A DNA stretch of 64,000 nucleotides, taken from positions 1,302,001 through 1,366,000 of the forward strand of contig AP026164.1 in the NCBI GenBank assembly GCA_030295235.1. The letters are read 5' to 3'. Below are positions 1 to 64,000 of this stretch, one piece after another. A program made the position numbers and the translations under genes. Each line of letters begins with the position of its first letter. The first letter of the stretch is position 1. The stretch is from Fistulifera solaris. Its lineage: Eukaryota > Bacillariophyta > Bacillariophyceae > Naviculales > Stauroneidaceae. The notes below the pieces were generated by a model. That model had not been told where the DNA came from. It did no database searches and was given only the letters and a program-made list of their open reading frames with translations.

Positions 1-977
1 AGATGGTAGCAGAAGCTCACAACCCCTTAGGAGCCTTCAGCCTATTAAAGTTCAGAGGTTCCATTGAACACATGTCGATGATTTACTCTGACAATCGGGA
101 CTTTTCAGTTTTCTCGAATGAAATTCTGCTTAAGCGAACGTTCGCGTCTTCAGAGCAAATTTTAAATGAATGTATGCGTCGCGGACATCATCAACGGTTG
201 CTCATCACCGCATCTCTGTGTCTTGGAAGCAACCAAAGGTCCCAAAAAGGAAAGATATCTAAGAATACGATCGATCAAGAGAAGTGTTGCAAGAGTCTGT
301 TATCGACCATTCAATCGGCAGATGCGTTTTCGCTCGACCAAAGGTACAGCTTTATGCTCAAGTCAATGCACGGGCTATGCTTTGCTATTTCTGTGTTTGG
401 AGCTGGAATTTATCCCGATTCGTCAACTATTGAAGACACATTAGAAAGTAGAGAGGAGAAAATCGTATCGTATCTTTGTGCTGCTGAAAATGACTTGAAT
501 AATGGTGTCAAAACTTTTCCTTTTGCTTCGAATGTAATATCCGTTGCTGAGGTATGCCGGTTAGTTCCTGATTGCCTTATTCCAATTTTTGCTCTCTTTC
601 GCATGTGTCTCCGTGCTGCGGAGCTTTACGGGTGGGGTCCTCGAAAACATAAATCGAAACCCTGCGCTTCAGCTGTATTTTCTTTGTACACTACAATTCG
701 ATTTTTGATTAAGCAAATGAAGGATTGCATTTCAAGGTAAGAATGTTGTCATTCTTTGAATCTTCTCTCGCGAACTAATTTTCACCCGAATTTAAGTTTG
801 CCTGATACAACGTTGCACACAGGCGAATTTGATTCAAATCTTCTTTCGGAATTAGCAGACAGAAGGGTCTGCAAGGATACTATAGAACACATTTTTAATG
901 GGCAGGAGAGCACTCGCTCTCGTGTCAGTATGGTGCTGGACGCTATGATTGAATCTCTGGAATCGCAATGTGAATGA
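1..977 (+). CDS. 3' part of a helical-repeat protein, possibly NatB auxiliary subunit NAA25/MDM20
   Basis: The gene runs in from the left edge, so its start is missing. Two exons are supported: frame 3..736, a 60-nt GT-AG intron at 737-796, and 797..977 ending in TGA. The split codon (AG|T) keeps the frame, so the joined protein ends with residues ESLESQCE. The visible ~305 residues are mostly amphipathic helices with no catalytic motif. The DNRDFSVF stretch near the start and the basic GWGPRKHKSK segment loosely recall the C-terminal half of the non-catalytic NatB N-acetyltransferase subunit. That is a weak resemblance from memory. If correct, the protein would anchor NatB to the ribosome. 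It could equally be another TPR or helical-repeat protein. Confidence 0.55.
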
Positions 978-1115
978 TACCAACGTTATTAGTATCAGTT
1001 GATCGCCTTTTCTATTCAATTCTCGTTCTCGGCCTGTTGATCATGTTGGCGTGATTACCGTATTTTATTTGATTAGTATTGACAAGGACAGTCCTATGTT
1101 CTTATGGATCCACAA

Positions 1116-4100
1116 TTAAATAGTTCCTTTGAAGTTCGCAACGCGATGCTCTTTGAGCTCAGTCCTACCTGAAGCTTTACGCTTCAAAGCGGCCTGAGCA
1201 GAAGCAAGTCTTGCAACCGGCACACGGAACGGAGAGCACGAGACGTAGTCCAACCCAACATCATCGAAGAACTCAATTGACGCGGCATCACCTCCATGCT
1301 CACCACAGACAGACAACGAAAGTGAGGGGTTAACAGAACGCCCTTTTGCCGCAGAGAGACGAAGCAGCCATCCCACTCCATCGGCATCAATTGTCTTAAA
1401 TGGGTCCTTTTGAAAATTCCAAGCTCGTTGTATTTGGGTATGAATTCTCCAGCGTCATCTCGCGAGATCCCAAGCGTCATTTGAGTCAAGTCGTTGGTAC
1501 CAAAGGAAAAGAACTTGCAGAGAAAGTCGCCGGTTTCTGGATCTGTGGTTGCAGCAATTTTTTCCGATTGCAACGCAGCGCTGGGTACTTCGATCATGGT
1601 TCCTATTTGATAGCGAAGGTCCTTTTTCCTTTCCTTTTAACCTTCTCAGCGGTGCTCTTTACCAACAGAGCCTGATGCTCAAACTCCCGGACATTTCCAA
1701 CCAAGGGTATCATGATACGAGGGAACGGGTTTGCGCTAGGGTCGACGTCGATGATGTCAGCAGCTGCATTCATAATAGCTTCTACCTGCATCGTTGTCAA
1801 CTCGGGACGACAAATACCCAAACGACAGCCGCGTAAGCCGAGCATAGGGTTTTCTTCGTGCATTTTTTCTATATCGATCTTGAGTTGATGGACATCATCG
1901 TAACCAAGCTCTTTGCCATACTTTCGCTAACTGAAGAGAGCGGTGGAGTAAACTCATGCAACGGAGGATCTAGGAGGCGCACGGTTACAGGATTGTCACC
2001 CATGGCCTTAAAAATATCCCTAAAGTCCGAACGCTGAAATTCACGTAGCTTTTCGATACCTACACCATGAAGAATCCATGCTCGAACATGCGGTAGACGC
2101 GCATGATCGAAGAACATGTGTTCGGTGCGAGTTAATCCGATTCCCTTGGCGCCGAGTTCAACTGCTTTGGCCGAGTCGGGTCCAGAATCGGCGTTCGTCA
2201 TAACCTTGCAAGAATCGTCGATTTCGTCTGCCCAACTTAGCAGCATGCCGAAATCGCCATCAACCGTTGGTGATTCGGTCGGGATGGCGCATCGTATTAC
2301 TTCACCGGTAGAACCGTTGATTGAGATCACGTCGTTTGCCTTAAACACCTCTCCAGTGCTTTTAATAGTCATGATATTATTTTGAGCGTCAATTTCTATA
2401 TCGCTGCATCCACAGACACAAGGCTTGCCCCAGCTGCGAGCCACCACGGCTGCGTCGTGCATAAAGAGAGCCAAGAAAGTGAGATAAGTATGAGTATCGA
2501 TAGACTCAGAGTAACAGCGACCACCTTACCTGCGTGACTAGTAACACCTCCACGAGAGGTGAGGATACCCTTGGAAGCCCACATACCGCCAACGTCTTCG
2601 GGCGATGTATTCTCACGAACTAAAATTAGATCCTCAGAAGAACGTTCTTCGGCCTCTTCAGTGTGAAAGCATAGCTTCCCCACCGCAGCTCCAGGACCTC
2701 CTTGGAGACCAATGGCAATGATGTTATTCTTATACTGCGGAGAATCGAGAACCTTTTGTGGAAAGGTTGGGTGCAAAACTTGTTTGACATGATCGGGCTC
2801 GACATTGAGGAGTGCCTCCTCGCGGCTGCAAATACCTTCTTTCACTAGATCGACTGCTATCTTGATAGCAGCATGGCCGGTTCGTTTACCAGATCGGCAT
2901 TGAAGCATCCATAGTTTTCCTTCCTGTACGGTGAACTCTACATCCTGCATGTCCTTAAAATGCCTGCGAAAAGGTGCAGCTTTTAATGTTGGTCAAAACG
3001 GAAAGATTATTCGTTCGATCGCAAAACGCACACTTACCTCTCTAGGGCGTTCACATTTTTAATGAATTCCTTGTAAGCTTCTGGGAGATTTCTTTCCATG
3101 GTGGAAATGGGCTCGGGCGTCCGAATACCAGCAACGACATCCTCTCCTTGAGCGTTGATCAGATATTCGCCCTTTAACTTGGCCTCCCCTGTTCCAGGAT
3201 CGCGGCTAAAGGCAACTCCAGTCCCCGAACTTTCTCCGAGATTTCCAAACACCATGGTCTGAACATTTGTGGCTGTTCCAAGCAGCGAGGTAATGTTGTT
3301 CAATTTTCGATATTTGATGGCGCGACTAGAATTCCAAGATCCAAATACGGCTCGCACACACTTTTGAATTTGCTCGAAGGGATCTTGAGGAAATTTCAAG
3401 CCCTTGTCTTCGTACACCTTATAGTATGCTTGACACAGCTCCATCAAATGGTCGGCATTCAACTCGAGATCCGTCTGGGCGCCATATTTCTTCTTCAAAG
3501 CCGCATGCTTTTCTTCAAAGTCCTCGTGGGGAATTCCCAAAACGACATCGCCAAACATGTCGAGGAGACGACGAAATGAATCGTAAGCGAATCGAGGGTT
3601 CCCTGTCGCCAAAGCGAGACCTTTGACTGTTTCATCATTCAATCCACTACACATAAAGAAGTCAGACTTTGAAAATTCAGTTTCTTCAATCGAATCATGC
3701 GAAAGGAACTTACATGTTAAGGACAGTATCCATCATACCGGGCATGCTTTTGGCGGCACCACTACGGCACGACAATAGTAATGGATTCGTGGCATCACCA
3801 AAGATCTTGCCCATGTCATTCTCTAGGCGAGCAATCGCCTTCTTGACTTCCCTCCCACATTTCGGGTGGTAGATCATTCGTTTGTTGGTATATCTGACAA
3901 AGAGGAGTTGTCAAAGTAAATCCCGGTGGCACGGCAATGCCGATCGACCCCATTTCTTGTAATCCGAGTCCTTTTCCGCCTAGTATGTGTCGGTTGGGGT
4001 TCTGGATGGGTACAGCCGATCCACCGAAGGGTACCACAGCCTCAATGATGCCATCTTTGGCGCATTCCATCACCATCGGATCCAGTCCGGGGCGATTGGC

Positions 4101-4121
4101 GTCCATCATGACGGTAGTCAT
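1116..4121 (-). CDS. ppdK: Pyruvate, phosphate dikinase (PPDK)
   Basis: This enzyme interconverts pyruvate, ATP and phosphate with PEP, AMP and pyrophosphate. The start at 4121 gives an N-terminal nucleotide-binding domain containing [10 protein letters not shown]. The swivelling domain carries the phosphohistidine motif [18 protein letters not shown], and the C-terminal PEP-binding barrel has [31 protein letters not shown] and CGEHGGD. Three GT-AG introns are clear: 3647-3713, 2964-3037 and 2450-2529; the last splits the codon just after the active-site His. Frame breaks lie at homopolymers near 3850, 1923, 1625 and 1410, and each is repaired by one base. No signal or transit peptide is visible at this start, so a cytosolic form is suggested, although an upstream exon cannot be excluded. 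The family call is very secure; whether the reading frame is intact in the cell is not. Confidence 0.93.
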
Positions 4122-5052
4122 GGTTGAATTCGTTTTTGTTGATCAAAACAGTTGTATTATACTCCGTAAATCAGTTTTATGGGAAGAACTGGATGTACGT
4201 TCGTCGCGTTGGATGAATTCAGTTTGGAGTTCGCATAGTTTGACACCTGTGATCGTTACAGTAGGAAGTTGCGAACTCCGCAACCCGAACCTCTGCTGTT
4301 TCATCATCGGACCGTACAAGTTGAAACGTGTACTCTGTTCACCCAACTTTTCCTAGTGATCAACCACTCAATCACATAACATCTATTTTATTCCTCTTCA
4401 TTGTTGTTAGTTCGGTATGTTAGTACAACACCAGGTAACGTTCGTGATTTCAAGCTTTTGAGACAGCGTCCAAAAATAAGCGATTCCGGCATAGGGTTTA
4501 GGGATAGTAATGTCTCGCTCGGAAGAAACCACAATGCATAACTACTGAAAAGCAGTGGTGGCGAAAAGGGAACCCACAGTCAAAGTACACTGTCCAATCC
4601 ATAGTGAAAACTTCCTTGAGGAGAGTCGTCGAGCGCTGTGTCATGGAGTATCTATGTTGTGGAAAACCAGTGTACCAGGTACGGAAAAACTAAGGTAATG
4701 ACGAGACAACAAACAACCTTCGCACCTAACCCTGGAGTAATAAGTAGGCTTTATTGGGAGGAATCATCGTGTCAAGACAGCTGGTGTCGAGATCATTGAC
4801 ATTAGTCGTGCAGGGCCAATACGCTCGCTCCCAAGCCTTTAATAGTTTGCAAATTGCTGAAAAATCGCACTCTATCACCCCCAATTTGACCATCGACAGT
4901 TTCGACCAAGTTGGCCATTCGTATTGCAGAGATTGGACACCTCTTCAGTGCATCAAACGGCAAACAAGGTAAAGAGCTACATTACTCTTTTTCTATTTTC
5001 TATTATTTTACCTTGACTTGGATCTCTGTTCTTCCGTATTTACTATATAACT

Positions 5053-5100
5053 CAAGTGTTCACTGTTTTTCGCCACGACTGCATTTCAGTCATGAGTCAC
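5053..5100 (+). repeat. GACTGCATTTCAGTC repeat family, full copy
   Basis: The copy reads CAAGTGTTcACTGTTTTTCGC then CACGACTGCATTTCAGTCATGA. The last part contains the imperfect palindrome GACTG-CATTT-CAGTC. Related copies occur at 5292, 5484, 7854, 21050, 21271, 35724, 35953 and 46548. No coding content is seen. Confidence 0.75.
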
Positions 5101-5291
5101 TTTCCTTCCGAACAACGCTACTAGGCTACTACGCTCCTACCAAACTTCCATTTTGATTGTGCTCAATTAGCGGGCGTTTTTTTGTTTCATTCAGAAAGCA
5201 GTAGCGTTCAGCAGCATTTGCAATAGACGCGGCGACTCATGATGCCGAAAGTCCTTGCGGATCTCTGTTTTTCTGTATTTACTATATACCT

Positions 5292-5320
5292 CAAGTGTTG
5301 ACTGTTTTTCGCCACGACTA
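5292..5320 (+). repeat. GACTGCATTTCAGTC repeat family, truncated copy
   Basis: The copy has the CAAGTGTTGACTGTTTTTCG and CCACGACT parts but breaks off into AT-rich sequence before the palindrome. It sits about 240 bp downstream of the first copy, and matching upstream flanks suggest a local duplication. Confidence 0.65.
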
Positions 5321-5391
5321 TTTAAAACTTAATGACGATCACGTCAAGTTTGCAAGGGAGAGGTTACATAGAGATGTCTGGGGTCTGGGAA

Positions 5392-5462
5392 GGACGTTAA
5401 AATTCTGCCTCCCAGTACAAGATTCTACGTAGCGTCCACGACAAGGCAGAATTTTAACGCCG
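5392..5462 (-). mobile_element. 70-bp inverted-repeat element (MITE-like), copy 1
   Basis: The ends are inverted repeats, GACGTTAAAATTCTGCC on one side and GGCAGAATTTTAACGCC on the other. They enclose a non-palindromic core with CTACGTAG. The reverse complement matches copies at 23280-23347 and 61706-61775 almost base for base, core included. It is too short to encode anything. A MITE-like non-autonomous element is the simplest reading, but no target duplication was resolved. Confidence 0.7.
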
Positions 5463-5483
5463 TTTCTGTCTCGGCTATATCAT

Positions 5484-5510
5484 GATTCATGACTGAAATG
5501 CAGTCGCGGC
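5484..5510 (-). repeat. GACTGCATTTCAGTC repeat family, inverse copy
   Basis: The sequence ATTCATGACTGAAATGCAGT followed by CGCGG is the reverse complement of the family core. It starts 22 bp after the 70-bp inverted-repeat element and lies about 170 bp before the importin-alpha-like start codon. Confidence 0.7.
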
Positions 5511-5679
5511 ACATGCTGTGGAATTTGGTGGAACCGAGAACCCGATCCAAGCATTTTCGATGAAAATCATCGCCGCGTGCACTGTAAAAAACAAGCTGCC
5601 TTGTTGGATATTCACTTCCATGTGACCGAGTTTATAATTCAAAAAGTATTCATTTCCAAATCTTGCATGCGAAAAAATC

Positions 5680-7422
5680 ATGTCCGACCAAAGCCGCCGT
5701 CGCTTTCCCGTGGGAGATCCCCGTAAATCGGCGGAGCAATATCATCAAGATATGTTCCAACGAAGGCAAACACATACCGTGTCGCTTCGGAAGGAGCGTA
5801 AGGAAGAGAGACTGTGGCGTCGTCGACGACAACCCCCGCATTCGACCTCAGATAGAGTTGTCACAGTCGATGAGCTACTGCAACAGTACAATTTGTTCCT
5901 CGACAATCCTCACGAAATCGAAAAACTGAAAGAGTTACAAACGTCCATGGCCATCGATTCGGCATCGACCCACCAGTTTTTACAACAGTTGATTGATAAC
6001 CCTGATTTAGAAACACGGAACCGCTTATTGATTGCCAGTCTACGGAAGATATTAGAGGAAAATTCCGGAACGATGGATGACAAAGGCAAGGCTTCATTTA
6101 AGGTTCTGATGGAAGTGACGTTCTTTTCGTTGAATGTACCGAAACCGTCTGCCGACGATTATTATGGCATGCCAGCATTGCGCTGGTCCGATATTGTACA
6201 AGAGGATGAACTATTGATAAATTTACTGGTGGACTGGCTTCGGGTACCATCCGCCAATGAAGAAAGCGTAGGATACGTATGCATAATCGTGGGAAACTTG
6301 TTACACGATTCGGCTAGGTTAATTCCATTTCTTACATCGGCATGGGGTGCTATCGTCAAGCAACTGCCTTTTTCATCGTATCTTTGTGCCACTCTTATCC
6401 GAGAGGACTCTACTCACTTGGGTGCTTCATTTTTGTATGATTTGACTCCCGAGAAAATAGCAACCCTGCTACGAGAAAGTAGCACGGCGGAGGAAGCCTC
6501 GTTCATCCTAGAAGGATTGAGTCGCAGAGAAGAAGAGGCGGTTCAGATATTGTGTGGATCCTTGGAGTTGATGTACGCCATTGTCGCTGTTTTAGAAGAG
6601 AGCATGACTTCGTCAAATACTCAGGTCCTTGGGCCCCTGCTACGGGCAACACGCAACATTTTCAAACAAAGTCAGCACGCGAAGGGCTTATTGTTACATC
6701 CGTCGTTTCTACCGATCATCTCCAGCATTATGGAACAAGGAACTGAACTCGACTCTCTCGAAGTCGCTACCGCTCTCTTAACCTGGAACGGTACACTTGG
6801 TAACGATGAAATTGGCACTTTACTTGTACAGACACTGCTGCCGGTCCTTGTTCGGATTATAACATCGTCCAGCGCCTCATTTCCCTGGAAGCGAGATGCT
6901 GCGTGGGCGGTGTGCTGTTCTTTGCATCACGACTGGTCAATCGAACACCACGCTGTGTCACCGCAGGCGAAAGGCATCTCTGTCACGTGGTTGTCAAACC
7001 AATTGAGCGTCCCCCAATCCGATTTCGTTCGCTCTTTGACGGATCTCTTAACCAGTCCTGATATGGAAGCTGTTATTCCTGCATTGCAAATTCTTGACGT
7101 GTTGTTACGTACGATTCAAGCGACGCAACAAATCTTTGAAAGTGCCGGAGGAGTAGATCGGCTGGACATGATTTGTGAAAGGGGCGGTGAAGGAAGTCTC
7201 TCAGATTTTGCTTCGCTTTTAGCTGCGGATCTTCTGGACGATTTGTTTGAGGCAGATATCGAAGAAGATTCTATCATACTTCCATGCAGAGGAGAGAATG
7301 AGTTTGCTTTCGGTGTCATGGAACCTCAAAAGGCATTTGACTTCGGTGTGGGGAATCAACCAGGTCCCGGTCGCGGTCGCGGCCTCACAATCCCCGCATG
7401 GATGCAACAGTCGAAGAGATAG
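5680..7422 (+). CDS. Importin-alpha-like ARM-repeat protein
   Basis: The intact 580-residue frame opens with an importin-beta-binding-like basic region: MFQRRQTHTVSLRKERKEER then LWRRRR at about residues 25-55. This resembles the VxLRKxKKxExLxxRR pattern of importin-alpha IBB domains. The rest is a run of hydrophobic helix pairs consistent with divergent armadillo repeats. Importin-alpha adaptors carry NLS cargo into the nucleus with importin-beta. The usual ARM Trp/Asn ladder is not obvious, so cargo binding is uncertain. The C-terminus GRGRGLTIPAWMQQSKR is unusual for the family and nearly repeats the end of the neighbouring SPT6 gene. There are no introns and no frame breaks. An alternative is another ARM/HEAT protein that merely has an IBB-like N-terminus. 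Confidence 0.7.
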   Translation: MSDQSRRRFPVGDPRKSAEQYHQDMFQRRQTHTVSLRKERKEERLWRRRRQPPHSTSDRVVTVDELLQQYNLFLDNPHEIEKLKELQTSMAIDSASTHQFLQQLIDNPDLETRNRLLIASLRKILEENSGTMDDKGKASFKVLMEVTFFSLNVPKPSADDYYGMPALRWSDIVQEDELLINLLVDWLRVPSANEESVGYVCIIVGNLLHDSARLIPFLTSAWGAIVKQLPFSSYLCATLIREDSTHLGASFLYDLTPEKIATLLRESSTAEEASFILEGLSRREEEAVQILCGSLELMYAIVAVLEESMTSSNTQVLGPLLRATRNIFKQSQHAKGLLLHPSFLPIISSIMEQGTELDSLEVATALLTWNGTLGNDEIGTLLVQTLLPVLVRIITSSSASFPWKRDAAWAVCCSLHHDWSIEHHAVSPQAKGISVTWLSNQLSVPQSDFVRSLTDLLTSPDMEAVIPALQILDVLLRTIQATQQIFESAGGVDRLDMICERGGEGSLSDFASLLAADLLDDLFEADIEEDSIILPCRGENEFAFGVMEPQKAFDFGVGNQPGPGRGRGLTIPAWMQQSKR

Positions 7423-8170
7423 ATTCCAACGCTTTTAAACATATTAAATGTTGTAGGTATATTGGCAGGCTATAAAGCCCCCTTCGAGCGCCAATCCATT
7501 CAATGAAAACATAATTGTTAGCGAATAACGTGTTCCAATTCGTCGGTTTATAGCCCAAAGGCAACTCAACCCAAAGAACCGAATTGAGTCGGAAACTACG
7601 CTTCTACGCCACACGACGTAGGAAACAAATGTGAGAAATAACGCCCAGCACTTCGTGTCATTGGCTGTTGTAACGGATTCCATTGGATTTCACACCAAAG
7701 ACAGTGATAAAACTGTTGTTCCGGAAGAGACCAGTCTGACAACGTATTTTCCGTACGTAATCGACGCATTCATCGCAAACGATGCTAAAGATAACTGCAT
7801 TTTGCTTAAGGCATTTAGTTAGTTTGGACGCCTGTTTAGGATGGACACTTTTGATTCATGACTGAAATGCAGTCGTGGTTAAGTTGAGTCGTCAACACTT
7901 GAGGCCATAGTAACCATCCACATCATAAATGTCTGTACGGGACTCAAATCTTTGTACGACATCAACGGCTCAAATTTCGCAATGACAGCGAGGACGACGG
8001 ACACACCAACCCTGTGGTTGCTGCTGCGTTGCGCTGTTTTTGCTACGACGAACAGCAGAGACACAATGGATGATCGAGGTATGCGAAGCTGACTTCTTTT
8101 GTGCATAAATGTTATCGTTACATCAAGAGCCCTGTCAACCGTGTATCGTTTGCAATTTAATTGATGTAAA
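7423..8170. other. Intergenic region upstream of SPT6
   Basis: These 748 bp hold no supported gene; short frames here lack homology and codon structure. The region carries one inverse copy of the GACTGCATTTCAGTC repeat at about 7854-7904. It presumably contains the importin-alpha-like 3' UTR and the SPT6 promoter. Confidence 0.55.
7854..7904 (-). repeat. GACTGCATTTCAGTC repeat family, inverse copy
   Basis: The copy reads ATTCATGACTGAAATGCAGT then CGTGGTTAAG and GTCAACACTTGAGGCC. It keeps both the palindromic core and the CAAGTGTTGAC end of the family, in reverse orientation, about 270 bp upstream of the SPT6 start. Confidence 0.7.
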
Positions 8171-11100
8171 ATGAGTAGTCGCGATGATGATGACGGATTG
8201 CTCGATGAATCTGAATCATCGGATACCGGATTTGAGCCTCCGAAAAAACGCAAAAAAACCGATTCGAAAAAGTCTTTCATCGATGACGCAGCAGAAGAGA
8301 GCGGAGAAGATGGAGATGATAATGATGAAGACGAGGAAGATGACGATGATATCAATGATTACGTAAAAGACGGTTTTGTTGTGGACGAAGATGAAGAAGA
8401 AAACAAGAAAAAGGATGATTTAGAGGATTCCGATGACGAAGATGACGACGACGAGGATGATGACGATGAAAGCCCAAGGAAAACATCAGACAAAGAAGCA
8501 AGTAGAAAACGGTTGAAGAAACTCCGCAGGACGCGCGACACAGATTTACTCGATGAAGACGATCTTGCACTTATCCAGGAGGCTCAAGCCGGTGAAGATC
8601 GAGCCGACAAAGAGGCTGCTCAGCGGCAGCGGTGCTTGCACGATCCGAAGCCGAACTCCGTCGAGGATTGTTTGCCGACCAGGAAGACGAGGATGAGATG
8701 CCCCGACCTGCACGTCGACCAGAGCGAGTGGAAGAATACGACGAGTACGACGATGGGTTCATTGAAGATGACATTGGTGATCAAGGCGAAATCCGTGCTT
8801 CCGAACGAAGAGGGGGTATGTTTGATGATGAAGATGCGAGGGAAGTAAGCGAAGCTCAATTAAATGAAGCAAGCGAGATATTCGGTACCGATTACTTGGA
8901 GTTCATGGCAGCTGAACAACCAGATGATGACGAAGAGGAATTATTTGGCAAGTACCGTGAACGTGGAATCGACGCAGGGGATGAGTCTGAAGAAGAAGAG
9001 AGCGACGATGACGACCTTTTTGGAGACGACGACGATGATGATGCATTGGACGGAGAAACGGCCCAGCAGAAAGCCGAAGCTTTGAAGCTAAAACGCGAAA
9101 AGCGAGCACTGGCAAAAGCCGAGCGTCGTCGAGCTGCTTTGCAAAAGAAAGCGCAAAGACGTAAAGCCCAGCTTAGAAAAGCCTTTGAGCCTGTCCAGCT
9201 TGTTGAAAACTTTTGTACTGATCGAGATGACGACATTCGCCAAACAGATATCCCCGAACGCTTTTACGATTGGAAAACTCCTTTTGATGGTTCAAGGGAA
9301 GATGGCTTGACCGATTCGGAAAGAATTAAAGCGGAGTGGATAGCTGAACGTATTCCGAAAATCTGTGCAGAGATCGCCAATAGTACGAGTGAGGACGAGA
9401 AGATTCGCGTTTGGAAGGCTATCGCAAACGCTCTTCGCTTCATGCATCGTGACAAGCTTGAGCCTTCATTTTTAAAGCACTATCGCAGAGATTACATTCA
9501 ATCTGCCGCAGTTCGCGAAAGCCTATATGACATTATGGATGAAGACTCTGAGTGGCACAATATGCTCAATGCTAGAAAGAAGGTAGAAGACCTTTTGCAG
9601 AGATCAATGCAACAATAGAAGTCGAACATTCTCAGAACGTTGATGTAGAGCAAATTCAGAAACTTCAGGCTGATTTAAAGACGGCAGAAGAGCAGCTTAA
9701 CGATACTGCAAAACAAGAAACACAAGTAAAACATGAGCTTGAAGCTTTGGGAGCTGCCCATGACGACGACGATGATGATGAGCTTTTTGGGGACGACGAT
9801 GATGATGACGGAGAAGTGAGTTTGGCCTCTCGACGTTGTTTTGTTACCATCGCATTTCCATTAACCTAACCTAATCACTGTTTCGTTTCAGGAGAAGAAG
9901 AGAGAGCGAACAAGGCTTACTCAACATCTCGAAACAATCCAGTCACTTTTGGAAGCACGCGCAGAGAAAGTTGCGCAACTGCAGTCGCAGCTTCAAGTTG
10001 CAGAGGCAAAAATCAATCATTGAGCGACGGGGGATCCATCGCAAGAATAATGAGAAAAACGCACAAAAAAATCACTGTGGGATGTGCCTGACTATACTCA
10101 GTATCTACTAGGGCTTCAAGATACTCGCCACATAGTTGACATGAATGTTTACCTCACTCTAATAAAGGAAGGAAATGACGCCATCAGGAAGAAGGAGCTC
10201 CCAGCTCTTGTGTTGAAAGAAGGTATGGGCGAACGACGGAAACGCAGCCGTAGATTTGACCGGGATTTCTACAGGACTTGCGTATCAGAAGGTCTTCGAG
10301 CCGTTTGTTATCGTTTTCTCTTGTCGCCTTCGCGAGTTGGTATCAAATTGGAGGACTCGGTACAGTATGGAAAGTTTGACTTTTCAAAGCCTCTACCCGG
10401 TTCAGAAGAACAGAGTGTTGATCCTCTTCAATGGGTCGCGCCAACTATTCCAGACAAGAGTCCATCCGATTTTGCCAATGATTTAATAGGAAGTGGAGAG
10501 CTTGTTTTGCTTTCTTCGCCAGATCTTGCCGACATGTCAGAAAGTAACGATCCTTTACGTGGCTGCAGATACGTTGCCGCGACAGAACTGGCAGCCGAAC
10601 CTAGGGTTCGACGAACTCTTAGAGAAATTTATCGCAAACATGCCGTGCTGACCACTAGACCGACAAAGAAAGGGTTGGATGTGATTGATGCGTTTCATGA
10701 CTACTACGGCATCCACTTGATCTTTGCGAAACCCGTAAAGGACCATTTCCCTGTGGATGCAGAGGAATCACAACGGCGGAAGGACACGCTTGGTTCATCG
10801 GAACAGAAAGAATACGATAAGGAGATGACAGAGCGCCAGAGGCGAAGCTGCCTACAATACTTACACGTTCTTAAGGCTGAGCAAACCGGACTAGTCTCTC
10901 TTCATGTTCACCTACCGTTGAAAGAAAAACGAGACGACTGGTATAGTATCGATACCGATCAGCTGCTGAACACGAACCAGAACTTAAAGCCTTTGCTTGA
11001 TGAAGTTGAAAAAGTTTACCTTCCACTAGACGCAGACGAATTCAACGAGGAACGCCGAAAAGTGGTGCATATGGCATTGGTCAGCTTCCTTCTTCCTCAA

Positions 11101-14100
11101 TTCGAAGCGGAGCTGAAGCGGGAGCTACGAGATGCATCAGTCAAAATTGGGATTGAGGCCGCCGCAAATAATTTGCGAAAAATGGCGATGGATGGGCCGT
11201 ACCGACCTGCAGCAATCGTCCACACAGAAAATCGCTTTCTGCATCCAACGGGTGATTTGCCTTTCGTTGGTGTGTCATGTTCGTCAGATCCCAAGGAAGC
11301 TACGTACTTAGCTGCGGTAACTGACCGGGGGGAATCAAGTGATTACCTTGCAATTCCTAGTGGCGTAAAAGTTGACTCACCAAAAATACGCGAGAAGGTT
11401 GTTATGTTTTTGATTCAAACACGACCTGCAGCTGTTATGGTTGGTACCTCCGGCGGCTTTGAAAGCCGGTTGCTTCAGCGAAAAATGGTTGATTTGATAA
11501 ACGAAGCTGTTCAGCGGTGGAATAAGCGTGATATTCAGGGAGAAGACGAAGACGATGATGCTTTTCTTTCACGCCAAGAACAGTTTAGGCAGTTTCAAAC
11601 TAACATTCATGACGACGACGACCAAGATGAGTGGACATGCAACGTTGAGTTAATTGACGATTCAGTCTCGCAGTTGTTTGGACGAAGTGTGCGGTCGAAG
11701 AAAGAGTTTCCAGACCACTCGATGAACTTAAAGTGCGCCATCTCTATTGCTAGATATGCTAAAGATCCTCTTGCCGAACTTGCATATGCTTGGAGTGTGG
11801 CAAGTGACTCAGGTAACTTTGGTACAGAGATGCTTTACCTGAATATTCACCCTTCACAGCAGCTGCTTCCCCGGACAATCCTACTCCGTCATTACGAAAG
11901 GGCTCTTTGTGATATCGTCGCTGAGATCGGGGTGAACCTTAACAAATGTACGGCTTTGGATCATCTGAAAGGCTTGCTTACATTTGTTCCGGGTTTGGGT
12001 CCACGTAAAGCTGCTAACTTGAACCATATGCTTTCTCAAATGGGAGGCGCAATAGCTAAGAGACGGGACCTTCTAGAGAAGCGAGTCCTTGGGCCTGTAG
12101 TTTACAATAATGCAGTTGCATTTTTACGAATTGAAGATGCGGACCAGCTTGCGGACCATATACTTCACCCCCTCGATGGCACCCGGTTGCATCCAGACGT
12201 TTACATTCGTAACAACTGGGCATCGAAAATTGCTTTTGATGCTCTCGAACGAGAAGACCCGAAAACAAAGGAGTCAGCAGCTATCAAAGCCGTGAGAGAT
12301 GTCATGGATGATTCTCATTTGGAAGTCGACAGACTTTTTAAGGCCACCAAAGCGGAGTGGGAGCGACACTATGGTCCAACGTTCAACATTAAAGAGTGGG
12401 ACCCGAGAGTCAATGTTCCTCACGATCAGTGGCGTGACAAAGTGGAAGAATTGGATCTCGACACTTTTGCCAATATGATAGAGCAGAACGGCCATGGGCG
12501 CTGGCATACCCACCTTGAAATGATTAAATGGGAATTTCGCTTGCCAGCAGCCGACCCGCGGAAACCGCTTGAACCACTTTCTGGGGATAAAGTTTTTCAT
12601 TTGATTACAGGTGAAACCGATCAAAGTCTCCGACCCGGCAAGGAAATTACCGGAAAAGTCATCCGCAATGGTGATTTTGGTTCTCGTGTCAAGCTTGAAG
12701 GGGACATTCCTGCGTTTATCCCTCTCAGAAACTTATCTGATGAGCACGTCGAATCCGCTGATGACTTCGTCAGCGTCGGCCAAATTGTGACTGCGGTAGT
12801 GACAGAAGTAAAGAAAGATCACATGACAGTTGATATGAGTTTAAAATTGGAAGACTTTCGTAAGAAGCCTAGTTCCTGGGAACGTCCCACCTCTCTTTTT
12901 TCACTCGACGAATGCTTCGACGTTCAAGCGGCAAATAAAATTGAAGATGACAACGCAAAAAAGAGAGATGCTCATGTCGATGCTCTTCTTGTAAGTCTTG
13001 GAAGAACGGGAGACGACGTCGGTGGACTTCGCCAAGGAAAACGACGTGTTGTTCGACGGGCATGTACCCACCCTGCCTTCCGTAATGCTAAAAACAAAGA
13101 GGTAGAACGCGAGTTACTGGACGGGGGCTCTCAGATGGTTGGAGAGGCGCTCATTCGTCCCAGCAATAAATCAAGCGACTCGTTGGCTATCCATTGGGTT
13201 GTTAAAGAAGGCATGATCAAAGTGATTGAAGTTTTGGAAGAAAATAAGGAAACAGATGCTAGCATTGGAAATATTTTGAAGATAAAGGTATGCTTCGCCG
13301 TTTACACATTCTTGTCCTTGCTTCATTTCTGACCTTGGCATTATTTCAGGACGATGCGTTCGGCAGTATCGACGAACTTCTTGGACGTTTCATTGCCCCC
13401 ATGAACGACTACGTCGAGGAGCTCGTAAGTCATCGTAAATTTCTTGATCTTGCTGAAGAAGAAGTTGATGCTAAGCTCAAGGATGAAAAGAAGGCCAACC
13501 CGAAGTCCATTCCTTATGCACTCTGTTGGCTTGAAATGCACCCCGGCTATGCTTCTTTGCGTTTCGTTGCGTCTTCGACTCCGAGAAACCACACTATTGG
13601 AATCAGCCCAAAAGGATTCTCTTGGAATTCAATTACGTATGCCAATCTGGATGTTCTAATTGACAGTTTTAAGAAGAATCCTCGTGGTTCGGTCCCGAAA
13701 CCGAAGGAACTTCCATCTGTCCGTAAGCCTCCAGCACCCCCAGTACCCTCTCGACTACCGACGGAAAACAGATGGGGTGCAAAGCCACTTCCACCAGCCG
13801 CAACAGCTACTGGTTGGAATCAAGCGCAAGCGCCTCCGCCTTCTACTAAAGTTGGTTGGGGGCACCATCCGGAGGTCCTCCTGCTGCTGCGAAGGTTGGA
13901 TGGGGTGCGCCATCTCCTGCTCCTCCTGTTGCCGCAAAGGTTGGGTGGGGTGAACCGTCTTCAGCTCCTCCCCCGACATACGCGGCTCCTCCCGCCGTCG
14001 GTTGGGGCGCCCTATCCCGGCAAACGGGTACAGGTTGGCAACCTCAGAGAGCTCCTCCTCCTCCTAGACCTCAATCGCAGCATCAGCCCCCACCACCTGG

Positions 14101-14337
14101 ACCGTCAGCAATGCATCGCCCTCCCCACCGAACTTGCCTCCACCGCCAATGTACAACCAGGCTCCGCCGCCAAGGCCTCCCCCACCGAGACCCGTTCCAA
14201 ACTTGCCGCCTCCTGCAGCCCGACCACCACCTGATTACGGCTTTGGTGGCGACTTTCCACCCCCACAGGATTCCGGACAAGGTCGCGGTCGCGGACGAGG
14301 ACGTACTTTGCCTGCTTGGATGTCAAAAGGACAGTAA
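8171..14337 (+). CDS. SPT6: Transcription elongation factor SPT6
   Basis: SPT6 is the histone chaperone and elongation factor that travels with RNA polymerase II. Seen in order: a very acidic N-terminus (8171-9100), a conserved helical segment to 9610, and a coiled coil (9620-10020). Then come the Tex-like core with YqgF (about 11270-11480) and helix-hairpin-helix (VPGLGPRKAA, near 11985), an S1 domain (12640-12850) and tandem SH2 (from about 13040). The tail is Pro/Gly/Trp-rich and ends RGRGRGRTLPAWMSKGQ. Introns lie at 9816-9891 and 13288-13349. Frame breaks at homopolymers near 8631, 9608, 10010, 10067, 13860 and 14124 are each fixed by one base. The tail repeats VGWG with PAPP spacers, and it replaces the usual extreme C-terminus. 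The identity is secure. Confidence 0.93.
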
Positions 14338-14751
14338 GGTGTTAGGTCGTGCGTGCGCTTATCTAGCGCGATACTTAGGATGTAGGAAACGTCTAGCTAA
14401 ATAACAAAAGGTCTTTTGAACAGATTTTTGATCAGCAATGATCGATCAAGCGGGATCGATGATGAAGAAAGAGAGCTTGTGTCTTGTTTGTTCGTGTAAT
14501 TTACGGTAGGGAAAGTGTTGCAGTACCGTACAGATACGAACACATTCTTTGCCTAAGAAAGACACAGGAAAAGTTTCCGTTCAAAAATCACCATTGCCCC
14601 TTGATAAATAAATTGCCGACAGAATGACGACGAGACGAGAAGCGACAAGGTGAAAAACGATGAACGCATATTATTTATTCAATTTTATTGAATCTCCTGT
14701 TTGAATCACAAGTCATGCCTCACTTGCTCTCGCGAATGAGTCCTCCCGCGA
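14338..14751. other. Intergenic region after SPT6
   Basis: These 414 bp hold no supported gene. The region is AT-rich toward 14670-14700 (ttatttattcaattttattg), which would suit the SPT6 3' end or the promoter of the next gene. Nothing else stands out. Confidence 0.45.
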
Positions 14752-15895
14752 GCCATGAAGCAGTTTAACTTCTTTGCGTGGGCATCTCTGGTTACGAGGT
14801 TAAAAGTAACTATGGCATTACACGGAGGGGGTATTTCACTCTGCGACGATTTAAAGACGGTTTGCGTCGATGGTGGACACTGTGCGAAAAGAAAAAAGCC
14901 AAGAGTGTTTTTGTGAATGTCTCGATAGTTCTGTGAACTGTGCAATGGAAGTTAGCGATTTGTGTTCGAGAACTGCCATCAGGGATGGACATTTAATTTC
15001 GCCAAGTCAAATTTTCGGTTTTTGTATAAACAAAGGGCAATGCGCTACGAGCGGCGACGAAAGGTTTTACTGCGTCTGTAACGAAAGCACATTTACTGGC
15101 CTCCACTGTGAGATTTCCACGGAACGATATTTGCAGCAAGGTATACCAACAGCAGCACCCGCTGCTTTCAACTCAACAATTACTGCCATCCCTTCATTTG
15201 CCCCATCAAAAGCAAATCAATCGGATGCTCCAAATAACAGCCAGCCTTCATTAGCGCCTTCCTCTTTCAATGATACAGTATTTAGGCCATCCTTGGCACC
15301 CTCTATCGGAACCAATAGGAGCGTGGCGCCTACTTCTTCTGCATCGCCTTCGGCATCCTTCGTGCCCACAACAGTATGGCCTTCTACTTCCAACTTTCCT
15401 ACTACAGCTTCACCTACAGTCACCTGGTTTCCAACGGCAAGTGCTATTCCTACTATAACATCACTTCCCACTTTGACAGCAATACCATCCACTTCGGAGC
15501 CTTCCAGCAATCCGTCGGCAAGTCCCTCCATAGCCCCGAGTCTTGCGGTCACAACTGCTAATCCAACAAAACGACCCGTACAAGAACGCCCGGCAGTTCC
15601 AGAACCGCCTACTTTTCTTGCTCCTGTACCATACAACGATGACGATGTCCCGGAGGAGAAACAGAGTCTACCAAAGGGCGCTTCGATTGGAATGGGACTA
15701 CTTGCGGTTGCAGCGGTGTTGTTAATGATATTTTTCTGTACGCGACGACGACGACGAGGACGCTACAGACAAGCCGGTCGCATCAACGACGGTGACCTGG
15801 AGTTGACGACGAACTACCTAGACGATCAAGACGATTGGGCAAACCAAAGACCGCTCACAGCTGGTAGTCGTCGCGTCGACGATGAGCTGCTGTAA
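14752..15895 (+). CDS. EGF-like, Ser/Thr/Pro-rich single-pass membrane protein
   Basis: A cysteine-rich head contains two EGF-like modules: CVDGGHC...CFCEC at about 14860-14930, and CINKGQC...YCVCNESTFTGLHCE at about 15025-15115. It is followed by ~150 residues rich in PS, PT, NPS and SAP repeats, then one membrane helix (GMGLLAVAAVLLMIFF, near 15700). A short basic cytoplasmic tail starts with RRRRRGRYR. The proposed ATG at 14752 needs one base removed from the A6 run near 14895; the frame from 14870 on is uninterrupted. The layout fits a type I glycoprotein at the cell surface, possibly adhesion- or wall-related, which is inferred. The N-terminal signal sequence is not convincing, so the true start may lie upstream. 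Confidence 0.65.
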
Positions 15896-16252
15896 TCGAT
15901 GAAATATAGTGATTCTCATACAATGGTAACCTGCAATAGCGGACATATCTAGAATATGTAAATTTTATTTTAGAAATGTTGCGCCAAAGGAAGCTGGGTA
16001 CGTACCGTACTGGTAGTCTAGGTTCTAGGTCCAAAAATGTGTGAGGAATGATGTTGAGGACAAAGGAAACCATCGTTCGTCTGTCCGCTACAAGGTACCG
16101 GTACCGGTACCAGCGATTTGCGAGCGTCTTTTTATTGTTTCCATAATTCTTGCTTTCATTGCTCACAACTCCCAATAAAACCACCACCAACAACACAAAT
16201 CCACTCTGTTCTAGCTTTGCTTGTATTTTTTCAGACTGTCGAGTAATTTCTT
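15896..16252. other. Intergenic region with a short GGTACC array
   Basis: These 357 bp hold no gene. The run CAAGGTACCGGTACCGGTAC at 16092 is one of several GGTACC/ACCGGT arrays in the window. A second GTACC-rich patch (gggtacgtaccgtactggta) lies near 15999. Confidence 0.55.
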
Positions 16253-16531
16253 ATGCAACCAAAAGAAGTTGTTGATTTAAGCTTGTTTCTGAGCGAGTGG
16301 TCGCGGTGTCTTACGGCGAAATATCAACGCGATCGACTGTATCGTTTCGGGAAGTTTGATGATTGTGGATCGCAGTGGCAAGATTTCAAGAAATCGCTTC
16401 GCGCCAAGGTCATCAAGGATGAGAACGAGGCACTTAAACTTATTGAACAAACCTCGTATTACAATCGTACATTCGTCTCGCCGACGGTAGGAGTTATTTG
16501 GGAAGCCAAAGAGCAACCCGGTTGGCACTGA
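16253..16531 (+). CDS. DUF3128 / C22orf39 (PANTS)-type small protein
   Basis: This is a 92-residue frame with a clear stop. The pattern of a short helical segment (FLSEWSRCLTAKYQRDRLYR), then GSQWQDFKKSLRAK and a C-terminal IWEAKEQPGWH matches the small UPF0545/DUF3128 family. That family includes human C22orf39 (PANTS) and yeast Emi1. Family members are poorly understood; some are linked to mitochondria. Cysteines usually found in this family are reduced here. The assignment rests on overall length and the terminal W-x10-PxWH-like signature, so it is moderate. Confidence 0.6.
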   Translation: MQPKEVVDLSLFLSEWSRCLTAKYQRDRLYRFGKFDDCGSQWQDFKKSLRAKVIKDENEALKLIEQTSYYNRTFVSPTVGVIWEAKEQPGWH

Positions 16532-17526
16532 GTTCCAGACATACACAGCGACTTGTCGGAAAATCAAAGGCTTTGCTTGATTCTGCTTACGGAAATATTC
16601 CACGGCGATTCGAAGAGTCAACTTAACAGAACTGAGAAACAGTTTCTACAGGACAGCGAAAGTATCTCTTGCATTGCCAATTTGAAGGATGGCCCTAAGT
16701 GATGACCGTTTGTATTATCAGTTGACGACTAATGGTAGAGTACTCATTGAGAAGTGATTAGTTGGTTCATGTCGGCAGAAGTTTGTAAGAAATGCAAGAA
16801 AAGGTATAAAACGCCATCTATCTAATTTTGCGGTTGATGCACGTACCTCCATTTGGAAAACTCTGATATGGTTGGTTGGTTGAGAGCTCCTGGCAAGCTA
16901 TATTGGATCATTTTTAGCTATCTTGAACTGGGCACCTTAGTCGGCACCATTGCGTCAAGAAAAATTATCAATTGGTAGACAGCGTGTTTTCCCTAGTTCC
17001 TTCCAACAAAGTTCCATAAAGAGTCGTCCCTGAAACAACAATCACCAAACGATATTGACGAAAAAATCATAATGACTATGAGATCACTCCGTATATTGTC
17101 ATTTATTCATTTATTATCATCTTAGAGCATTCACTATAAGTAGAAAGAAGAACTCGTGAATGAAGTACTTACCCCACCGGTACTCAAAATGCCGTCACTA
17201 TATTCGGATTTGGCAGATAGGGGTGGTAAGAACTTTTGCTTTTTGGAAATTGGCAGCAAGACTCGCGCCCACCTCCCAAAAAAATAGAGTTGTTACCCGC
17301 TTTCGGATTTAGGAAACAAACGCCCGACTCACTTGCTCTACGCAATTTCTACGTCGTTTTTGTACTGATTCAGTTTCCGTCCAACGTTTGAAAATCAAAA
17401 CTATCAAAACTCTCCGTTGAAAGAATTTCACCTCGTAAACATTGTGCTTCCCTCCTTCCGAGTTTCCTAAACACATCTGTTTGAAATACTTTTCTCGTTT
17501 GTGATGTTTTACTATTCTTATTTCTC
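16532..17526. other. Intergenic region, no gene seen
   Basis: These 995 bp contain no ORF of note, no tRNA-like sequence and no strong repeat. The right part adjoins the Harbinger remnant and may hold its degraded end, but no terminal inverted repeat could be matched to the region right of 18890. Confidence 0.45.
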
Positions 17527-18060
17527 GTGACTTCTGTTGCCTTCTCGAATTGTTTGGATATTCTCGAACAGTTGCCTCAGTTCGCCTTCACCGAAGTACA
17601 GAGTGATATTGATCATTCGTTGGTAAATGGAAGGGTTTATTCGTCGGTTAAAACTCTTCGCCCTATGGGATCAAAGGTTGCTAAGCGAGAAAAGGAGGAA
17701 AGCATGAAAGCCGAGGCAATGGCAGCAAAGAAGCTCAAAGTTCTTGAGAGTCTTGCTGATTCTGGTCGTATTCTTGCCTTTGCATTTCAGAGCGAGACAT
17801 TTACCAACCTGGCTGCTGTTTTCGAGCAACGCGGTGAGAAAAGCCAGGCTCAGGCTTTTCTTAAGAAGGCTGTCGCTCTTGCAAATGGAGTTCCTGGTAC
17901 CGACATGTCTGTTCCCTTGGTGTCGTCCGACAACGAGAATTCTCCTAATGCGACCGAGAAAGACCACGGCGGTGACGGAAAAGAGAATGATCCTTCACTT
18001 GCAGTCCCACAGAACATTGAGATTTGCCGCTCCTGCGAGAAAATCCATTACCTGCGATGA
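17527..18060 (+). pseudogene. Myb/NAM-associated-like accessory ORF of a PIF/Harbinger element (remnant)
   Basis: The frame has no convincing ATG near its 5' end (the first in-frame start is GTG) and begins abruptly. Residues LRPMGSKVAKREKEES followed by an Ala/Lys/Glu-rich helix resemble the NAM-associated C-terminal domain. That domain is common in the DNA-binding partner protein encoded by PIF/Harbinger transposons. The transposase-like remnant at 18230-18890 converges on it from the other strand, 169 bp away, which supports reading both as one element. The stretch could alternatively be an independent small gene. No Myb/SANT triplet of tryptophans is visible. Confidence 0.45.
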
Positions 18061-18229
18061 ATCCGACTTGATCTTCGAAGTCGTAGGACGCACCAACGAC
18101 AACAACAACAAAAACGACAACAACGACACCGACAAGAGTAATGAGTGAAGAGGCTCCAGCATTAGGTCGTACACTTAGATTTTAGGATAAATTTAGTAGG
18201 TTTTAATTATTAATATTTCATGTTATCAT

Positions 18230-18890
18230 CTACTTTTTGAACTTTGACATAATTGCTCTGTATAGAAGCATATGCTCTTCAAGATTTACCAACTCATGCC
18301 ATCTCCCACTAATTGCTGGTAGAGAAGCTTCAGATTCCAAACCTACGACGGGATCTTCTGCTGCATTCAATTACATCTTGCACCAATTGCATCCAGGTTA
18401 TGAAGCTCAATTGGTTTTTTAATGAATTGAAAGCTGCGCTGAAGAACACCGAACGCTTCGCTCAATGTCTTTACCGCCTTCCTGTCAAGAGGTGTATCGT
18501 TTTTCTAAATCGTTTGTCGGTTCCTTTATGCCTTTCACTAAACGACTCCAGAATTCATAAAGTCTTCCATTATGCGTTGGAATCGGGCCGGAGAAATGCG
18601 AACATGTTATAAAACTGTTTGTCGTTGAACCTTGGCTGGGGACCAAGGTAATCAGTAAGGATGCGCTGCAAAGCAGCAGCGTGATTGTAAGAGTTAAGCT
18701 TGGGCCTTGGGTGTTTCTTGTGACGATGCTTGCGGGCGACAGGGTCGGTTTCGGGCAAAGTGTCCTCCATTTCATCGGATAAAATTTTTGACGATGCTTC
18801 CAGAAAATAGCGCAGCAGCAGCAGCCTTTGCCGCTGCTTGCTGCGAGTGATGCGCTGCAGTATTTCAGCTTCGGCAGCTGAAGCCTCCAT
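18230..18890 (-). pseudogene. PIF/Harbinger transposase remnant (internally deleted)
   Basis: Reading leftward from an ATG at 18890, the N-terminal part has a polybasic stretch, then YLGPQPRFNDKQFYNMF and, in the next frame, RISPARFQRIMEDFMNSG. That is the conserved head of Harbinger-type transposases. It jumps to a C-terminal block KDIERS-FGVLQRSFQFIKKP and IELHNLDAIGARC, and then RWHELVNLEEHMLLYRAIM at the end. The central catalytic DDE region is missing and several frame changes and stops occur, so this is a dead fragment of about 220 codons against the usual 350-450. The match is by family pattern from memory. Confidence 0.7.
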
Positions 18891-19425
18891 GATAAAGGAT
18901 GAAATGATGAACAGGAATGTGATTTGAGTTGAACGAGAAATTACGCAAAAACGAAAATGTCGAGGGGACTCGATCGAACAAGACTGAATCGGAATTATCT
19001 GCCACACGGCATTCACTACTACATTGGTAGCAAGACTGGTTATGAGTACAAAAAAATTGGCAACTGGCATGCAGATTCGGTTGTTGCCATTTCCGGATGT
19101 AGTGACTGCTCTTACGAGACAAATTGAGATCTTTCACGGAGCGTTCCACTGTTCAGTGAACAAAAGGGTTAGGGTTTTAAGTCGCAGTCTCGCTTTATAA
19201 AAATACTCCGAGTATTTCTTATTTTGGTGCTCAAAATTTTGCCGGCATGGAATTGCGTATTTTGCAAATTTCTCATCAACAAATCTTTCTTTCTATATTT
19301 GAAAATAGGATCCAGGCCAACCATTCACCTCCGAAAGTAACAAGAACCGTCTCAGGCCTTGACATAAAGTGAGGCTTCAGGCGGAAAACAAAACGAAATA
19401 CAACAACGCACAACCCGTTGCAAGC
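18891..19425. other. Intergenic region right of the Harbinger remnant
   Basis: These 535 bp hold no supported gene. A short telomere-like word (aaagggttagggtttta) occurs near 19163, and a perfect 6-bp hairpin (gttcactgttcagtgaac) lies at 19141-19160. Neither is long enough to call a telomere remnant or a transposon end. Confidence 0.4.
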
Positions 19426-20319
19426 ATGGGAAAACACTGGCGAACAACAGTCCTGCACATTCTCGTCGTTTTCTCAGCAGGACGTGACACTATTTGTTTA
19501 TCGTCATCTCCTGATCAAGAAGCTCGAACTAGTCATGACAGAAGCGAAAGTCCTATACTGAATATTCCATTACGTCAACAGCCCAGTCTAACCAGAAAGC
19601 CTGTGCTAGAAAGCCCTTTGAGTGAGATACTGGAAGGCCTCACCAAAGACGATGTACCTTCTGACTTTCACCAACGATTGATTAATGAGGAAGAAGAGGA
19701 ACAAGCTAAATCCTTACTCGCTTCACAATCTGCCTTGCAGTTCCGAAATGCCGTCAACTTCCTTTTGAAAGTCGCCGGCGCTGGTTCTATTTTGCTGCTC
19801 GCTGCACATTTCTTACAGGGTGCGTCCCTCCTCCACGTCTGGAACGATCTTTCTCATGTTTTAAAAATAACGAGCCTTCTATGGTTTCCCTGCCTCTGGA
19901 TTCGACCGTCTCATATGCTGGGGGACTCGTTGTCATTTGCGAAATTCTTTGTGGGGCCCGACTTTAGTTCCTACGTGATGAACAATTTCTTGCCCACAAT
20001 GGGAACTACTGTCAAACAAATCATTACAGCGGAGCTATGGGGGCACTTTTGGAAAGTGACCTCGAAGAAGATAAGCATTGTCATGGGAAAGCCGCCGCGG
20101 GATCGCGATAGCGACCCGGGCGAATCATACGTTCCCGAATGGCTGAGTACAGGTTACTCCTTCGTCGCGTCTACTATTGAGAAAGGATGCACGAAGCTAC
20201 TACAAAAAACCATGCAAAAGCACTTTCATCAATCGATTGAGTCAGTTTCATCGTTTGTAATGGTATCGCTACGTGATTCTCTTTTTCAACCGAAAAGTGG
20301 CAACGGACTAGACGTATGA
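19426..20319 (+). CDS. Hypothetical secreted or ER/membrane protein
   Basis: The likely start is the ATG at 19426, giving about 297 residues. It opens MGKHWRTTVLHILVVFSAG, a plausible signal peptide. A polar, acidic region follows (LINEEEEEQAKSLLAS), then hydrophobic helices AGAGSILLLAAHFLQGASLL and ITSLLWFPCLWIRP. The C-terminal half is amphipathic, with no recognised motif. I do not recognise the family. It has one uninterrupted exon and codon use like its neighbours. It ends 80 bp before the convergent gene at 20400. Confidence 0.6.
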   Translation: MGKHWRTTVLHILVVFSAGRDTICLSSSPDQEARTSHDRSESPILNIPLRQQPSLTRKPVLESPLSEILEGLTKDDVPSDFHQRLINEEEEEQAKSLLASQSALQFRNAVNFLLKVAGAGSILLLAAHFLQGASLLHVWNDLSHVLKITSLLWFPCLWIRPSHMLGDSLSFAKFFVGPDFSSYVMNNFLPTMGTTVKQIITAELWGHFWKVTSKKISIVMGKPPRDRDSDPGESYVPEWLSTGYSFVASTIEKGCTKLLQKTMQKHFHQSIESVSSFVMVSLRDSLFQPKSGNGLDV

Positions 20320-20399
20320 ACAGACGATTTTTTCATATACAAAACGATGCCTTCGGCGTTTTCTATTTAAGAACAGTTGCACAGTTCGCTTACGAATCG

Positions 20400-20923
20400 T
20401 TAATTGTCATCGTCACCTTCTTCTTTGCCTTCAACAATAATGAACTGTTTCAACTCTACCCACAGCCTTTCTCTCGCTTCCCCTTCCAGCGCTCCATCTA
20501 GTTTTGCAGACCGCTCCTGACCATCAGATGCGAACCATAACTTTGAGATGTGCGTATCACCTTCATCTAATGGTAACGCCGTATCATCGGATATGTAAAT
20601 AGGAGGGCCTTTGTCGAGCAGCCGTCGCAGCTCGGCTTGGCAGTCCGTTTTCTTGACGCGTTCTACATATTGATGAAATTGTTCGTCCAGGAGCTTTTGT
20701 ACGACTTCTAGTTCAAAGAGGGAGGGCTTCCATTTCAAGCTGGGGAACGACTGATACTCGACTGGTTAAATACAATTTGATGAGTGATTATGAACGAAAT
20801 AGTGACTTTTGAAAACACAAACAAAGGCTCACCGTAATTTCCGTCTTCTACTGTTATATCTTCCATGGTGCAAAGGCAGCACATCCCCTCTGGAGGCGTT
20901 CCATGTTCATCACTGTCCGACAT
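20400..20923 (-). CDS. Conserved-looking 150-aa hypothetical protein
   Basis: Two exons, 20833-20923 and 20400-20761, flank a 71-nt GT-AG intron (20762-20832). The codon split TAC G|TC GAG keeps the frame and gives 150 residues. The N-terminus contains MCCLCTMEDITVEDGNY, a small Cys cluster. The body has an acidic helix, then GPPIYISDDTALP and KLWFASDGQERSAKLDG, and the tail is acidic (EEGDDDN). The clean splice and even codon pattern argue for a real gene. The family is not recognised; no catalytic motif is seen. Confidence 0.6.
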
Positions 20924-21049
20924 TTTAGAAAGAGTAGTAGAGTTTGTTTCAGAAATACTTGAGACATATGACTTGACGAAGAGACGACAAGCCGATTATC
21001 ACAAAAGCGTCGTCGATCTTATAATACTCCGGTATTGTTTACCTCATTA

Positions 21050-21077
21050 TTCATGACTGAAATGCAGTCGTGGTAGC
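21050..21077 (-). repeat. GACTGCATTTCAGTC repeat family, inverse copy
   Basis: The sequence ATTCATGACTGAAATGCAGT then CGTGGTA is identical to the core of the 7.85-kb copy over the first 27 bases. Confidence 0.7.
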
Positions 21078-21270
21078 CTTGAACCTCGCATACATTTTGG
21101 GACTGTGGGAATACCAAAGTCAACGACCTTCATAGTTGATCGACATAAAATATTGAGACGTGCAATGCATGTGATGCTGATGGTTAAACCATCGCACGAA
21201 CAACAAATCTTGCTCAACCAAACATGAGAGCGAAATGAAGGTAGGCAGCAGTTTGGATCAAAAGAATAGA

Positions 21271-21326
21271 ACTCGTGACTGCAATGCAGTCGTGGTGAAC
21301 GATCGCCAACACTTTGGCCCTATAGT
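21271..21326 (-). repeat. GACTGCATTTCAGTC repeat family, inverse copy with perfect palindrome
   Basis: The core here is GACTGCAATGCAGTC, nearly a perfect palindrome, followed by GTGGTGAACGATCGCCAACA and CTTTGGCCCTATAG. It keeps the distal CCAAAGTGTTG end of the family. Confidence 0.65.
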
Positions 21327-21548
21327 ACCTTGTCATGTAACAAAATAGGGCATGAGTTTTGCAAAGAATACGGAGTACGGAGAAATGGTGATAGTTATTG
21401 CATCGTGATAAGGACAATTGTATTGTAGTTCACAAGCTTGCAAAAGTGATTGTTAAATGACTGTGTGCAAAGAAAGGGGCTGAACGTAAGCCCGATTAGC
21501 AGAGATTCTGATTTTGCCGTTCAGCGGATTCTATCGCTCTTATATGCC

Positions 21549-23161
21549 TTACTCGTAAAGTGCATAGAGTTCATCTCCACTTGAATCAGAATCCATGTTA
21601 TTCGCCCGATTACTCTGATCGAGTGCCTGCTCTTCGATACTGATGTAGTCATTGTTTCCTGCCAGAACACGAAACTTATCCATGATCGGCTTGATATCAT
21701 CATACGTCACCTTCTGTATTACGAGCAAGGACGCCAAGGCAAACTCATACTGATCTATCTTGTCGTCATGCTCTTCAGCCTGCATATCAATGATGAGACC
21801 TTCACTCACTTCACGACGGTCCCAGGCGTATTGTCGTCGGACGGCGCCGATTTCTTTGGACAAGGAGCCGAGGCGACCCAAGGAATCGCCAACAAAGTAG
21901 GTCGAAAATACCAAGAAGATAATCTGCACCCATCGCATATCAAAAGGCATGTCGAGATCGCCGTACTACGTTCAAAGAAATGTTGCATGAGTTATCGGTG
22001 CAATTGATTGATCTTCTTTTATTTGATGTCACTTACCCCGATGGTGGTGGTTGTTTGAACCGCCCAATAAAAGGTTGTCATCCACGTCCATTGTTGATTT
22101 TCTTCTTCTGAAAGCCTGACGAAGATTCGCGCCAAAAGAACTCCAATCAAGTTCAAGGCCAAAAATTCGACCGCAATAATGGAAAACTTGACCATGTAAG
22201 TGCGATGGATAAGTTGATACAGAAACTTCTCCTTTCCTACACTACGAACGAAGTAATCCATGGCCCAATCATGCAACCTATCTAACGGATTCCCCGTAGA
22301 TGATACGACGGCAGATATCGCAGTAACTAGCACCGCCATACTCAGAATCATGTACAGGATGCCCATCAACACGTGCCATCGCGGTTGGTCCAAGTTTGCA
22401 TCGATGACCGAAACATCGCCATATCTGAAGAAAAAGCAATCGAAAAATGAGACGACATGTTCCCAACTCGATTCACATTTTGTTACTACATGCAAAAGCG
22501 TACCCCACTGTGGACAGTGTCGCAGAAGCGAAATACATGGCGGTGAGCCAACCAGCGTAAGGTCCTCGTTCGGGAATATTAGGGCAAACCTTTTCGTCAT
22601 CAACAACCCAACAAAAAGAAAACAGGAGTGAAAAAGTAATACGCCAAAACAGTCAACAGGTATTTGGTGAATGGACTTCGAAGCCAAGGCCACCAACTGA
22701 TGATTCTCGTGTAATAGAAAGAGAAATCCTGATAGTAGAAGTAATTGTGCTTGATTTCGGAGGTGACGCATTCAACGCCTTTCTCCAAAACGGAAAGCAG
22801 CATTTCGGATTCATTCGGGAAGCCAAAGATCTCAAAGAGGGAAGCCACTTGGCTCCTGGGAGATTGCACTTCCTCTCGTAGCTCGTCACGGAATCGAAGC
22901 AAATCGTCGAGATGAATTCTCGTCTTGTGGTTTTGTTGTAAAGCGATCTCGCGACACTTCTCGAGAAATCGCTTACGTACAGCAAACGTGATAGGAATAC
23001 GATTTTCTCGTTTTTCTGCAGCCGGAGAGCAATGTCCTCTACTTCAGACATGTTACGGGCGCTCGTTTTGAGTGGATGTTCCGCCTGATAGCGCTGCATA
23101 CCTTTTCCAAAGCAATGAGCTGGTCCCTCATTATGCTGTTTGCCGTATTTCCCTTGGCCAT
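21549..23161 (-). CDS. Two-pore-domain potassium channel (K2P/TPK-like)
   Basis: The protein has two pore loops with potassium filters, STVGYGDVS and TTIGYGDLD, each interrupted by an intron in the filter (22425-22503 and 21966-22036). The long N-terminus (start ATG at 23161) has helical segments. Membrane helices are visible around KYLLTVLAYYFFTPVFFLLG, GILYMILSMAVLVTAISAVV and FSIIAVEFLALNLIGVLLA. The cytoplasmic tail has DDIKPIMDKFRVLAGNND, an EF-hand-like segment as in plant TPK channels. Members pass K+ across endomembranes or the plasma membrane. Frame breaks near 23116, 23007 and 22605 are each repaired by one base, the first two at A runs. A degenerate paralogue lies next door at 23503-30050, so this copy is presumed to be the working one. 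Confidence 0.85.
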
Positions 23162-23279
23162 GGTTATCGAGTGACGTAAAATATGCCCTCTTTTGTTACT
23201 TGCTACGAGTTCTTCAGGTAAAATAATGGCCTGGATAGATTTCGGACAGAGTTCGAGGGAATTTCTTTCTTTCTGGAAA

Positions 23280-23347
23280 CGCGTTAAAATTCTGCCTCGT
23301 CGTTGATGCTACGTAGAATGTTGTACGAGAGGCAGAATTTTAACGTC
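23280..23347 (+). mobile_element. 70-bp inverted-repeat element (MITE-like), copy 2
   Basis: The ends CGCGTTAAAATTCTGCCTCG and GAGGCAGAATTTTAACGTCC are inverted repeats. The core GATGCTACGTAGAATGTTGT matches copy 3 (61706-61775) and the reverse of copy 1 at all but a few positions. Confidence 0.7.
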
Positions 23348-23362
23348 CTTTCCTACCTTGGA

Positions 23363-23421
23363 CCAGTACTGTATGTACCTGGTACGGTACAAGGTACCGG
23401 ACCAGTACCGGTACCGTACCC
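23363..23421. repeat. GTACC/GGTACC palindromic array
   Basis: Consecutive overlapping words such as CTGGTACGGTACAAGGTACC and ACCAGTACCGGTACCGTACC make up this stretch. Similar arrays occur at 16091, 30436, 32283, 57712, 57848 and 57898. Confidence 0.75.
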
Positions 23422-23502
23422 GTTCGAGTAGGTCCGGGACTGCAAATGAAATCAGTCATGTCAAGACAACCCTTTACGCCACAGTAATGATAACATGATT
23501 CT

Positions 23503-23707
23503 TCACGAAAACGTTTCCATGCATTTTTGGGAACGCAAGCATTGGTTCGCTGTCATGAGGAAAGGACATAAGTACGAAAATTCACACTTTTCATTGTTGT
23601 AGCCGCCTTCGGCGTCTAGCCCCTTTCGTGCTCGCCCTTCCCTGGGGATAGCGCCACACCCGTCAAATTGATCTAACTTATCGTCGAGCTCTTCGGCCTG
23701 CATATCA
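23503..23707 (-). pseudogene. K+ channel pseudogene, 3' fragment (left of the retrotransposon)
   Basis: Reading leftward from the TATCA duplication, DMQAEELDDKLDQFD matches DMQAEEHDDKIDQYE of the intact channel at 21549-23161, then homology fades. The matching 5' part continues at 28775 on the other side of the LTR element. After DQFD the expected EF-hand-like tail is not recognisable in any frame I followed. Confidence 0.7.
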
Positions 23708-23891
23708 TGCACTACGCTTAAGCTGAAGGGGAGTGTAATCGTTTTGTTATTGATGAATTATGCTACATGATGCGAATAAGCTCGTGTGGCGGGGTCCATG
23801 AGTCAGCATGTTGTTGGCGACGTGTCCATTCCAATGGCGACGTCAATTATATTATTGTGTCCGATCCGACATTGTCGTGCAGCGTACTGCA
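23708..23891 (-). repeat. 3' LTR of the retrotransposon
   Basis: This 184-bp repeat is identical to 28585-28769 except for one G fewer near 23795. On the element strand a purine tract (GGGAGGAAGCGAG, 23892-23904) lies directly upstream and fits a polypurine tract for plus-strand priming. Confidence 0.88.
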
Positions 23892-25171
23892 CTCGCTTCC
23901 TCCCAATGGTTGTTACCGATTGCGAGGGGGTGTAAGGATGCAGGAGACGGATGTTGATCCTGTCTTTGATTTTCCGATCGCCCTTAGCAATTTGGACAGT
24001 ACCGTTGGGATATACTTTAAGTACTTCATACGGTCCATCGTACGGTTGGGCATGTTTATACGTGTCTCGACGTTTGTAGAGTACACGGTCACCGGGATGA
24101 TAGGTGTATTTGATTCTTTTGCATTCTCTCTTTTGTTGTTTGTGTTGATGATTGATTGTTTGTGTCGTCTGATTTTTCGAAATCAGGATGAAAGGGTCTG
24201 TCAAAGAGGATGTCAGCGTCCAAAGACGAGTTCAGCTGGTGTTGCAAGATTGGACGTGTGGAACGTTGATCGGATGGCGTAGGCTGTGGCCGCGAGGAAG
24301 CCGGACCAGGGGTCTTTGGGGTCCATGTCTTGTTGTTGGAAGTTGAAAGTGCGCAGCATATTGTGAAGGGTGAGGTGCACTCGCTCCACTACGCTGTTAG
24401 ATTGGGGGTTTTAGATGGGCGCTTGCCGGTTTGCCTTTGACGCCCGTAGCTGGTTAACAGTTCTTGGAATTCATTTCCAGTAAATTCGCCGCCTTGATCG
24501 TATGTGATGTAGTGCGGGCGTGGATAGCGGCAAAACCATTGCCGATCGACGGCTAAGGCTACCGTCTCAGAGGACTTGTCGGAGATTTGGACCACTTCGA
24601 ACCACGATGTGGCCGGGTCAATCATTGTGAGTGCGAGGAGTTCATGTTCGCGGTGATTGGCATCGCGGACGGTGTATGGGCCGATGATGTCAACGCAGAG
24701 TCTTTTCCAGGGCTTGAATTCGGCTTCTTTTGCTGGCAGATGCCCATATTTTTGGTTTTCTTTTGAACATTTTGCATTCATGACAATCTGCTAGAGTTTT
24801 GCGAACGTCGGCAGCGGATGTTGTTCCAATGGAAGTTGCGCCCGAATGGTTAATTCCGTTCTGTCGAGGCCTGGATGGCACAGATTTTGGTGGTACCATT
24901 GAATTATTGGTTTTCGCGAGTGTTGTCGAACGAGGATTTTACCGTCTCGTTTCATGATCGAGAAATTTTGTATCTTTTCGATGTGGATGTCGTTGTGTGT
25001 CTCAAGCTGTTCAAGGAGGTTGGTATCGTTCCATTGATGCTGAGCAATTGTTTCCGTAACTAATGGGGATGGATGTGTGCGCTTGTATTGTCTCTTCACG
25101 CTTGCGTTTGCGCAGATTGGGTGTGTCGGTGGTTGTAGCGTTTTGCGATTGCTGTCGTTGACGTTTGGCAA
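23803..25171 (-). CDS. Retrotransposon integrase region
   Basis: Recognisable blocks, in several frames: a zinc-binding head HQNLCHPGLDRTEL with later DCHECKMFKRK, the core strand RLCVDIIGPYTV and MIDPATSWFEVVQI, and YITYDQGGEFTGNEFQELL carrying the second Asp. A C-terminal GPY module reads YDGPYEVLKVYPNGTVQI. Order and motifs fit a Ty3/gypsy integrase with a GPY/F domain. At least three frame changes separate the blocks. The 3' end runs into the left LTR. Confidence 0.82.
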
Positions 25172-25546
25172 AAAAAATGTTGTGCTCTTTCTGTGTACTT
25201 TCGGTGTTGTCGAGTTTGGATGGCGTGGACGGCGGGAGATTCGATAAGATTTGTCGAAGCCCCGTGGGTGTTAATGTTCGCGCTAGCGCTGCCTTCGGCC
25301 TTCGACTTCTGGTGTCGGTTTCAAGGGTAGTCGGCTTAAAGCATCGGCTACCACGTTTGCCTCGCCCTTTATATAATGTAATGTGGGCCCAAACTCTTCA
25401 ATATAAAGCAGCCACCGATGGATTCGATCGGGAGGAGCTCGGGTGTGTCTCAAAGGTAAGATTCTTGTGATCTGTCCAAACGTCGATTTCGTATCCTAAC
25501 AAGATGCTGCGGTATTCCCGTAGGGTTTCGGCCGATGGAGAGAAGT

Positions 25547-26500
25547 TCACGCTCTGTTGTTGTATATTTTTGTTGTGCCGGTGTCAATTTGCGGCTGTAG
25601 AAGGCGATTGGTTTGCCTTTTGCATGATGACTGCGCCAAGTTGGGTTTTGCTGGCATCGGTGTAGATGGTGAATTTCTCTTTGAAGTCGGGTATGCTAGT
25701 GCTACGTCCCGTGAGAGGAGATCTTTTATTGCCTTGAAGGCGTGCTCATGGCGTGGTTCCCAGAGGAATTTGGCTTTTTCGGATTTTTTGGTTAGTTCCG
25801 TGAGTGGTGCGAGTATTGTGGATCGATGTCGCCACATGTCGCGGTAAAAATTGATCATCCCAATAAATCGCCGGACGTCCTTTTGTGACTTCGGTCGATC
25901 CATGTTGAGGATAGCATCAATTTTCTTCCGCACGGGTGTGATACCGTCAGCGGGTGAGCCAGAATCCGAGGTATTCAATTTGTGTGGCGAAGAAGGTAGA
26001 TTTGGGAGCATTGACTTTTAGTCCTGCTGCTTGAAGTCGTTGAAGTACTTGTTCAATCTGGGAGAGATGGTCCTCAAATGAGCCGCGTCCGATGATGAGG
26101 AGGTCGTCCAGATAGGTCCGGACAAAATCTTCAAGACCGGACATCAAGGACATAATCTTTAGTTGGAAGATGTCACTTGCGACTGATATTCCCATGGGGA
26201 GTCGTTGGTAGGAGTACTTGCCCCAGGGGGGTGAGGATAGTGCAGAGATCTTGAGCAAAGGGGGTGAGTCGGATTGTGTAATATCCCATGTTTAAATCTA
26301 ACGCCCGTTCGCGTATTGGAATCCTTCTAGGTTATGGAGGATGTCAGCGATAGTTGGCGTGGGAAGTTTCTTCGTTGCAGTTTTGCGTTGAGCTTGCGGA
26401 AGTCTGTTACAAAGCGAACGGTTCCGTTGGCCTTGGGGATGATGAATGTTGGGTAGGCGTGTGGGCTATCGTCGTTCACGTTTGAGTACGCCGAGAGCTA
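25547..26500 (-). CDS. Retrotransposon reverse transcriptase and RNase H region
   Basis: The reverse-transcriptase palm contains YSYQRLPMGISVASDIFQ and FVRTYLDDLLIIG, the catalytic YxDD box, then GLKVNAPKSTFF and YLGFWLTR. The thumb/connection reads KDVRRFIGMINFYRDMW with APLTELTKK and FLWEPRHEHAFKAIKDLL before an RNase H stretch. These are diagnostic of Ty3/gypsy elements. The frame changes at about 25950 (between LGFWLTR and DGITPVRKK). Upstream RT motifs lie in short broken frames to about 26500. Confidence 0.87.
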
Positions 26501-26814
26501 CCAGCCGCTTTATTTCTTTATAGAGAGTCTTGCGGTGAATGTGTGGTACCGAGAATGCGGTTCGCGCGTGATAGGGTTGGTCATGGCCGGGCTTTAAAGT
26601 GACGTCGGCCGGTTCACAATCGAAGTCTCCGAGTGTTCCGTCGAATAAGAATTCGAATTTCCTCAGTAACTTGAGTAAGCGCCTTCTTTTGTTGTGGGTT
26701 CAGGGTTGTGATGTTTGCAACTACTTCGTCTAGGTTTGCTTTTTCATTTAGCATCTAGGATTTTTGTCGTCGCTGGTTGCTTTGACCTGCGGGCTTGAGT
26801 TATGGTCGTCATCG

Positions 26815-27450
26815 TCAGCCTGCCCTTATGACGTGGAGGGCGTTGGCAACGGATGTAGATGGTTCGGCTTGCATACGTGCAATTGCTCCGTCCCATTCGA
26901 TGCTTTGTCTTGAGTACGAGATGTTGATTTGATTTTGCTCTAGGAAGTCGCTTCCCAGGAGAAGTCCAAAGCGCGGTTTGTCGCTCGGATCTATGTAGAA
27001 TGTCCATTGCACTGACCGCGTTGTTGAAAGTTCCGGTAGTATTATCTCAACGGCTGCTACGTATTTGACGCGGAAGTCGCCGCCTTTCGTCTCAAAGGGG
27101 CTTTCGCGGCATTTGCGCCAATACTGTTTGGGTATCAGCTCGTGGTGGATGAACGATGCGGTAGATCCTGTATCAAGTAGTGCGGTGGACGTTGTCGCTT
27201 CCATGTAACTGTCTATGGGCAATATATCGCATAGTAATGCTGCCTTGCGTCGCCGTCGGTCTACCCTCTTTGGCCTCTTGGGGTCCATAGGTTGGCAGTG
27301 ACGGGTTTTGTCATCCTTTTGGTATATTGTGTGACACATAGAATAGGGAGAAACAGAATAACTAGAATTAGAATCGCTACTGGGCGATCGTCTCACGTCT
27401 TCCCTTGGCTCTGTGGCGCGGGGGTCGGTAGGATGAGGCAGTGCTGGCAT
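26815..27450 (-). CDS. Retrotransposon aspartic protease region
   Basis: The open frame contains TSTALLDTGSTASFIHHEL, a retropepsin-type catalytic DTGS motif (near 27175). It also has a hydrophobic flap region and GLLLGSDFLEQNQINISY, the usual second conserved block near the protease end. It lies between the gag zinc knuckle and RT, as expected. Confidence 0.82.
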   Translation of the reverse strand: MPALPHPTDPRATEPREDVRRSPSSDSNSSYSVSPYSMCHTIYQKDDKTRHCQPMDPKRPKRVDRRRRKAALLCDILPIDSYMEATTSTALLDTGSTASFIHHELIPKQYWRKCRESPFETKGGDFRVKYVAAVEIILPELSTTRSVQWTFYIDPSDKPRFGLLLGSDFLEQNQINISYSRQSIEWDGAIARMQAEPSTSVANALHVIRAG

Positions 27451-27563
27451 CCGATGAGGATGCTTCTTTTATATGGTTGCTGTAGCGCGGACGTTTGCTG
27501 TCTCGGTCGCTAGCTCTGTTTCGGTTTCTAAAATCATCGCGAGGGCGTTTGTCCTGCCTGTCG

Positions 27564-28490
27564 TCAGCGGTCTCGTCGGTCGTCAGCGATTACGATTCCG
27601 TTCTCGGTCTCGCGGGTTTTTGTTGTCGTCTTCCTTGTTAGCCTTTCGGCGACAGTCGCTGGTGTTGTGCGTCGCTGAGTTACACTCGGAACACCACTTC
27701 CCATCCCTATTGTTTGTTTTGTTGCGCTTCGTGTCGGGCGTTTTTGGATCGGGTGCCTTGTTGGCGTGAAAAGTGTTGTTGAGCTTGTTCCTGGACCTCC
27801 ATGCGCTTGAAGCGTTGGAAAAGCTTCGGCCGGAGTATACTTGTTCGGGTCAGTTCCGTTGTTAGTTAGCTTATTCAGCCACGTGGCCGGAACGGCCTTG
27901 AGCATGAGTCGCCGATAGGAGTTCTCATCTAAGGTGGGCTGTTCGTCCACCGGTAGGGGTTCGCCGTCGGCTCCCAGGTCCTCAGGAAAATACTTGAGGT
28001 CGGCGATCATTTGGTCAATTTCCGAAACGAATTAAGCTGAACGTCAGCCTCCGGGTTTGCGGAGGGTCTCGATGTAGTCGAGTTGGTCTTTTCTCGGGGT
28101 ATCACTGTGAAAGTATTCTTTCTTGACCTTAGATAGTACTACTTGAAAGACGCCAGAGTCTCCGTCGCTACCGTTCGCGGGCTCTCTGGAAATCGTTCAG
28201 GGCCTTTCCAGTGAGGCACGAAGAGGTGACTCCGAACCTGGCTGGGCCGGTCGTACAGGGCTTTCGCTGGAAGACCTCCCGAAGGGCCGGTTCCCATTGG
28301 CACCAAAAACGTGCGTTATCGCCCCCGTACTCTCCGTCCGAATAGGGTCACGCTTTTCTTGTGGATGCCGAGGTCGGCGTTCAGCGGGTTCGTCGAAGTT
28401 CAAACTTGGCGGAAACGCCCGAAGAACAGGGCGTTTGTTCTTGAAGTTGTTCCTCATGTAGATGGAGGGGATGGAGAGTTGGCGAGACAT
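27564..28490 (-). CDS. Retrotransposon gag region with CCHC zinc knuckle
   Basis: A likely start is the ATG at 28490 (MSRQLSIPSIYMRNNF). Capsid-like text includes DQMIADLKYFPEDLG and YRRLMLKAVPATWLNKL. A CX2CX4HX4C knuckle, KWCSECNSATHNTSDCRRK, lies at about 27640-27695. Three or more frame changes interrupt the region, so the ORF is not continuous as sequenced. Confidence 0.75.
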
Positions 28491-28570
28491 GATGTCACTG
28501 AAACAAGTTCAACAGAATAACGGGCAAGAAAAAAAAAGGTGAGAAATGCAAGAGTACACCGTACCTCGTG

Positions 28571-28584
28571 CTGTGTTAACACAG
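28571..28584. other. 14-bp palindrome at the primer-binding position
   Basis: The sequence CTGTGTTAACACAG is a perfect palindrome directly abutting the 5' LTR, where minus-strand priming should start. It does not begin with TGG, so a standard tRNA 3'-end primer match is not visible. Confidence 0.6.
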
Positions 28585-28769
28585 TGCACTACGCTTAAGC
28601 TGAAGGGGAGTGTAATCGTTTTGTTATTGATGAATTATGCTACATGATGCGAATAAGCTCGTGTGGCGGGGGTCCATGAGTCAGCATGTTGTTGGCGACG
28701 TGTCCATTCCAATGGCGACGTCAATTATATTATTGTGTCCGATCCGACATTGTCGTGCAGCGTACTGCA
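28585..28769 (-). repeat. 5' LTR of the retrotransposon
   Basis: This 185-bp LTR has termini TG...CA and is followed by the TATCA duplication at 28770-28774. It is identical to the left LTR except for one G in the run at 28668-28673. Confidence 0.88.
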
Positions 28770-28774
28770 TATCA

Positions 28775-30050
28775 TTGATGAGGCCCTCTCGCCGATGATC
28801 CCAAGCGTACCTAAGTCGCATTATATCAATTTCTTTAGACGAATCGACCCACGGAATATCCGGCAAAGTATGTCAAAAATAACAAAAATACAACCTGCAT
28901 CCAACGAATGTCGAATGGCATGTCGAGATCACGGTACTTCAGTTTGAAAAAAGCTTGCATGAGATCGAGATACAAAACATCATTTCCTTTCCGACTTATT
29001 CATCTTACCCCGATGGGGGTGGTTGTTTGAACAGCCCCAGAAAAGGTTGTCATCCAGGTCCATTGCTCACTTTCTTCACGAGAACAAATTTGCGAGCCAG
29101 GAGAACCCATGACATTCAGCGCTAGAAATGAAAAGTTCACAATGTAACTCCGTCGGACAGTTGGTAGAGAAATTTCCAGTCATGCATCTTGTCAAGTGGG
29201 TCCCTCTAGAAGACGCGTATATAGTGGTCATCAGAACCACCACGCTCGAAACCATGAAGACAGTCCCTGCAAAAACATACCACCGTGTATGTTCGACTGC
29301 AACATTACCTTATCTAATATTGGGGAGCAAGTCAGACAAAACGTCAGCGGATGTCGAACTAAGCGTCAAAAGGTCCTCTTCAGCACTTACCCCACCGTGA
29401 AAGCGTTACAGACGCAAAGTACGTCGCAGTGAGCGTAAGGTCCTCTTCCGGGAACATCGGGACAGACATCTTCGTCGTCTACTGTACAATCCAACAAAAA
29501 AGAACGGAAGCAAAGATTTAGAAGGCCTGAACAGTCAATTCGGTATTTCTGTAAGGGGCTCCGCAGCCACGGCCACCTGCTAATATTAATCTTGTATAAT
29601 AGAAGGAGAATTTTTGAAAGAATTAAAAATTCCTGCTCGAGCTCGGACGTGACGTATTCGATGCTTTTGTCTAGCTCACGAAGGAGCATGGTGGAGTCGT
29701 CAGGAAACCAACCCAATGAAGGAGAGAAAGAAACAGGGTTTGGCAATGCTCCACTTCCTCTCGTAACTTGTCCCGGCAATGTCGTAGATCATCGAGAAAA
29801 ATTCTTTTATTGAATCCACGTTAAATAGCCCTTTCACGGTCCTTCAGAAATCTCTTTCGCACCGCCAAGGTAATGGGAATTCCGCTGTCTCGCTTGATTT
29901 CAATCTTATGAGCCAGATACTCGACTCCAGACATGCGACAGTCGCTGGTGCTACAAGGAAGTCGTTCATCCGCGTTGATTGCATTGCCCCCAGAGTCTTG
30001 TTTGTGTAGAGAGTTTTTCGTTAATTGCGCTTGGAACATAGGTCGTCAAG
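28775..30050 (-). pseudogene. K+ channel pseudogene, 5' and central fragment (right of the retrotransposon)
   Basis: On the minus strand the text parallels the intact channel. An N-terminal block KIEIKRDSGIPITLAVRKRF is followed by an in-frame TAA after KDRERAI. Then come SIEYVTSELEQEFLILSK, RWPWLRSPLQKY and DEDVCPDVPGRGPYA. The second pore reads TTTPIG followed across the intron by YRDLDMPFDIRW, against TTTTIG and YGDLDMPFDMRW in the intact gene. The copy then reaches GLIND just before the TATCA site. The filter Gly-to-Arg change and the stop indicate a gene that was probably dead or non-conducting apart from the insertion. Confidence 0.78.
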
Positions 30051-30605
30051 ATGTGGTGAGCTAGGAGTTTTTGATCTATGAAAACCAGCAAAACGATTCA
30101 TATCCTTGCTTTTTTTGAAGACTGGAGCTTCGATGGGTTCATCTGAAGTACTCGAGAATACTCTTAATATTATTTTTGGGGGTTGAACTTCGATCGATCT
30201 TGGATTCTCTCATTATAAGGTTGGCAGTGAAGATTGGCGTTTGAAACCTGATGTTTCGAGATGCAGCGAGAAATAAGCACAAAAAAGGTCTACCAGCATG
30301 GAGCGGTTATTGCCAAAAAAATTAGAGGGAGATCTCGTCGCCGCTCGTCGCAACCGTACAAGTAACTTAAAGAATTTGCATGTAATTTTGAGGTGGTTCA
30401 GCAAAACCCTAGCCTCAATGGTGCTCAAATTTCCGGTACCGTACCTGGTACCGGTACCTTATTGCACCTACCTTGAAAGGACACCAACACCAACAACAAC
30501 TACTACTTGGTACCTCGATTTGCTCTCAGGGCTTCATTGTGAAGATCGATAGCCTGTCTTTTCTTTTATAAATGTCGTTAACAGACAAAACCCAGTTGCA
30601 GTATC
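30051..30605. other. Intergenic region with GGTACC array, upstream of TAF11
   Basis: These 555 bp contain no convincing gene. A GGTACC array lies at 30434-30461. The far right carries the TAF11 promoter. Confidence 0.5.
30434..30461. repeat. GGTACC palindromic array
   Basis: The stretch reads CCGGTACCGTACCTGGTACC then GGTACC. It belongs to the same class as the arrays at 23363 and 32281. Confidence 0.7.
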
Positions 30606-31545
30606 ATGGATCCGCGTCCCCTAAAGCGCCCGAGGAGTTCAACACCAACCAAAGGCGGTAAGTGAGTGTTGTATTCGGTGGTACCTCACTGCGATTTATC
30701 CTCACTCCTTTACTGCTAAATCATTTAAGATGCTGTGCAGAAAAGAAAGGCTCCAAAAAGAGTAAAAATAAGAAGAAAGTACAACTACCAGAAGCCACTT
30801 CAGCTACTACAAAAACGAAACAGAATGCATCTCCTCTTGACGAGTAAGTCCTTTTGCACTCTCTGATCTACATGGTCTCTTTTACGTGCCTCATGGTCTT
30901 CACCCCCACAGAACAGCGACAGCGGAAGGTCAAATGATGTCGCAGATGCTTTCTACTTTCTCTTTCATCGAACAATCGCGATTTGAAGCATACAAACGCG
31001 CGAAATTAAATCACCCTGCCGTAGAAGACTGGGTGGCAGCATGCGTGTCGCATCACATGTCGCTGGAAGGCCCTGGCCGTCCACTATCCGATCTAGTGAC
31101 ACCAGGAAGTCACCGAGAGATTGCAATGGTCGTGGCGACGGCTGCGAAAATTTACGCGCAACGTCTGGTGGCGGCCGCGTTGAAAGCAGAACGTCCTGGG
31201 GCGCCATTGTCTCCCGAGACTCTTTGGAAAGTGCTACAAGAACGGAGAAGGAATGGAACAGATCCTGGTTTTTACTTACAAAAGAATGGGTCTATACAAT
31301 TGAATGCGCCCCATTCGTGTAAAAATTACGAACAGCGTCGACTCGCTGGGTTAGCGGCGCAAGAGGCATATGATGCAAAGTTTGGGACGGATTCATCAGA
31401 GCACGCAGATGAATGCGCAACCGTCAAAAATGAAGCGAGCGATGCTGTAGAAGAAAGGAGGTCTGATGAAAAGGAGGATACTAAAGCGGCGGACGTCGAG
31501 AATGAAGTGAAAGACGAAGATTTCATGGACGGGGCCGACAATTGA
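30606..31545 (+). CDS. TAF11: TFIID subunit TAF11-like (histone fold)
   Basis: Three exons are 30606-30657, 30741-30843 and 30912-31545; both introns are GT-AG and keep the frame. The first two exons encode a basic Lys-rich head. The third has MSQMLSTFSFIEQSRFEAYK followed by the ASHxxL-type loop and REIAMVVATAAKIYAQRLV. This is the histone-fold pattern of TAF11 (TAFII28), which pairs with TAF13 in TFIID. The acidic tail ends EDFMDGADN. An unusual segment is the Pro/Gly-rich loop GPGRPLSDLVTPGS inside the fold. The fold assignment is good; another histone-fold TAF is possible. Confidence 0.75.
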
Positions 31546-31614
31546 GAGACGAGTCGAACTGAAAACTAATTGAGTTTACGCAATCTATTTGTATGTTCTT
31601 AAATTCTCTTGAAA

Positions 31615-32063
31615 TCATGTGTATAGTATTAATAGAAATAAGACAATGGCTATCACGATCAGAGTCAAAATCAGCATGAAATTCTGCGTGCCCCCAGATT
31701 TTTCAATAAATTCTTTCGTCTTTTGCGTGACATAATCCAGATTGTTCCCCGCTTCCTCTAGATCACGATCCATATCATCTAACATTTTGTTTTGCTGATT
31801 GAGTTCGTCTGAAATTGCCATGGAAAGACTTCCCAATCGCTCCGCCGATTGAGCCAACATTCTAAGCCTTGATCTTGTTGTTGCATTAATTGCTGTTGGC
31901 GCTGCATGCCTCCGACATTATCTCTGTAATTCCCATGATTACTGCTGCTTCGAGAAGCGCTCGGGCGATTGACAAAGTCTTGTTCATCTTCGCTACTGTC
32001 ATCGCTAAACTCATCGAGGGAAATCTTGCGGTAGTCGGGATTATTATTGTTGTTCGAGAACAT
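31615..32063 (-). CDS. Qc-SNARE, syntaxin 6/8-like
   Basis: The start at 32063 opens with an Asn-rich stretch and an acidic Ser-rich linker. A SNARE heptad region follows (GSLSMAISDELNQQNKMLDD then MDRDLEEAGNNLDYVTQKT), with a central Gln typical of Q-SNAREs. A C-terminal tail anchor (FMLILTLIVIAIVLFLLILY) ends the frame. SNAREs of this class act in endosome-to-Golgi or vacuolar fusion. One base is missing in the AA run at about 31863 between QDQGLE and MLAQSAERLG. The N-terminal regulatory domain is absent from this frame; an upstream exon may exist near 32070-32225. Confidence 0.78.
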
Positions 32064-32596
32064 TGTGTGATCTGAGAAAAGCGTCTCAAGACGCCATTCA
32101 ACTTACGGTTTTGTACCTCTTCTTTAAGCAAACGGAAAAGTCTACAACGTTACTGTCGTCTGAATGAACAATCGAACTATCGACAGCAGCAGCGGTTAAG
32201 TCGGCGCTTCGGTGAATGTCCATGATGGGAGATTTTACGTTTTGCAGAGCGTTGACCGTTGCAACCAAAACCGTACTTGCACCAGTACCGGTAGGGTACC
32301 TGGTACCGGTACCGGTACCAGTCCTTGTACTCTCTCTAGAAACCGGAATGACTAAATGACCATTTTGAATGATTTTGCGTCACACACGTGACCAATTCAA
32401 GACTCAAACTCGTACGTGTTTTACTACTTCCACTTGGCACCACGAAGCATTTCAAAAATTCAGTAATAACAGCAAAACAAAGCGTGAACTTCAACGACAC
32501 AACAGAGAAGGACATCAACTAACATCCTCTCTTTTGCCCTAATCAAGAACTATAACCAGTTAAACTTGGAGTTCTTTACAAAATTTTCGATTTATC
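32064..32596. other. Divergent promoter region with GGTACC array
   Basis: These 533 bp lie between the divergent SNARE and CPP1-like genes. A GGTACC array lies at 32281-32323. A possible upstream coding exon of the SNARE (about 32130-32222, reading from ATG at 32222) cannot be linked in frame, so it is not annotated. Confidence 0.5.
32281..32323. repeat. GGTACC palindromic array
   Basis: The run reads ACCAGTACCGGTAGGGTACC then TGGTACCGGTACCGGTACCA, between two divergent start codons. Confidence 0.72.
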
Positions 32597-33638
32597 ATGA
32601 TTTGCAACAACTGGCGAATAGTGCCGCTTCTGGCCCTTATCGTTACACTTTCCTCCAACACGGACGCCTTTGTGCTGCCGTCGGCTCGGTCAACTTTTCC
32701 ACTATCGGCTTCTACCACTTCACTTCACGCAGCGGCCGTATCGAATCCTTTCAAACGCTTGCCCTGGATCGTACAAAAGGAAAAAGAGAGAGAAGCTCGT
32801 CGAATGAAACAAGAGCGGGCCAAGTTGCACCGAGAGCTGGGAATTGCCGAAGACGCGACCTACGAAGAAATTGTCGCCGCCACAGATATGCTGATTGCAC
32901 AAGTAGGATCAGATCTTAAAGCAAAAGTCAAGATCGAAATTGCTAAAGACAGAATCTTGCAGATCCGATTGAACGAGAGATTGGCTGGCTTGGCAGCGGA
33001 AAGCAAAGAAGCAAGGGCCATGTCGAGTTATGAACTGGAAGGGTAAGTTTTGTTTTTTTGAGAAAACGGATGTTTCATTTTTTTCTTCTTCTTTTCTGCC
33101 AAAGAATCGATGGCTGAAATACCCGCTAACGAATTCTTGCTTTTTATTTTGTGTGCTTCTTCAACGCCTCTGAATTTACAGAATTGACGAAGATGACAAA
33201 CCAAAGGCTGCGAAAGAATGGAATGCGCCGCGTTGGACACAAGGGCTTGTTGTGAAGCCCGACGAACAGCACCTGAAATCACAGATTCGATTGTGGGGAA
33301 TTGTAACGGCTATTGGTGTTGCTCTTCCACCAGCTCAGGAATACTTGGGCCGATTTACGTGGTTGATTTGTGTCGCTCAGCTCACATTCCGTGGCATGCC
33401 TCGTGATCAAATGGAAGGCGGAGGTATGGGAATGAGTTTCAATGCGGGTGGAAAAGGCGGACACCGAAAGGTAGCTTTCGCCCTAGGTTTCGCTACCTGG
33501 GTGGTCGGTGCCGTAATTTCGTACGGTCTGATGCCCTCGTGGGCCCGCGGACAGCGATGGTCCGCCACACTTGGCTTCACCATGCAGAACCTTATCTTTG
33601 GTGTGGTGTCTTCGTATTTACAACCGTACAAAGGATAA
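32597..33638 (+). CDS. CPP1/CDF1-like plastid membrane chaperone-like protein (DUF3353)
   Basis: The N-terminus is a diatom-type bipartite plastid leader: a signal peptide (IVPLLALIVTLSSNTDA) ending in a DAF junction with a Ser/Thr-rich transit segment. A J-like domain follows (LHRELGIAEDATYEEIVAAT), then three or four membrane helices (IRLWGIVTAIGVALPP, FTWLICVAQLTF, FALGFATWVVGAVISYGL). Exons 32597-33042 and 33182-33638 join across a 139-nt GT-AG intron (GG|A, Gly). The plant relatives (CPP1, CDF1) stabilise the chlorophyll enzyme protochlorophyllide oxidoreductase in plastid membranes. In a diatom it would sit in the innermost plastid membranes. The frame is intact. Confidence 0.8.
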
Positions 33639-33739
33639 CGAAATAAAAATAAAAGAAGTGTTTGAATTCCGTTATTTTATTTGATGATTCGTTCCGAGTG
33701 ATGCAGATTATGATGCGAGGAAGCCGAAGCAATGTCTCA

Positions 33740-34793
33740 CTAATCTGGATGTGTTTTCCATATCCGAATGGTTCCATCTTCGGATCCTGATGCGTAGGTG
33801 GAGCCGTCGGGTGAGTATCGAAGGCAGCGGATGGGTCCATGATGCCCTTTGTGACACTCAAGCTCTTGACCGGTGGCCGTGGCAAAGACTCGGACCCACA
33901 AATCGCTACCTCCCGCTACAAACATTTCACCGGATGGATGCAACGAGACACCACCTTCCTCTCGAAAATGAACGGGCATTTTGTACGAATGCATCAAGGA
34001 TCGGTCCGCCAGGTTGAAAAAGTATACTTTGTCGCCTGCTGCCACGGAAAGTATTTGACGCGAAGCAGTGGTGCTCGTGATATCCATATCACGAATTTCC
34101 ACTCCGTTTTCAGTTTTTAAAACGTGTATCAACTTCCCCGGGGACGAGAGAGAATCGATCTGCCAAAATCGAATACAACCATCGGTGCCACCAGCCAACA
34201 AAACATTGTTGGAGATCCACAAGCATTTGTTTATCCCAATCTTCGGACCAGAGGACTGAGCGATCTCCAGCGCTGCGTTCTTGGGATGAAGTAAATCATA
34301 AACTCGAATGATTCCTTCGTGCCCGCCAGTCGCGAGCCACCTACTATTGGGTGTAAAATCACAAGTCTTAACGATATGCTTGTGGGGCAACTGGTGCAAG
34401 TCCTTTCCTGTAATGGCATCCCATACATGTACACTGTAATCACCGCTCGCGGTTGCTGCTAAATTCCCTGACGGATCGAGTCGACAGCACCACACAGCGC
34501 CTTTGTGGCCTACAAACGTACCGATCCAATCGCCAGTGATTCCATCTCGAACCATCGGTTTCTTGTCTATGCAACAGTAAGAGCAAATCAGGAGGTTAGA
34601 GGACTGCGTCAACGCAAACGCTTTACAACGATAGCTTCAAGCGTCTTACCATGACAGGCGGAAATGAGCAGAGTTCTGTTTTCCCCGACACATGGATAAA
34701 TTGGAGCTCAGCGAGAGGTCGGGTGTGTCCGGGACAAACGATAGGGATTTGACGACCCGGATGATTCTTTTCAGCGGTATCCTCCGCGCCCAT
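33740..34793 (-). CDS. STRAP: STRAP-like WD40 protein (serine/threonine kinase receptor-associated)
   Basis: The seven-blade WD40 text matches animal STRAP closely: DGITGDWIGTFVGHKGAVW, HKHIVKTCDFTP, YDLLHPKN, and PDGSTYASGSEDGTIRIWKT near the end. The first exon starts at ATG 34793 (GHTRPLAELQF) and ends at 34650; an 83-nt GT-AG intron spans 34567-34649. One G is missing in the G4 run near 34700, after VSG. In animals STRAP belongs to the SMN complex assembly and mRNA-translation machinery. The gene is convergent with CPP1-like, 101 bp away, so the 3' ends may overlap. Confidence 0.85.
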
Positions 34794-36066
34794 TTTTCTG
34801 TTTATATATTAATCGAGCTAATGGAAACATGGAAGTTTTTATTCATGCAGCGGAGTATTTATTACTCCAGTATTTTTGAACGTTGCGCGCCGGCGGGCGG
34901 GACAACCCGGAGTTTGTGTGTTCCAAACACATCATTCATCAATCTGCATCGCATTCATCGGGTCCTTTTCAAAAGAAAGTCTTTTTCACTACAAGTATTA
35001 CCAACATGGACACTTCCTTCCATCGAACAATAATCAACGTCGATTCCATCTAAAACAAGAAAGAAGAGAATAGCAGCATGATGTTTCGAATGTCTACGTG
35101 AAATCCACGATTCACGTAAGCCGCGTAGGAATTTTATCTATGTAGGTAGCACCTGGCACTCATCGAATTAGACCTCATCAATAATTCTCGGGTCCAACAG
35201 CGACAAACTCCATCGTAACATTCATCAACATACCTTCCTAGAGACCATAAAGGAAGATTGACATTACCAAGCATGAAAAAAGAAAAAGATGTAATGTTGC
35301 GAATGGCTACGTCCATTTCATGTGGGCCCCGTAGAGAAATTTATCTATAGAGGGATACTTGAACCCGGATATTGTATACTTCGACATCATCCATTATTCA
35401 TGTATGTTTGACTGCAATGCCATAAAACCTTTCGGCAATATCATTAATCCTCACTAAGAAGCGATATTCACGTCAGTTCCACATCAAAACGTAAAGAAAG
35501 AAAAAGATACAAAGTTTCTAATTACAAAGTATATGTGAAATTCACGTAGGCCCTGAGTTCATATTTTTATCCGAAGCCGAAAGGCGCATCTGTAATCACT
35601 AATGTCCGTCGTTCTTCTAACACTACCAATCAAAGGGAATTAATTAGAATCAACAAACATGATTGTGTCAATGGATCTCGGCGAAAATGTCGGCACACCG
35701 GTCTCTTCAATATTCACTATTGTCCAAAGTGTTGTCCGTTTTTCGCCACGACTGCATTTCAGTCAAGAGTCCGCGAAATTCATCGGGTTCCTTTCAAACG
35801 AACGCCTGTTTTACGTATAATCAACATGGACACCACACTCCAATGAACAATTATCGACGTTGATTCCATCTCAAAATGAAAAAGAGAATATCGCTACAAA
35901 GTTTAGAGTGTCAACGTACAGTTCGCGTTTCCATGGCGATTCCAACTACAATGACTCATGACCATAATTCAGTCGGGAATCGCACGCTAGTTCTACCAGA
36001 GCAAAACGAAAATATTATTGAAAGCATCTTCGCTGAAGACTGGAAATAACGCACAAGAACTTTGAT
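34794..36066. repeat. Gene-free region of degenerate ~250-bp tandem repeats
   Basis: The blocks at about 35030-35140, 35265-35350, 35480-35580 and 35860-35945 share an order of short words. 'GATTCCATCT' precedes an A-rich tract (aagaaaaagatg), then 'ATGTTGCGAATG', 'TACGTG' and 'GTAG...TTTTATCTAT'. 'CAACATGGACAC' recurs at 35002 and 35824. Copies of the GACTGCATTTCAGTC family lie at 35724-35772 and, weakly, 35953-35977. No coding frame is supported. It may be an old tandem array of a repetitive element. The left part holds the STRAP promoter and the right part the C2CD5 3' flank. Confidence 0.55.
35724..35772 (+). repeat. GACTGCATTTCAGTC repeat family copy
   Basis: The copy reads CCAAAGTGTTGTCCGTTTTT then CGCCACGACTGCATTTCAGT and CAAGAGTCC. 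It is in the same orientation as the 5053 copy and keeps both the CAAAGTGTTG and the palindromic parts. Confidence 0.7.
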
Positions 36067-39000
36067 TTAGAATGAAGGCGATCGCGTCCTTACGTTCTGA
36101 CCGTTCAAATCCGAAAGCCGCGAGTTCCCACGTGCATGAGACCGAGCTGGCGAATCATTCGTCATTCTAAGTTTCACAGCACAAGCAGAGATTGAAATGA
36201 CATTATACACTTGTGACTTGTACACCAGTCCACCGGACTCTGCTGGTACAGCGCGATAGGCTGCACAGGAAGGAAAATGCTAAGAATCATCCATAAAAAG
36301 GCTGAAGAAATGACACCACTCGAACGTACCTAGCATTGCGTTGCCACCCAGTGCGGCAACATGGGCACGGACGATAGCATTGCACTCAGTGACGAAACGG
36401 TTGAATTCTCTTGCTTCTAGGCCACGAGATTCACGAATGAAATGGAAGCTCAGCAGACCGAGATACTCTGTGATTTCTCCACCTTTGACGTAATGCAGTG
36501 GGGTGAGTTCGACTGGAACCTCCTCAACATTCATTAGCCATTCATTACTATTAGCAACTGCCTGCCCTTTTCCACCATAATTACCGCTTTCTCCGACTGA
36601 AATCGAAGTCAACGGCGTCGCTGGAAGCGGTAGTTTCGGAGCATTCGACAGCTCAGCGACACTGTCGGTGCGGCTTCTATGCAAGATCGGAGATAATCTG
36701 GGTAGCAACGACTTGGGAGATAGTCTTCCAGGGACACGAGGACTGAGGTCGATCTGCGCCACAGAAGACAAAGATGGCGACCCTTGATCTGAAGTGCTTC
36801 TTTTATGGGTCTTTTCAGCAACCACGGTTCGGTGAAGCCTTCCCATTTCATCACTCAACTTATCAACAATAACCGTCGAACGACAAAGAGCGATAAGCGG
36901 TTCGGTCTTGAAGAGCACTTCAATACCTTCTTGGATGTCCTTTTGAATTAATCTCATCTCAGAGTCTTCTCGGCGCCTTACTTCCAACTCGTCTTGTCTG
37001 CTGTCATCTGAATCTTCCCCTGTCATATCTGTCTCGTTAATCTTTTGTGTCGCTTCAAACCTTCGCTCAAGAATAAGTTTACCAGTGCAAAGAAGCTCAA
37101 CTTGATCGTCCGGTGTAAGATTTACTTGAGTACGGACGCCGCAAATGACAGCCGGAGCAAAGTCCTTGATTCTGTTACAGAGCTTCGAAAAGAGCTCTTG
37201 AAAGAGACTGGAGAAAAGAAGATTGCTCCTTGTACCCCTTGTGGCGGGATTCCACTTGAATCGGAGCATGGCCATGACCATTTGCCCGTTGATTTCTTCA
37301 GACATCATACCGCCTGAACCTTTTCCAAAAGCCGGAAGATGAGAAGTGGATGCGAGGGATATTCCTTCTGGAAGAGGTTTGTCCAAAAGAACACTCAAAA
37401 AGTCCTCATCTGTTTCATCATCAATCTCAAGCACAAACGGCATCTTGTCATCGCGATACAGCCTCCTCCTTCGCCTTCGACCCATACCAGTACCATCATT
37501 TCCAAGTGTAGCCTCAGCTTTGTCGTCGTGCATGATTTCCTCGCGCAAGTCTTCAAAATCAGACACAACTGAACCTATTGATTTGATTCCGGTGTCATCA
37601 TGAGCACCAAGATGGCCGTATTCTTCTAGATCAAGTTCTTGATCGAGCTGTAAAAGTTCCCTAGCTCCAGTATCTGCGTTGTTCTTAGTTTCAGATTCAC
37701 CATCAGCATCATTGTCCGTGTCACTTTCACTTTGACTGGAAGAGGAGCTCGAAGATGATGTGCTCTCCGAATCAATGCTAGAGAAAGTCCCTTCTTCTTC
37801 ATTTTGCTCTAAAACACCGGGATCAGTCCTCTCTGACTGTTCAATTCGCAATTGTCGGTCTTCAAAGCTTCCGGATTGATCGAATGCGACGGTTCCTGAG
37901 ACCCGCTGTTGCTCATTTCCATCATCACCTTCCGATTTTCGTAACAAACGTCGAGATTTCTTTGCACTTTCTTTGCGACGAGAAAATTCGGCTCTCGCAG
38001 CAGCACGACGTGCTTGCGCTTTTTTAAGCTTTAAAGCATGTCTCTTCCTAACACGTTCCGAATGTCGTGCAGCAGCTTCGATCAAGCGCTGCCGATTTCG
38101 ATTCGATACAACTTCAATCTGACGCTGTAACTTTACTACCTGATGATCCTCTTCATCTTGGACGGCAATGGTTCGCTTGATCTCCAGCGGCCTGGGCGCT
38201 GGCATTGCGGTACAATATACCGCCGTTCCGGTTGCCGTGGACACAATCAATTGCCTACCAACATCAACCTCGGTTTTCAGACTAAACACGGCGTTTCTTC
38301 CTAATACCTTCAACTTCACCATAAGCTGCCGCGCGAGGTCATACTCCAAAAAGGGAAGGGCTTCACTGACGGCCAGCGCATCTGGTTCACCGGCTGCTTT
38401 AGGTCTTGACCGACAGACTCGTGCCTGAATAAAGACACCCGTGCCACGAATAGGCAGATTGCCAGGGGTTTCGACTGTCGAAAAAATAACTTCCGGTACC
38501 CACTTCTTACCACAATGAAGACACGGGACAAGCTTTAAGTTGGTGAATGGTGCGCGACGATGGGAGTAGGGAACGTGAACAGCTGTACATGGCTTCGTTC
38601 GTCGCCTTCGCAGAGCCTTGACATGGTTATCAGTGCTCATGTAGAAAGTGTTGCCATGATAGCCTTGAGAATTGGGAGAGCCCTGTTTGGTATCACTTTC
38701 ATCGTCACCAAACAAGGGCGGGACAGGAACGGATTTCGACATCCGTAGATTGCGTTTGGAGCTACGGTCCATTACGGCTCGTCTTGATGACGGGCTCGAG
38801 GGAGCTTGCAATCCATCCGACAATCCTTCTGACAAGCCAGTCATTTCGGATTGCTCCCCTTTGTCCTCACCGGATCGGGAGGTCCACAACCTCGGCGCGG
38901 TCAGATTCGGAAGACCGCGAACAGTAGCAGCAGTGCCCGTGATGGAAAGAATAGCGACATCATCATGAATGGTGGAAGCCTCCAAGTAACCAACGATGTG

Positions 39001-40366
39001 GGTACAGCAAAGAATCTTGGCATGGGCTCGAATTTCATCACGGAGCTCTGTCCACCACGAGTCGCGTGTTTCTTGATCAGATAATTTTGAAGCCAGATTG
39101 CCCAGATATTTTACTGATCGTGCTGTTACAAGACCTCCCAGTCGAATTCGAACCGACGGATCGAAATCACGAAGCGTCAACAATTGCACCAGATCATTGT
39201 CGGGATTATCGCGATGACGGGCCACCGCTGCCAAGGTTGCTTCCGAAAGCCAAAATCGAGACGACTCCATTCCCCCGTCGATAGATCTGTCGAAGGATTT
39301 CAAGTGATCGTCTTCATTGCGAGTGATCTGAATGGAGGAAAGTGATTTGTTGTTTGGCGATAAACAGGACATTCCTCCAATTGTTCCGATGGACGCGGAC
39401 GCCTTGGTCGGCTGTTTCCTTCTTCGTTGTAGCAACACAGCAGTTCCATACGTACGCGCCACAATACCCGAGTCACCTTCCACATCAAAATTCTGAAAGT
39501 ATCCAATGACAGCATTGGCACCCATTTCTTGCACAGTCTTACACATGCGACGACGCACGGAAGCATCCAACAAATAAAGGAGCGTTTGTCGCGTTTCATG
39601 ACTCTCGCGTGCACGACGAAAGTTATCACTCCATTCAAATTCGGGATCATCGGCCACTACCAGCTCCTCAACGAACCCAAAGACGTGAGCCACTTCGAAC
39701 CCACTCGCCGGGTCGATGCGCGAAAAGGGAAGCAATCGGACTCCCGCTGACGAATCTCGAAAGGGGTTGACGTCACCAATGAACGTTAGTTTGACAGAAA
39801 GCAACAGCTCTCCTCGAACTCCGGTCAATGTATCGTACAGGGGAAACCATCCATCAATACCTCCACCTTGATCGGCGTCATTGTCATTTTCTTCACTCCG
39901 TCCCGACTCGGCTGTCAGTAACGGATTCAGATCGACATACACAATCCCGATACTCGGATCGGTCGTCCGCGAAGCAGAAGATATTGGCGAAGCCAATGAC
40001 GTAGCCTGTTCTGCATCGCATACTTTAAAGACCAGAGGCTCATCTTGCAACAAAGTGTCATCGGAGACGTCGAAACGAAATTCTTCATTCCAAACGGGCG
40101 CACAAGTATTTCGACAAACTCTGGTTTTCGCCGTGTAGCCCGACGATGACGATGCGGAAGAATACGTGCGACTCGAATACGTGGCTTTTTCGTACCATTT
40201 GCTCTTCGTCCGACAGAGCAATGGAATAGGCATGTCCGCCCAAGGTAACAATCACGTAAGGATCGGGAGTGGGCGATCCTTGCAAATGCGCCGTTCCGGT
40301 ACGAGAAGATTCTGGAGGCGGCAAATTGCGAGCGCCCTTGACGCGGACTTTGACAGTCGAAGGCAT
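36067..40366 (-). CDS. C2 domain-containing protein 5 (C2CD5/CDP138)-like
   Basis: The large protein begins [20 protein letters not shown] with a C2 domain ([11 protein letters not shown], then [13 protein letters not shown] and [13 protein letters not shown]). It then has the C2CD5-specific blocks [30 protein letters not shown]-like [19 protein letters not shown], and repeated (x)[19 protein letters not shown] modules. A 69-nt GT-AG intron (36261-36329) joins a final exon 36067-36260 that reads [13 protein letters not shown]. One extra A near 40190 shifts the frame in the C2 domain. Acidic, Ser-rich linkers lie near residues 800-950. In mammals the protein binds Ca2+ and phospholipid and aids vesicle insertion. 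Ca2+-binding Asp residues are partly kept. It is head-to-head with the REI1-like gene. Confidence 0.85.
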
Positions 40367-40802
40367 GAGTGATTATTGCAATTTATAAAATGGCGGAACA
40401 CAGAGCACTAATACGAATAACAAGGATAGCAACAAATGCAATGGGTTTTGTCGTTGAGAGCTGCCGCCAGCGGCGTTCGCAGATCAGAGATAAAGATAAA
40501 ATAATAGTTGTTTTCGTGACTCAATTCCTGTTGTGGAGAGTGGACAGTGGACAGCACCATAGTAAAAAGGAAAGGAAAGATCCGAAAGGATTAAGGTTAT
40601 AGTCGTTGGCATCAGTTGCGGCACTGACGACAGACAAACGTCTTCGATTGCAAACCAAGGAAAAACGAAAGAAACAGCGAAAATGGACCGCACGACCGCA
40701 ATTTCGTTTTCGTTGCATTTCTTGACAGAACATTAACACAAGGAGCACAAACAAAACTACTTGACTTAGCTAAACACACAATCTACACGCTTCTATACCA
40801 TT
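40367..40802. other. Divergent promoter region C2CD5 / REI1-like
   Basis: This 436-bp spacer separates two divergent starts. No repeat family member or gene is seen. It is a natural bidirectional promoter candidate. Confidence 0.5.
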
Positions 40803-42179
40803 ATGGAACTGGATTCGCAACTAGCCTCCACAACAGCACCTGGCAAACTATTTGCCAGCCGCGAAGAACTCGCGGCGCACTATAAGTCCGATTGGCACAA
40901 GTACAATCTTAAGCGACGAGAAGCCGGCCTCCCCATGTTGTTGCAGCCGGATTTTCAAGCACGTCTGGATGCGGCCTTGGCATTGCGTCAAGAGAAAGAG
41001 ACCGGAACGAGTCATCTGAAGAAGGAGAGTAAAAAGCATTTCAAAAAGAAAAAGAACGGCATTTCACTGGTATCGCAAGCTTCGGCGTACGACCGAATGA
41101 CGAAAGAAGCAGAAGCACCGACAACTGATACAATAGACGTCGAATCAATGGTCGAGAATGCAGTGCCTACTACCGAACAACCTGTAGCACCAGAGGCGAT
41201 TGAGATTGAGCCGAGACAATGCTTATTTGATCGACACATGTCCGTATCTGTACAAGCCAATGTGGAACGCATGCAACGAAAATATGGCTTTTTTATTCCC
41301 GATGCTGAATATTTGACGGATCTGACGGGTCTGGTTGGGTATTGTCATGAAAAGATCAAGCTGGGCCATGTTTGTTTGTATTGTCAAAAAGTCTTCACGA
41401 CCTGGCAAGGATGTCAAAAGCACATGATATCCAAACGACACACCAAGTTGCGTTATGAACCAGATATAGATTTGGAAGAGTTTGCGGTGTTTTATGATTT
41501 CGCGGAAGCTGATGCCGAGTACCTGGGTCGTACATCATTCGAAAAGAACACGGTTGACGCTGACATGGACGAAGTATCTGGTGACGACGAGGATTGGGAA
41601 GATATCTCGGACGACGAAGCTGCAGCAATGGACGAGGAAGATGATGACGACGATAGTGAGATGATGGACAATGATTTTGATGAAGCCATTGCGAGAATGG
41701 GATTTGACGTGACAGCTTTGGGAGAACTGGTTCTTCCGGATGGTCGTATCATTGGCCACAGATTATATCGACGATATTACAAACAACGTGCGCCACGAAC
41801 CAACACAAGCAACGAGGCGGTGAATGCGGCGCGCTTGGCAGCTAGTGAGCGTCTTTATAGAGGTCAAGTTTACCGTATTGGGTACCAAGGCGACCGTAAC
41901 AGCGCTAGTGATCCTTCGAGCGGCATGACGGCGTTGATGAAAGCCGGCATAGCTCCAGGTATGGTCGCAGGGCGCGCTGGAAAAGGTCTTTTGGTCAAGA
42001 GCGGTGGATCTTTCACAGCAATGTCGATTTATCGCTATCAAGCAGCCATGCGAAAGCAGAGAAAAGGCGATGTAAAAGGATTGAATTTGTACAATCGCTC
42101 AAGTCTGAATATGAACCGTATGGACAAAAAACACAATCGCTTGATGAACGGAGTAAGTGTAGCGCATGCAAAAAGATAA
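40803..42179 (+). CDS. REI1/ZNF622-like cytosolic 60S ribosome biogenesis factor
   Basis: An intact 458-residue frame. HYKSDWHKYNLKRREAGLP near residue 30 and CLYCQKVFTTWQGCQKHMIS then KRHTKLRY near residue 200 match Rei1/ZNF622. These proteins release export factors (Arx1/Alb1) and probe the exit tunnel of 60S subunits in the cytosol. Later, an acidic stretch and SLGELVLPDGR-like LGELVLPDGRIIGHRLYRR follow as in the family, ending in a basic tail. The first zinc finger is odd. The usual CxxC before HYKSDWH is replaced by GKLFASREELAAHYKSDWH, without the two cysteines. No upstream exon with CxxC could be found. The family call is otherwise secure. Confidence 0.88.
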   Translation: MELDSQLASTTAPGKLFASREELAAHYKSDWHKYNLKRREAGLPMLLQPDFQARLDAALALRQEKETGTSHLKKESKKHFKKKKNGISLVSQASAYDRMTKEAEAPTTDTIDVESMVENAVPTTEQPVAPEAIEIEPRQCLFDRHMSVSVQANVERMQRKYGFFIPDAEYLTDLTGLVGYCHEKIKLGHVCLYCQKVFTTWQGCQKHMISKRHTKLRYEPDIDLEEFAVFYDFAEADAEYLGRTSFEKNTVDADMDEVSGDDEDWEDISDDEAAAMDEEDDDDDSEMMDNDFDEAIARMGFDVTALGELVLPDGRIIGHRLYRRYYKQRAPRTNTSNEAVNAARLAASERLYRGQVYRIGYQGDRNSASDPSSGMTALMKAGIAPGMVAGRAGKGLLVKSGGSFTAMSIYRYQAAMRKQRKGDVKGLNLYNRSSLNMNRMDKKHNRLMNGVSVAHAKR

Positions 42180-42305
42180 ATATTACAATTTTATTGAAAG
42201 TATAGTTTGGCTGGATTAGACCAGCTGATATGGTTGACAAAAGTGAAAGTGACGGATAACGTTCTCAACAACAATTATAAATGAGGCACATCGAGTTCTC
42301 AGCCG

Positions 42306-43409
42306 CTATTGCATCTGTGGTGGTATTTGCTGTTCCGTCATTTCGACTGTCACTGGTTCATTGTGATCGTGGTCCATAGTATTACTGTCAGGGCTAACAA
42401 CGCTCACTTGTGTCCATCGGTATCGCGTTAACCGTGTCCAGAAGTAATGTAGCACATTTCTCGAGATGATGGTCCCATTCGCTCGTTCTGTTTCTATTAT
42501 ATGCTCCAAAACATCAAACTTACACAGTGGGCACATGGGCTGACGTTCCGTGAGCCACGGTACGATGCATTCGGTATGATACTGATGTTGGCATGGTAGG
42601 CAAGTCCAGGGAGTTGATTGGTCATCATCAAAACAAATCGCACATTGCTCTACTACCGCGCGTTCGGTCGGTTGCGGCAGTGCTAATACTTGCTCTTCCG
42701 TCAACATGGCTCCTCCAGCATTGAATACGATCCTTCCGTCAGCTTGTACATGACCACGAGCCCCCATTAAGATCATTGCACAGGCACTCAAACTGATCAG
42801 CATAAAGAACAGTCCAAGCGTAGTGACCATCATTTCTTGCAAATCCGCAGTAGTAATCAATCCTGGTGGAGGTTTTGAATCCATGCGGATGACCGGCCCT
42901 CCCTGCGACAGTATTTCCTTCGGTTGTGACGCCAAATACGACCGCAGCGATCGACCCGCTCGGTGGGTGACCGACAAGAGAACCAAGCGCGAGTCCCCGT
43001 ACTCTGTAAACATGGGCATTAACGCGTCTTCACCATCCAATTCATAATTGTACACAATCAAGAACTTGACGGCCGTCCCCATGGATTCCGCCACGGCGGC
43101 TTTGCGAGCAAACGGACAGTTTCCTCGCGAAGCGAGCATGACGACCGCGTCGGCCGGAAGAACGGTCGTGTCCGAAATCCGAATCGCTTTCGGCTGGATA
43201 AAGGAAGTCGCATTGCTGTCAAAATTGTCGCACAAATACGGATTTTCGGGAAGAAATTGCAAGCGCGCGTTGTATACTTTGTTGTCATTCATGTAACGAC
43301 CGAACAACGCTGGAAGACTCGGAAGTGTTTCATTGGCAAAGTAGATGGCAGCGTGTGCGGTCGGCAGCAGCCATAGTGATAAACAAGTAAACAAGAAAGA
43401 GGATGGCAT
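42306..43409 (-). CDS. PA-TM-RING E3 ubiquitin ligase (RNF13/RMR-like)
   Basis: The preferred start is the ATG at 43409 (MPSSFLFTCLSLWLLPTAHA), a good signal peptide; the longer frame to 43508 adds a basic stretch. A lumenal protease-associated domain (NARLQFLPENPYLCDN to ITRAGRSLRSYL-like RAGRSLRSYL) is followed by one membrane helix (TLGLFFMLISLSACAMILMG). A RING-H2 finger follows (CAICFDDDQSTPWTCLPC with HQYHTECIVPWL and CPLC). Such ligases sit in endosomal or vacuolar membranes and sort or ubiquitinate cargo. A single exon with no breaks. The cytosolic tail is Thr/His-rich. Confidence 0.85.
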   Translation of the reverse strand: MPSSFLFTCLSLWLLPTAHAAIYFANETLPSLPALFGRYMNDNKVYNARLQFLPENPYLCDNFDSNATSFIQPKAIRISDTTVLPADAVVMLASRGNCPFARKAAVAESMGTAVKFLIVYNYELDGEDALMPMFTEYGDSRLVLLSVTHRAGRSLRSYLASQPKEILSQGGPVIRMDSKPPPGLITTADLQEMMVTTLGLFFMLISLSACAMILMGARGHVQADGRIVFNAGGAMLTEEQVLALPQPTERAVVEQCAICFDDDQSTPWTCLPCQHQYHTECIVPWLTERQPMCPLCKFDVLEHIIETERANGTIISRNVLHYFWTRLTRYRWTQVSVVSPDSNTMDHDHNEPVTVEMTEQQIPPQMQ

Positions 43410-44185
43410 GGTCTTTCTATAAGTGGAACGTGTAAATGAAGGACAAGAACGACGCAATGATTTGATATACATGAGGAGTCGTCGAACTGCATGGCAGCAA
43501 AATGTCAAAAAGCTACGTTTTCTTTTACGAGGCTTCTCGTTTCTATCGACGTAGGCTTACGTATATTTCGTTACTGGGCTGTACCGCTGAAACTGAACGA
43601 CGACAGGAGCACTTGCAATCGATGCGATTTATTCCTACACCAGGATCATCAACAAGATCAGCAATGGATTCATGACCTAATCCAATGCTTTAAGTATCAA
43701 AGGGTTGGAATAGTCGTCAATGCAACGAATAACAAGTCGCCATAGCCCGGGACTCATTTTCATGTAAATGAGTCGCAAAAAGTCATTGCCACATTTTGCC
43801 TAATACAAGTCATTCGAGAAACAATAAACTTAGGGCTTCTTCTGTAAATAATTCCAATGATATCGTCAAAAAAAGATCAAAAATAATGGCAATACTGATC
43901 GCAACTGTGCATAAAGGGCGTACCAGTAGCATTTTCCGTGAAGTACTTATAAAGCATTTTATACAAGGCGGGACTGAGTAGCATTTGAGTCGCAAAGAAT
44001 TCCCCGACAGTCCTTAGCTCGTAGCTAATTTCCTTAGCTTGATTTTGATTCCCACTGCGATTTCCCAGAAATGCACGGAGCATTTTTTCAAAACGCAACA
44101 CCGTGACAAGACAAATGAAGCGACCGACTCTTATCATTTCAAAGGAATTCATCATACATCAAATTCCAATAGATACATCAGCAAG
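43410..44185. other. Intergenic region, nothing recognised
   Basis: These 776 bp separate two divergent genes. Short frames here show no homology. It includes both promoters. Confidence 0.4.
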
Positions 44186-44930
44186 ATGTCTACCAAGAAA
44201 AGCCAGGAGTCCAAGCAGGCATTGAATTGGCGGCCCAGCCTGACAAGGTGGAACTTTGGCTCGCTACGGAAAACAAACTGGCAGATTTACCTATACCCAA
44301 ATTGCCTGAACTTGAAAAAAAGATAAAGGTCCTCTCGAAAAGGAAAGCCTTAATCTAGATGATCTAGATACAATCGTCAGCTGGAAGTTTGTCGTAGGAA
44401 AAGCTCGTCCTTCGATTCGCAAACTAGTGCAGTCCAATCCGGAAGAGGAAGTCCATAGTTTCACAGATAAAGCCATTCGCATGGCTAGAATGACTCGCGC
44501 AGAAGACAGTGATAAGACAATTAGCGACTCTTTGGAGGAACTGGAGAATTTACGTGGTATTGGACCAGCGACAGCGAGCGCCGTGCTGTCCCTCTTCAAT
44601 CCTTCGGTCTTTTGTTTCATGTACGACGAAGTCATTGATTGTTTCATGCCCCAGCGAGATTATAAGAGATCCACGTATCTTTCTGTCAGAAACGAGTGTC
44701 AGCGAATTGCCAATGCTCTCAATGCAGCCAGTTCTCCGTCGCCTTGGACGCCGGCTCGTGTTGCTACCGTATTGTGGACGGCCTGTCGAGATTGCGCTAT
44801 TCATGGTACTAGCTTAAAACAACGAGATGCTGGTGACAAGACACAGGAAGAAAAGAAGCCACCAGCCAGTCGACACAAAGGCGCTGAATCGAAAGAATCC
44901 GCTACCCGCCCCAAACGACAAAAAAGATAA
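44186..44930 (+). CDS. Conserved protein with a helix-hairpin-helix-like GIGPATASA motif
   Basis: The ATG at 44186 (MSTKKSQESK) reads on through two frame breaks at A runs (about 44216 and 44340). Recognisable text includes GIELAAQPDKVELWL, LNLDDLDTIVSWKFVVGKARP (PSIRKLVQSNPEEEV after it), then LRGIGPATASAVLSLFNPSV and FMYDEVIDCFM. A conserved but uncharacterised eukaryotic family shares the WK-RGK-RP and GxGPATASAVLS blocks. The latter resembles an HhH DNA-binding hairpin as in glycosylases, but no catalytic Lys or Asp is identifiable. A basic tail (RHKGAESKE...KRQKR) suggests a nuclear protein. It ends 30 bp from the convergent ASCC2-like gene. Confidence 0.65.
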
Positions 44931-44960
44931 ATCAGCTAGTGAAAAGAAGCTTTTGAAAAA

Positions 44961-46432
44961 TTAGGCCATTCGTTTCGCAGCTGCGTTCTTTTGTTTTTCC
45001 CGCCGATTCGCTAGCTTGCGCTCTTTGGCTCTCTGGTTCCCTTTGCTCCGATTGTTATTCGCATTGTCGTTGCTGAAAGACTCTCCATTCGTTGCGCTTT
45101 CGGTAGGCGCATCCTTTTATTAGATCCACGGCCGCCTCTCCCGCCGCGACCCCCTCGCCCCGCGTTTGGAATTCGCCCACCTTTTAATTTGTCCGCACCT
45201 CGATACGTCTTTCCATTCTCCACAGAAGTATCTTCTTGCGCTACTTTTTTATCCAAGGAAGGACGCTGCGTATGATTGGTGTTGCGATCGTCTTCCCAAA
45301 AGGCTTGCTCTTCCACAATTCCCTTCAATACCCGGTTATAGGTCCGGACCGCATCATAATTATCGTACAAGCCTTCATCGGATGCTCTTCGATTCCCTTC
45401 TGTCTCATCGTACTGATCATCATAGTCATCATTGTATTCATCATGGGCACCCTGTCGCATCACCATATCCAACATATACGCGTCTTCTTCCTGTTGTCTC
45501 TGTGCTGCCTGCAATGCAGCCTTGGCAATTTGTTTCGCTTCTTCTTCTTCGGTCTCCTTGTTGCGTCCTTCGAGGCGCCGCCGTGGCAACTTCTGATCGT
45601 ATAGCCGCAAGGCCGGCGGTAGATGATCCATGTCAACGAGGGCTGCAACCGTTTGTTCCACATCTCCCTTAAAGTATGACAAACACAATTCGACAAATCC
45701 TTCCCCCAGATCTGGTACTACTTGTAGTACTTGGTTGATGCGACGTTGCAACTCGATGCCCGGTGTGACGACGGTGGTGGCTTGTTGGTGTTCTAATGAT
45801 GCAGGGGACATCTGTGCGACCTTTGCAACATCGTCGGTTGGTTGCCACAATAGTTGCAAATAGTCGGCATGATCCGGATGCTTTTGAAGCAGAGTTTGTT
45901 GCCATCCGGGTGCATGATCTTGAAACCAATCGATGATATCATTCCAGATAGGATCTTCGTGTAATTGATGTAAGAGCGGCAGATAATTTTCCCATGATAG
46001 CTGATGTTTGAGTAAAAAGAAAGCCAGTATTCGTACAATATCTTTGTCATTGAAGTGATGATGTGTCGTTTGCAATGTGGTCAGTTGCTCCGAAGTGAGA
46101 TCCGGCAAACGAGGTGCCAGATGATAAATTTCCGCTACGGCGGCCAAACATTCCTCTCGGTTGCGATCATTCGTTTCCAAAACATAAAATAGTCCATCGC
46201 GTAGTGGCTCGACGATATGAGAATCCGGTATCACGTTTAAGAGCTGACGCAGTGACGATCGTACGGTCGTCTCCTCATCGAGTTTGGCCAGTAATTTTCC
46301 GATCTGATAGATCTGCAGTGCCGTCGGCCATGAGGACGACGTCTCGCTGCAGCTGTTCCATGCAACAAGAGTGTCTTGTACACAGGTCAATAAATCAGCT
46401 GGAATATCACGTGGTGTCGCAGGGTTCGTCAT
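44961..46432 (-). CDS. ASCC2: ASCC2/Cue3-like CUE-domain protein
   Basis: A helical N-terminal half (LRQLLNVIPDSHIVEPLRDG and similar) is followed by a CUE domain (INQVLQVVPDLGEGFVELCL then FKGDVEQTVAALVDMDHLPP). Then come RLYDQKLPRRRLEGR and acidic YNDDYDDQYDETE, and the RVLKG...AFWEDDRNTNH block of ASCC2. ASCC2/Cue3 binds K63 ubiquitin on stalled ribosomes and belongs to the ASCC/RQT complex. The frame breaks by one base near 45118. Past it, the natural C-terminus is basic (NRSKGNQRAKERKLANRREK) and ends at 44961 rather than 45011. The GRGGRGGRGGRG linker is diatom-like. Confidence 0.82.
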
Positions 46433-46952
46433 CTTGGCTCTGTTTTTGTTGGATGTGATGTGATTTTGTTTTCGACAAGGGATCCTGACCGCACGCCTCC
46501 GCCGTGTTCGCTTCGTTTTTGACTATAGCCCCAAAGTCTGGCTCGTATTAGACTATAGTCTCCAAGTGTTGTCTGGCAGTCGCCAAGACTGGATTTTAGT
46601 AACGAAACAAAATATGCTATAGCTCGCTTTGGTGTTCTCCGCATATGCGATGGTGAACCGTTTCTTTGAGGGTAGGTTTCCAACATCAGCTATCATTAGA
46701 AGCAACATCAGAAACTCACCGCTCGATCATTCTCTTGTCGAAATTCGTCGTTGATGGGGTATTGGGAATTCATGCTCGTGCCTAGTACGTAGTAAATGAA
46801 CTCTAGTCACAAAGTGTGAAGTTTGAGTACCGTAGCCCACGTCTCGACTCTCGACAAGGATGTTCAGATTGCGACGACGATGACAACAAAGAAGTGATGA
46901 TCATTATCAATGCGTTCTTTTTTCGTGTAAATTAGTTTTTCCCCTTGCGACA
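46433..46952. other. Divergent promoter region with a degenerate repeat copy
   Basis: This 520-bp spacer holds a degenerate GACTGCATTTCAGTC family copy at about 46548-46600. The copy includes TCTCCAAGTGTTGTCTGGCA and a changed palindrome, CCAAGACTGGATTTTAG. It also has a nearby GACTATAG inverted repeat. No gene is seen. Confidence 0.5.
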
Positions 46953-48616
46953 ATGACAAACACTTACAACACTCTCATTTTGTCGCTCGTAGGATGTAGT
47001 CTTCTCTTGCCGACAACTACGGCTTGTATAGATGCTGCCGATCGCGTCACCCATTTGCCCGGATGGAATCAACCGTTGCCGAGTGCCTGGTTTTCTGGTT
47101 TTCTCGATTATGAATTTCAGGGACACACGATTCATACACATTATATACTCGTGGAAGCAGAAGATTTGGGCGAAGATCAGGTGAAACCATTGATTTATTG
47201 GACCAACGGGGGCCCGGGGGCGAGTAGTTTGTTTGGCCTCATGACCGAATTGGGTCCTTTGTTGTTTTCGGATGACTCGTTGTCGGGTCATGATGACATT
47301 CCGAAACCAATCTACAATCCCAAGAGTTGGACGCGTCTCGGAACATTGCTCATTGTAGATCAACCCGCTCCGATTGGATTCAGTTATTGTGATGACGATG
47401 TTATGGGCCGCAATTGTTTGTCGTGGACCGATGAGCTTGCGGCGGAAAACACACACGCGGCGTTGCGGGCATTCTTCGACAAACATCCTTGTTATCAAGA
47501 ATTGGATTTGTATCTGACTGGGGAATCGTACGGAGGTATTTATGGTGCGTGCGTTAGAAGGAAAAGCAGGACGATTGCTTGCTGAGTCTCATCTCACGAA
47601 CCTTTCTCATTCCCAACAGTACCGACACTAGCGCGTTCCATTTTACAGGACAAGACATCGAACTTTAATGTCAAAGGATTTGCTGTAGGAGATGGCTGTT
47701 TGGGGACACAAACGGGTATCTGTCCCGATTTAGGAGGCACTGGTTTCGATGCGTGGAAAGTGCTCTTTCTGTTTGGACATGGCCAGATTCCTATTGCTAC
47801 CTTCCAAGAATTTATGCGGGCCTGTGCTCCCCATCAGAATGGCCATTGGGCGCTGCAGACCCCGGACAATCCCGCTTGTCAAAAAGTTGTCAAAGACATT
47901 GAGATCCAAGCGGGAGGATATTACGAATACAACCTCTACGACGATTGCACGTACCGCAATGGTATTCTGGCAGGAGCGGTGAACGATTATGCCTGTGGAG
48001 GGGATATGGTAATGGAAGCTTACTTTCAACATCCCGAAGTCCTAGAAGCCTTTCACGTTCCGAACAACTACTACAGTGTTGACAACGCCGTTGGCTTTGA
48101 TTACACGCCCACGGAACAGGATCTACGACCCTTTACAAGTCGCTCACACACGACAATCGGCTCCGCGATGAGGATTCTCAGATTCGCGTCTTGATTTACA
48201 ATGGAGACGCGGATCCTGCCATTACGAGTTTGGCAGCACAAAACTGGACGTGGCATTTGGATTTACCGGAAATTGAAAGCTGGCGGCCTTGGACGGTCGA
48301 TAGCTGCCGTCGCGTAGGTGGATACGTGACACGCTACGAGGGTAGTTTTGACTTTTTGACCATCCGAGGTGCGGGTCATATGGTATGTGCTCTTCAAATG
48401 ATGTTAGATGCTGCATGGACAGTATGATTTTTCTAACTATTGATCCCTTTCAATGAATGGATGTAATGCAAGGTCCCCACTTACAAATCCGATGCTACAT
48501 TTGCTTTCATCCGTGCGTGGATCAATAACAAAGACTATCCATTGTATGACAAGGATTGTGTTAGCCCTAAGTTTCAAGCAATGGAAGAAGAAGTAGTCGC
48601 TGTACAGCCAAATTAA
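46953..48616 (+). CDS. Serine carboxypeptidase (peptidase family S10)
   Basis: A signal peptide (LSLVGCSLLLPTTTACIDA) is followed by the S10 fold. It has the oxyanion region YWTNGGPGASSLFGLMTELG, the catalytic Ser in LTGESYGGIY, the Asp in LIYNGDADPAI, and the His in GAGHMVPTYKSDAT. Exons are 46953-47544, 47619-48382 and 48473-48616 with two GT-AG introns; the second splits GAGHM from VPTYKS just after the catalytic His. One C is missing near 48128, before LYKSLTHDNRL. S10 enzymes trim C-terminal residues in the vacuole or outside the cell. The His and Asp exons both join in frame, so a working enzyme is expected. The overall match is strong. Confidence 0.9.
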
Positions 48617-49009
48617 TTGTGACGACTACGCTTTGCTACGCAGTCAATCCATTCGCAGACTTTCCCGATAGTAAAGTGGGCATATAGCTATTTGTAAATG
48701 ATTATTATTTGTATTCGATAATAATTCAACAGAGATTTTCCTCGAAGTTAGACACGAAAACGCTAGACCCTTAACCTTAGTCAATTTCCGAAATAGTTCC
48801 TCGTTGATGGCGAGCCACGCGCAAGCCTACGAGACATGCTGGCGCGCACCTCGTCCGCTTTCGCATTATTTCGCGGTTTGATTATTTCCTAAATTTGTGC
48901 TGCGCGCGTCTTTGACACGATGACAAATAATAATAATGAGGACGAGTTTGATCATTTCAAATCATCCTCCATATCCAACCAAAACTAATATCATTTCTCC
49001 ACAATTGTA
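48617..49009. other. Intergenic region upstream of the FCP pair
   Basis: These 393 bp hold no gene. The region contains the SCP 3' end, an AT-rich tract (atgattattatttgtattcgataataatt, around 48697-48726) and the FCP1 promoter. Confidence 0.45.
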
Positions 49010-50006
49010 ATGAAGCGTTTACTCACTATTGCCCTCGCCGCATATCCTGTAGTGCTTGTATTCGGATTTGCGCCAAATCCCCCTCCAACGACCCGTCCGA
49101 GCCTGCGATTGCGAGAAACAAAGGTAAGAAGAAAGCAAAGCACATCGGTAATACTCTTCCTGTGAAACGTCCTGCAACCGTACTTCACATTGCACTCGAT
49201 CTTCACTCAAATGAATTGCGTGTCACAGAAAGATCTCGAGAATCTCGCGAAAGAGTTAAACCCCATCATCGGCTTCTATGATCCGATCGGCATTTCGAAC
49301 AATTTCTTTTGGGATTTAACCGTCGACGAGACGATTGGCTGGCTGCGGGAATCGGAAATTAAGCACGGTCGGGTAGCCATGGCAGCATGTGTCGGATACT
49401 GCGTTCAAAGCTTTTACACGTGGCCTTTCGATAACACGTTGTCGGGGAAGCCGTTCCCCTCGACGACTCTCAGTCCTCCAGAACAGTGGGATGCACTTCC
49501 GTTGGGCGCCAAAGTGCAAATTCTGCTCTTTATTGGATTTCTAGAGTTCTATGCTGAACTGTCGCCACCGCGTCCGGGTGCACTTCCACATTACACCAAA
49601 GGCGGCATCCCGGGAAAGTACCCATCCTTTGACGGCGTCCCACATCCTGTTCCATTTAACTTGTACGATCCATTCGGTTTTTCATCCAAACGAACCAAGG
49701 AAGAAAAAGCTAGAGGTTTACTTTGTGAGATCAACAATGGTCGTCTAGGTGAGTGTTGGATGCTATTGCTGTGATGGCGTACCGAATCTTGCAGTGACTA
49801 ACACACCCATGCTCTGCGGTATTTTGGTAGCCATGATCGGTATAATGTCGGTCCTTTGCGAGTCAAAGATTCCAGGGTCCATTCCAGCGCTCAAGGGATT
49901 AGTGAAACCATATGCAGGACAAGTCATGGCTCCATTTGAAGGGACTCCGTTTTTTCCCGCCTCGGATTTGGGCTGTATCTTTGAGGGGCTTTGCAGTAGT
50001 TCTTGA
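49010..50006 (+). CDS. Fucoxanthin-chlorophyll a/c-binding protein (FCP), tandem copy 1
   Basis: Exons 49010-49123, 49229-49748 and 49831-50006 (269 residues) are joined by two GT-AG introns in phase. The leader MKRLLTIALAAYPVVLVFGF is a signal peptide for the plastid. Light-harvesting helices carry the chlorophyll-binding pairs ESEIKHGRVAMAA (helix 1) and EINNGRLAMIGI (helix 3; AMI starts in exon 3). Helix 2 is AKVQILLFIGFLEFYAE. An unusually long lumenal or stromal loop, PPEQWDALPLGA, and a C-terminal loop (HYTKGGIPGKYPSF) mark a diatom-specific FCP subgroup that I cannot assign. Function: antenna protein binding chlorophyll a/c and fucoxanthin in the thylakoid. Confidence 0.88.
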
Positions 50007-50518
50007 GTAAACAAGAAGCACAAATAGTAATCACTACTGAGTACTTTAAACACCCATTTGTGACCAACTTTCGATACGATTTTGTAGCCAAGGACTGTCT
50101 CGTTGCCAGGTGAAAAAGTCCGATTTCAGCTCTAGCGATACGAAAGAAGTGGACTTTATTAAGATTTGAAGCATTCCTATTACAAACGCTTTATTTTCAG
50201 AAGTCTAATGACAAAAGTTTTTGTCAAGTATGTAAGCATAAGGAACGATGTAGTCCTTTGCCATAAAGTCGAAGTCAAGAAAAGTGCATGGACGACCTGA
50301 ATGATATCCGGGTGCCCGACTGTTGATAAATTTCCCCTCCGCGAGGGCTACGTGAAATCGACGTTGGCGACCCCCAAGCATTGCTGAGTTTCATCGTTTC
50401 TCCCTCCTTTTTGTCTGCCAAAAAGTTATTTTGCCGACGACATTGTTTGTGAATAGCATACAAGTACCACATATCTCTTTTTCAACTTTGATCTTCTTAC
50501 CTAAGAAGACGATAAGAA
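50007..50518. other. Intergenic region between tandem FCP genes
   Basis: These 512 bp separate the two FCP copies. No gene is seen. It carries the FCP1 3' flank and the FCP2 promoter. Confidence 0.4.
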
Positions 50519-51380
50519 ATGTTGACAACAAATCTAATAGCGGCCGTGCTGATGGCACCCGTATTGGCATTCACGGGTGGTTTGTCATCCAGCCGACCAG
50601 CGACGTCTCTCTGCGAAACAAAGGTACGAACCATTCGTTGCATTTGCCGACTATATCGAAAAATCGTCTTTCTCAACAACATTTGACAAAGGGGGATTTG
50701 GAAGCGCTCGCGAAAAAATTAAATCCTTCTCTCGGTTTCTTTGATCCGTTGGGCTTGGTGAATGACACATTTCTGTTGCAAAGCAATGAAGCGACCATCG
50801 GATGGCTTCGTCATTCGGAAATCAAACACGGGCGCGTGGCCATGGCAGCTTTTGTTGGATACTGCGTACAAAGTGTCTATCATTTTCCCTGGGCGCTGAC
50901 ACTGGATCGACAGTCCTATCCTTCTGTCAACTTGAGTCCACCGGAACAGTGGGACGCGCTGCCGACCGCGGGCAAATTGCAAATTCTGATCTTTGTGGGA
51001 TTTTTGGAATTTTTCTCGGAAGCAGCTCAGCCTGTGCACTACACGAAAGGTGGAAAGCCGGGAGAATTTCCTCCTTTCCTGGAATCGAAACTTATTCCGC
51101 ATCCTGTGCCGCTGAATCTCTATGATCCCTTCGGTCAAGCAGCGTCCATGGATGACGAGAAGAAGGCAACTCGATTGCGAGCCGAAATCAACAATGGACG
51201 ATTAGGTAAGTTGGAAAGAGGATTCTGAAGACAAGTTATTGTCAAGGCGGTCTAATATTTTGATTTACAGCCATGATAGGGATCATGGGCTTTCTGACGG
51301 AACAGAAAATCCCAGGCTCTGTGCCTCTGCTCACGGGTATTGTCAAACCATACGCGGGAGAAGTCATGTCGCCATTCTGA
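50519..51380 (+). CDS. Fucoxanthin-chlorophyll a/c-binding protein (FCP), tandem copy 2
   Basis: Exons 50519-50623, 50692-51205 and 51271-51380 (242 residues) match copy 1 in order, both intron positions and phases. The leader MLTTNLIAAVLMAPVLAFTG has a VLAF junction typical of plastid import in diatoms. Helix motifs HSEIKHGRVAMAAFVGYCVQ and EINNGRLAMIGIMGFLTEQK bind chlorophyll. The loops SPPEQWDALP and PLNLYDPFG are kept. The protein is about 27 residues shorter than copy 1, mainly at the C-terminus, where SPF* ends it early compared with the PFFPASDLGC extension. The genes arose by local duplication. Confidence 0.9.
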
Positions 51381-51511
51381 ATTTTACCAGTATCAGGCGT
51401 AGTATTCTAATGAATGAGAATCGGTAGCGAGCTATGATAAGTTTGTTGTAAAGAGTAAATTATCTGTTGAACCGGACCAAGACTCGTGCGAATTGCAACT
51501 CTTCCACAGCG

Positions 51512-52612
51512 TCACAACTCGGGACGAGCGTTTCTCTCTTTCAACCGATCATTGTGCGAAATGCGAGCACTTTCTATTATGATTGGTTGTCCTGTCTGTC
51601 GTAGTTGTTGCAGAATGTCGGTCCCACTTACAATTTTCCCCGGACAAGCGAAGCGTCCTCCATCTTCATAGCCCAGCATAGGAAACAGCAAAGTAGGTCC
51701 TCGTCCCACCAATCCAAAGGTGTTTTCTCGACATGGTGCTACGGGTGATAGCTCTTCGAACCAAAGTGGTTCACTTCCGTACCCCGTTGTGGCGTATTGT
51801 CGTTGCAAGGACGAGTGTATCTGTTTCGATGCACTGTGTGGCTCTCCGCCCGTCACAGCTGGACCTCGGTCCGTATTCCTGTATTGCAACGTCGTTCCAT
51901 CGTACAAGCCGTCGTCGACTAGTTGTAAAAGGTCCATATCATGTGCGGCATATCCGCAAAGTCGGTGAACTCAACACGCAAAGAAGAATGATCGTGCAGC
52001 GTGAGTTCCACCGCGTACGGCGGTACACCGAGCCATTGCACACATTGTGCAGCATTCCACCCTCGTGATTGCTGCTTGTAATCGAATTAAATCACTCATA
52101 TCATGCCCGTTTGTTGACGCGAGGGATCGCACTTCATCGATTTTCTGTTGAACCAAGGATCGCGACAAATCGAGCTGCTGTCGCAATGATTCCATTTCTT
52201 GTTGCGCTACACGTTGCACTTGTCGAACTTGTACCGTGGTAGAGCCTAATTCACGTTGCAATCGTTTCACTTGTTCGGTTAATTTCAGAATCGTTTCGTC
52301 GTAGGCGTCATTTTGTTGCGTTACTTTCGACAATTGTTCCCGAGAGACGTCCAGTTGTTGCTGCAATTCTGCATTTCGACTCGTTAACGCCGTCTGTATT
52401 TGTACAAATCGCACCACATCGTCCTGACACGCTTGTTCAATAGCTTCTGCGTGCGTTTCCTGCAGAGACCGAAGGGTTTGATTGTGTTGGAGTTCCTTGT
52501 CGATCAAGACAGTGGCGCATTGATTATGAAATAGTATGACAAAGATGGAGTAACCCGCGATTACCGATACTCCTGCTGTTAATATATGTGTTGCCGTTGT
52601 TTTTGACAGCAT
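51512..52612 (-). CDS. Membrane-anchored coiled-coil protein with a divergent cyclophilin-like domain
   Basis: The start at 52612 (MLSKTTATHILTAGVSVIAG) is a signal-anchor helix. A long heptad region follows (EQVKRLQRELGSTTVQVRQV, with Q/R/L-rich text). Then PPYAVELTLHDHSSLRVEF, ADMPHMIWTFYNLVDDGLYD, FGLVGRGPTLLFPML and FACPGKIVSGTDILQQL align in order with a cyclophilin-type barrel (compare FGKVVxGxDVVxxL). The usual catalytic Arg of cyclophilins is not evident. One extra A near 52062 and one missing C near 51924 break the frame. It is probably a type II Golgi/ER protein. A related diatom family of coiled-coil plus cyclophilin-like proteins is my recollection and is uncertain. Confidence 0.6.
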
Positions 52613-52916
52613 TTCCTTTATGATTGTAATGCAATGTGTAACTTTTAAGAGAAGGAATGAAACTTGCATAAGTTGTGATACTTGTACTTGTACAAGTGAT
52701 TTTTGCGCTGCTTTTCGTCAATACAATTACGGGAATGAAATCGAGTTGAGTCACAAGAAGACAACTCTAAATAATAATGAGTTGGAATTGGTGTACATTC
52801 CCTGTCACAGCGTCAAAGATAAGACCGGTCGGCGTCGCGAGACCGACGCACCGAAACTCGAAACAAAACATCTCTCCATAATATCCATCCATCGCATCCA
52901 TTCGTCGTCACATAAA
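52613..52916. other. Divergent promoter region
   Basis: This 304-bp spacer separates two divergent genes. No other feature is seen; a TTGTACTTGTACAAGTG palindrome occurs near 52682. Confidence 0.45.
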
Positions 52917-55145
52917 ATGGCGCAAAACACGATGGAAAGCGATTCAGAACAAGAACGACGAAATAGAACGCAACTTTCCGCTCACCTTTTATCCAGTTTA
53001 CTGACGAATCACACTTTTGATGAGATTCCGCTTGTAGCATTTCAAAGCGAGGTGTGTAAGACTCTTTCTCAGATTGTCGTCGCGTGCACGACCACTCCCT
53101 CCCTAAATGGAGTGCAGAGCATTTCTTTTGCTCGTTTAGACGAATGTTTACAGCGAGTGGATTGGAAAACGATAATCGAACAGAGAGATGCCCGACTGAG
53201 ACCGCACAAACAATCCACCATGAACTTAACAACGCCGTGCGATGTTCTTTTATCGTCTTTGAAAGACACCACCGTTTGGCCTCCAGCGTGTAATGGATGT
53301 CTCGTCAAGGTCCTGTTGAATCATTTACTTTTCATCGATCCGGAAACTCTATAATTAAGCGCTCCACGCGTTGTGGTAGACTCGATTGGTCGCCATCTCA
53401 TTCAAATTTACTCGACTTTGTGATCGAAATGATGCAGGTGCAACCGTCTCTTGATGCGAATCAAGTTACCTCGTGGATTCGCTCCAACTTGAACGAATCC
53501 AACAAGACCGACACCGAAACTATTAACGTCGCAATCTCCATCGTCAAAGAACTTATTCGTAGTTTCCCATTCAAGGCCATCGTGTTCCTTCCCCTTTTCC
53601 TGGATATGTTATGTGTCACAGAAGCACTTCTGAACAAGCTTCGATCGGCTTTGCCGCGTGTATCAAATAGTGAAATAGGGAAACCGCAAGTCAAGCGATC
53701 GAGATTGGTACATGGAACCAATGTGGCTGTGTTGCACGGTGAAAGTTCCGATTGCGAGGAAGACGCTTATCACAATCGATTGTTTGTGCAGCACTCCAAC
53801 GCACATAAGAATTCCCAATCCTTAGGGGCTGATCGCAAAAGATATTGCAGGCAAATACGCAATCGTCAACACGAACGGTAACTTATGAACAGATTGCATT
53901 TTTGTCTGCCTTGAGAACAAAGTGCCTGAAAGCCTTCTTGGCGTCTTCCAATGATTGTGCATCTACATCGGGTGTCGGAGCTGTAAATCAGTCACTCTTT
54001 CGTATCATTTTTAATTTGTTGGAGAGTCAACCGGGTTCCGAAACAATTTTGGTGCGGTTTGCTGCTTTACTTTTGATCAACGCCAATCCACCGTTGGCTT
54101 ATCAAAAACTGCTGGATATGCTATGGTCACGTGTCGACGAAGCCAATGACCCTTGCGCGTGTTTGAGCTTTTACGTCGAGTTGCTCATTGAATCTTCCAT
54201 CTTCGACGATAGGACTGCACTAACCACCGCAATACAGCCACTGTTGGATCTTGTAAAGAGGAGGATCCTAAATCGAGAAGACCAAGCTTTATGGCCGAAT
54301 GCGCAGGTCGCTCTTCACTGCCTTGCATGCCTTCTCACCTATCGAGGTACCATGCTAATGCAATTACCCGAGTTTCTGTTTTTGCTTGCTCAACTCTCGA
54401 ATGAATATCCATCACCCAAACAATGGCTTTTGGTAAACACAGTTTCTGCTCCGGAAGAGCTGAAGCTGTTGACGTCCCTACGCGAGTCTGGAGTATTTGG
54501 AATTGAAAATGAACTAGAGGAAGACGGAATTCTTAAGGATTGCAGTGGGTCTTGGTTTTATGATCCTCATCGAAGTTCGACAATCCGTACTTGTAGTCTT
54601 TTCACCGGTTTAGCATCTTCTGGTCTTTCGTCGCCATGGAGTCCCACAAACTCGGATCCAAAGCTAAGTTGTGGTTCACAAGTGGATCAGCCACTACATC
54701 CTGACACGAAAGGAGGAATAGCGCTGCATGACTTAGGAGATGATGTACTGCGTGAAGTATTCTCTTTCTTGGTTTCAAACGGATTGTTTTCAATAGGCAA
54801 GTCTGCAAACGATGGAAGTGCATCGGGGACGACGAGTTTAATACGTGGAAGCCATTGTACGTTGGACGATTCGGTGTGGACTTAGAAGATCCTTTATTAT
54901 CAAGTGCGGCTTGCACATTGTCATGGAAGCAACTTTTCATGGAGCGATGGATGGCAGAAAAAGAAATAAGATACAAGCGAGATAAGAACGGCTGGAGATG
55001 GCGACTCTGCACACGGATTGGTTGCCTGACAGTGCATTCTTCACCATCGCGACTTTTGAAACATCAGTCCACTCATAAAATCACTTCGAAAGAGCGAAAG
55101 AGGGCAAGACGCCTTGACGCGACACCTACGAAGTCGGTTGCTTAA
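52917..55145 (+). CDS. Helical-repeat protein with C-terminal F-box-like motif
   Basis: The start at ATG 52917 (MAQNTMESDSEQERR) reads on in pieces: to about 53354, from about 53360 to 53830, 53830-54880, and 54880-55145. The frame changes three times, and it is unclear how many are real. Most of the ~730 residues are amphipathic helices (SETILVRFAALLLINANPP, VALHCLACLLTYRGT). Near 54725, ALHDLGDDVLREVFSFL is F-box-like. A C-terminal Trp-rich motif (WRWRLCTRIGCLTV) and a basic tail follow. An F-box would suggest an SCF ubiquitin-ligase adaptor, with the helical region binding substrate. That is inferred, and I do not recognise the family. Confidence 0.5.
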
Positions 55146-55323
55146 GTTGGAGAAGTTGACGTGAAAGTTGTGCAGTGCAAGCTCTCCCAATCGTCTTCCA
55201 ACGCATTAGTGGGCGGTTTGTTGTCAGCTACGTTGCGCCAGCGTCTCTCACACCAAAACACGATTGTTCTCAAGACTTTCACATACAAACCCACTCTCTC
55301 ATTAAATATATACTTAAAATAAA

Positions 55324-57337
55324 TTAGAAGTTTGCAATTGCTGCGAGCAAATCCTTTGATTCCCGGAGATAATCGACAGGCCACATTCCCACTACACTTG
55401 TCTTCACTCTGTTTTCTTCGTTTACCAATTCATTCTTGACGCGGCAGCGAAACACCCAGTCTGAGAAAAGAGCAGGTGCATACAAACTGTCGTAGGCATT
55501 CTGATCGAACGAGCCTTCCGGATGGGAATGAAGGAACGCTTCGTCGGCAGTGACACCCAGCAAGGTTTCCGCCTGCTCGTTGAAAAACGATACCCAAGTA
55601 GAAGAGGTGCTATCTTCGACAACTCCAGAAAAAATCCAACGTCTCACGCAGTTACCGTACGTGTTGTGGCATTTGTCACATTGCCACTGTCCATCGGTCG
55701 TCGGAGTCACCTTGAATCGGTTCTTGCGGCTCTCCCGCGTTCGCACACGCGGGATACCAAGCACCGCCTTCGCGGTCTTTCTTAAAGAAAGTAATGGTGC
55801 CCTTGAAAGCAATATAGTCACCCTTATCAACGTTGATATGTCCTAGATTTTCTTCACGGATAGCCTCAATGTTCTTGCGCTCGACCAGGGAAGCGACTTG
55901 TCCTCCACCCCCGGAGCGTGCCGACAAAGACCGAGTCGCTGCCCCAGTAGAACCAACAGTCTGCCACCATCGCACGAGCTGCTGCGCTTCAGGGATCTGA
56001 GGGTTGATATCGGTGCTAGCACCGGCGGAGAGGGAGCGTCCTCCATACTCTGAAAGGCGCGCACGGCGGAAAGCAACCACGGGATGGTTCGCAAAGTCAC
56101 GGGGAGCTGTTTCGGCCTTTTCTCGCCAAACGGTGAGAGTAATCTCCGTACCAGAATCATCCACAAGAATCAAATCGCATTTTCCCATTTCTTGACCAGT
56201 TTTTTTCGAAACAATGTGGCTGACATCGCCCACCGATTTGACAATCGCGAGCACATCGACGGATTTATTCGGTTCAACATGTTCCAGATCCCCAATCTTC
56301 ACGAAATCGTAGTGCGCCGCTGCAATGGCGCCATCGTCATCGTCCAAGTGGATTTCGGTGTTTTGATCGAAAGTGATCTCGAAGGACGATTTGCAAGTGT
56401 TGTATTGCATGTTGGCTACCTTGAGGCGACCGCCTGAGATGCGGTAGACTTTACCGGGTATCAGCATGTTGTAAAACTTGTCAACTCCTTCTTTGAAGAA
56501 AGTGCCGCGAATATCTACTCCAGAGTTGTCGAGCAACTCGATAGAGAAGAGGATCCCTCGCCCTTGGCGTTGGACCAAGTTCGGACATCCGATTTCGTAG
56601 TGAGACGGGCCTTGATCGTCCAACGACTGTTGTAGATGTTAAGACCGGCAATGGGAGTGATCGTCGTTCCATCGACGTTCATCGATCGCTCGATGGGCGG
56701 CTGGTATCTCTGACTCGTCGAAGATCCGTAGGGATTGTCTCCGCGTGGCGATGTGGCAGCTCCGTACGGATTTCCTCGATTTGGTGATCCGATCGCTGGC
56801 TTGTTCTCTCGTTTCACATAGTTGTTGGCCATGGGAGCGCTGTTGGTGCTATTGTATAGGGGCTGAGCCAGTGGCTGGGCGTGCATAGGCTGAGCGCTCG
56901 GAAGCTGACCTGACTTCAATGACGGCTCAATATCGATTGGGGCACCGATGCGCTGACCGGGATTATCTAGTACGCGAAGATTCAGAAGAATGATAACCAA
57001 ACGACCAGAGACCTCATTCTTGAGGCATTCTTGCAGCTGAACGATAGAATTGTCTCTAAGCTCTCCGGCATGGACCATGCTAGTCAATTGCTTAGAAAGC
57101 ATTCCTTGCACGAAATGTATACCATCGGAAAGAACAGCCTGCAAAGAAAGGATGAGAGGGCTAATTCGAAGGAAAGGTTCTTTTGTAGAAAAGAGTCTGT
57201 TGATGACTTACGCGATAACGATCGTTACTATTTCCAACTTGTTTGAGGCTGACAACCTGAACGATAGGCGAAAAACTACTATCAACTCCCGCTACTTGCA
57301 CGAGCTTGCTAATGGCATTGCTGGTAATCATCTCCAT
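55324..57337 (-). CDS. RPA1: Replication protein A 70-kDa subunit (RPA1)
   Basis: RPA is the single-strand DNA-binding heterotrimer of replication and repair. Exon 1 (57212-57337) encodes MEMITSNAISKLVQVAG; a 73-nt intron (57139-57211) precedes AVLSDGIHFVQGML. The N-terminal OB fold is followed by a Gly/Pro/Asn linker, then OB fold A (IYNSRWTIKARLTTKSDVRT with WSNAKGEG). OB fold B follows (VDVLAIVKSVGDVSHIVSKK, VDDSGTEITLTVW) and OB fold C with a zinc finger (WYPAC...CDKCHNTYGNC) and RWIFSGVVEDST. One G is missing near 56556 and the frame shifts again in the finger near 55745, where the second Cys position is unclear. The polypeptide is otherwise complete and ends LLAAIANF. Confidence 0.92.
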
Positions 57338-58091
57338 TTTCTAAAGAGAAAGAAGCAAGGGTGAGTCAAATCCTGTCGTGCGGAGGAGTGCTCGTTGTCA
57401 AATGATCATTGCCCGCGATATACGCAATTACCGATCGCTTCGTCGCAAGTCGTTCTGTTCTTCCCCCACATGTTCACTCACCTCAGTGTTATTCAAATCA
57501 CTTTTATTATGGAAGAAACAAAAGCTTTCGTTATTGTATGAGTTGATAACAACACAACGCAATCGAATGATTGCAAAATGAATGCAGATGATCTGCAGCC
57601 AAAAGTTCGAACGGAAACTGAACAGGCGCGAGACAGTTCTCATTACACTATAGTCTATCCCGGAGGGAAGTTTTGACAAAGCGCGCGCACTGCACCTATA
57701 CTACAAAGTAGGTACCGGTACCGGTACCGGTACCGGTACCGGTACTCTTGTATGCTCCGCCCAGCCGCCCAGCGGTAGCGGTGCCGGCGTGTTTTTCAAA
57801 GGGTGGAAAATGGGCGCGCAGCACCACTGTACAAAGTAAAAGCTACTGGTACCGGTACCGTACCGGCACAAGTACTCTAGAGTAGCAATTAGGAAAGGGT
57901 ACGGTACCGTACCTGGTAACGGTACCGTACCGGCACGATATGTCGTGGTCGATGGAGTTTGGAGCGAAGCGCATAACGAGATTTCCTGTTCTGTGTTCAC
58001 TTTTCAAGCTTGAAAAACACCCATTGACTTGCTGGTAAGAGGAGTGAATGGCAATGATCTTAGATAAGATACTGTATACAACAAGAAGAGA
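57338..58091. other. Intergenic region rich in GGTACC arrays
   Basis: These 754 bp lie between divergent genes. Three GGTACC-type arrays lie at 57711-57746, 57847-57868 and 57897-57935. No gene is seen. Confidence 0.55.
57711..57935. repeat. Cluster of GGTACC/ACCGGT palindromic arrays
   Basis: The first array is six head-to-tail ACCGGT-type units (TAGGTACCGGTACCGGTACC and on). The second and third are interrupted (TGGTACCGGTACCGTACC; GTACGGTACCGTACCTGGTA). This is the densest cluster in the window. Confidence 0.78.
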
Positions 58092-59963
58092 ATGTCGAGC
58101 AATTTCTGCTTGAAGAGAGGCGCTCCATCCAGCTCAACGAAGAAAGTTATCATCGATTCTTCTACGTCTGAAGATGAGAGTTTGATTTCGAGGTCGAGCA
58201 GCATCCCACGATCGCGGATACGGAAGTCTCCCAATGATTCTACGGCTTTACGAGCAGCTCGTACGCAACCTTCTTGTATCGCAACGAAAACAACAACTAA
58301 GGAAGTTTACGCGATCGACTCGCAGTCAAGTAGCGATGACGACGATGATGATTCATTGTTGAAACCAATGATTGCGACAAAGCGAAGAAGAATTACTGAC
58401 AGTCCCAATTTGCTGTCACAGAAAACTAGAAACCCACCGCTAAAGAATTCTTGTGCAGATGACTCCTCTGCTGATACGGAGGAACTTCGGTTGATTTTAC
58501 TGAAACCGACACCGAAAGCCGTCGGCCCACAATTCACACCAAAATCTACCGAATCTACGTCGCATGGGGAAGTGCTGCGAAACTCATACCGTTCAACCAA
58601 CAATCAAGCGAACGATGATTCTTCGGAGGACACAGTGGAACTAACGAAACTTTTACTGGGAAAACAATCAAATCGAGAGGAGCATTGTGATTGCCGATTG
58701 CCCACCGAAATCAACACGGCTCCACCTAGTGTAGATCATCAAGAAAGCGATAGTGATAAGTTCGAGTTACCCGATCCGGAGGAGTCTTCTGATTCTTCCG
58801 TGGCATCCACGGATACGCAAAATAGTGACCGTTGGGAAGATCGAAAGTTACCGGCTAGAGAGCATCCCCTACAGCCACGTAAACAACTGGTTCCGCGCAA
58901 CCCGTATGTTGGTGTTTTATCAAGAGGTACATTCATTGCTCCGACACAGCAACGAATTACTCCTATAAACCAGACTAAGACCTATGCGACTGGCTGCCAA
59001 AATGATTTCAGTGGAGTTGGCAATGAAATAGTAACTGACCTCCTTTTAAAGGAACCACCCTTAACTCAAACTCGACCACGTCCTCCAGATCCTTCTCAAC
59101 TTCGGTTATGTGATCTTCGTGAAGCTGCTCTTTTCGAATGCTCGGTTGTTGATTATGATTTGTTAGGGAATCTGAGTCCTTCACCGGACAGGACAAGGAA
59201 TTCGTCGAAGTGTGCACTTGAGAGCTCGCATCGACAATTCAATACTGAGCAAGTGGATGACCAATTGGAGAGAGCGGCTCTCTTCGGTGATTCACCATGT
59301 GTCAGACAGTCGGAAAATTCACAATCGCAAACGCAGGTGCGAATGGGACTTCACTCTCCAAGATCTACCCCGTTTTCCCAAGCACCACCAGCCCGACAGA
59401 CTGAACCGCTCAGAGACGATTATATTCAAGACTTTAGTGACGACGAAACCGCGGTGCAACGCATCGGAAGACTCGCCAGTCAGGCTTTGCGACAGAAGCG
59501 ACAAAGCCTGCTACAAACAGCTCAATCGCAGCCGTATCAAAACGAAGTAGGGCAAGTGAATCGCCATGGTCCTCCTCGCCGCTTTCGCGATGTATCGATT
59601 TGCGATACTACAATGTCTCGATCTGTAGTGCTACGGCAATCTGACAGAGATCCCTCCGGCCTGGCGCCACGAAACGAGTTGACTGGCGGATCGGGTACTG
59701 GTGTAACAAGCTTCGTTTCTGCACCTAGGAATAGAGGCAAAGGTTCGGAAACTAACAAGAAGCGATCGGGTGGTTGGAAAGGACGAAACAGATGGGGTAA
59801 AGCTAAGGGGAAGAACAAAAAAGGCACTCGAGGCCGAGGGAAAGCAAGTAGTGGAGAAGGCAATGGCTTTTTGAACAGACGGCCACCCAGCGCGGGAGGA
59901 GGATTCAGTCGGGGAGATGATGCTAACTTGGGACACGTTGGTGGTGCTGAATTTTCATTTTGA
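58092..59963 (+). CDS. Low-complexity Ser/Asp-rich and RGG-like protein, unknown
   Basis: An intact 623-residue frame with an ATG at 58092. The N-terminal third has repeated acidic-serine blocks, each followed by a short hydrophobic run: DDSSADTEELRLILLKP and DDSSEDTVELTKLLLGK. Similar text recurs (DSSTSEDESLI, DSQSSSDDDDDDSLLKP). The pattern of acidic-Ser next to LILL resembles SUMO-interaction motifs or casein kinase 2 sites. The middle is disordered and Gln/Arg-rich. The C-terminus is basic and Gly/Arg/Lys-rich (KAKGKNKKGTRGRGKASSG), and the last residues are GGAEFSF. No fold or family is recognised. It is probably nuclear and disordered; single exon. Confidence 0.6.
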   Translation: MSSNFCLKRGAPSSSTKKVIIDSSTSEDESLISRSSSIPRSRIRKSPNDSTALRAARTQPSCIATKTTTKEVYAIDSQSSSDDDDDDSLLKPMIATKRRRITDSPNLLSQKTRNPPLKNSCADDSSADTEELRLILLKPTPKAVGPQFTPKSTESTSHGEVLRNSYRSTNNQANDDSSEDTVELTKLLLGKQSNREEHCDCRLPTEINTAPPSVDHQESDSDKFELPDPEESSDSSVASTDTQNSDRWEDRKLPAREHPLQPRKQLVPRNPYVGVLSRGTFIAPTQQRITPINQTKTYATGCQNDFSGVGNEIVTDLLLKEPPLTQTRPRPPDPSQLRLCDLREAALFECSVVDYDLLGNLSPSPDRTRNSSKCALESSHRQFNTEQVDDQLERAALFGDSPCVRQSENSQSQTQVRMGLHSPRSTPFSQAPPARQTEPLRDDYIQDFSDDETAVQRIGRLASQALRQKRQSLLQTAQSQPYQNEVGQVNRHGPPRRFRDVSICDTTMSRSVVLRQSDRDPSGLAPRNELTGGSGTGVTSFVSAPRNRGKGSETNKKRSGGWKGRNRWGKAKGKNKKGTRGRGKASSGEGNGFLNRRPPSAGGGFSRGDDANLGHVGGAEFSF

Positions 59964-60143
59964 GAGTACGGTGTATCGATCACATGAATTATAAAAGTGA
60001 ATTTAAATAGCATAAGCGTTTCTTTACGACTTTAAGCTAAATGGTCAGTTCCCAAAAATATCCAGCACTTGGAATAGCTTCTGGTTTCGTAGTTGCAAAG
60101 ATTTATAGCGGCAGAATCAACATGGTCGCCTGGCAAGAAGAAC

Positions 60144-60998
60144 TTAGAAGTGCATAGGTACTGTGGACTGTGACTGCTGCCAAAACATTTCAGCTATGGT
60201 ATTCGGATGTACCTGATGATTGTATTGTGCGGCTGGGGGATCTATCTGCAAAGATATTGGTGCGCCAAGAGTTTGTTGAAGTCGTTTGCTTGGTTGCCCG
60301 TTGTAGGTCGATTGACGAATCCATACTTGTGAAACAAATTTCGTGTCAATGGCAGGCAACGCTGCATGCAAAGCCATCTTATCCAGCATACCGTCAACAG
60401 TAGCAGGAAAGAATACCAGCGCCATGCCTCGTCGCGGCTGAATATCTAGATTAAGAGCCGGAAAACGTGTCGCGCCACCTCGCATAACATCGTTCAAATA
60501 AATCAACACTGTGACTGTCCGCTGTCCTCCGTTCGCCGCGAAACGACGACCATCTTCCGTGCTCAAATCAAAAGCTATGATCGATAGCATGGATGTGAGT
60601 ATCAAAAAATCACTGTAAAAGGAAGAAATTGACAGTAGGAAAAGAACAAACGTACCATCAAAATGCTGAAGATACTTTTCTTGATAGAAGTAACGTCCAA
60701 CTTGCGGAAGCTCACAGTGTTCTGGGGGTTTGCCCGTCAACAAGGTCACTTTGCGCATCAAATCACCAAGATCTTCTCTGGCCAAGTAGCAAGTCGAGCT
60801 GGTGCGACTCGGTGATATCTCCCCCGCCCCTTTTCCTACAACTGGTGCTGGTCCGAGTCCGTCCACCGCTGCATGGATGAGGAAATCGCATTCATACGGC
60901 GTGAGAAAATTTTCGACGGCAAAAATTGGAGGTGAATTGTTTAGAACACGCAGGCCTGGGTAGCTCGGATTAACGCCGTTGTAAATTGGAGGCGTCAT
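60144..60998 (-). CDS. Prolyl 4-hydroxylase-like 2-oxoglutarate/Fe(II) dioxygenase
   Basis: The preferred start is the ATG at 60998; the frame continues up to 61079 without an ATG. A 2OG-Fe(II) fold is visible. The HxD iron ligand is HFD at the exon junction (YLQHFD|AFDLST), the distal His is in DKMALHAALP, and the 2-oxoglutarate Lys is in DTKFVSQVWIR. QRTVTVLIYLNDVMRGGATRF is the family's core strand. The intron 60575-60655 is 81 nt, in frame and free of stops, so an unspliced product is possible. Such enzymes hydroxylate proline in secretory proteins. Here the N-terminal signal is not visible, so an upstream exon or frameshift is likely. Confidence 0.8.
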   Translation of the reverse strand: MTPPIYNGVNPSYPGLRVLNNSPPIFAVENFLTPYECDFLIHAAVDGLGPAPVVGKGAGEISPSRTSSTCYLAREDLGDLMRKVTLLTGKPPEHCELPQVGRYFYQEKYLQHFDGTFVLFLLSISSFYSDFLILTSMLSIIAFDLSTEDGRRFAANGGQRTVTVLIYLNDVMRGGATRFPALNLDIQPRRGMALVFFPATVDGMLDKMALHAALPAIDTKFVSQVWIRQSTYNGQPSKRLQQTLGAPISLQIDPPAAQYNHQVHPNTIAEMFWQQSQSTVPMHF

Positions 60999-62791
60999 TG
61001 ATGAATCTTGGAGCGAGAAAGTAGTTATGGTTGGTACAAGAGAATCTGTTTGCGGTATCTCCTCTAACAAAAGAGCTCGTCAAGGAGGTGCGCGTTTTCG
61101 GGTTGAGCGATCGCAAGCGACTAAAGCTGTAGTCAACAAAGAAATAAACTACGGAGTATGCCACAAGTTCCCTCGAAATAACGCTTATGATTTCTTGCTG
61201 CTTGAATGGGTATAAAAATGGAGCATAAACAAAGATGTGATCGGGGGTATAAATAGTTCGTCGTGTCGAAGCACTTCGGAAATTGACGGTGAACTTTGCT
61301 TGAACTCTAAAACGGCTGTGACGTCTGTGAGGGCGCAATGGCGCTGGCAATTTCTACGGTGGATACGGGAATGAAACACGAATGAATCATCTAATCTGCG
61401 CGAATGAAGATCATTCTCACAAAGATCAGGTCCGCCTCTTGTGATTGCTTGATGACGAAATCTACGATTCATTTTGTTTATAATGAAATAAAATGAGAAG
61501 AATGACGAAAGAGTTCGAGTGCGGACGAGTCAAAGAGGAAAGGCTGCATTTTTATTAGCAATCAGCATGCAGCATGAATGCATGCCGCAAAAAACTACTC
61601 CGTATATACAAGTACCGTACTTATATAGTACTTGTATTTGCAGGTTGCATGCCGCATTGGCATCGTCGTTCGAATGGACAAGGGACGAGGACCGTACCAT
61701 GGAAAGGCGTTAAAATTCTGCATCGTCGTAGACGCTACGTAGAATCTTGTACTGGGGAGCAGAATTTTAACGTCCTTCCCGGGTACCAACAACCAACAAC
61801 CGCACACCGCACAGAAAAAGGGAGACACGGGAACGCACCTCTGCTTGGTACATTTCTCTACGGGGGCCTACGCGAAAGTACACAATTTCCCGCACCGTCC
61901 CGTGGCCCGTGCTAAAAGATTAAGCCATGGCATAATTGTTCGTGCCATAAAACTTAGAGAAAGGGTCATAGTCATTTATAATCAAAACGCCCAATAAGTC
62001 AAAAAGACTACACTAATTTCCGGAAAGTGTTGCGTTCAGTGTGACTGAAGTTAAAGTTAATGTTTTAATTTATTACTCATTACTCATTACTCATTACGAT
62101 TAAGAATTTCCGATTAGAAACTAGAAAAGTATCCCGTACCAGGTATTGGCAAAGCTAGGTAGTAGCAACTGGCAACTGGAAATCGACAATTGGCAATCGA
62201 CAATCAATAGTTGGCAATTGGCCATTCGAAATTCGAAAAAATGAAGTCATTTGTCATTTGGGGTTACTGAGTTCGGTCCTACAGAGATGTACCAAGTAAT
62301 ATTATCTACGGATGCTGGAACCTGGAACAGGTTACAGTTGGTAAGCTGAAAACGTGAAACATAGAACAAGTCATAAGATGGGGTTATAACTTGGAACTAA
62401 TTACTTCGCATCTCCGCATCCCGCATCCGGTCATGAGGGCAATTACAAATTACTAACAACTAAGAAATAATGAAAGGACTATCAAGATGAACGAATATCA
62501 TCAAGCATCCCATTCAAGCATCAAGCATCGACCAGCAACCAGCAACCAGTCACATTCACGTGAGATGTGACAGGTCACGGGTCACGTAGATTAGCTATCA
62601 GTACCACTGAGAAACCAATAAATAATGTAAGGTTTTACCGGCATAAATAAGATAAAGAAGCCCTAAAATTCCACGCCCTGCTTGACGTGCAGAGTGCAGA
62701 GATCCTTTTAGCCTTCAAAATAACCTCCCAGCTCCCATTTGCCATTTATAAAGACTCTGCGTTTTGAGAAGTGAAACATCCTAACAGCACG
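60999..62791. other. Intergenic region with simple-sequence duplications
   Basis: This 1.79-kb region between divergent genes holds the third ~70-bp inverted-repeat element (61706-61775) and a 26-bp inverted stretch near 61608 (acaagtaccgtacttatatagtacttgt). It also has ATTACTC repeated about three times at 62078-62098. A run of near-duplicate words follows (GGCAACTGG, CAATTGGCAATCG, AGTTGGCAATTGG, CATCAAGCAT), 62160-62560. No gene is supported. Confidence 0.5.
61706..61775 (+). mobile_element. 70-bp inverted-repeat element (MITE-like), copy 3
   Basis: The ends GGCGTTAAAATTCTGCATCG and AGCAGAATTTTAACGTCC flank the core GACGCTACGTAGAATCTTGT. It agrees with copy 2 and with the reverse complement of copy 1 apart from a few bases, so all three share the core, not only the ends. 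Confidence 0.7.
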
Positions 62792-64000
62792 ATGAACGAT
62801 CATTACAAAGTTTCTCCCCTAAGTTCCCCTGCGACTACGAGCACCGACCGTTCTGACTCTTCCGCGCAAAGCGCTGAAACCAAGAAGATGCCAACGAAAG
62901 CGCGAAGGTCGTGGAAGAAACCTGCTGTAAGTATGATCAAGGCTATTTGGGGCCTCTGCAAGACAGTGTCACTCATCGGTCTTTTCTTTCTTGTACATCG
63001 CAATAAACAGGGAATGCCTCGTCGGCCTCTTTCAGCCTATAATCTATTCTTCAAGGAGGAAAGAAAGAAACTTTTAGGCGGAGAGGATGCAGAAGGTGAT
63101 AGTTTAGTTACTTCAAAACGGAAGCACCGAAAAACGCACGGTAAAATCGGCTTTGCTGATCTGGCCAAAAGCATCAGTCAGACATGGCATGATCTCAAGA
63201 AAGAAGAGAAGCACAAGTATGAAAATGAAGCTAAAAAGAGAAAACAAGAATACTTTCTTCAGCTTCAAGAGTACAAGGCAAAGAACGCTGAACAAGAATC
63301 CACGTCGAAAGATGACGACCGCTCTGATTATGCAGCGGTGCTCGTGTCAATGTCTCGGGTCACTACTGATTCTTCAATGGCACGGACTGCTTCCTTCAAT
63401 AAAACCAGAGTTGCCGAAAATGTTGAAGTCCCCTTTGTTCGCTCTTCGGCTACTTCAAATGAAAGTGAACAAGAAAAATTGTTGGAAGACTCGGTAAATC
63501 GCCCACGCGTCGCTGAAAACTTTGCAAGCACGACCGAGTCTAATGATTTGAAGCACAAATGTGCTATTCCTGTAGCTCAACCGACAATGGCAATAGCTCC
63601 TATGCAACTAGCACACGATGTGGCAATAAGGAATTTGATTATGGTGAACTCGGTTCAGGGGCCTCTCACAGCCTCAGTTCCGCTTATAGGCAATCTACAG
63701 CAAGTATCACAGCTAAACCAAGGAACAGGTAACCTTTTGCAACCCAACCTATTCAGTCCTTTGGGAAGTTGTTCTCAGAACTTAATTCAGTGGGTCAATC
63801 CTCGACTAGTTACTCAGCAGCGTTGTCTGAATGTAACTGGTGTCGCACAGAACCCGGTCACCAGGCTCACGTTTTCGAACCAGCAAGCGCTCTTTGGTGA
63901 TTCGGGTTTGCTTTATGGTCGTGTCTTGCCGATTCAAAATCAAATCCGCACCGTTTCAGTTCAACCGCCTCTGGCCGGGAACTCACAAAACAGCATGTTG
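62792..64000 (+). CDS. HMG-box protein (3' end cut by window)
   Basis: Exon 1 (62792-62926) encodes a Ser/Thr-rich head; an 84-nt GT-AG intron (62927-63010) precedes the HMG box. The box reads MPRRPLSAYNLFFKEERKKL, then IGFADLAKSISQTWHDLKKE and KHKYENEAKKRKQEYFLQL. These are the three helices of an HMG domain, here with an insertion of about 25 residues (GGEDAEGDSLVTSKRKHRKT) in the loop after helix 1. After it the protein is low-complexity and polar, and the frame is open to the window end. A chromatin or transcription role is expected, but DNA specificity is unknown. Confidence 0.85.
   Translation, partial: MNDHYKVSPLSSPATTSTDRSDSSAQSAETKKMPTKARRSWKKPAVSMIKAIWGLCKTVSLIGLFFLVHRNKQGMPRRPLSAYNLFFKEERKKLLGGEDAEGDSLVTSKRKHRKTHGKIGFADLAKSISQTWHDLKKEEKHKYENEAKKRKQEYFLQLQEYKAKNAEQESTSKDDDRSDYAAVLVSMSRVTTDSSMARTASFNKTRVAENVEVPFVRSSATSNESEQEKLLEDSVNRPRVAENFASTTESNDLKHKCAIPVAQPTMAIAPMQLAHDVAIRNLIMVNSVQGPLTASVPLIGNLQQVSQLNQGTGNLLQPNLFSPLGSCSQNLIQWVNPRLVTQQRCLNVTGVAQNPVTRLTFSNQQALFGDSGLLYGRVLPIQNQIRTVSVQPPLAGNSQNSML

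Follow-up and report, generated by a model that had tools for sequence, protein, structure and literature searches.

What are the three nearly identical short segments with inverted ends that lie in intergenic DNA of this part of the Fistulifera solaris genome? The whole stretch analysed here, 64,000 nucleotides long, is referred to as the window. A preliminary description of the window left three readings open, a MITE, a binding site and a structured RNA. The number of dispersed copies, their target duplications, their nesting and tandem arrangement and the existence of subgenome-specific versions now favour the MITE, and neither the binding site nor the structured RNA is favoured. The copies are present where that description placed them, with the arms and the core GCTACGTAGAAT as it gave them, and their exact-arm cores occupy positions 5396-5458 (reverse orientation), 23283-23344 and 61709-61771. 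The boundaries it gave were too narrow, as alignment of flanked copies extends the unit 4-5 bases further on each side. With full ends, the window copies are 77-79 bp long:

5388..5466, minus strand: MITE copy 1, A-type, 63-nt core subfamily; inverted ends at 5388-5411 and 5443-5466
23276..23352, plus strand: MITE copy 2, A-type, 62-nt core subfamily; left end one base short (GAAACGC)
61702..61779, plus strand: MITE copy 3, A-type, 63-nt core subfamily; left end one base short (GAAAGGC)

The preliminary description proposed a genome-wide search. In the 51.7 Mb (61 contigs) of the F. solaris genome we found 243 copies with both 13-base arms exact, compared to 0 in a mirrored control. Chance is excluded because of this difference. 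The core, whose conservation the preliminary description had held against chance palindromes, is not special: within subfamilies it diverges from consensus by 3.2-4.8% per site, which is the level expected of a young repeat family. Copies diverge from their subfamily consensus by 2.8-5.1%. A single exact arm occurs 655 times genome-wide (control, 1). Extrapolation from the 655 exact arms and 243 exact pairs, assuming that the arms mutate independently, gives ~440 copies and a probability of 0.74 that a 13-base arm is intact, equivalent to about 2.3% change per site.

The full unit of ~79 bp consists of GRAACGRC-GTTAAAATTCTGCCTC, a 31-bp core that is non-palindromic as a whole, and GAGGCAGAATTTTAAC-GTCCTTYC. 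The inverted ends (GRAACGRCGTTAAAATTCTGCCTC) are 24 bp long and imperfect, with 3 mismatches at most. Core length between and including the inner arms is 63 nt in 34 of 49 examined copies, 62 nt in 14 and 65 nt in one. The unit has no coding capacity and is too short for a transposase gene. In these copies, which were selected by a match to the inner part, the outermost 8 bases vary by 7-13%, versus 0.2-1.3% in the inner arm. Greater variation at the outermost bases is unusual for transposon ends.

Target duplications, for which the preliminary description had suggested a test, were sought in 49 distinct flanked copies (36 on A contigs and 13 on B contigs, as defined below), chosen by similarity and including the window copies. 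Left-flank positions 1-40 were compared pairwise with right-flank positions 1-40. In 32 of 49 copies, versus 12.1 expected, the same base occupies the tenth position to the left and the tenth to the right of the core (z 6.6; the next best position pair has z 4.1). This base tends to have a C before it and a G after it, giving CNG. Where CNG occurs on both sides, 18 of 20 triplets are identical, a result reached in none of 20,000 shuffles, and a 3-bp CNG duplication is thus found. Counting against a MITE, an identical flanking triplet is kept in only 19 of the 49 copies (7 CTG, 6 CAG, 3 CCG, 2 CGG and 1 TGG), 13 of these 19 having the form CWG. The target is a loose palindrome, TAC-CNG-GTA, in which each letter save the variable N is the commonest at its position; the flanking TAC and GTA letters occur in 17 to 25 of 49 copies each, and the T at the outermost left leads by a small margin.

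Perfect duplications are found in none of the three window copies. Copy 1 has CAG on both sides in element orientation only after a one-base shift of the outer end made by eye, and was left out of the duplication match count. Copy 2 has an imperfect duplication, CTG (23273-23275) versus CTA (23353-23355), and no duplication remains at copy 3, where the flanking triplets are ATG and CGG. Over ~100 bp on each side of copies of the family, GTAC is enriched, at 26 falling to 7 per kb versus 3.1 beyond 500 bp. Micro-tracts rich in GTAC/GGTACC occur around copies, for example at window positions 23360-23430, with GTAC at 14-26 per kb within 60 bp.

Some copies have inserted next to or into others. 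One locus is a CGG-unit-CGG-unit-CGG tandem with a period of 82 bp (79 + 3), and close pairs also occur at two further loci, with copies 82 and 93 bp apart. At C31:501180-501370 one unit is nested within another, which is direct evidence of insertion. Counted by eye, the outer core there has 147 bases rather than 63, and the 84 added bases correspond to a 79-bp unit plus a 5-bp near-duplicate (TACAG/TACTG). The nested copy departs in this from the 3-bp rule; an ambiguity between 3- and 5-bp duplications is described for the NuwaII group in a section of a transposon survey (PMC4482050).

We classify the family as a MITE because 3-bp CNG duplications accompany insertions of a dispersed family; its short non-coding unit, inverted ends and high dispersed copy number are those of a MITE. 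With high confidence we regard each copy as a 79-bp non-autonomous MITE. In the mechanism we propose, a DDE transposase made by another element would have attached to the inverted ends, excised the unit and inserted it where CNG had been cut with a 3-bp stagger. This transposase probably belonged to the PHIS (PIF/Harbinger) superfamily and made CWG duplications like those of its NuwaI group. The family would have multiplied separately in each parental diatom once the two had parted, and would have shown little or no activity since their fusion produced the allodiploid F. solaris.

A transposase of PIF/Harbinger type, NuwaI-like, is suggested by comparison with known groups. Sections of the same survey describe NuwaI, a group within PHIS (PIF/Harbinger-ISL2EU-Spy), as having CWG duplications and ends of 12-61 bp that usually start with GGG, with a mean element of ~4.5 kb and occurrence in that survey only in animals; the PIF/Harbinger duplication is given as TWA (PMC4482050). 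In loose resemblance to NuwaI, the F. solaris MITE has 3-bp duplications of CNG form, with CTG or CAG in 13 of the 19 identical triplets, and its ends start with G and, at 24 bp, fall inside the 12-61 bp range that these sections report (PMC4482050). It differs in having CCG/CGG duplications as well (5 of 19) and one TGG, and in ends that start GGA or GAA directly after CNG rather than GGG.

PIF/Harbinger-type elements have transposases of the DDE_Tnp_4 family (PF13359). This profile gives 25 matches in the genome, 24 of them over the cut-off, at 23 places (two pairs overlap); it was also matched in one of 14 control genomes. An autonomous partner with the same ends, which the preliminary description had advised looking for, was not found at the 10 of 23 DDE_Tnp_4 places examined or by three pattern searches. 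At those 10 places, read in stretches of 3.2-4.5 kb that may be shorter than the element, no MITE ends were seen, so that no transposase or Myb/SANT gene is associated with these ends. The three pattern searches, which looked for the ends apart from the MITE interior, gave no evident larger element, as judged from the matched letters. Searches with unpaired arms returned 54 and 17 matches that, by their letters, look like MITE variants or chance, C31:501324 alone having been read in context. The outer-end search was weak, with 85 matches (48 + 37) versus 99 in the control (59 + 40). Of three of its candidates that were read, L069 is a MITE with a small insert, L067 shows no second end in the stretch read, and L068 (C7:575982) is a candidate with a good end. 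One of the 10 DDE_Tnp_4 places, at C31:272900-276500, is a PIF/Harbinger-like element of ~2.6 kb with 29-bp inverted ends of its own (GGCCCGTTCCTAACCAAAATATCGTACCC), TCA next to either end and a 429-aa open frame that matches DDE_Tnp_4.

A variant of the MITE reading is that the transposase comes from outside PHIS, for example from another 3-bp-duplicating superfamily, and we give this a little less than an even chance. It is in keeping with the lack of a PHIS element bearing these ends in the places and pattern searches just described, and with ends that begin GGA/GAA instead of NuwaI's usual GGG. The presence of DDE_Tnp_4 transposases in this genome argues against it, as do the CWG duplications, which the survey sections report as a mark of NuwaI within PHIS (PMC4482050).

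Whichever transposase moved it, the MITE occurs in two sequence versions. The A and B consensus sequences differ at five core and three outer positions, and the 16 + 16 inner arm bases are identical. Copies with the exact B pattern number 54, on 19 contigs, and copies with the exact A pattern number 55, on 19 other contigs:

B contigs: C1, 3, 5, 7, 9, 11, 13, 15, 17, 19, 21, 23, 25, 27, 34, 36, 38, 42, 45
A contigs: C2, 4, 6, 8, 10, 14, 16, 18, 20, 22, 26, 29, 31, 33, 35, 37, 39, 43, 44

These contig classes are defined by the elements themselves, and no contig mixes the two exact patterns, while 20,000 label shuffles gave a mean of 21 mixed contigs and never fewer than 11. Each of the independently established homoeologous pairs C1/C2, C3/C4, C5/C6, C7/C8 and C38/C39 consists of one A and one B contig. 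A 20-base apt guide-RNA target has exactly two occurrences, one on C39 with GGG after it and one on C38 with TGG, and a 2026 study gives the same target with GGG/TGG for the two F. solaris apt homoeologs (PMC13276009). Among the matches listed for contigs C1-C8, 2 of 46 one-mismatch rows appear to break this split: C1:1016172, on a B contig, is A-like, and C6:1353376, on an A contig, is B-like. Ancestral variation, exchange or rare jumps between the subgenomes might account for them.

Earlier work on F. solaris assigned subgenomes only tentatively, by GC content and codon usage, and referred to transposon relics as the other known method, one that requires a better assembly; it also describes chromosome pair 10 as switched (PMC5935921). 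Here, A and B loci (29 versus 12) are not distinguished by the GC3 of their longest ORFs (p 0.91); of nine homoeologous pieces in the window, seven have the higher value in B. Subgenome-specific transposon relics were used to phase the allotetraploid genome of Xenopus laevis (cited in PMC5935921). The two cases are alike in that element sequences are restricted to one parental chromosome set, and differ in that F. solaris, a diatom, has one family with two diagnostic sequence versions.

The homoeologs C3 and C4 are 82-92% identical in aligned blocks, and fourfold-site divergence between the subgenomes is 0.20 (2,102 sites in nine open frames, C3/C4). The 2.8-5.1% divergence among MITE copies is lower. 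Intergenic DNA around the three window copies does not align between C3 and C4. Outside the window and its homoeolog we fetched 41 loci (29 A, 12 B) and tested 15 sites (11 A, 4 B) on C1, C2, C4, C6 and C8, where partner-contig copies are best listed. A 150-base coding piece could be placed on the partner contig in all 15 cases, and, among the matches listed, no copy occurs within 3 kb of the homoeologous place in any of them; the nearest is 3.8 kb from the expected place (C2:808081). The copy lists include every exact arm on C1-C3 and every left half with up to one mismatch on C1-C7, so that a decayed partner could escape. Because the intergenic DNA of the two subgenomes does not align at the three sites tried, a base-by-base alignment to an empty homoeologous site was not obtained. 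Searches for empty sites with joined flanks of the fetched loci gave spanning matches for only seven queries, all of them from closely paired copies, and none of these counts as an empty site.

For one window copy in three, that at 61709, the corresponding intergenic region of the homoeolog contains a B-type copy (C3:1436795). A single ancestral insertion was considered and rejected, as the flanks do not align, and the pairing may be a coincidence, given roughly one copy per 117 kb. Most simply, the family probably amplified separately in each parent after the split and had stopped by the time of the merger, with probably little or no jumping across subgenomes afterwards. Exact copies on the wrong side number 0 of 109, which limits those that crossed to at most about 3% (95% bound).

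The family lies mostly in intergenic DNA. Placement was assessed for 45 copies (one per fetched locus, the three window copies and one in the window's homoeolog), with genes approximated by crude ORFs of at least 120 aa and a background of 144 kb from one homoeologous region, so that the numbers are rough. Copy midpoints fall inside such ORFs in 7 of 45 cases, versus 71.6% of random positions. The 32 copies with ORFs on both sides comprise 14 between divergent frames, 18 between frames of the same direction and none between convergent frames, against background values of 35%, 45% and 19%. With ORF cut-offs of 150 and 200 aa, convergent cases are 1 of 27 and 0 of 17. The family is depleted from open frames and convergent gene ends.

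This placement could also be expected of a dispersed regulatory or replication element, a protein-binding palindrome selected upstream of genes and homogenised within subgenomes. Intergenic enrichment and the 0 of 32 between convergent frames suit such an element, as do the well-conserved inner arms and CTACGTAG core and the partner of one of three window copies in the homoeologous intergenic region. We consider it very improbable. Copies are missing from the homoeologous place at 15 of 15 further sites (among the matches listed), although the flanking coding piece is present on the partner in all 15, and a fixed functional site is rejected on these grounds; CNG duplications and nested and tandem insertions record insertion events. 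A structured RNA family, such as a small-RNA hairpin precursor spread as a retroposed or duplicated gene, is the least credible reading and is rejected: the window copies do fold strongly, both as RNA on either strand (z -4.6 to -7.8 versus dinucleotide shuffles) and as DNA hairpins (z -4.5 to -8.5), but any long inverted repeat folds, the window has no Rfam match at gathering thresholds, the copies carry transposon-type duplications, and of 69 changed paired end positions 64 are changed on one side only, 2 are paired on both sides and 3 are changed on both and unpaired.

The MITE is ordinary in kind, a very small and apparently undescribed family; among the papers listed from the open PMC literature on MITEs and transposons of Fistulifera and diatoms, no title or abstract opening gives an account of it. 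Viral contigs contain no relatives of it, and prokaryote contigs have 2 exact 21-base matches, about chance level in 257 billion bases. It resembles the Tourist-like MITEs, such as mPing of rice (PIF/Harbinger), in being short and non-coding, with inverted ends and many copies near genes, and differs from mPing in duplicating CNG rather than TWA and in having no known partner element. Tourist-like MITEs are several hundred bp long, versus 79 bp here, and mPing prefers the 5' regions of genes.

The main interest of the family is that, in an allodiploid alga, it keeps a clean record of the genomes of both parents. Its versions mark 38 of 61 contigs and suggest a subgenome grouping and possible exchange points. 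That hybridisation awakens transposons is a common idea, and the data suggest that few or no copies of this family crossed subgenomes after the merger. A more ambitious reading, which we hold only tentatively and think somewhat doubtful, is that a CWG-duplicating NuwaI-like group, previously found only in animals, amplified in parallel in both parents and stopped at or before the merger. If so, the copies would be a ready barcode of parental origin, and hybridisation would not have triggered transposition of the family. Should the transposase assignment hold, CNG-duplicating miniature elements would be extended to diatoms.

Other repeats were observed near copies of the family. Two loci, on C8 (L027, 1244-1500) and C5 (L049, 1713-1980), have in common a tandem-repeat-like stretch, ATTTTCTGG..CGTGAAAA (unit determined by eye), adjoining MITE copies. 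Site homology was considered for their flanks and rejected, as the similarity looks like a shared tandem repeat. Adjoining copy 1, intergenic window positions 4578-5319 contain other repeats, with relatives at C4:1465514 (97%) and on C10, C6 and C7 (80-89%). The intergenic region homoeologous to that of copy 1, on C3, includes a tandem array of ~230-bp units that are 97-98% alike (L037, ~5533-6341). At window positions 26815-27468, on the minus strand, an open frame encodes a retroviral-type aspartyl protease domain (PF00077). It lies within a stretch at 23.1-30.6 kb whose counterpart in the homoeolog is only about 0.5 kb long, and this stretch is possibly a retrotransposon insertion in one subgenome.
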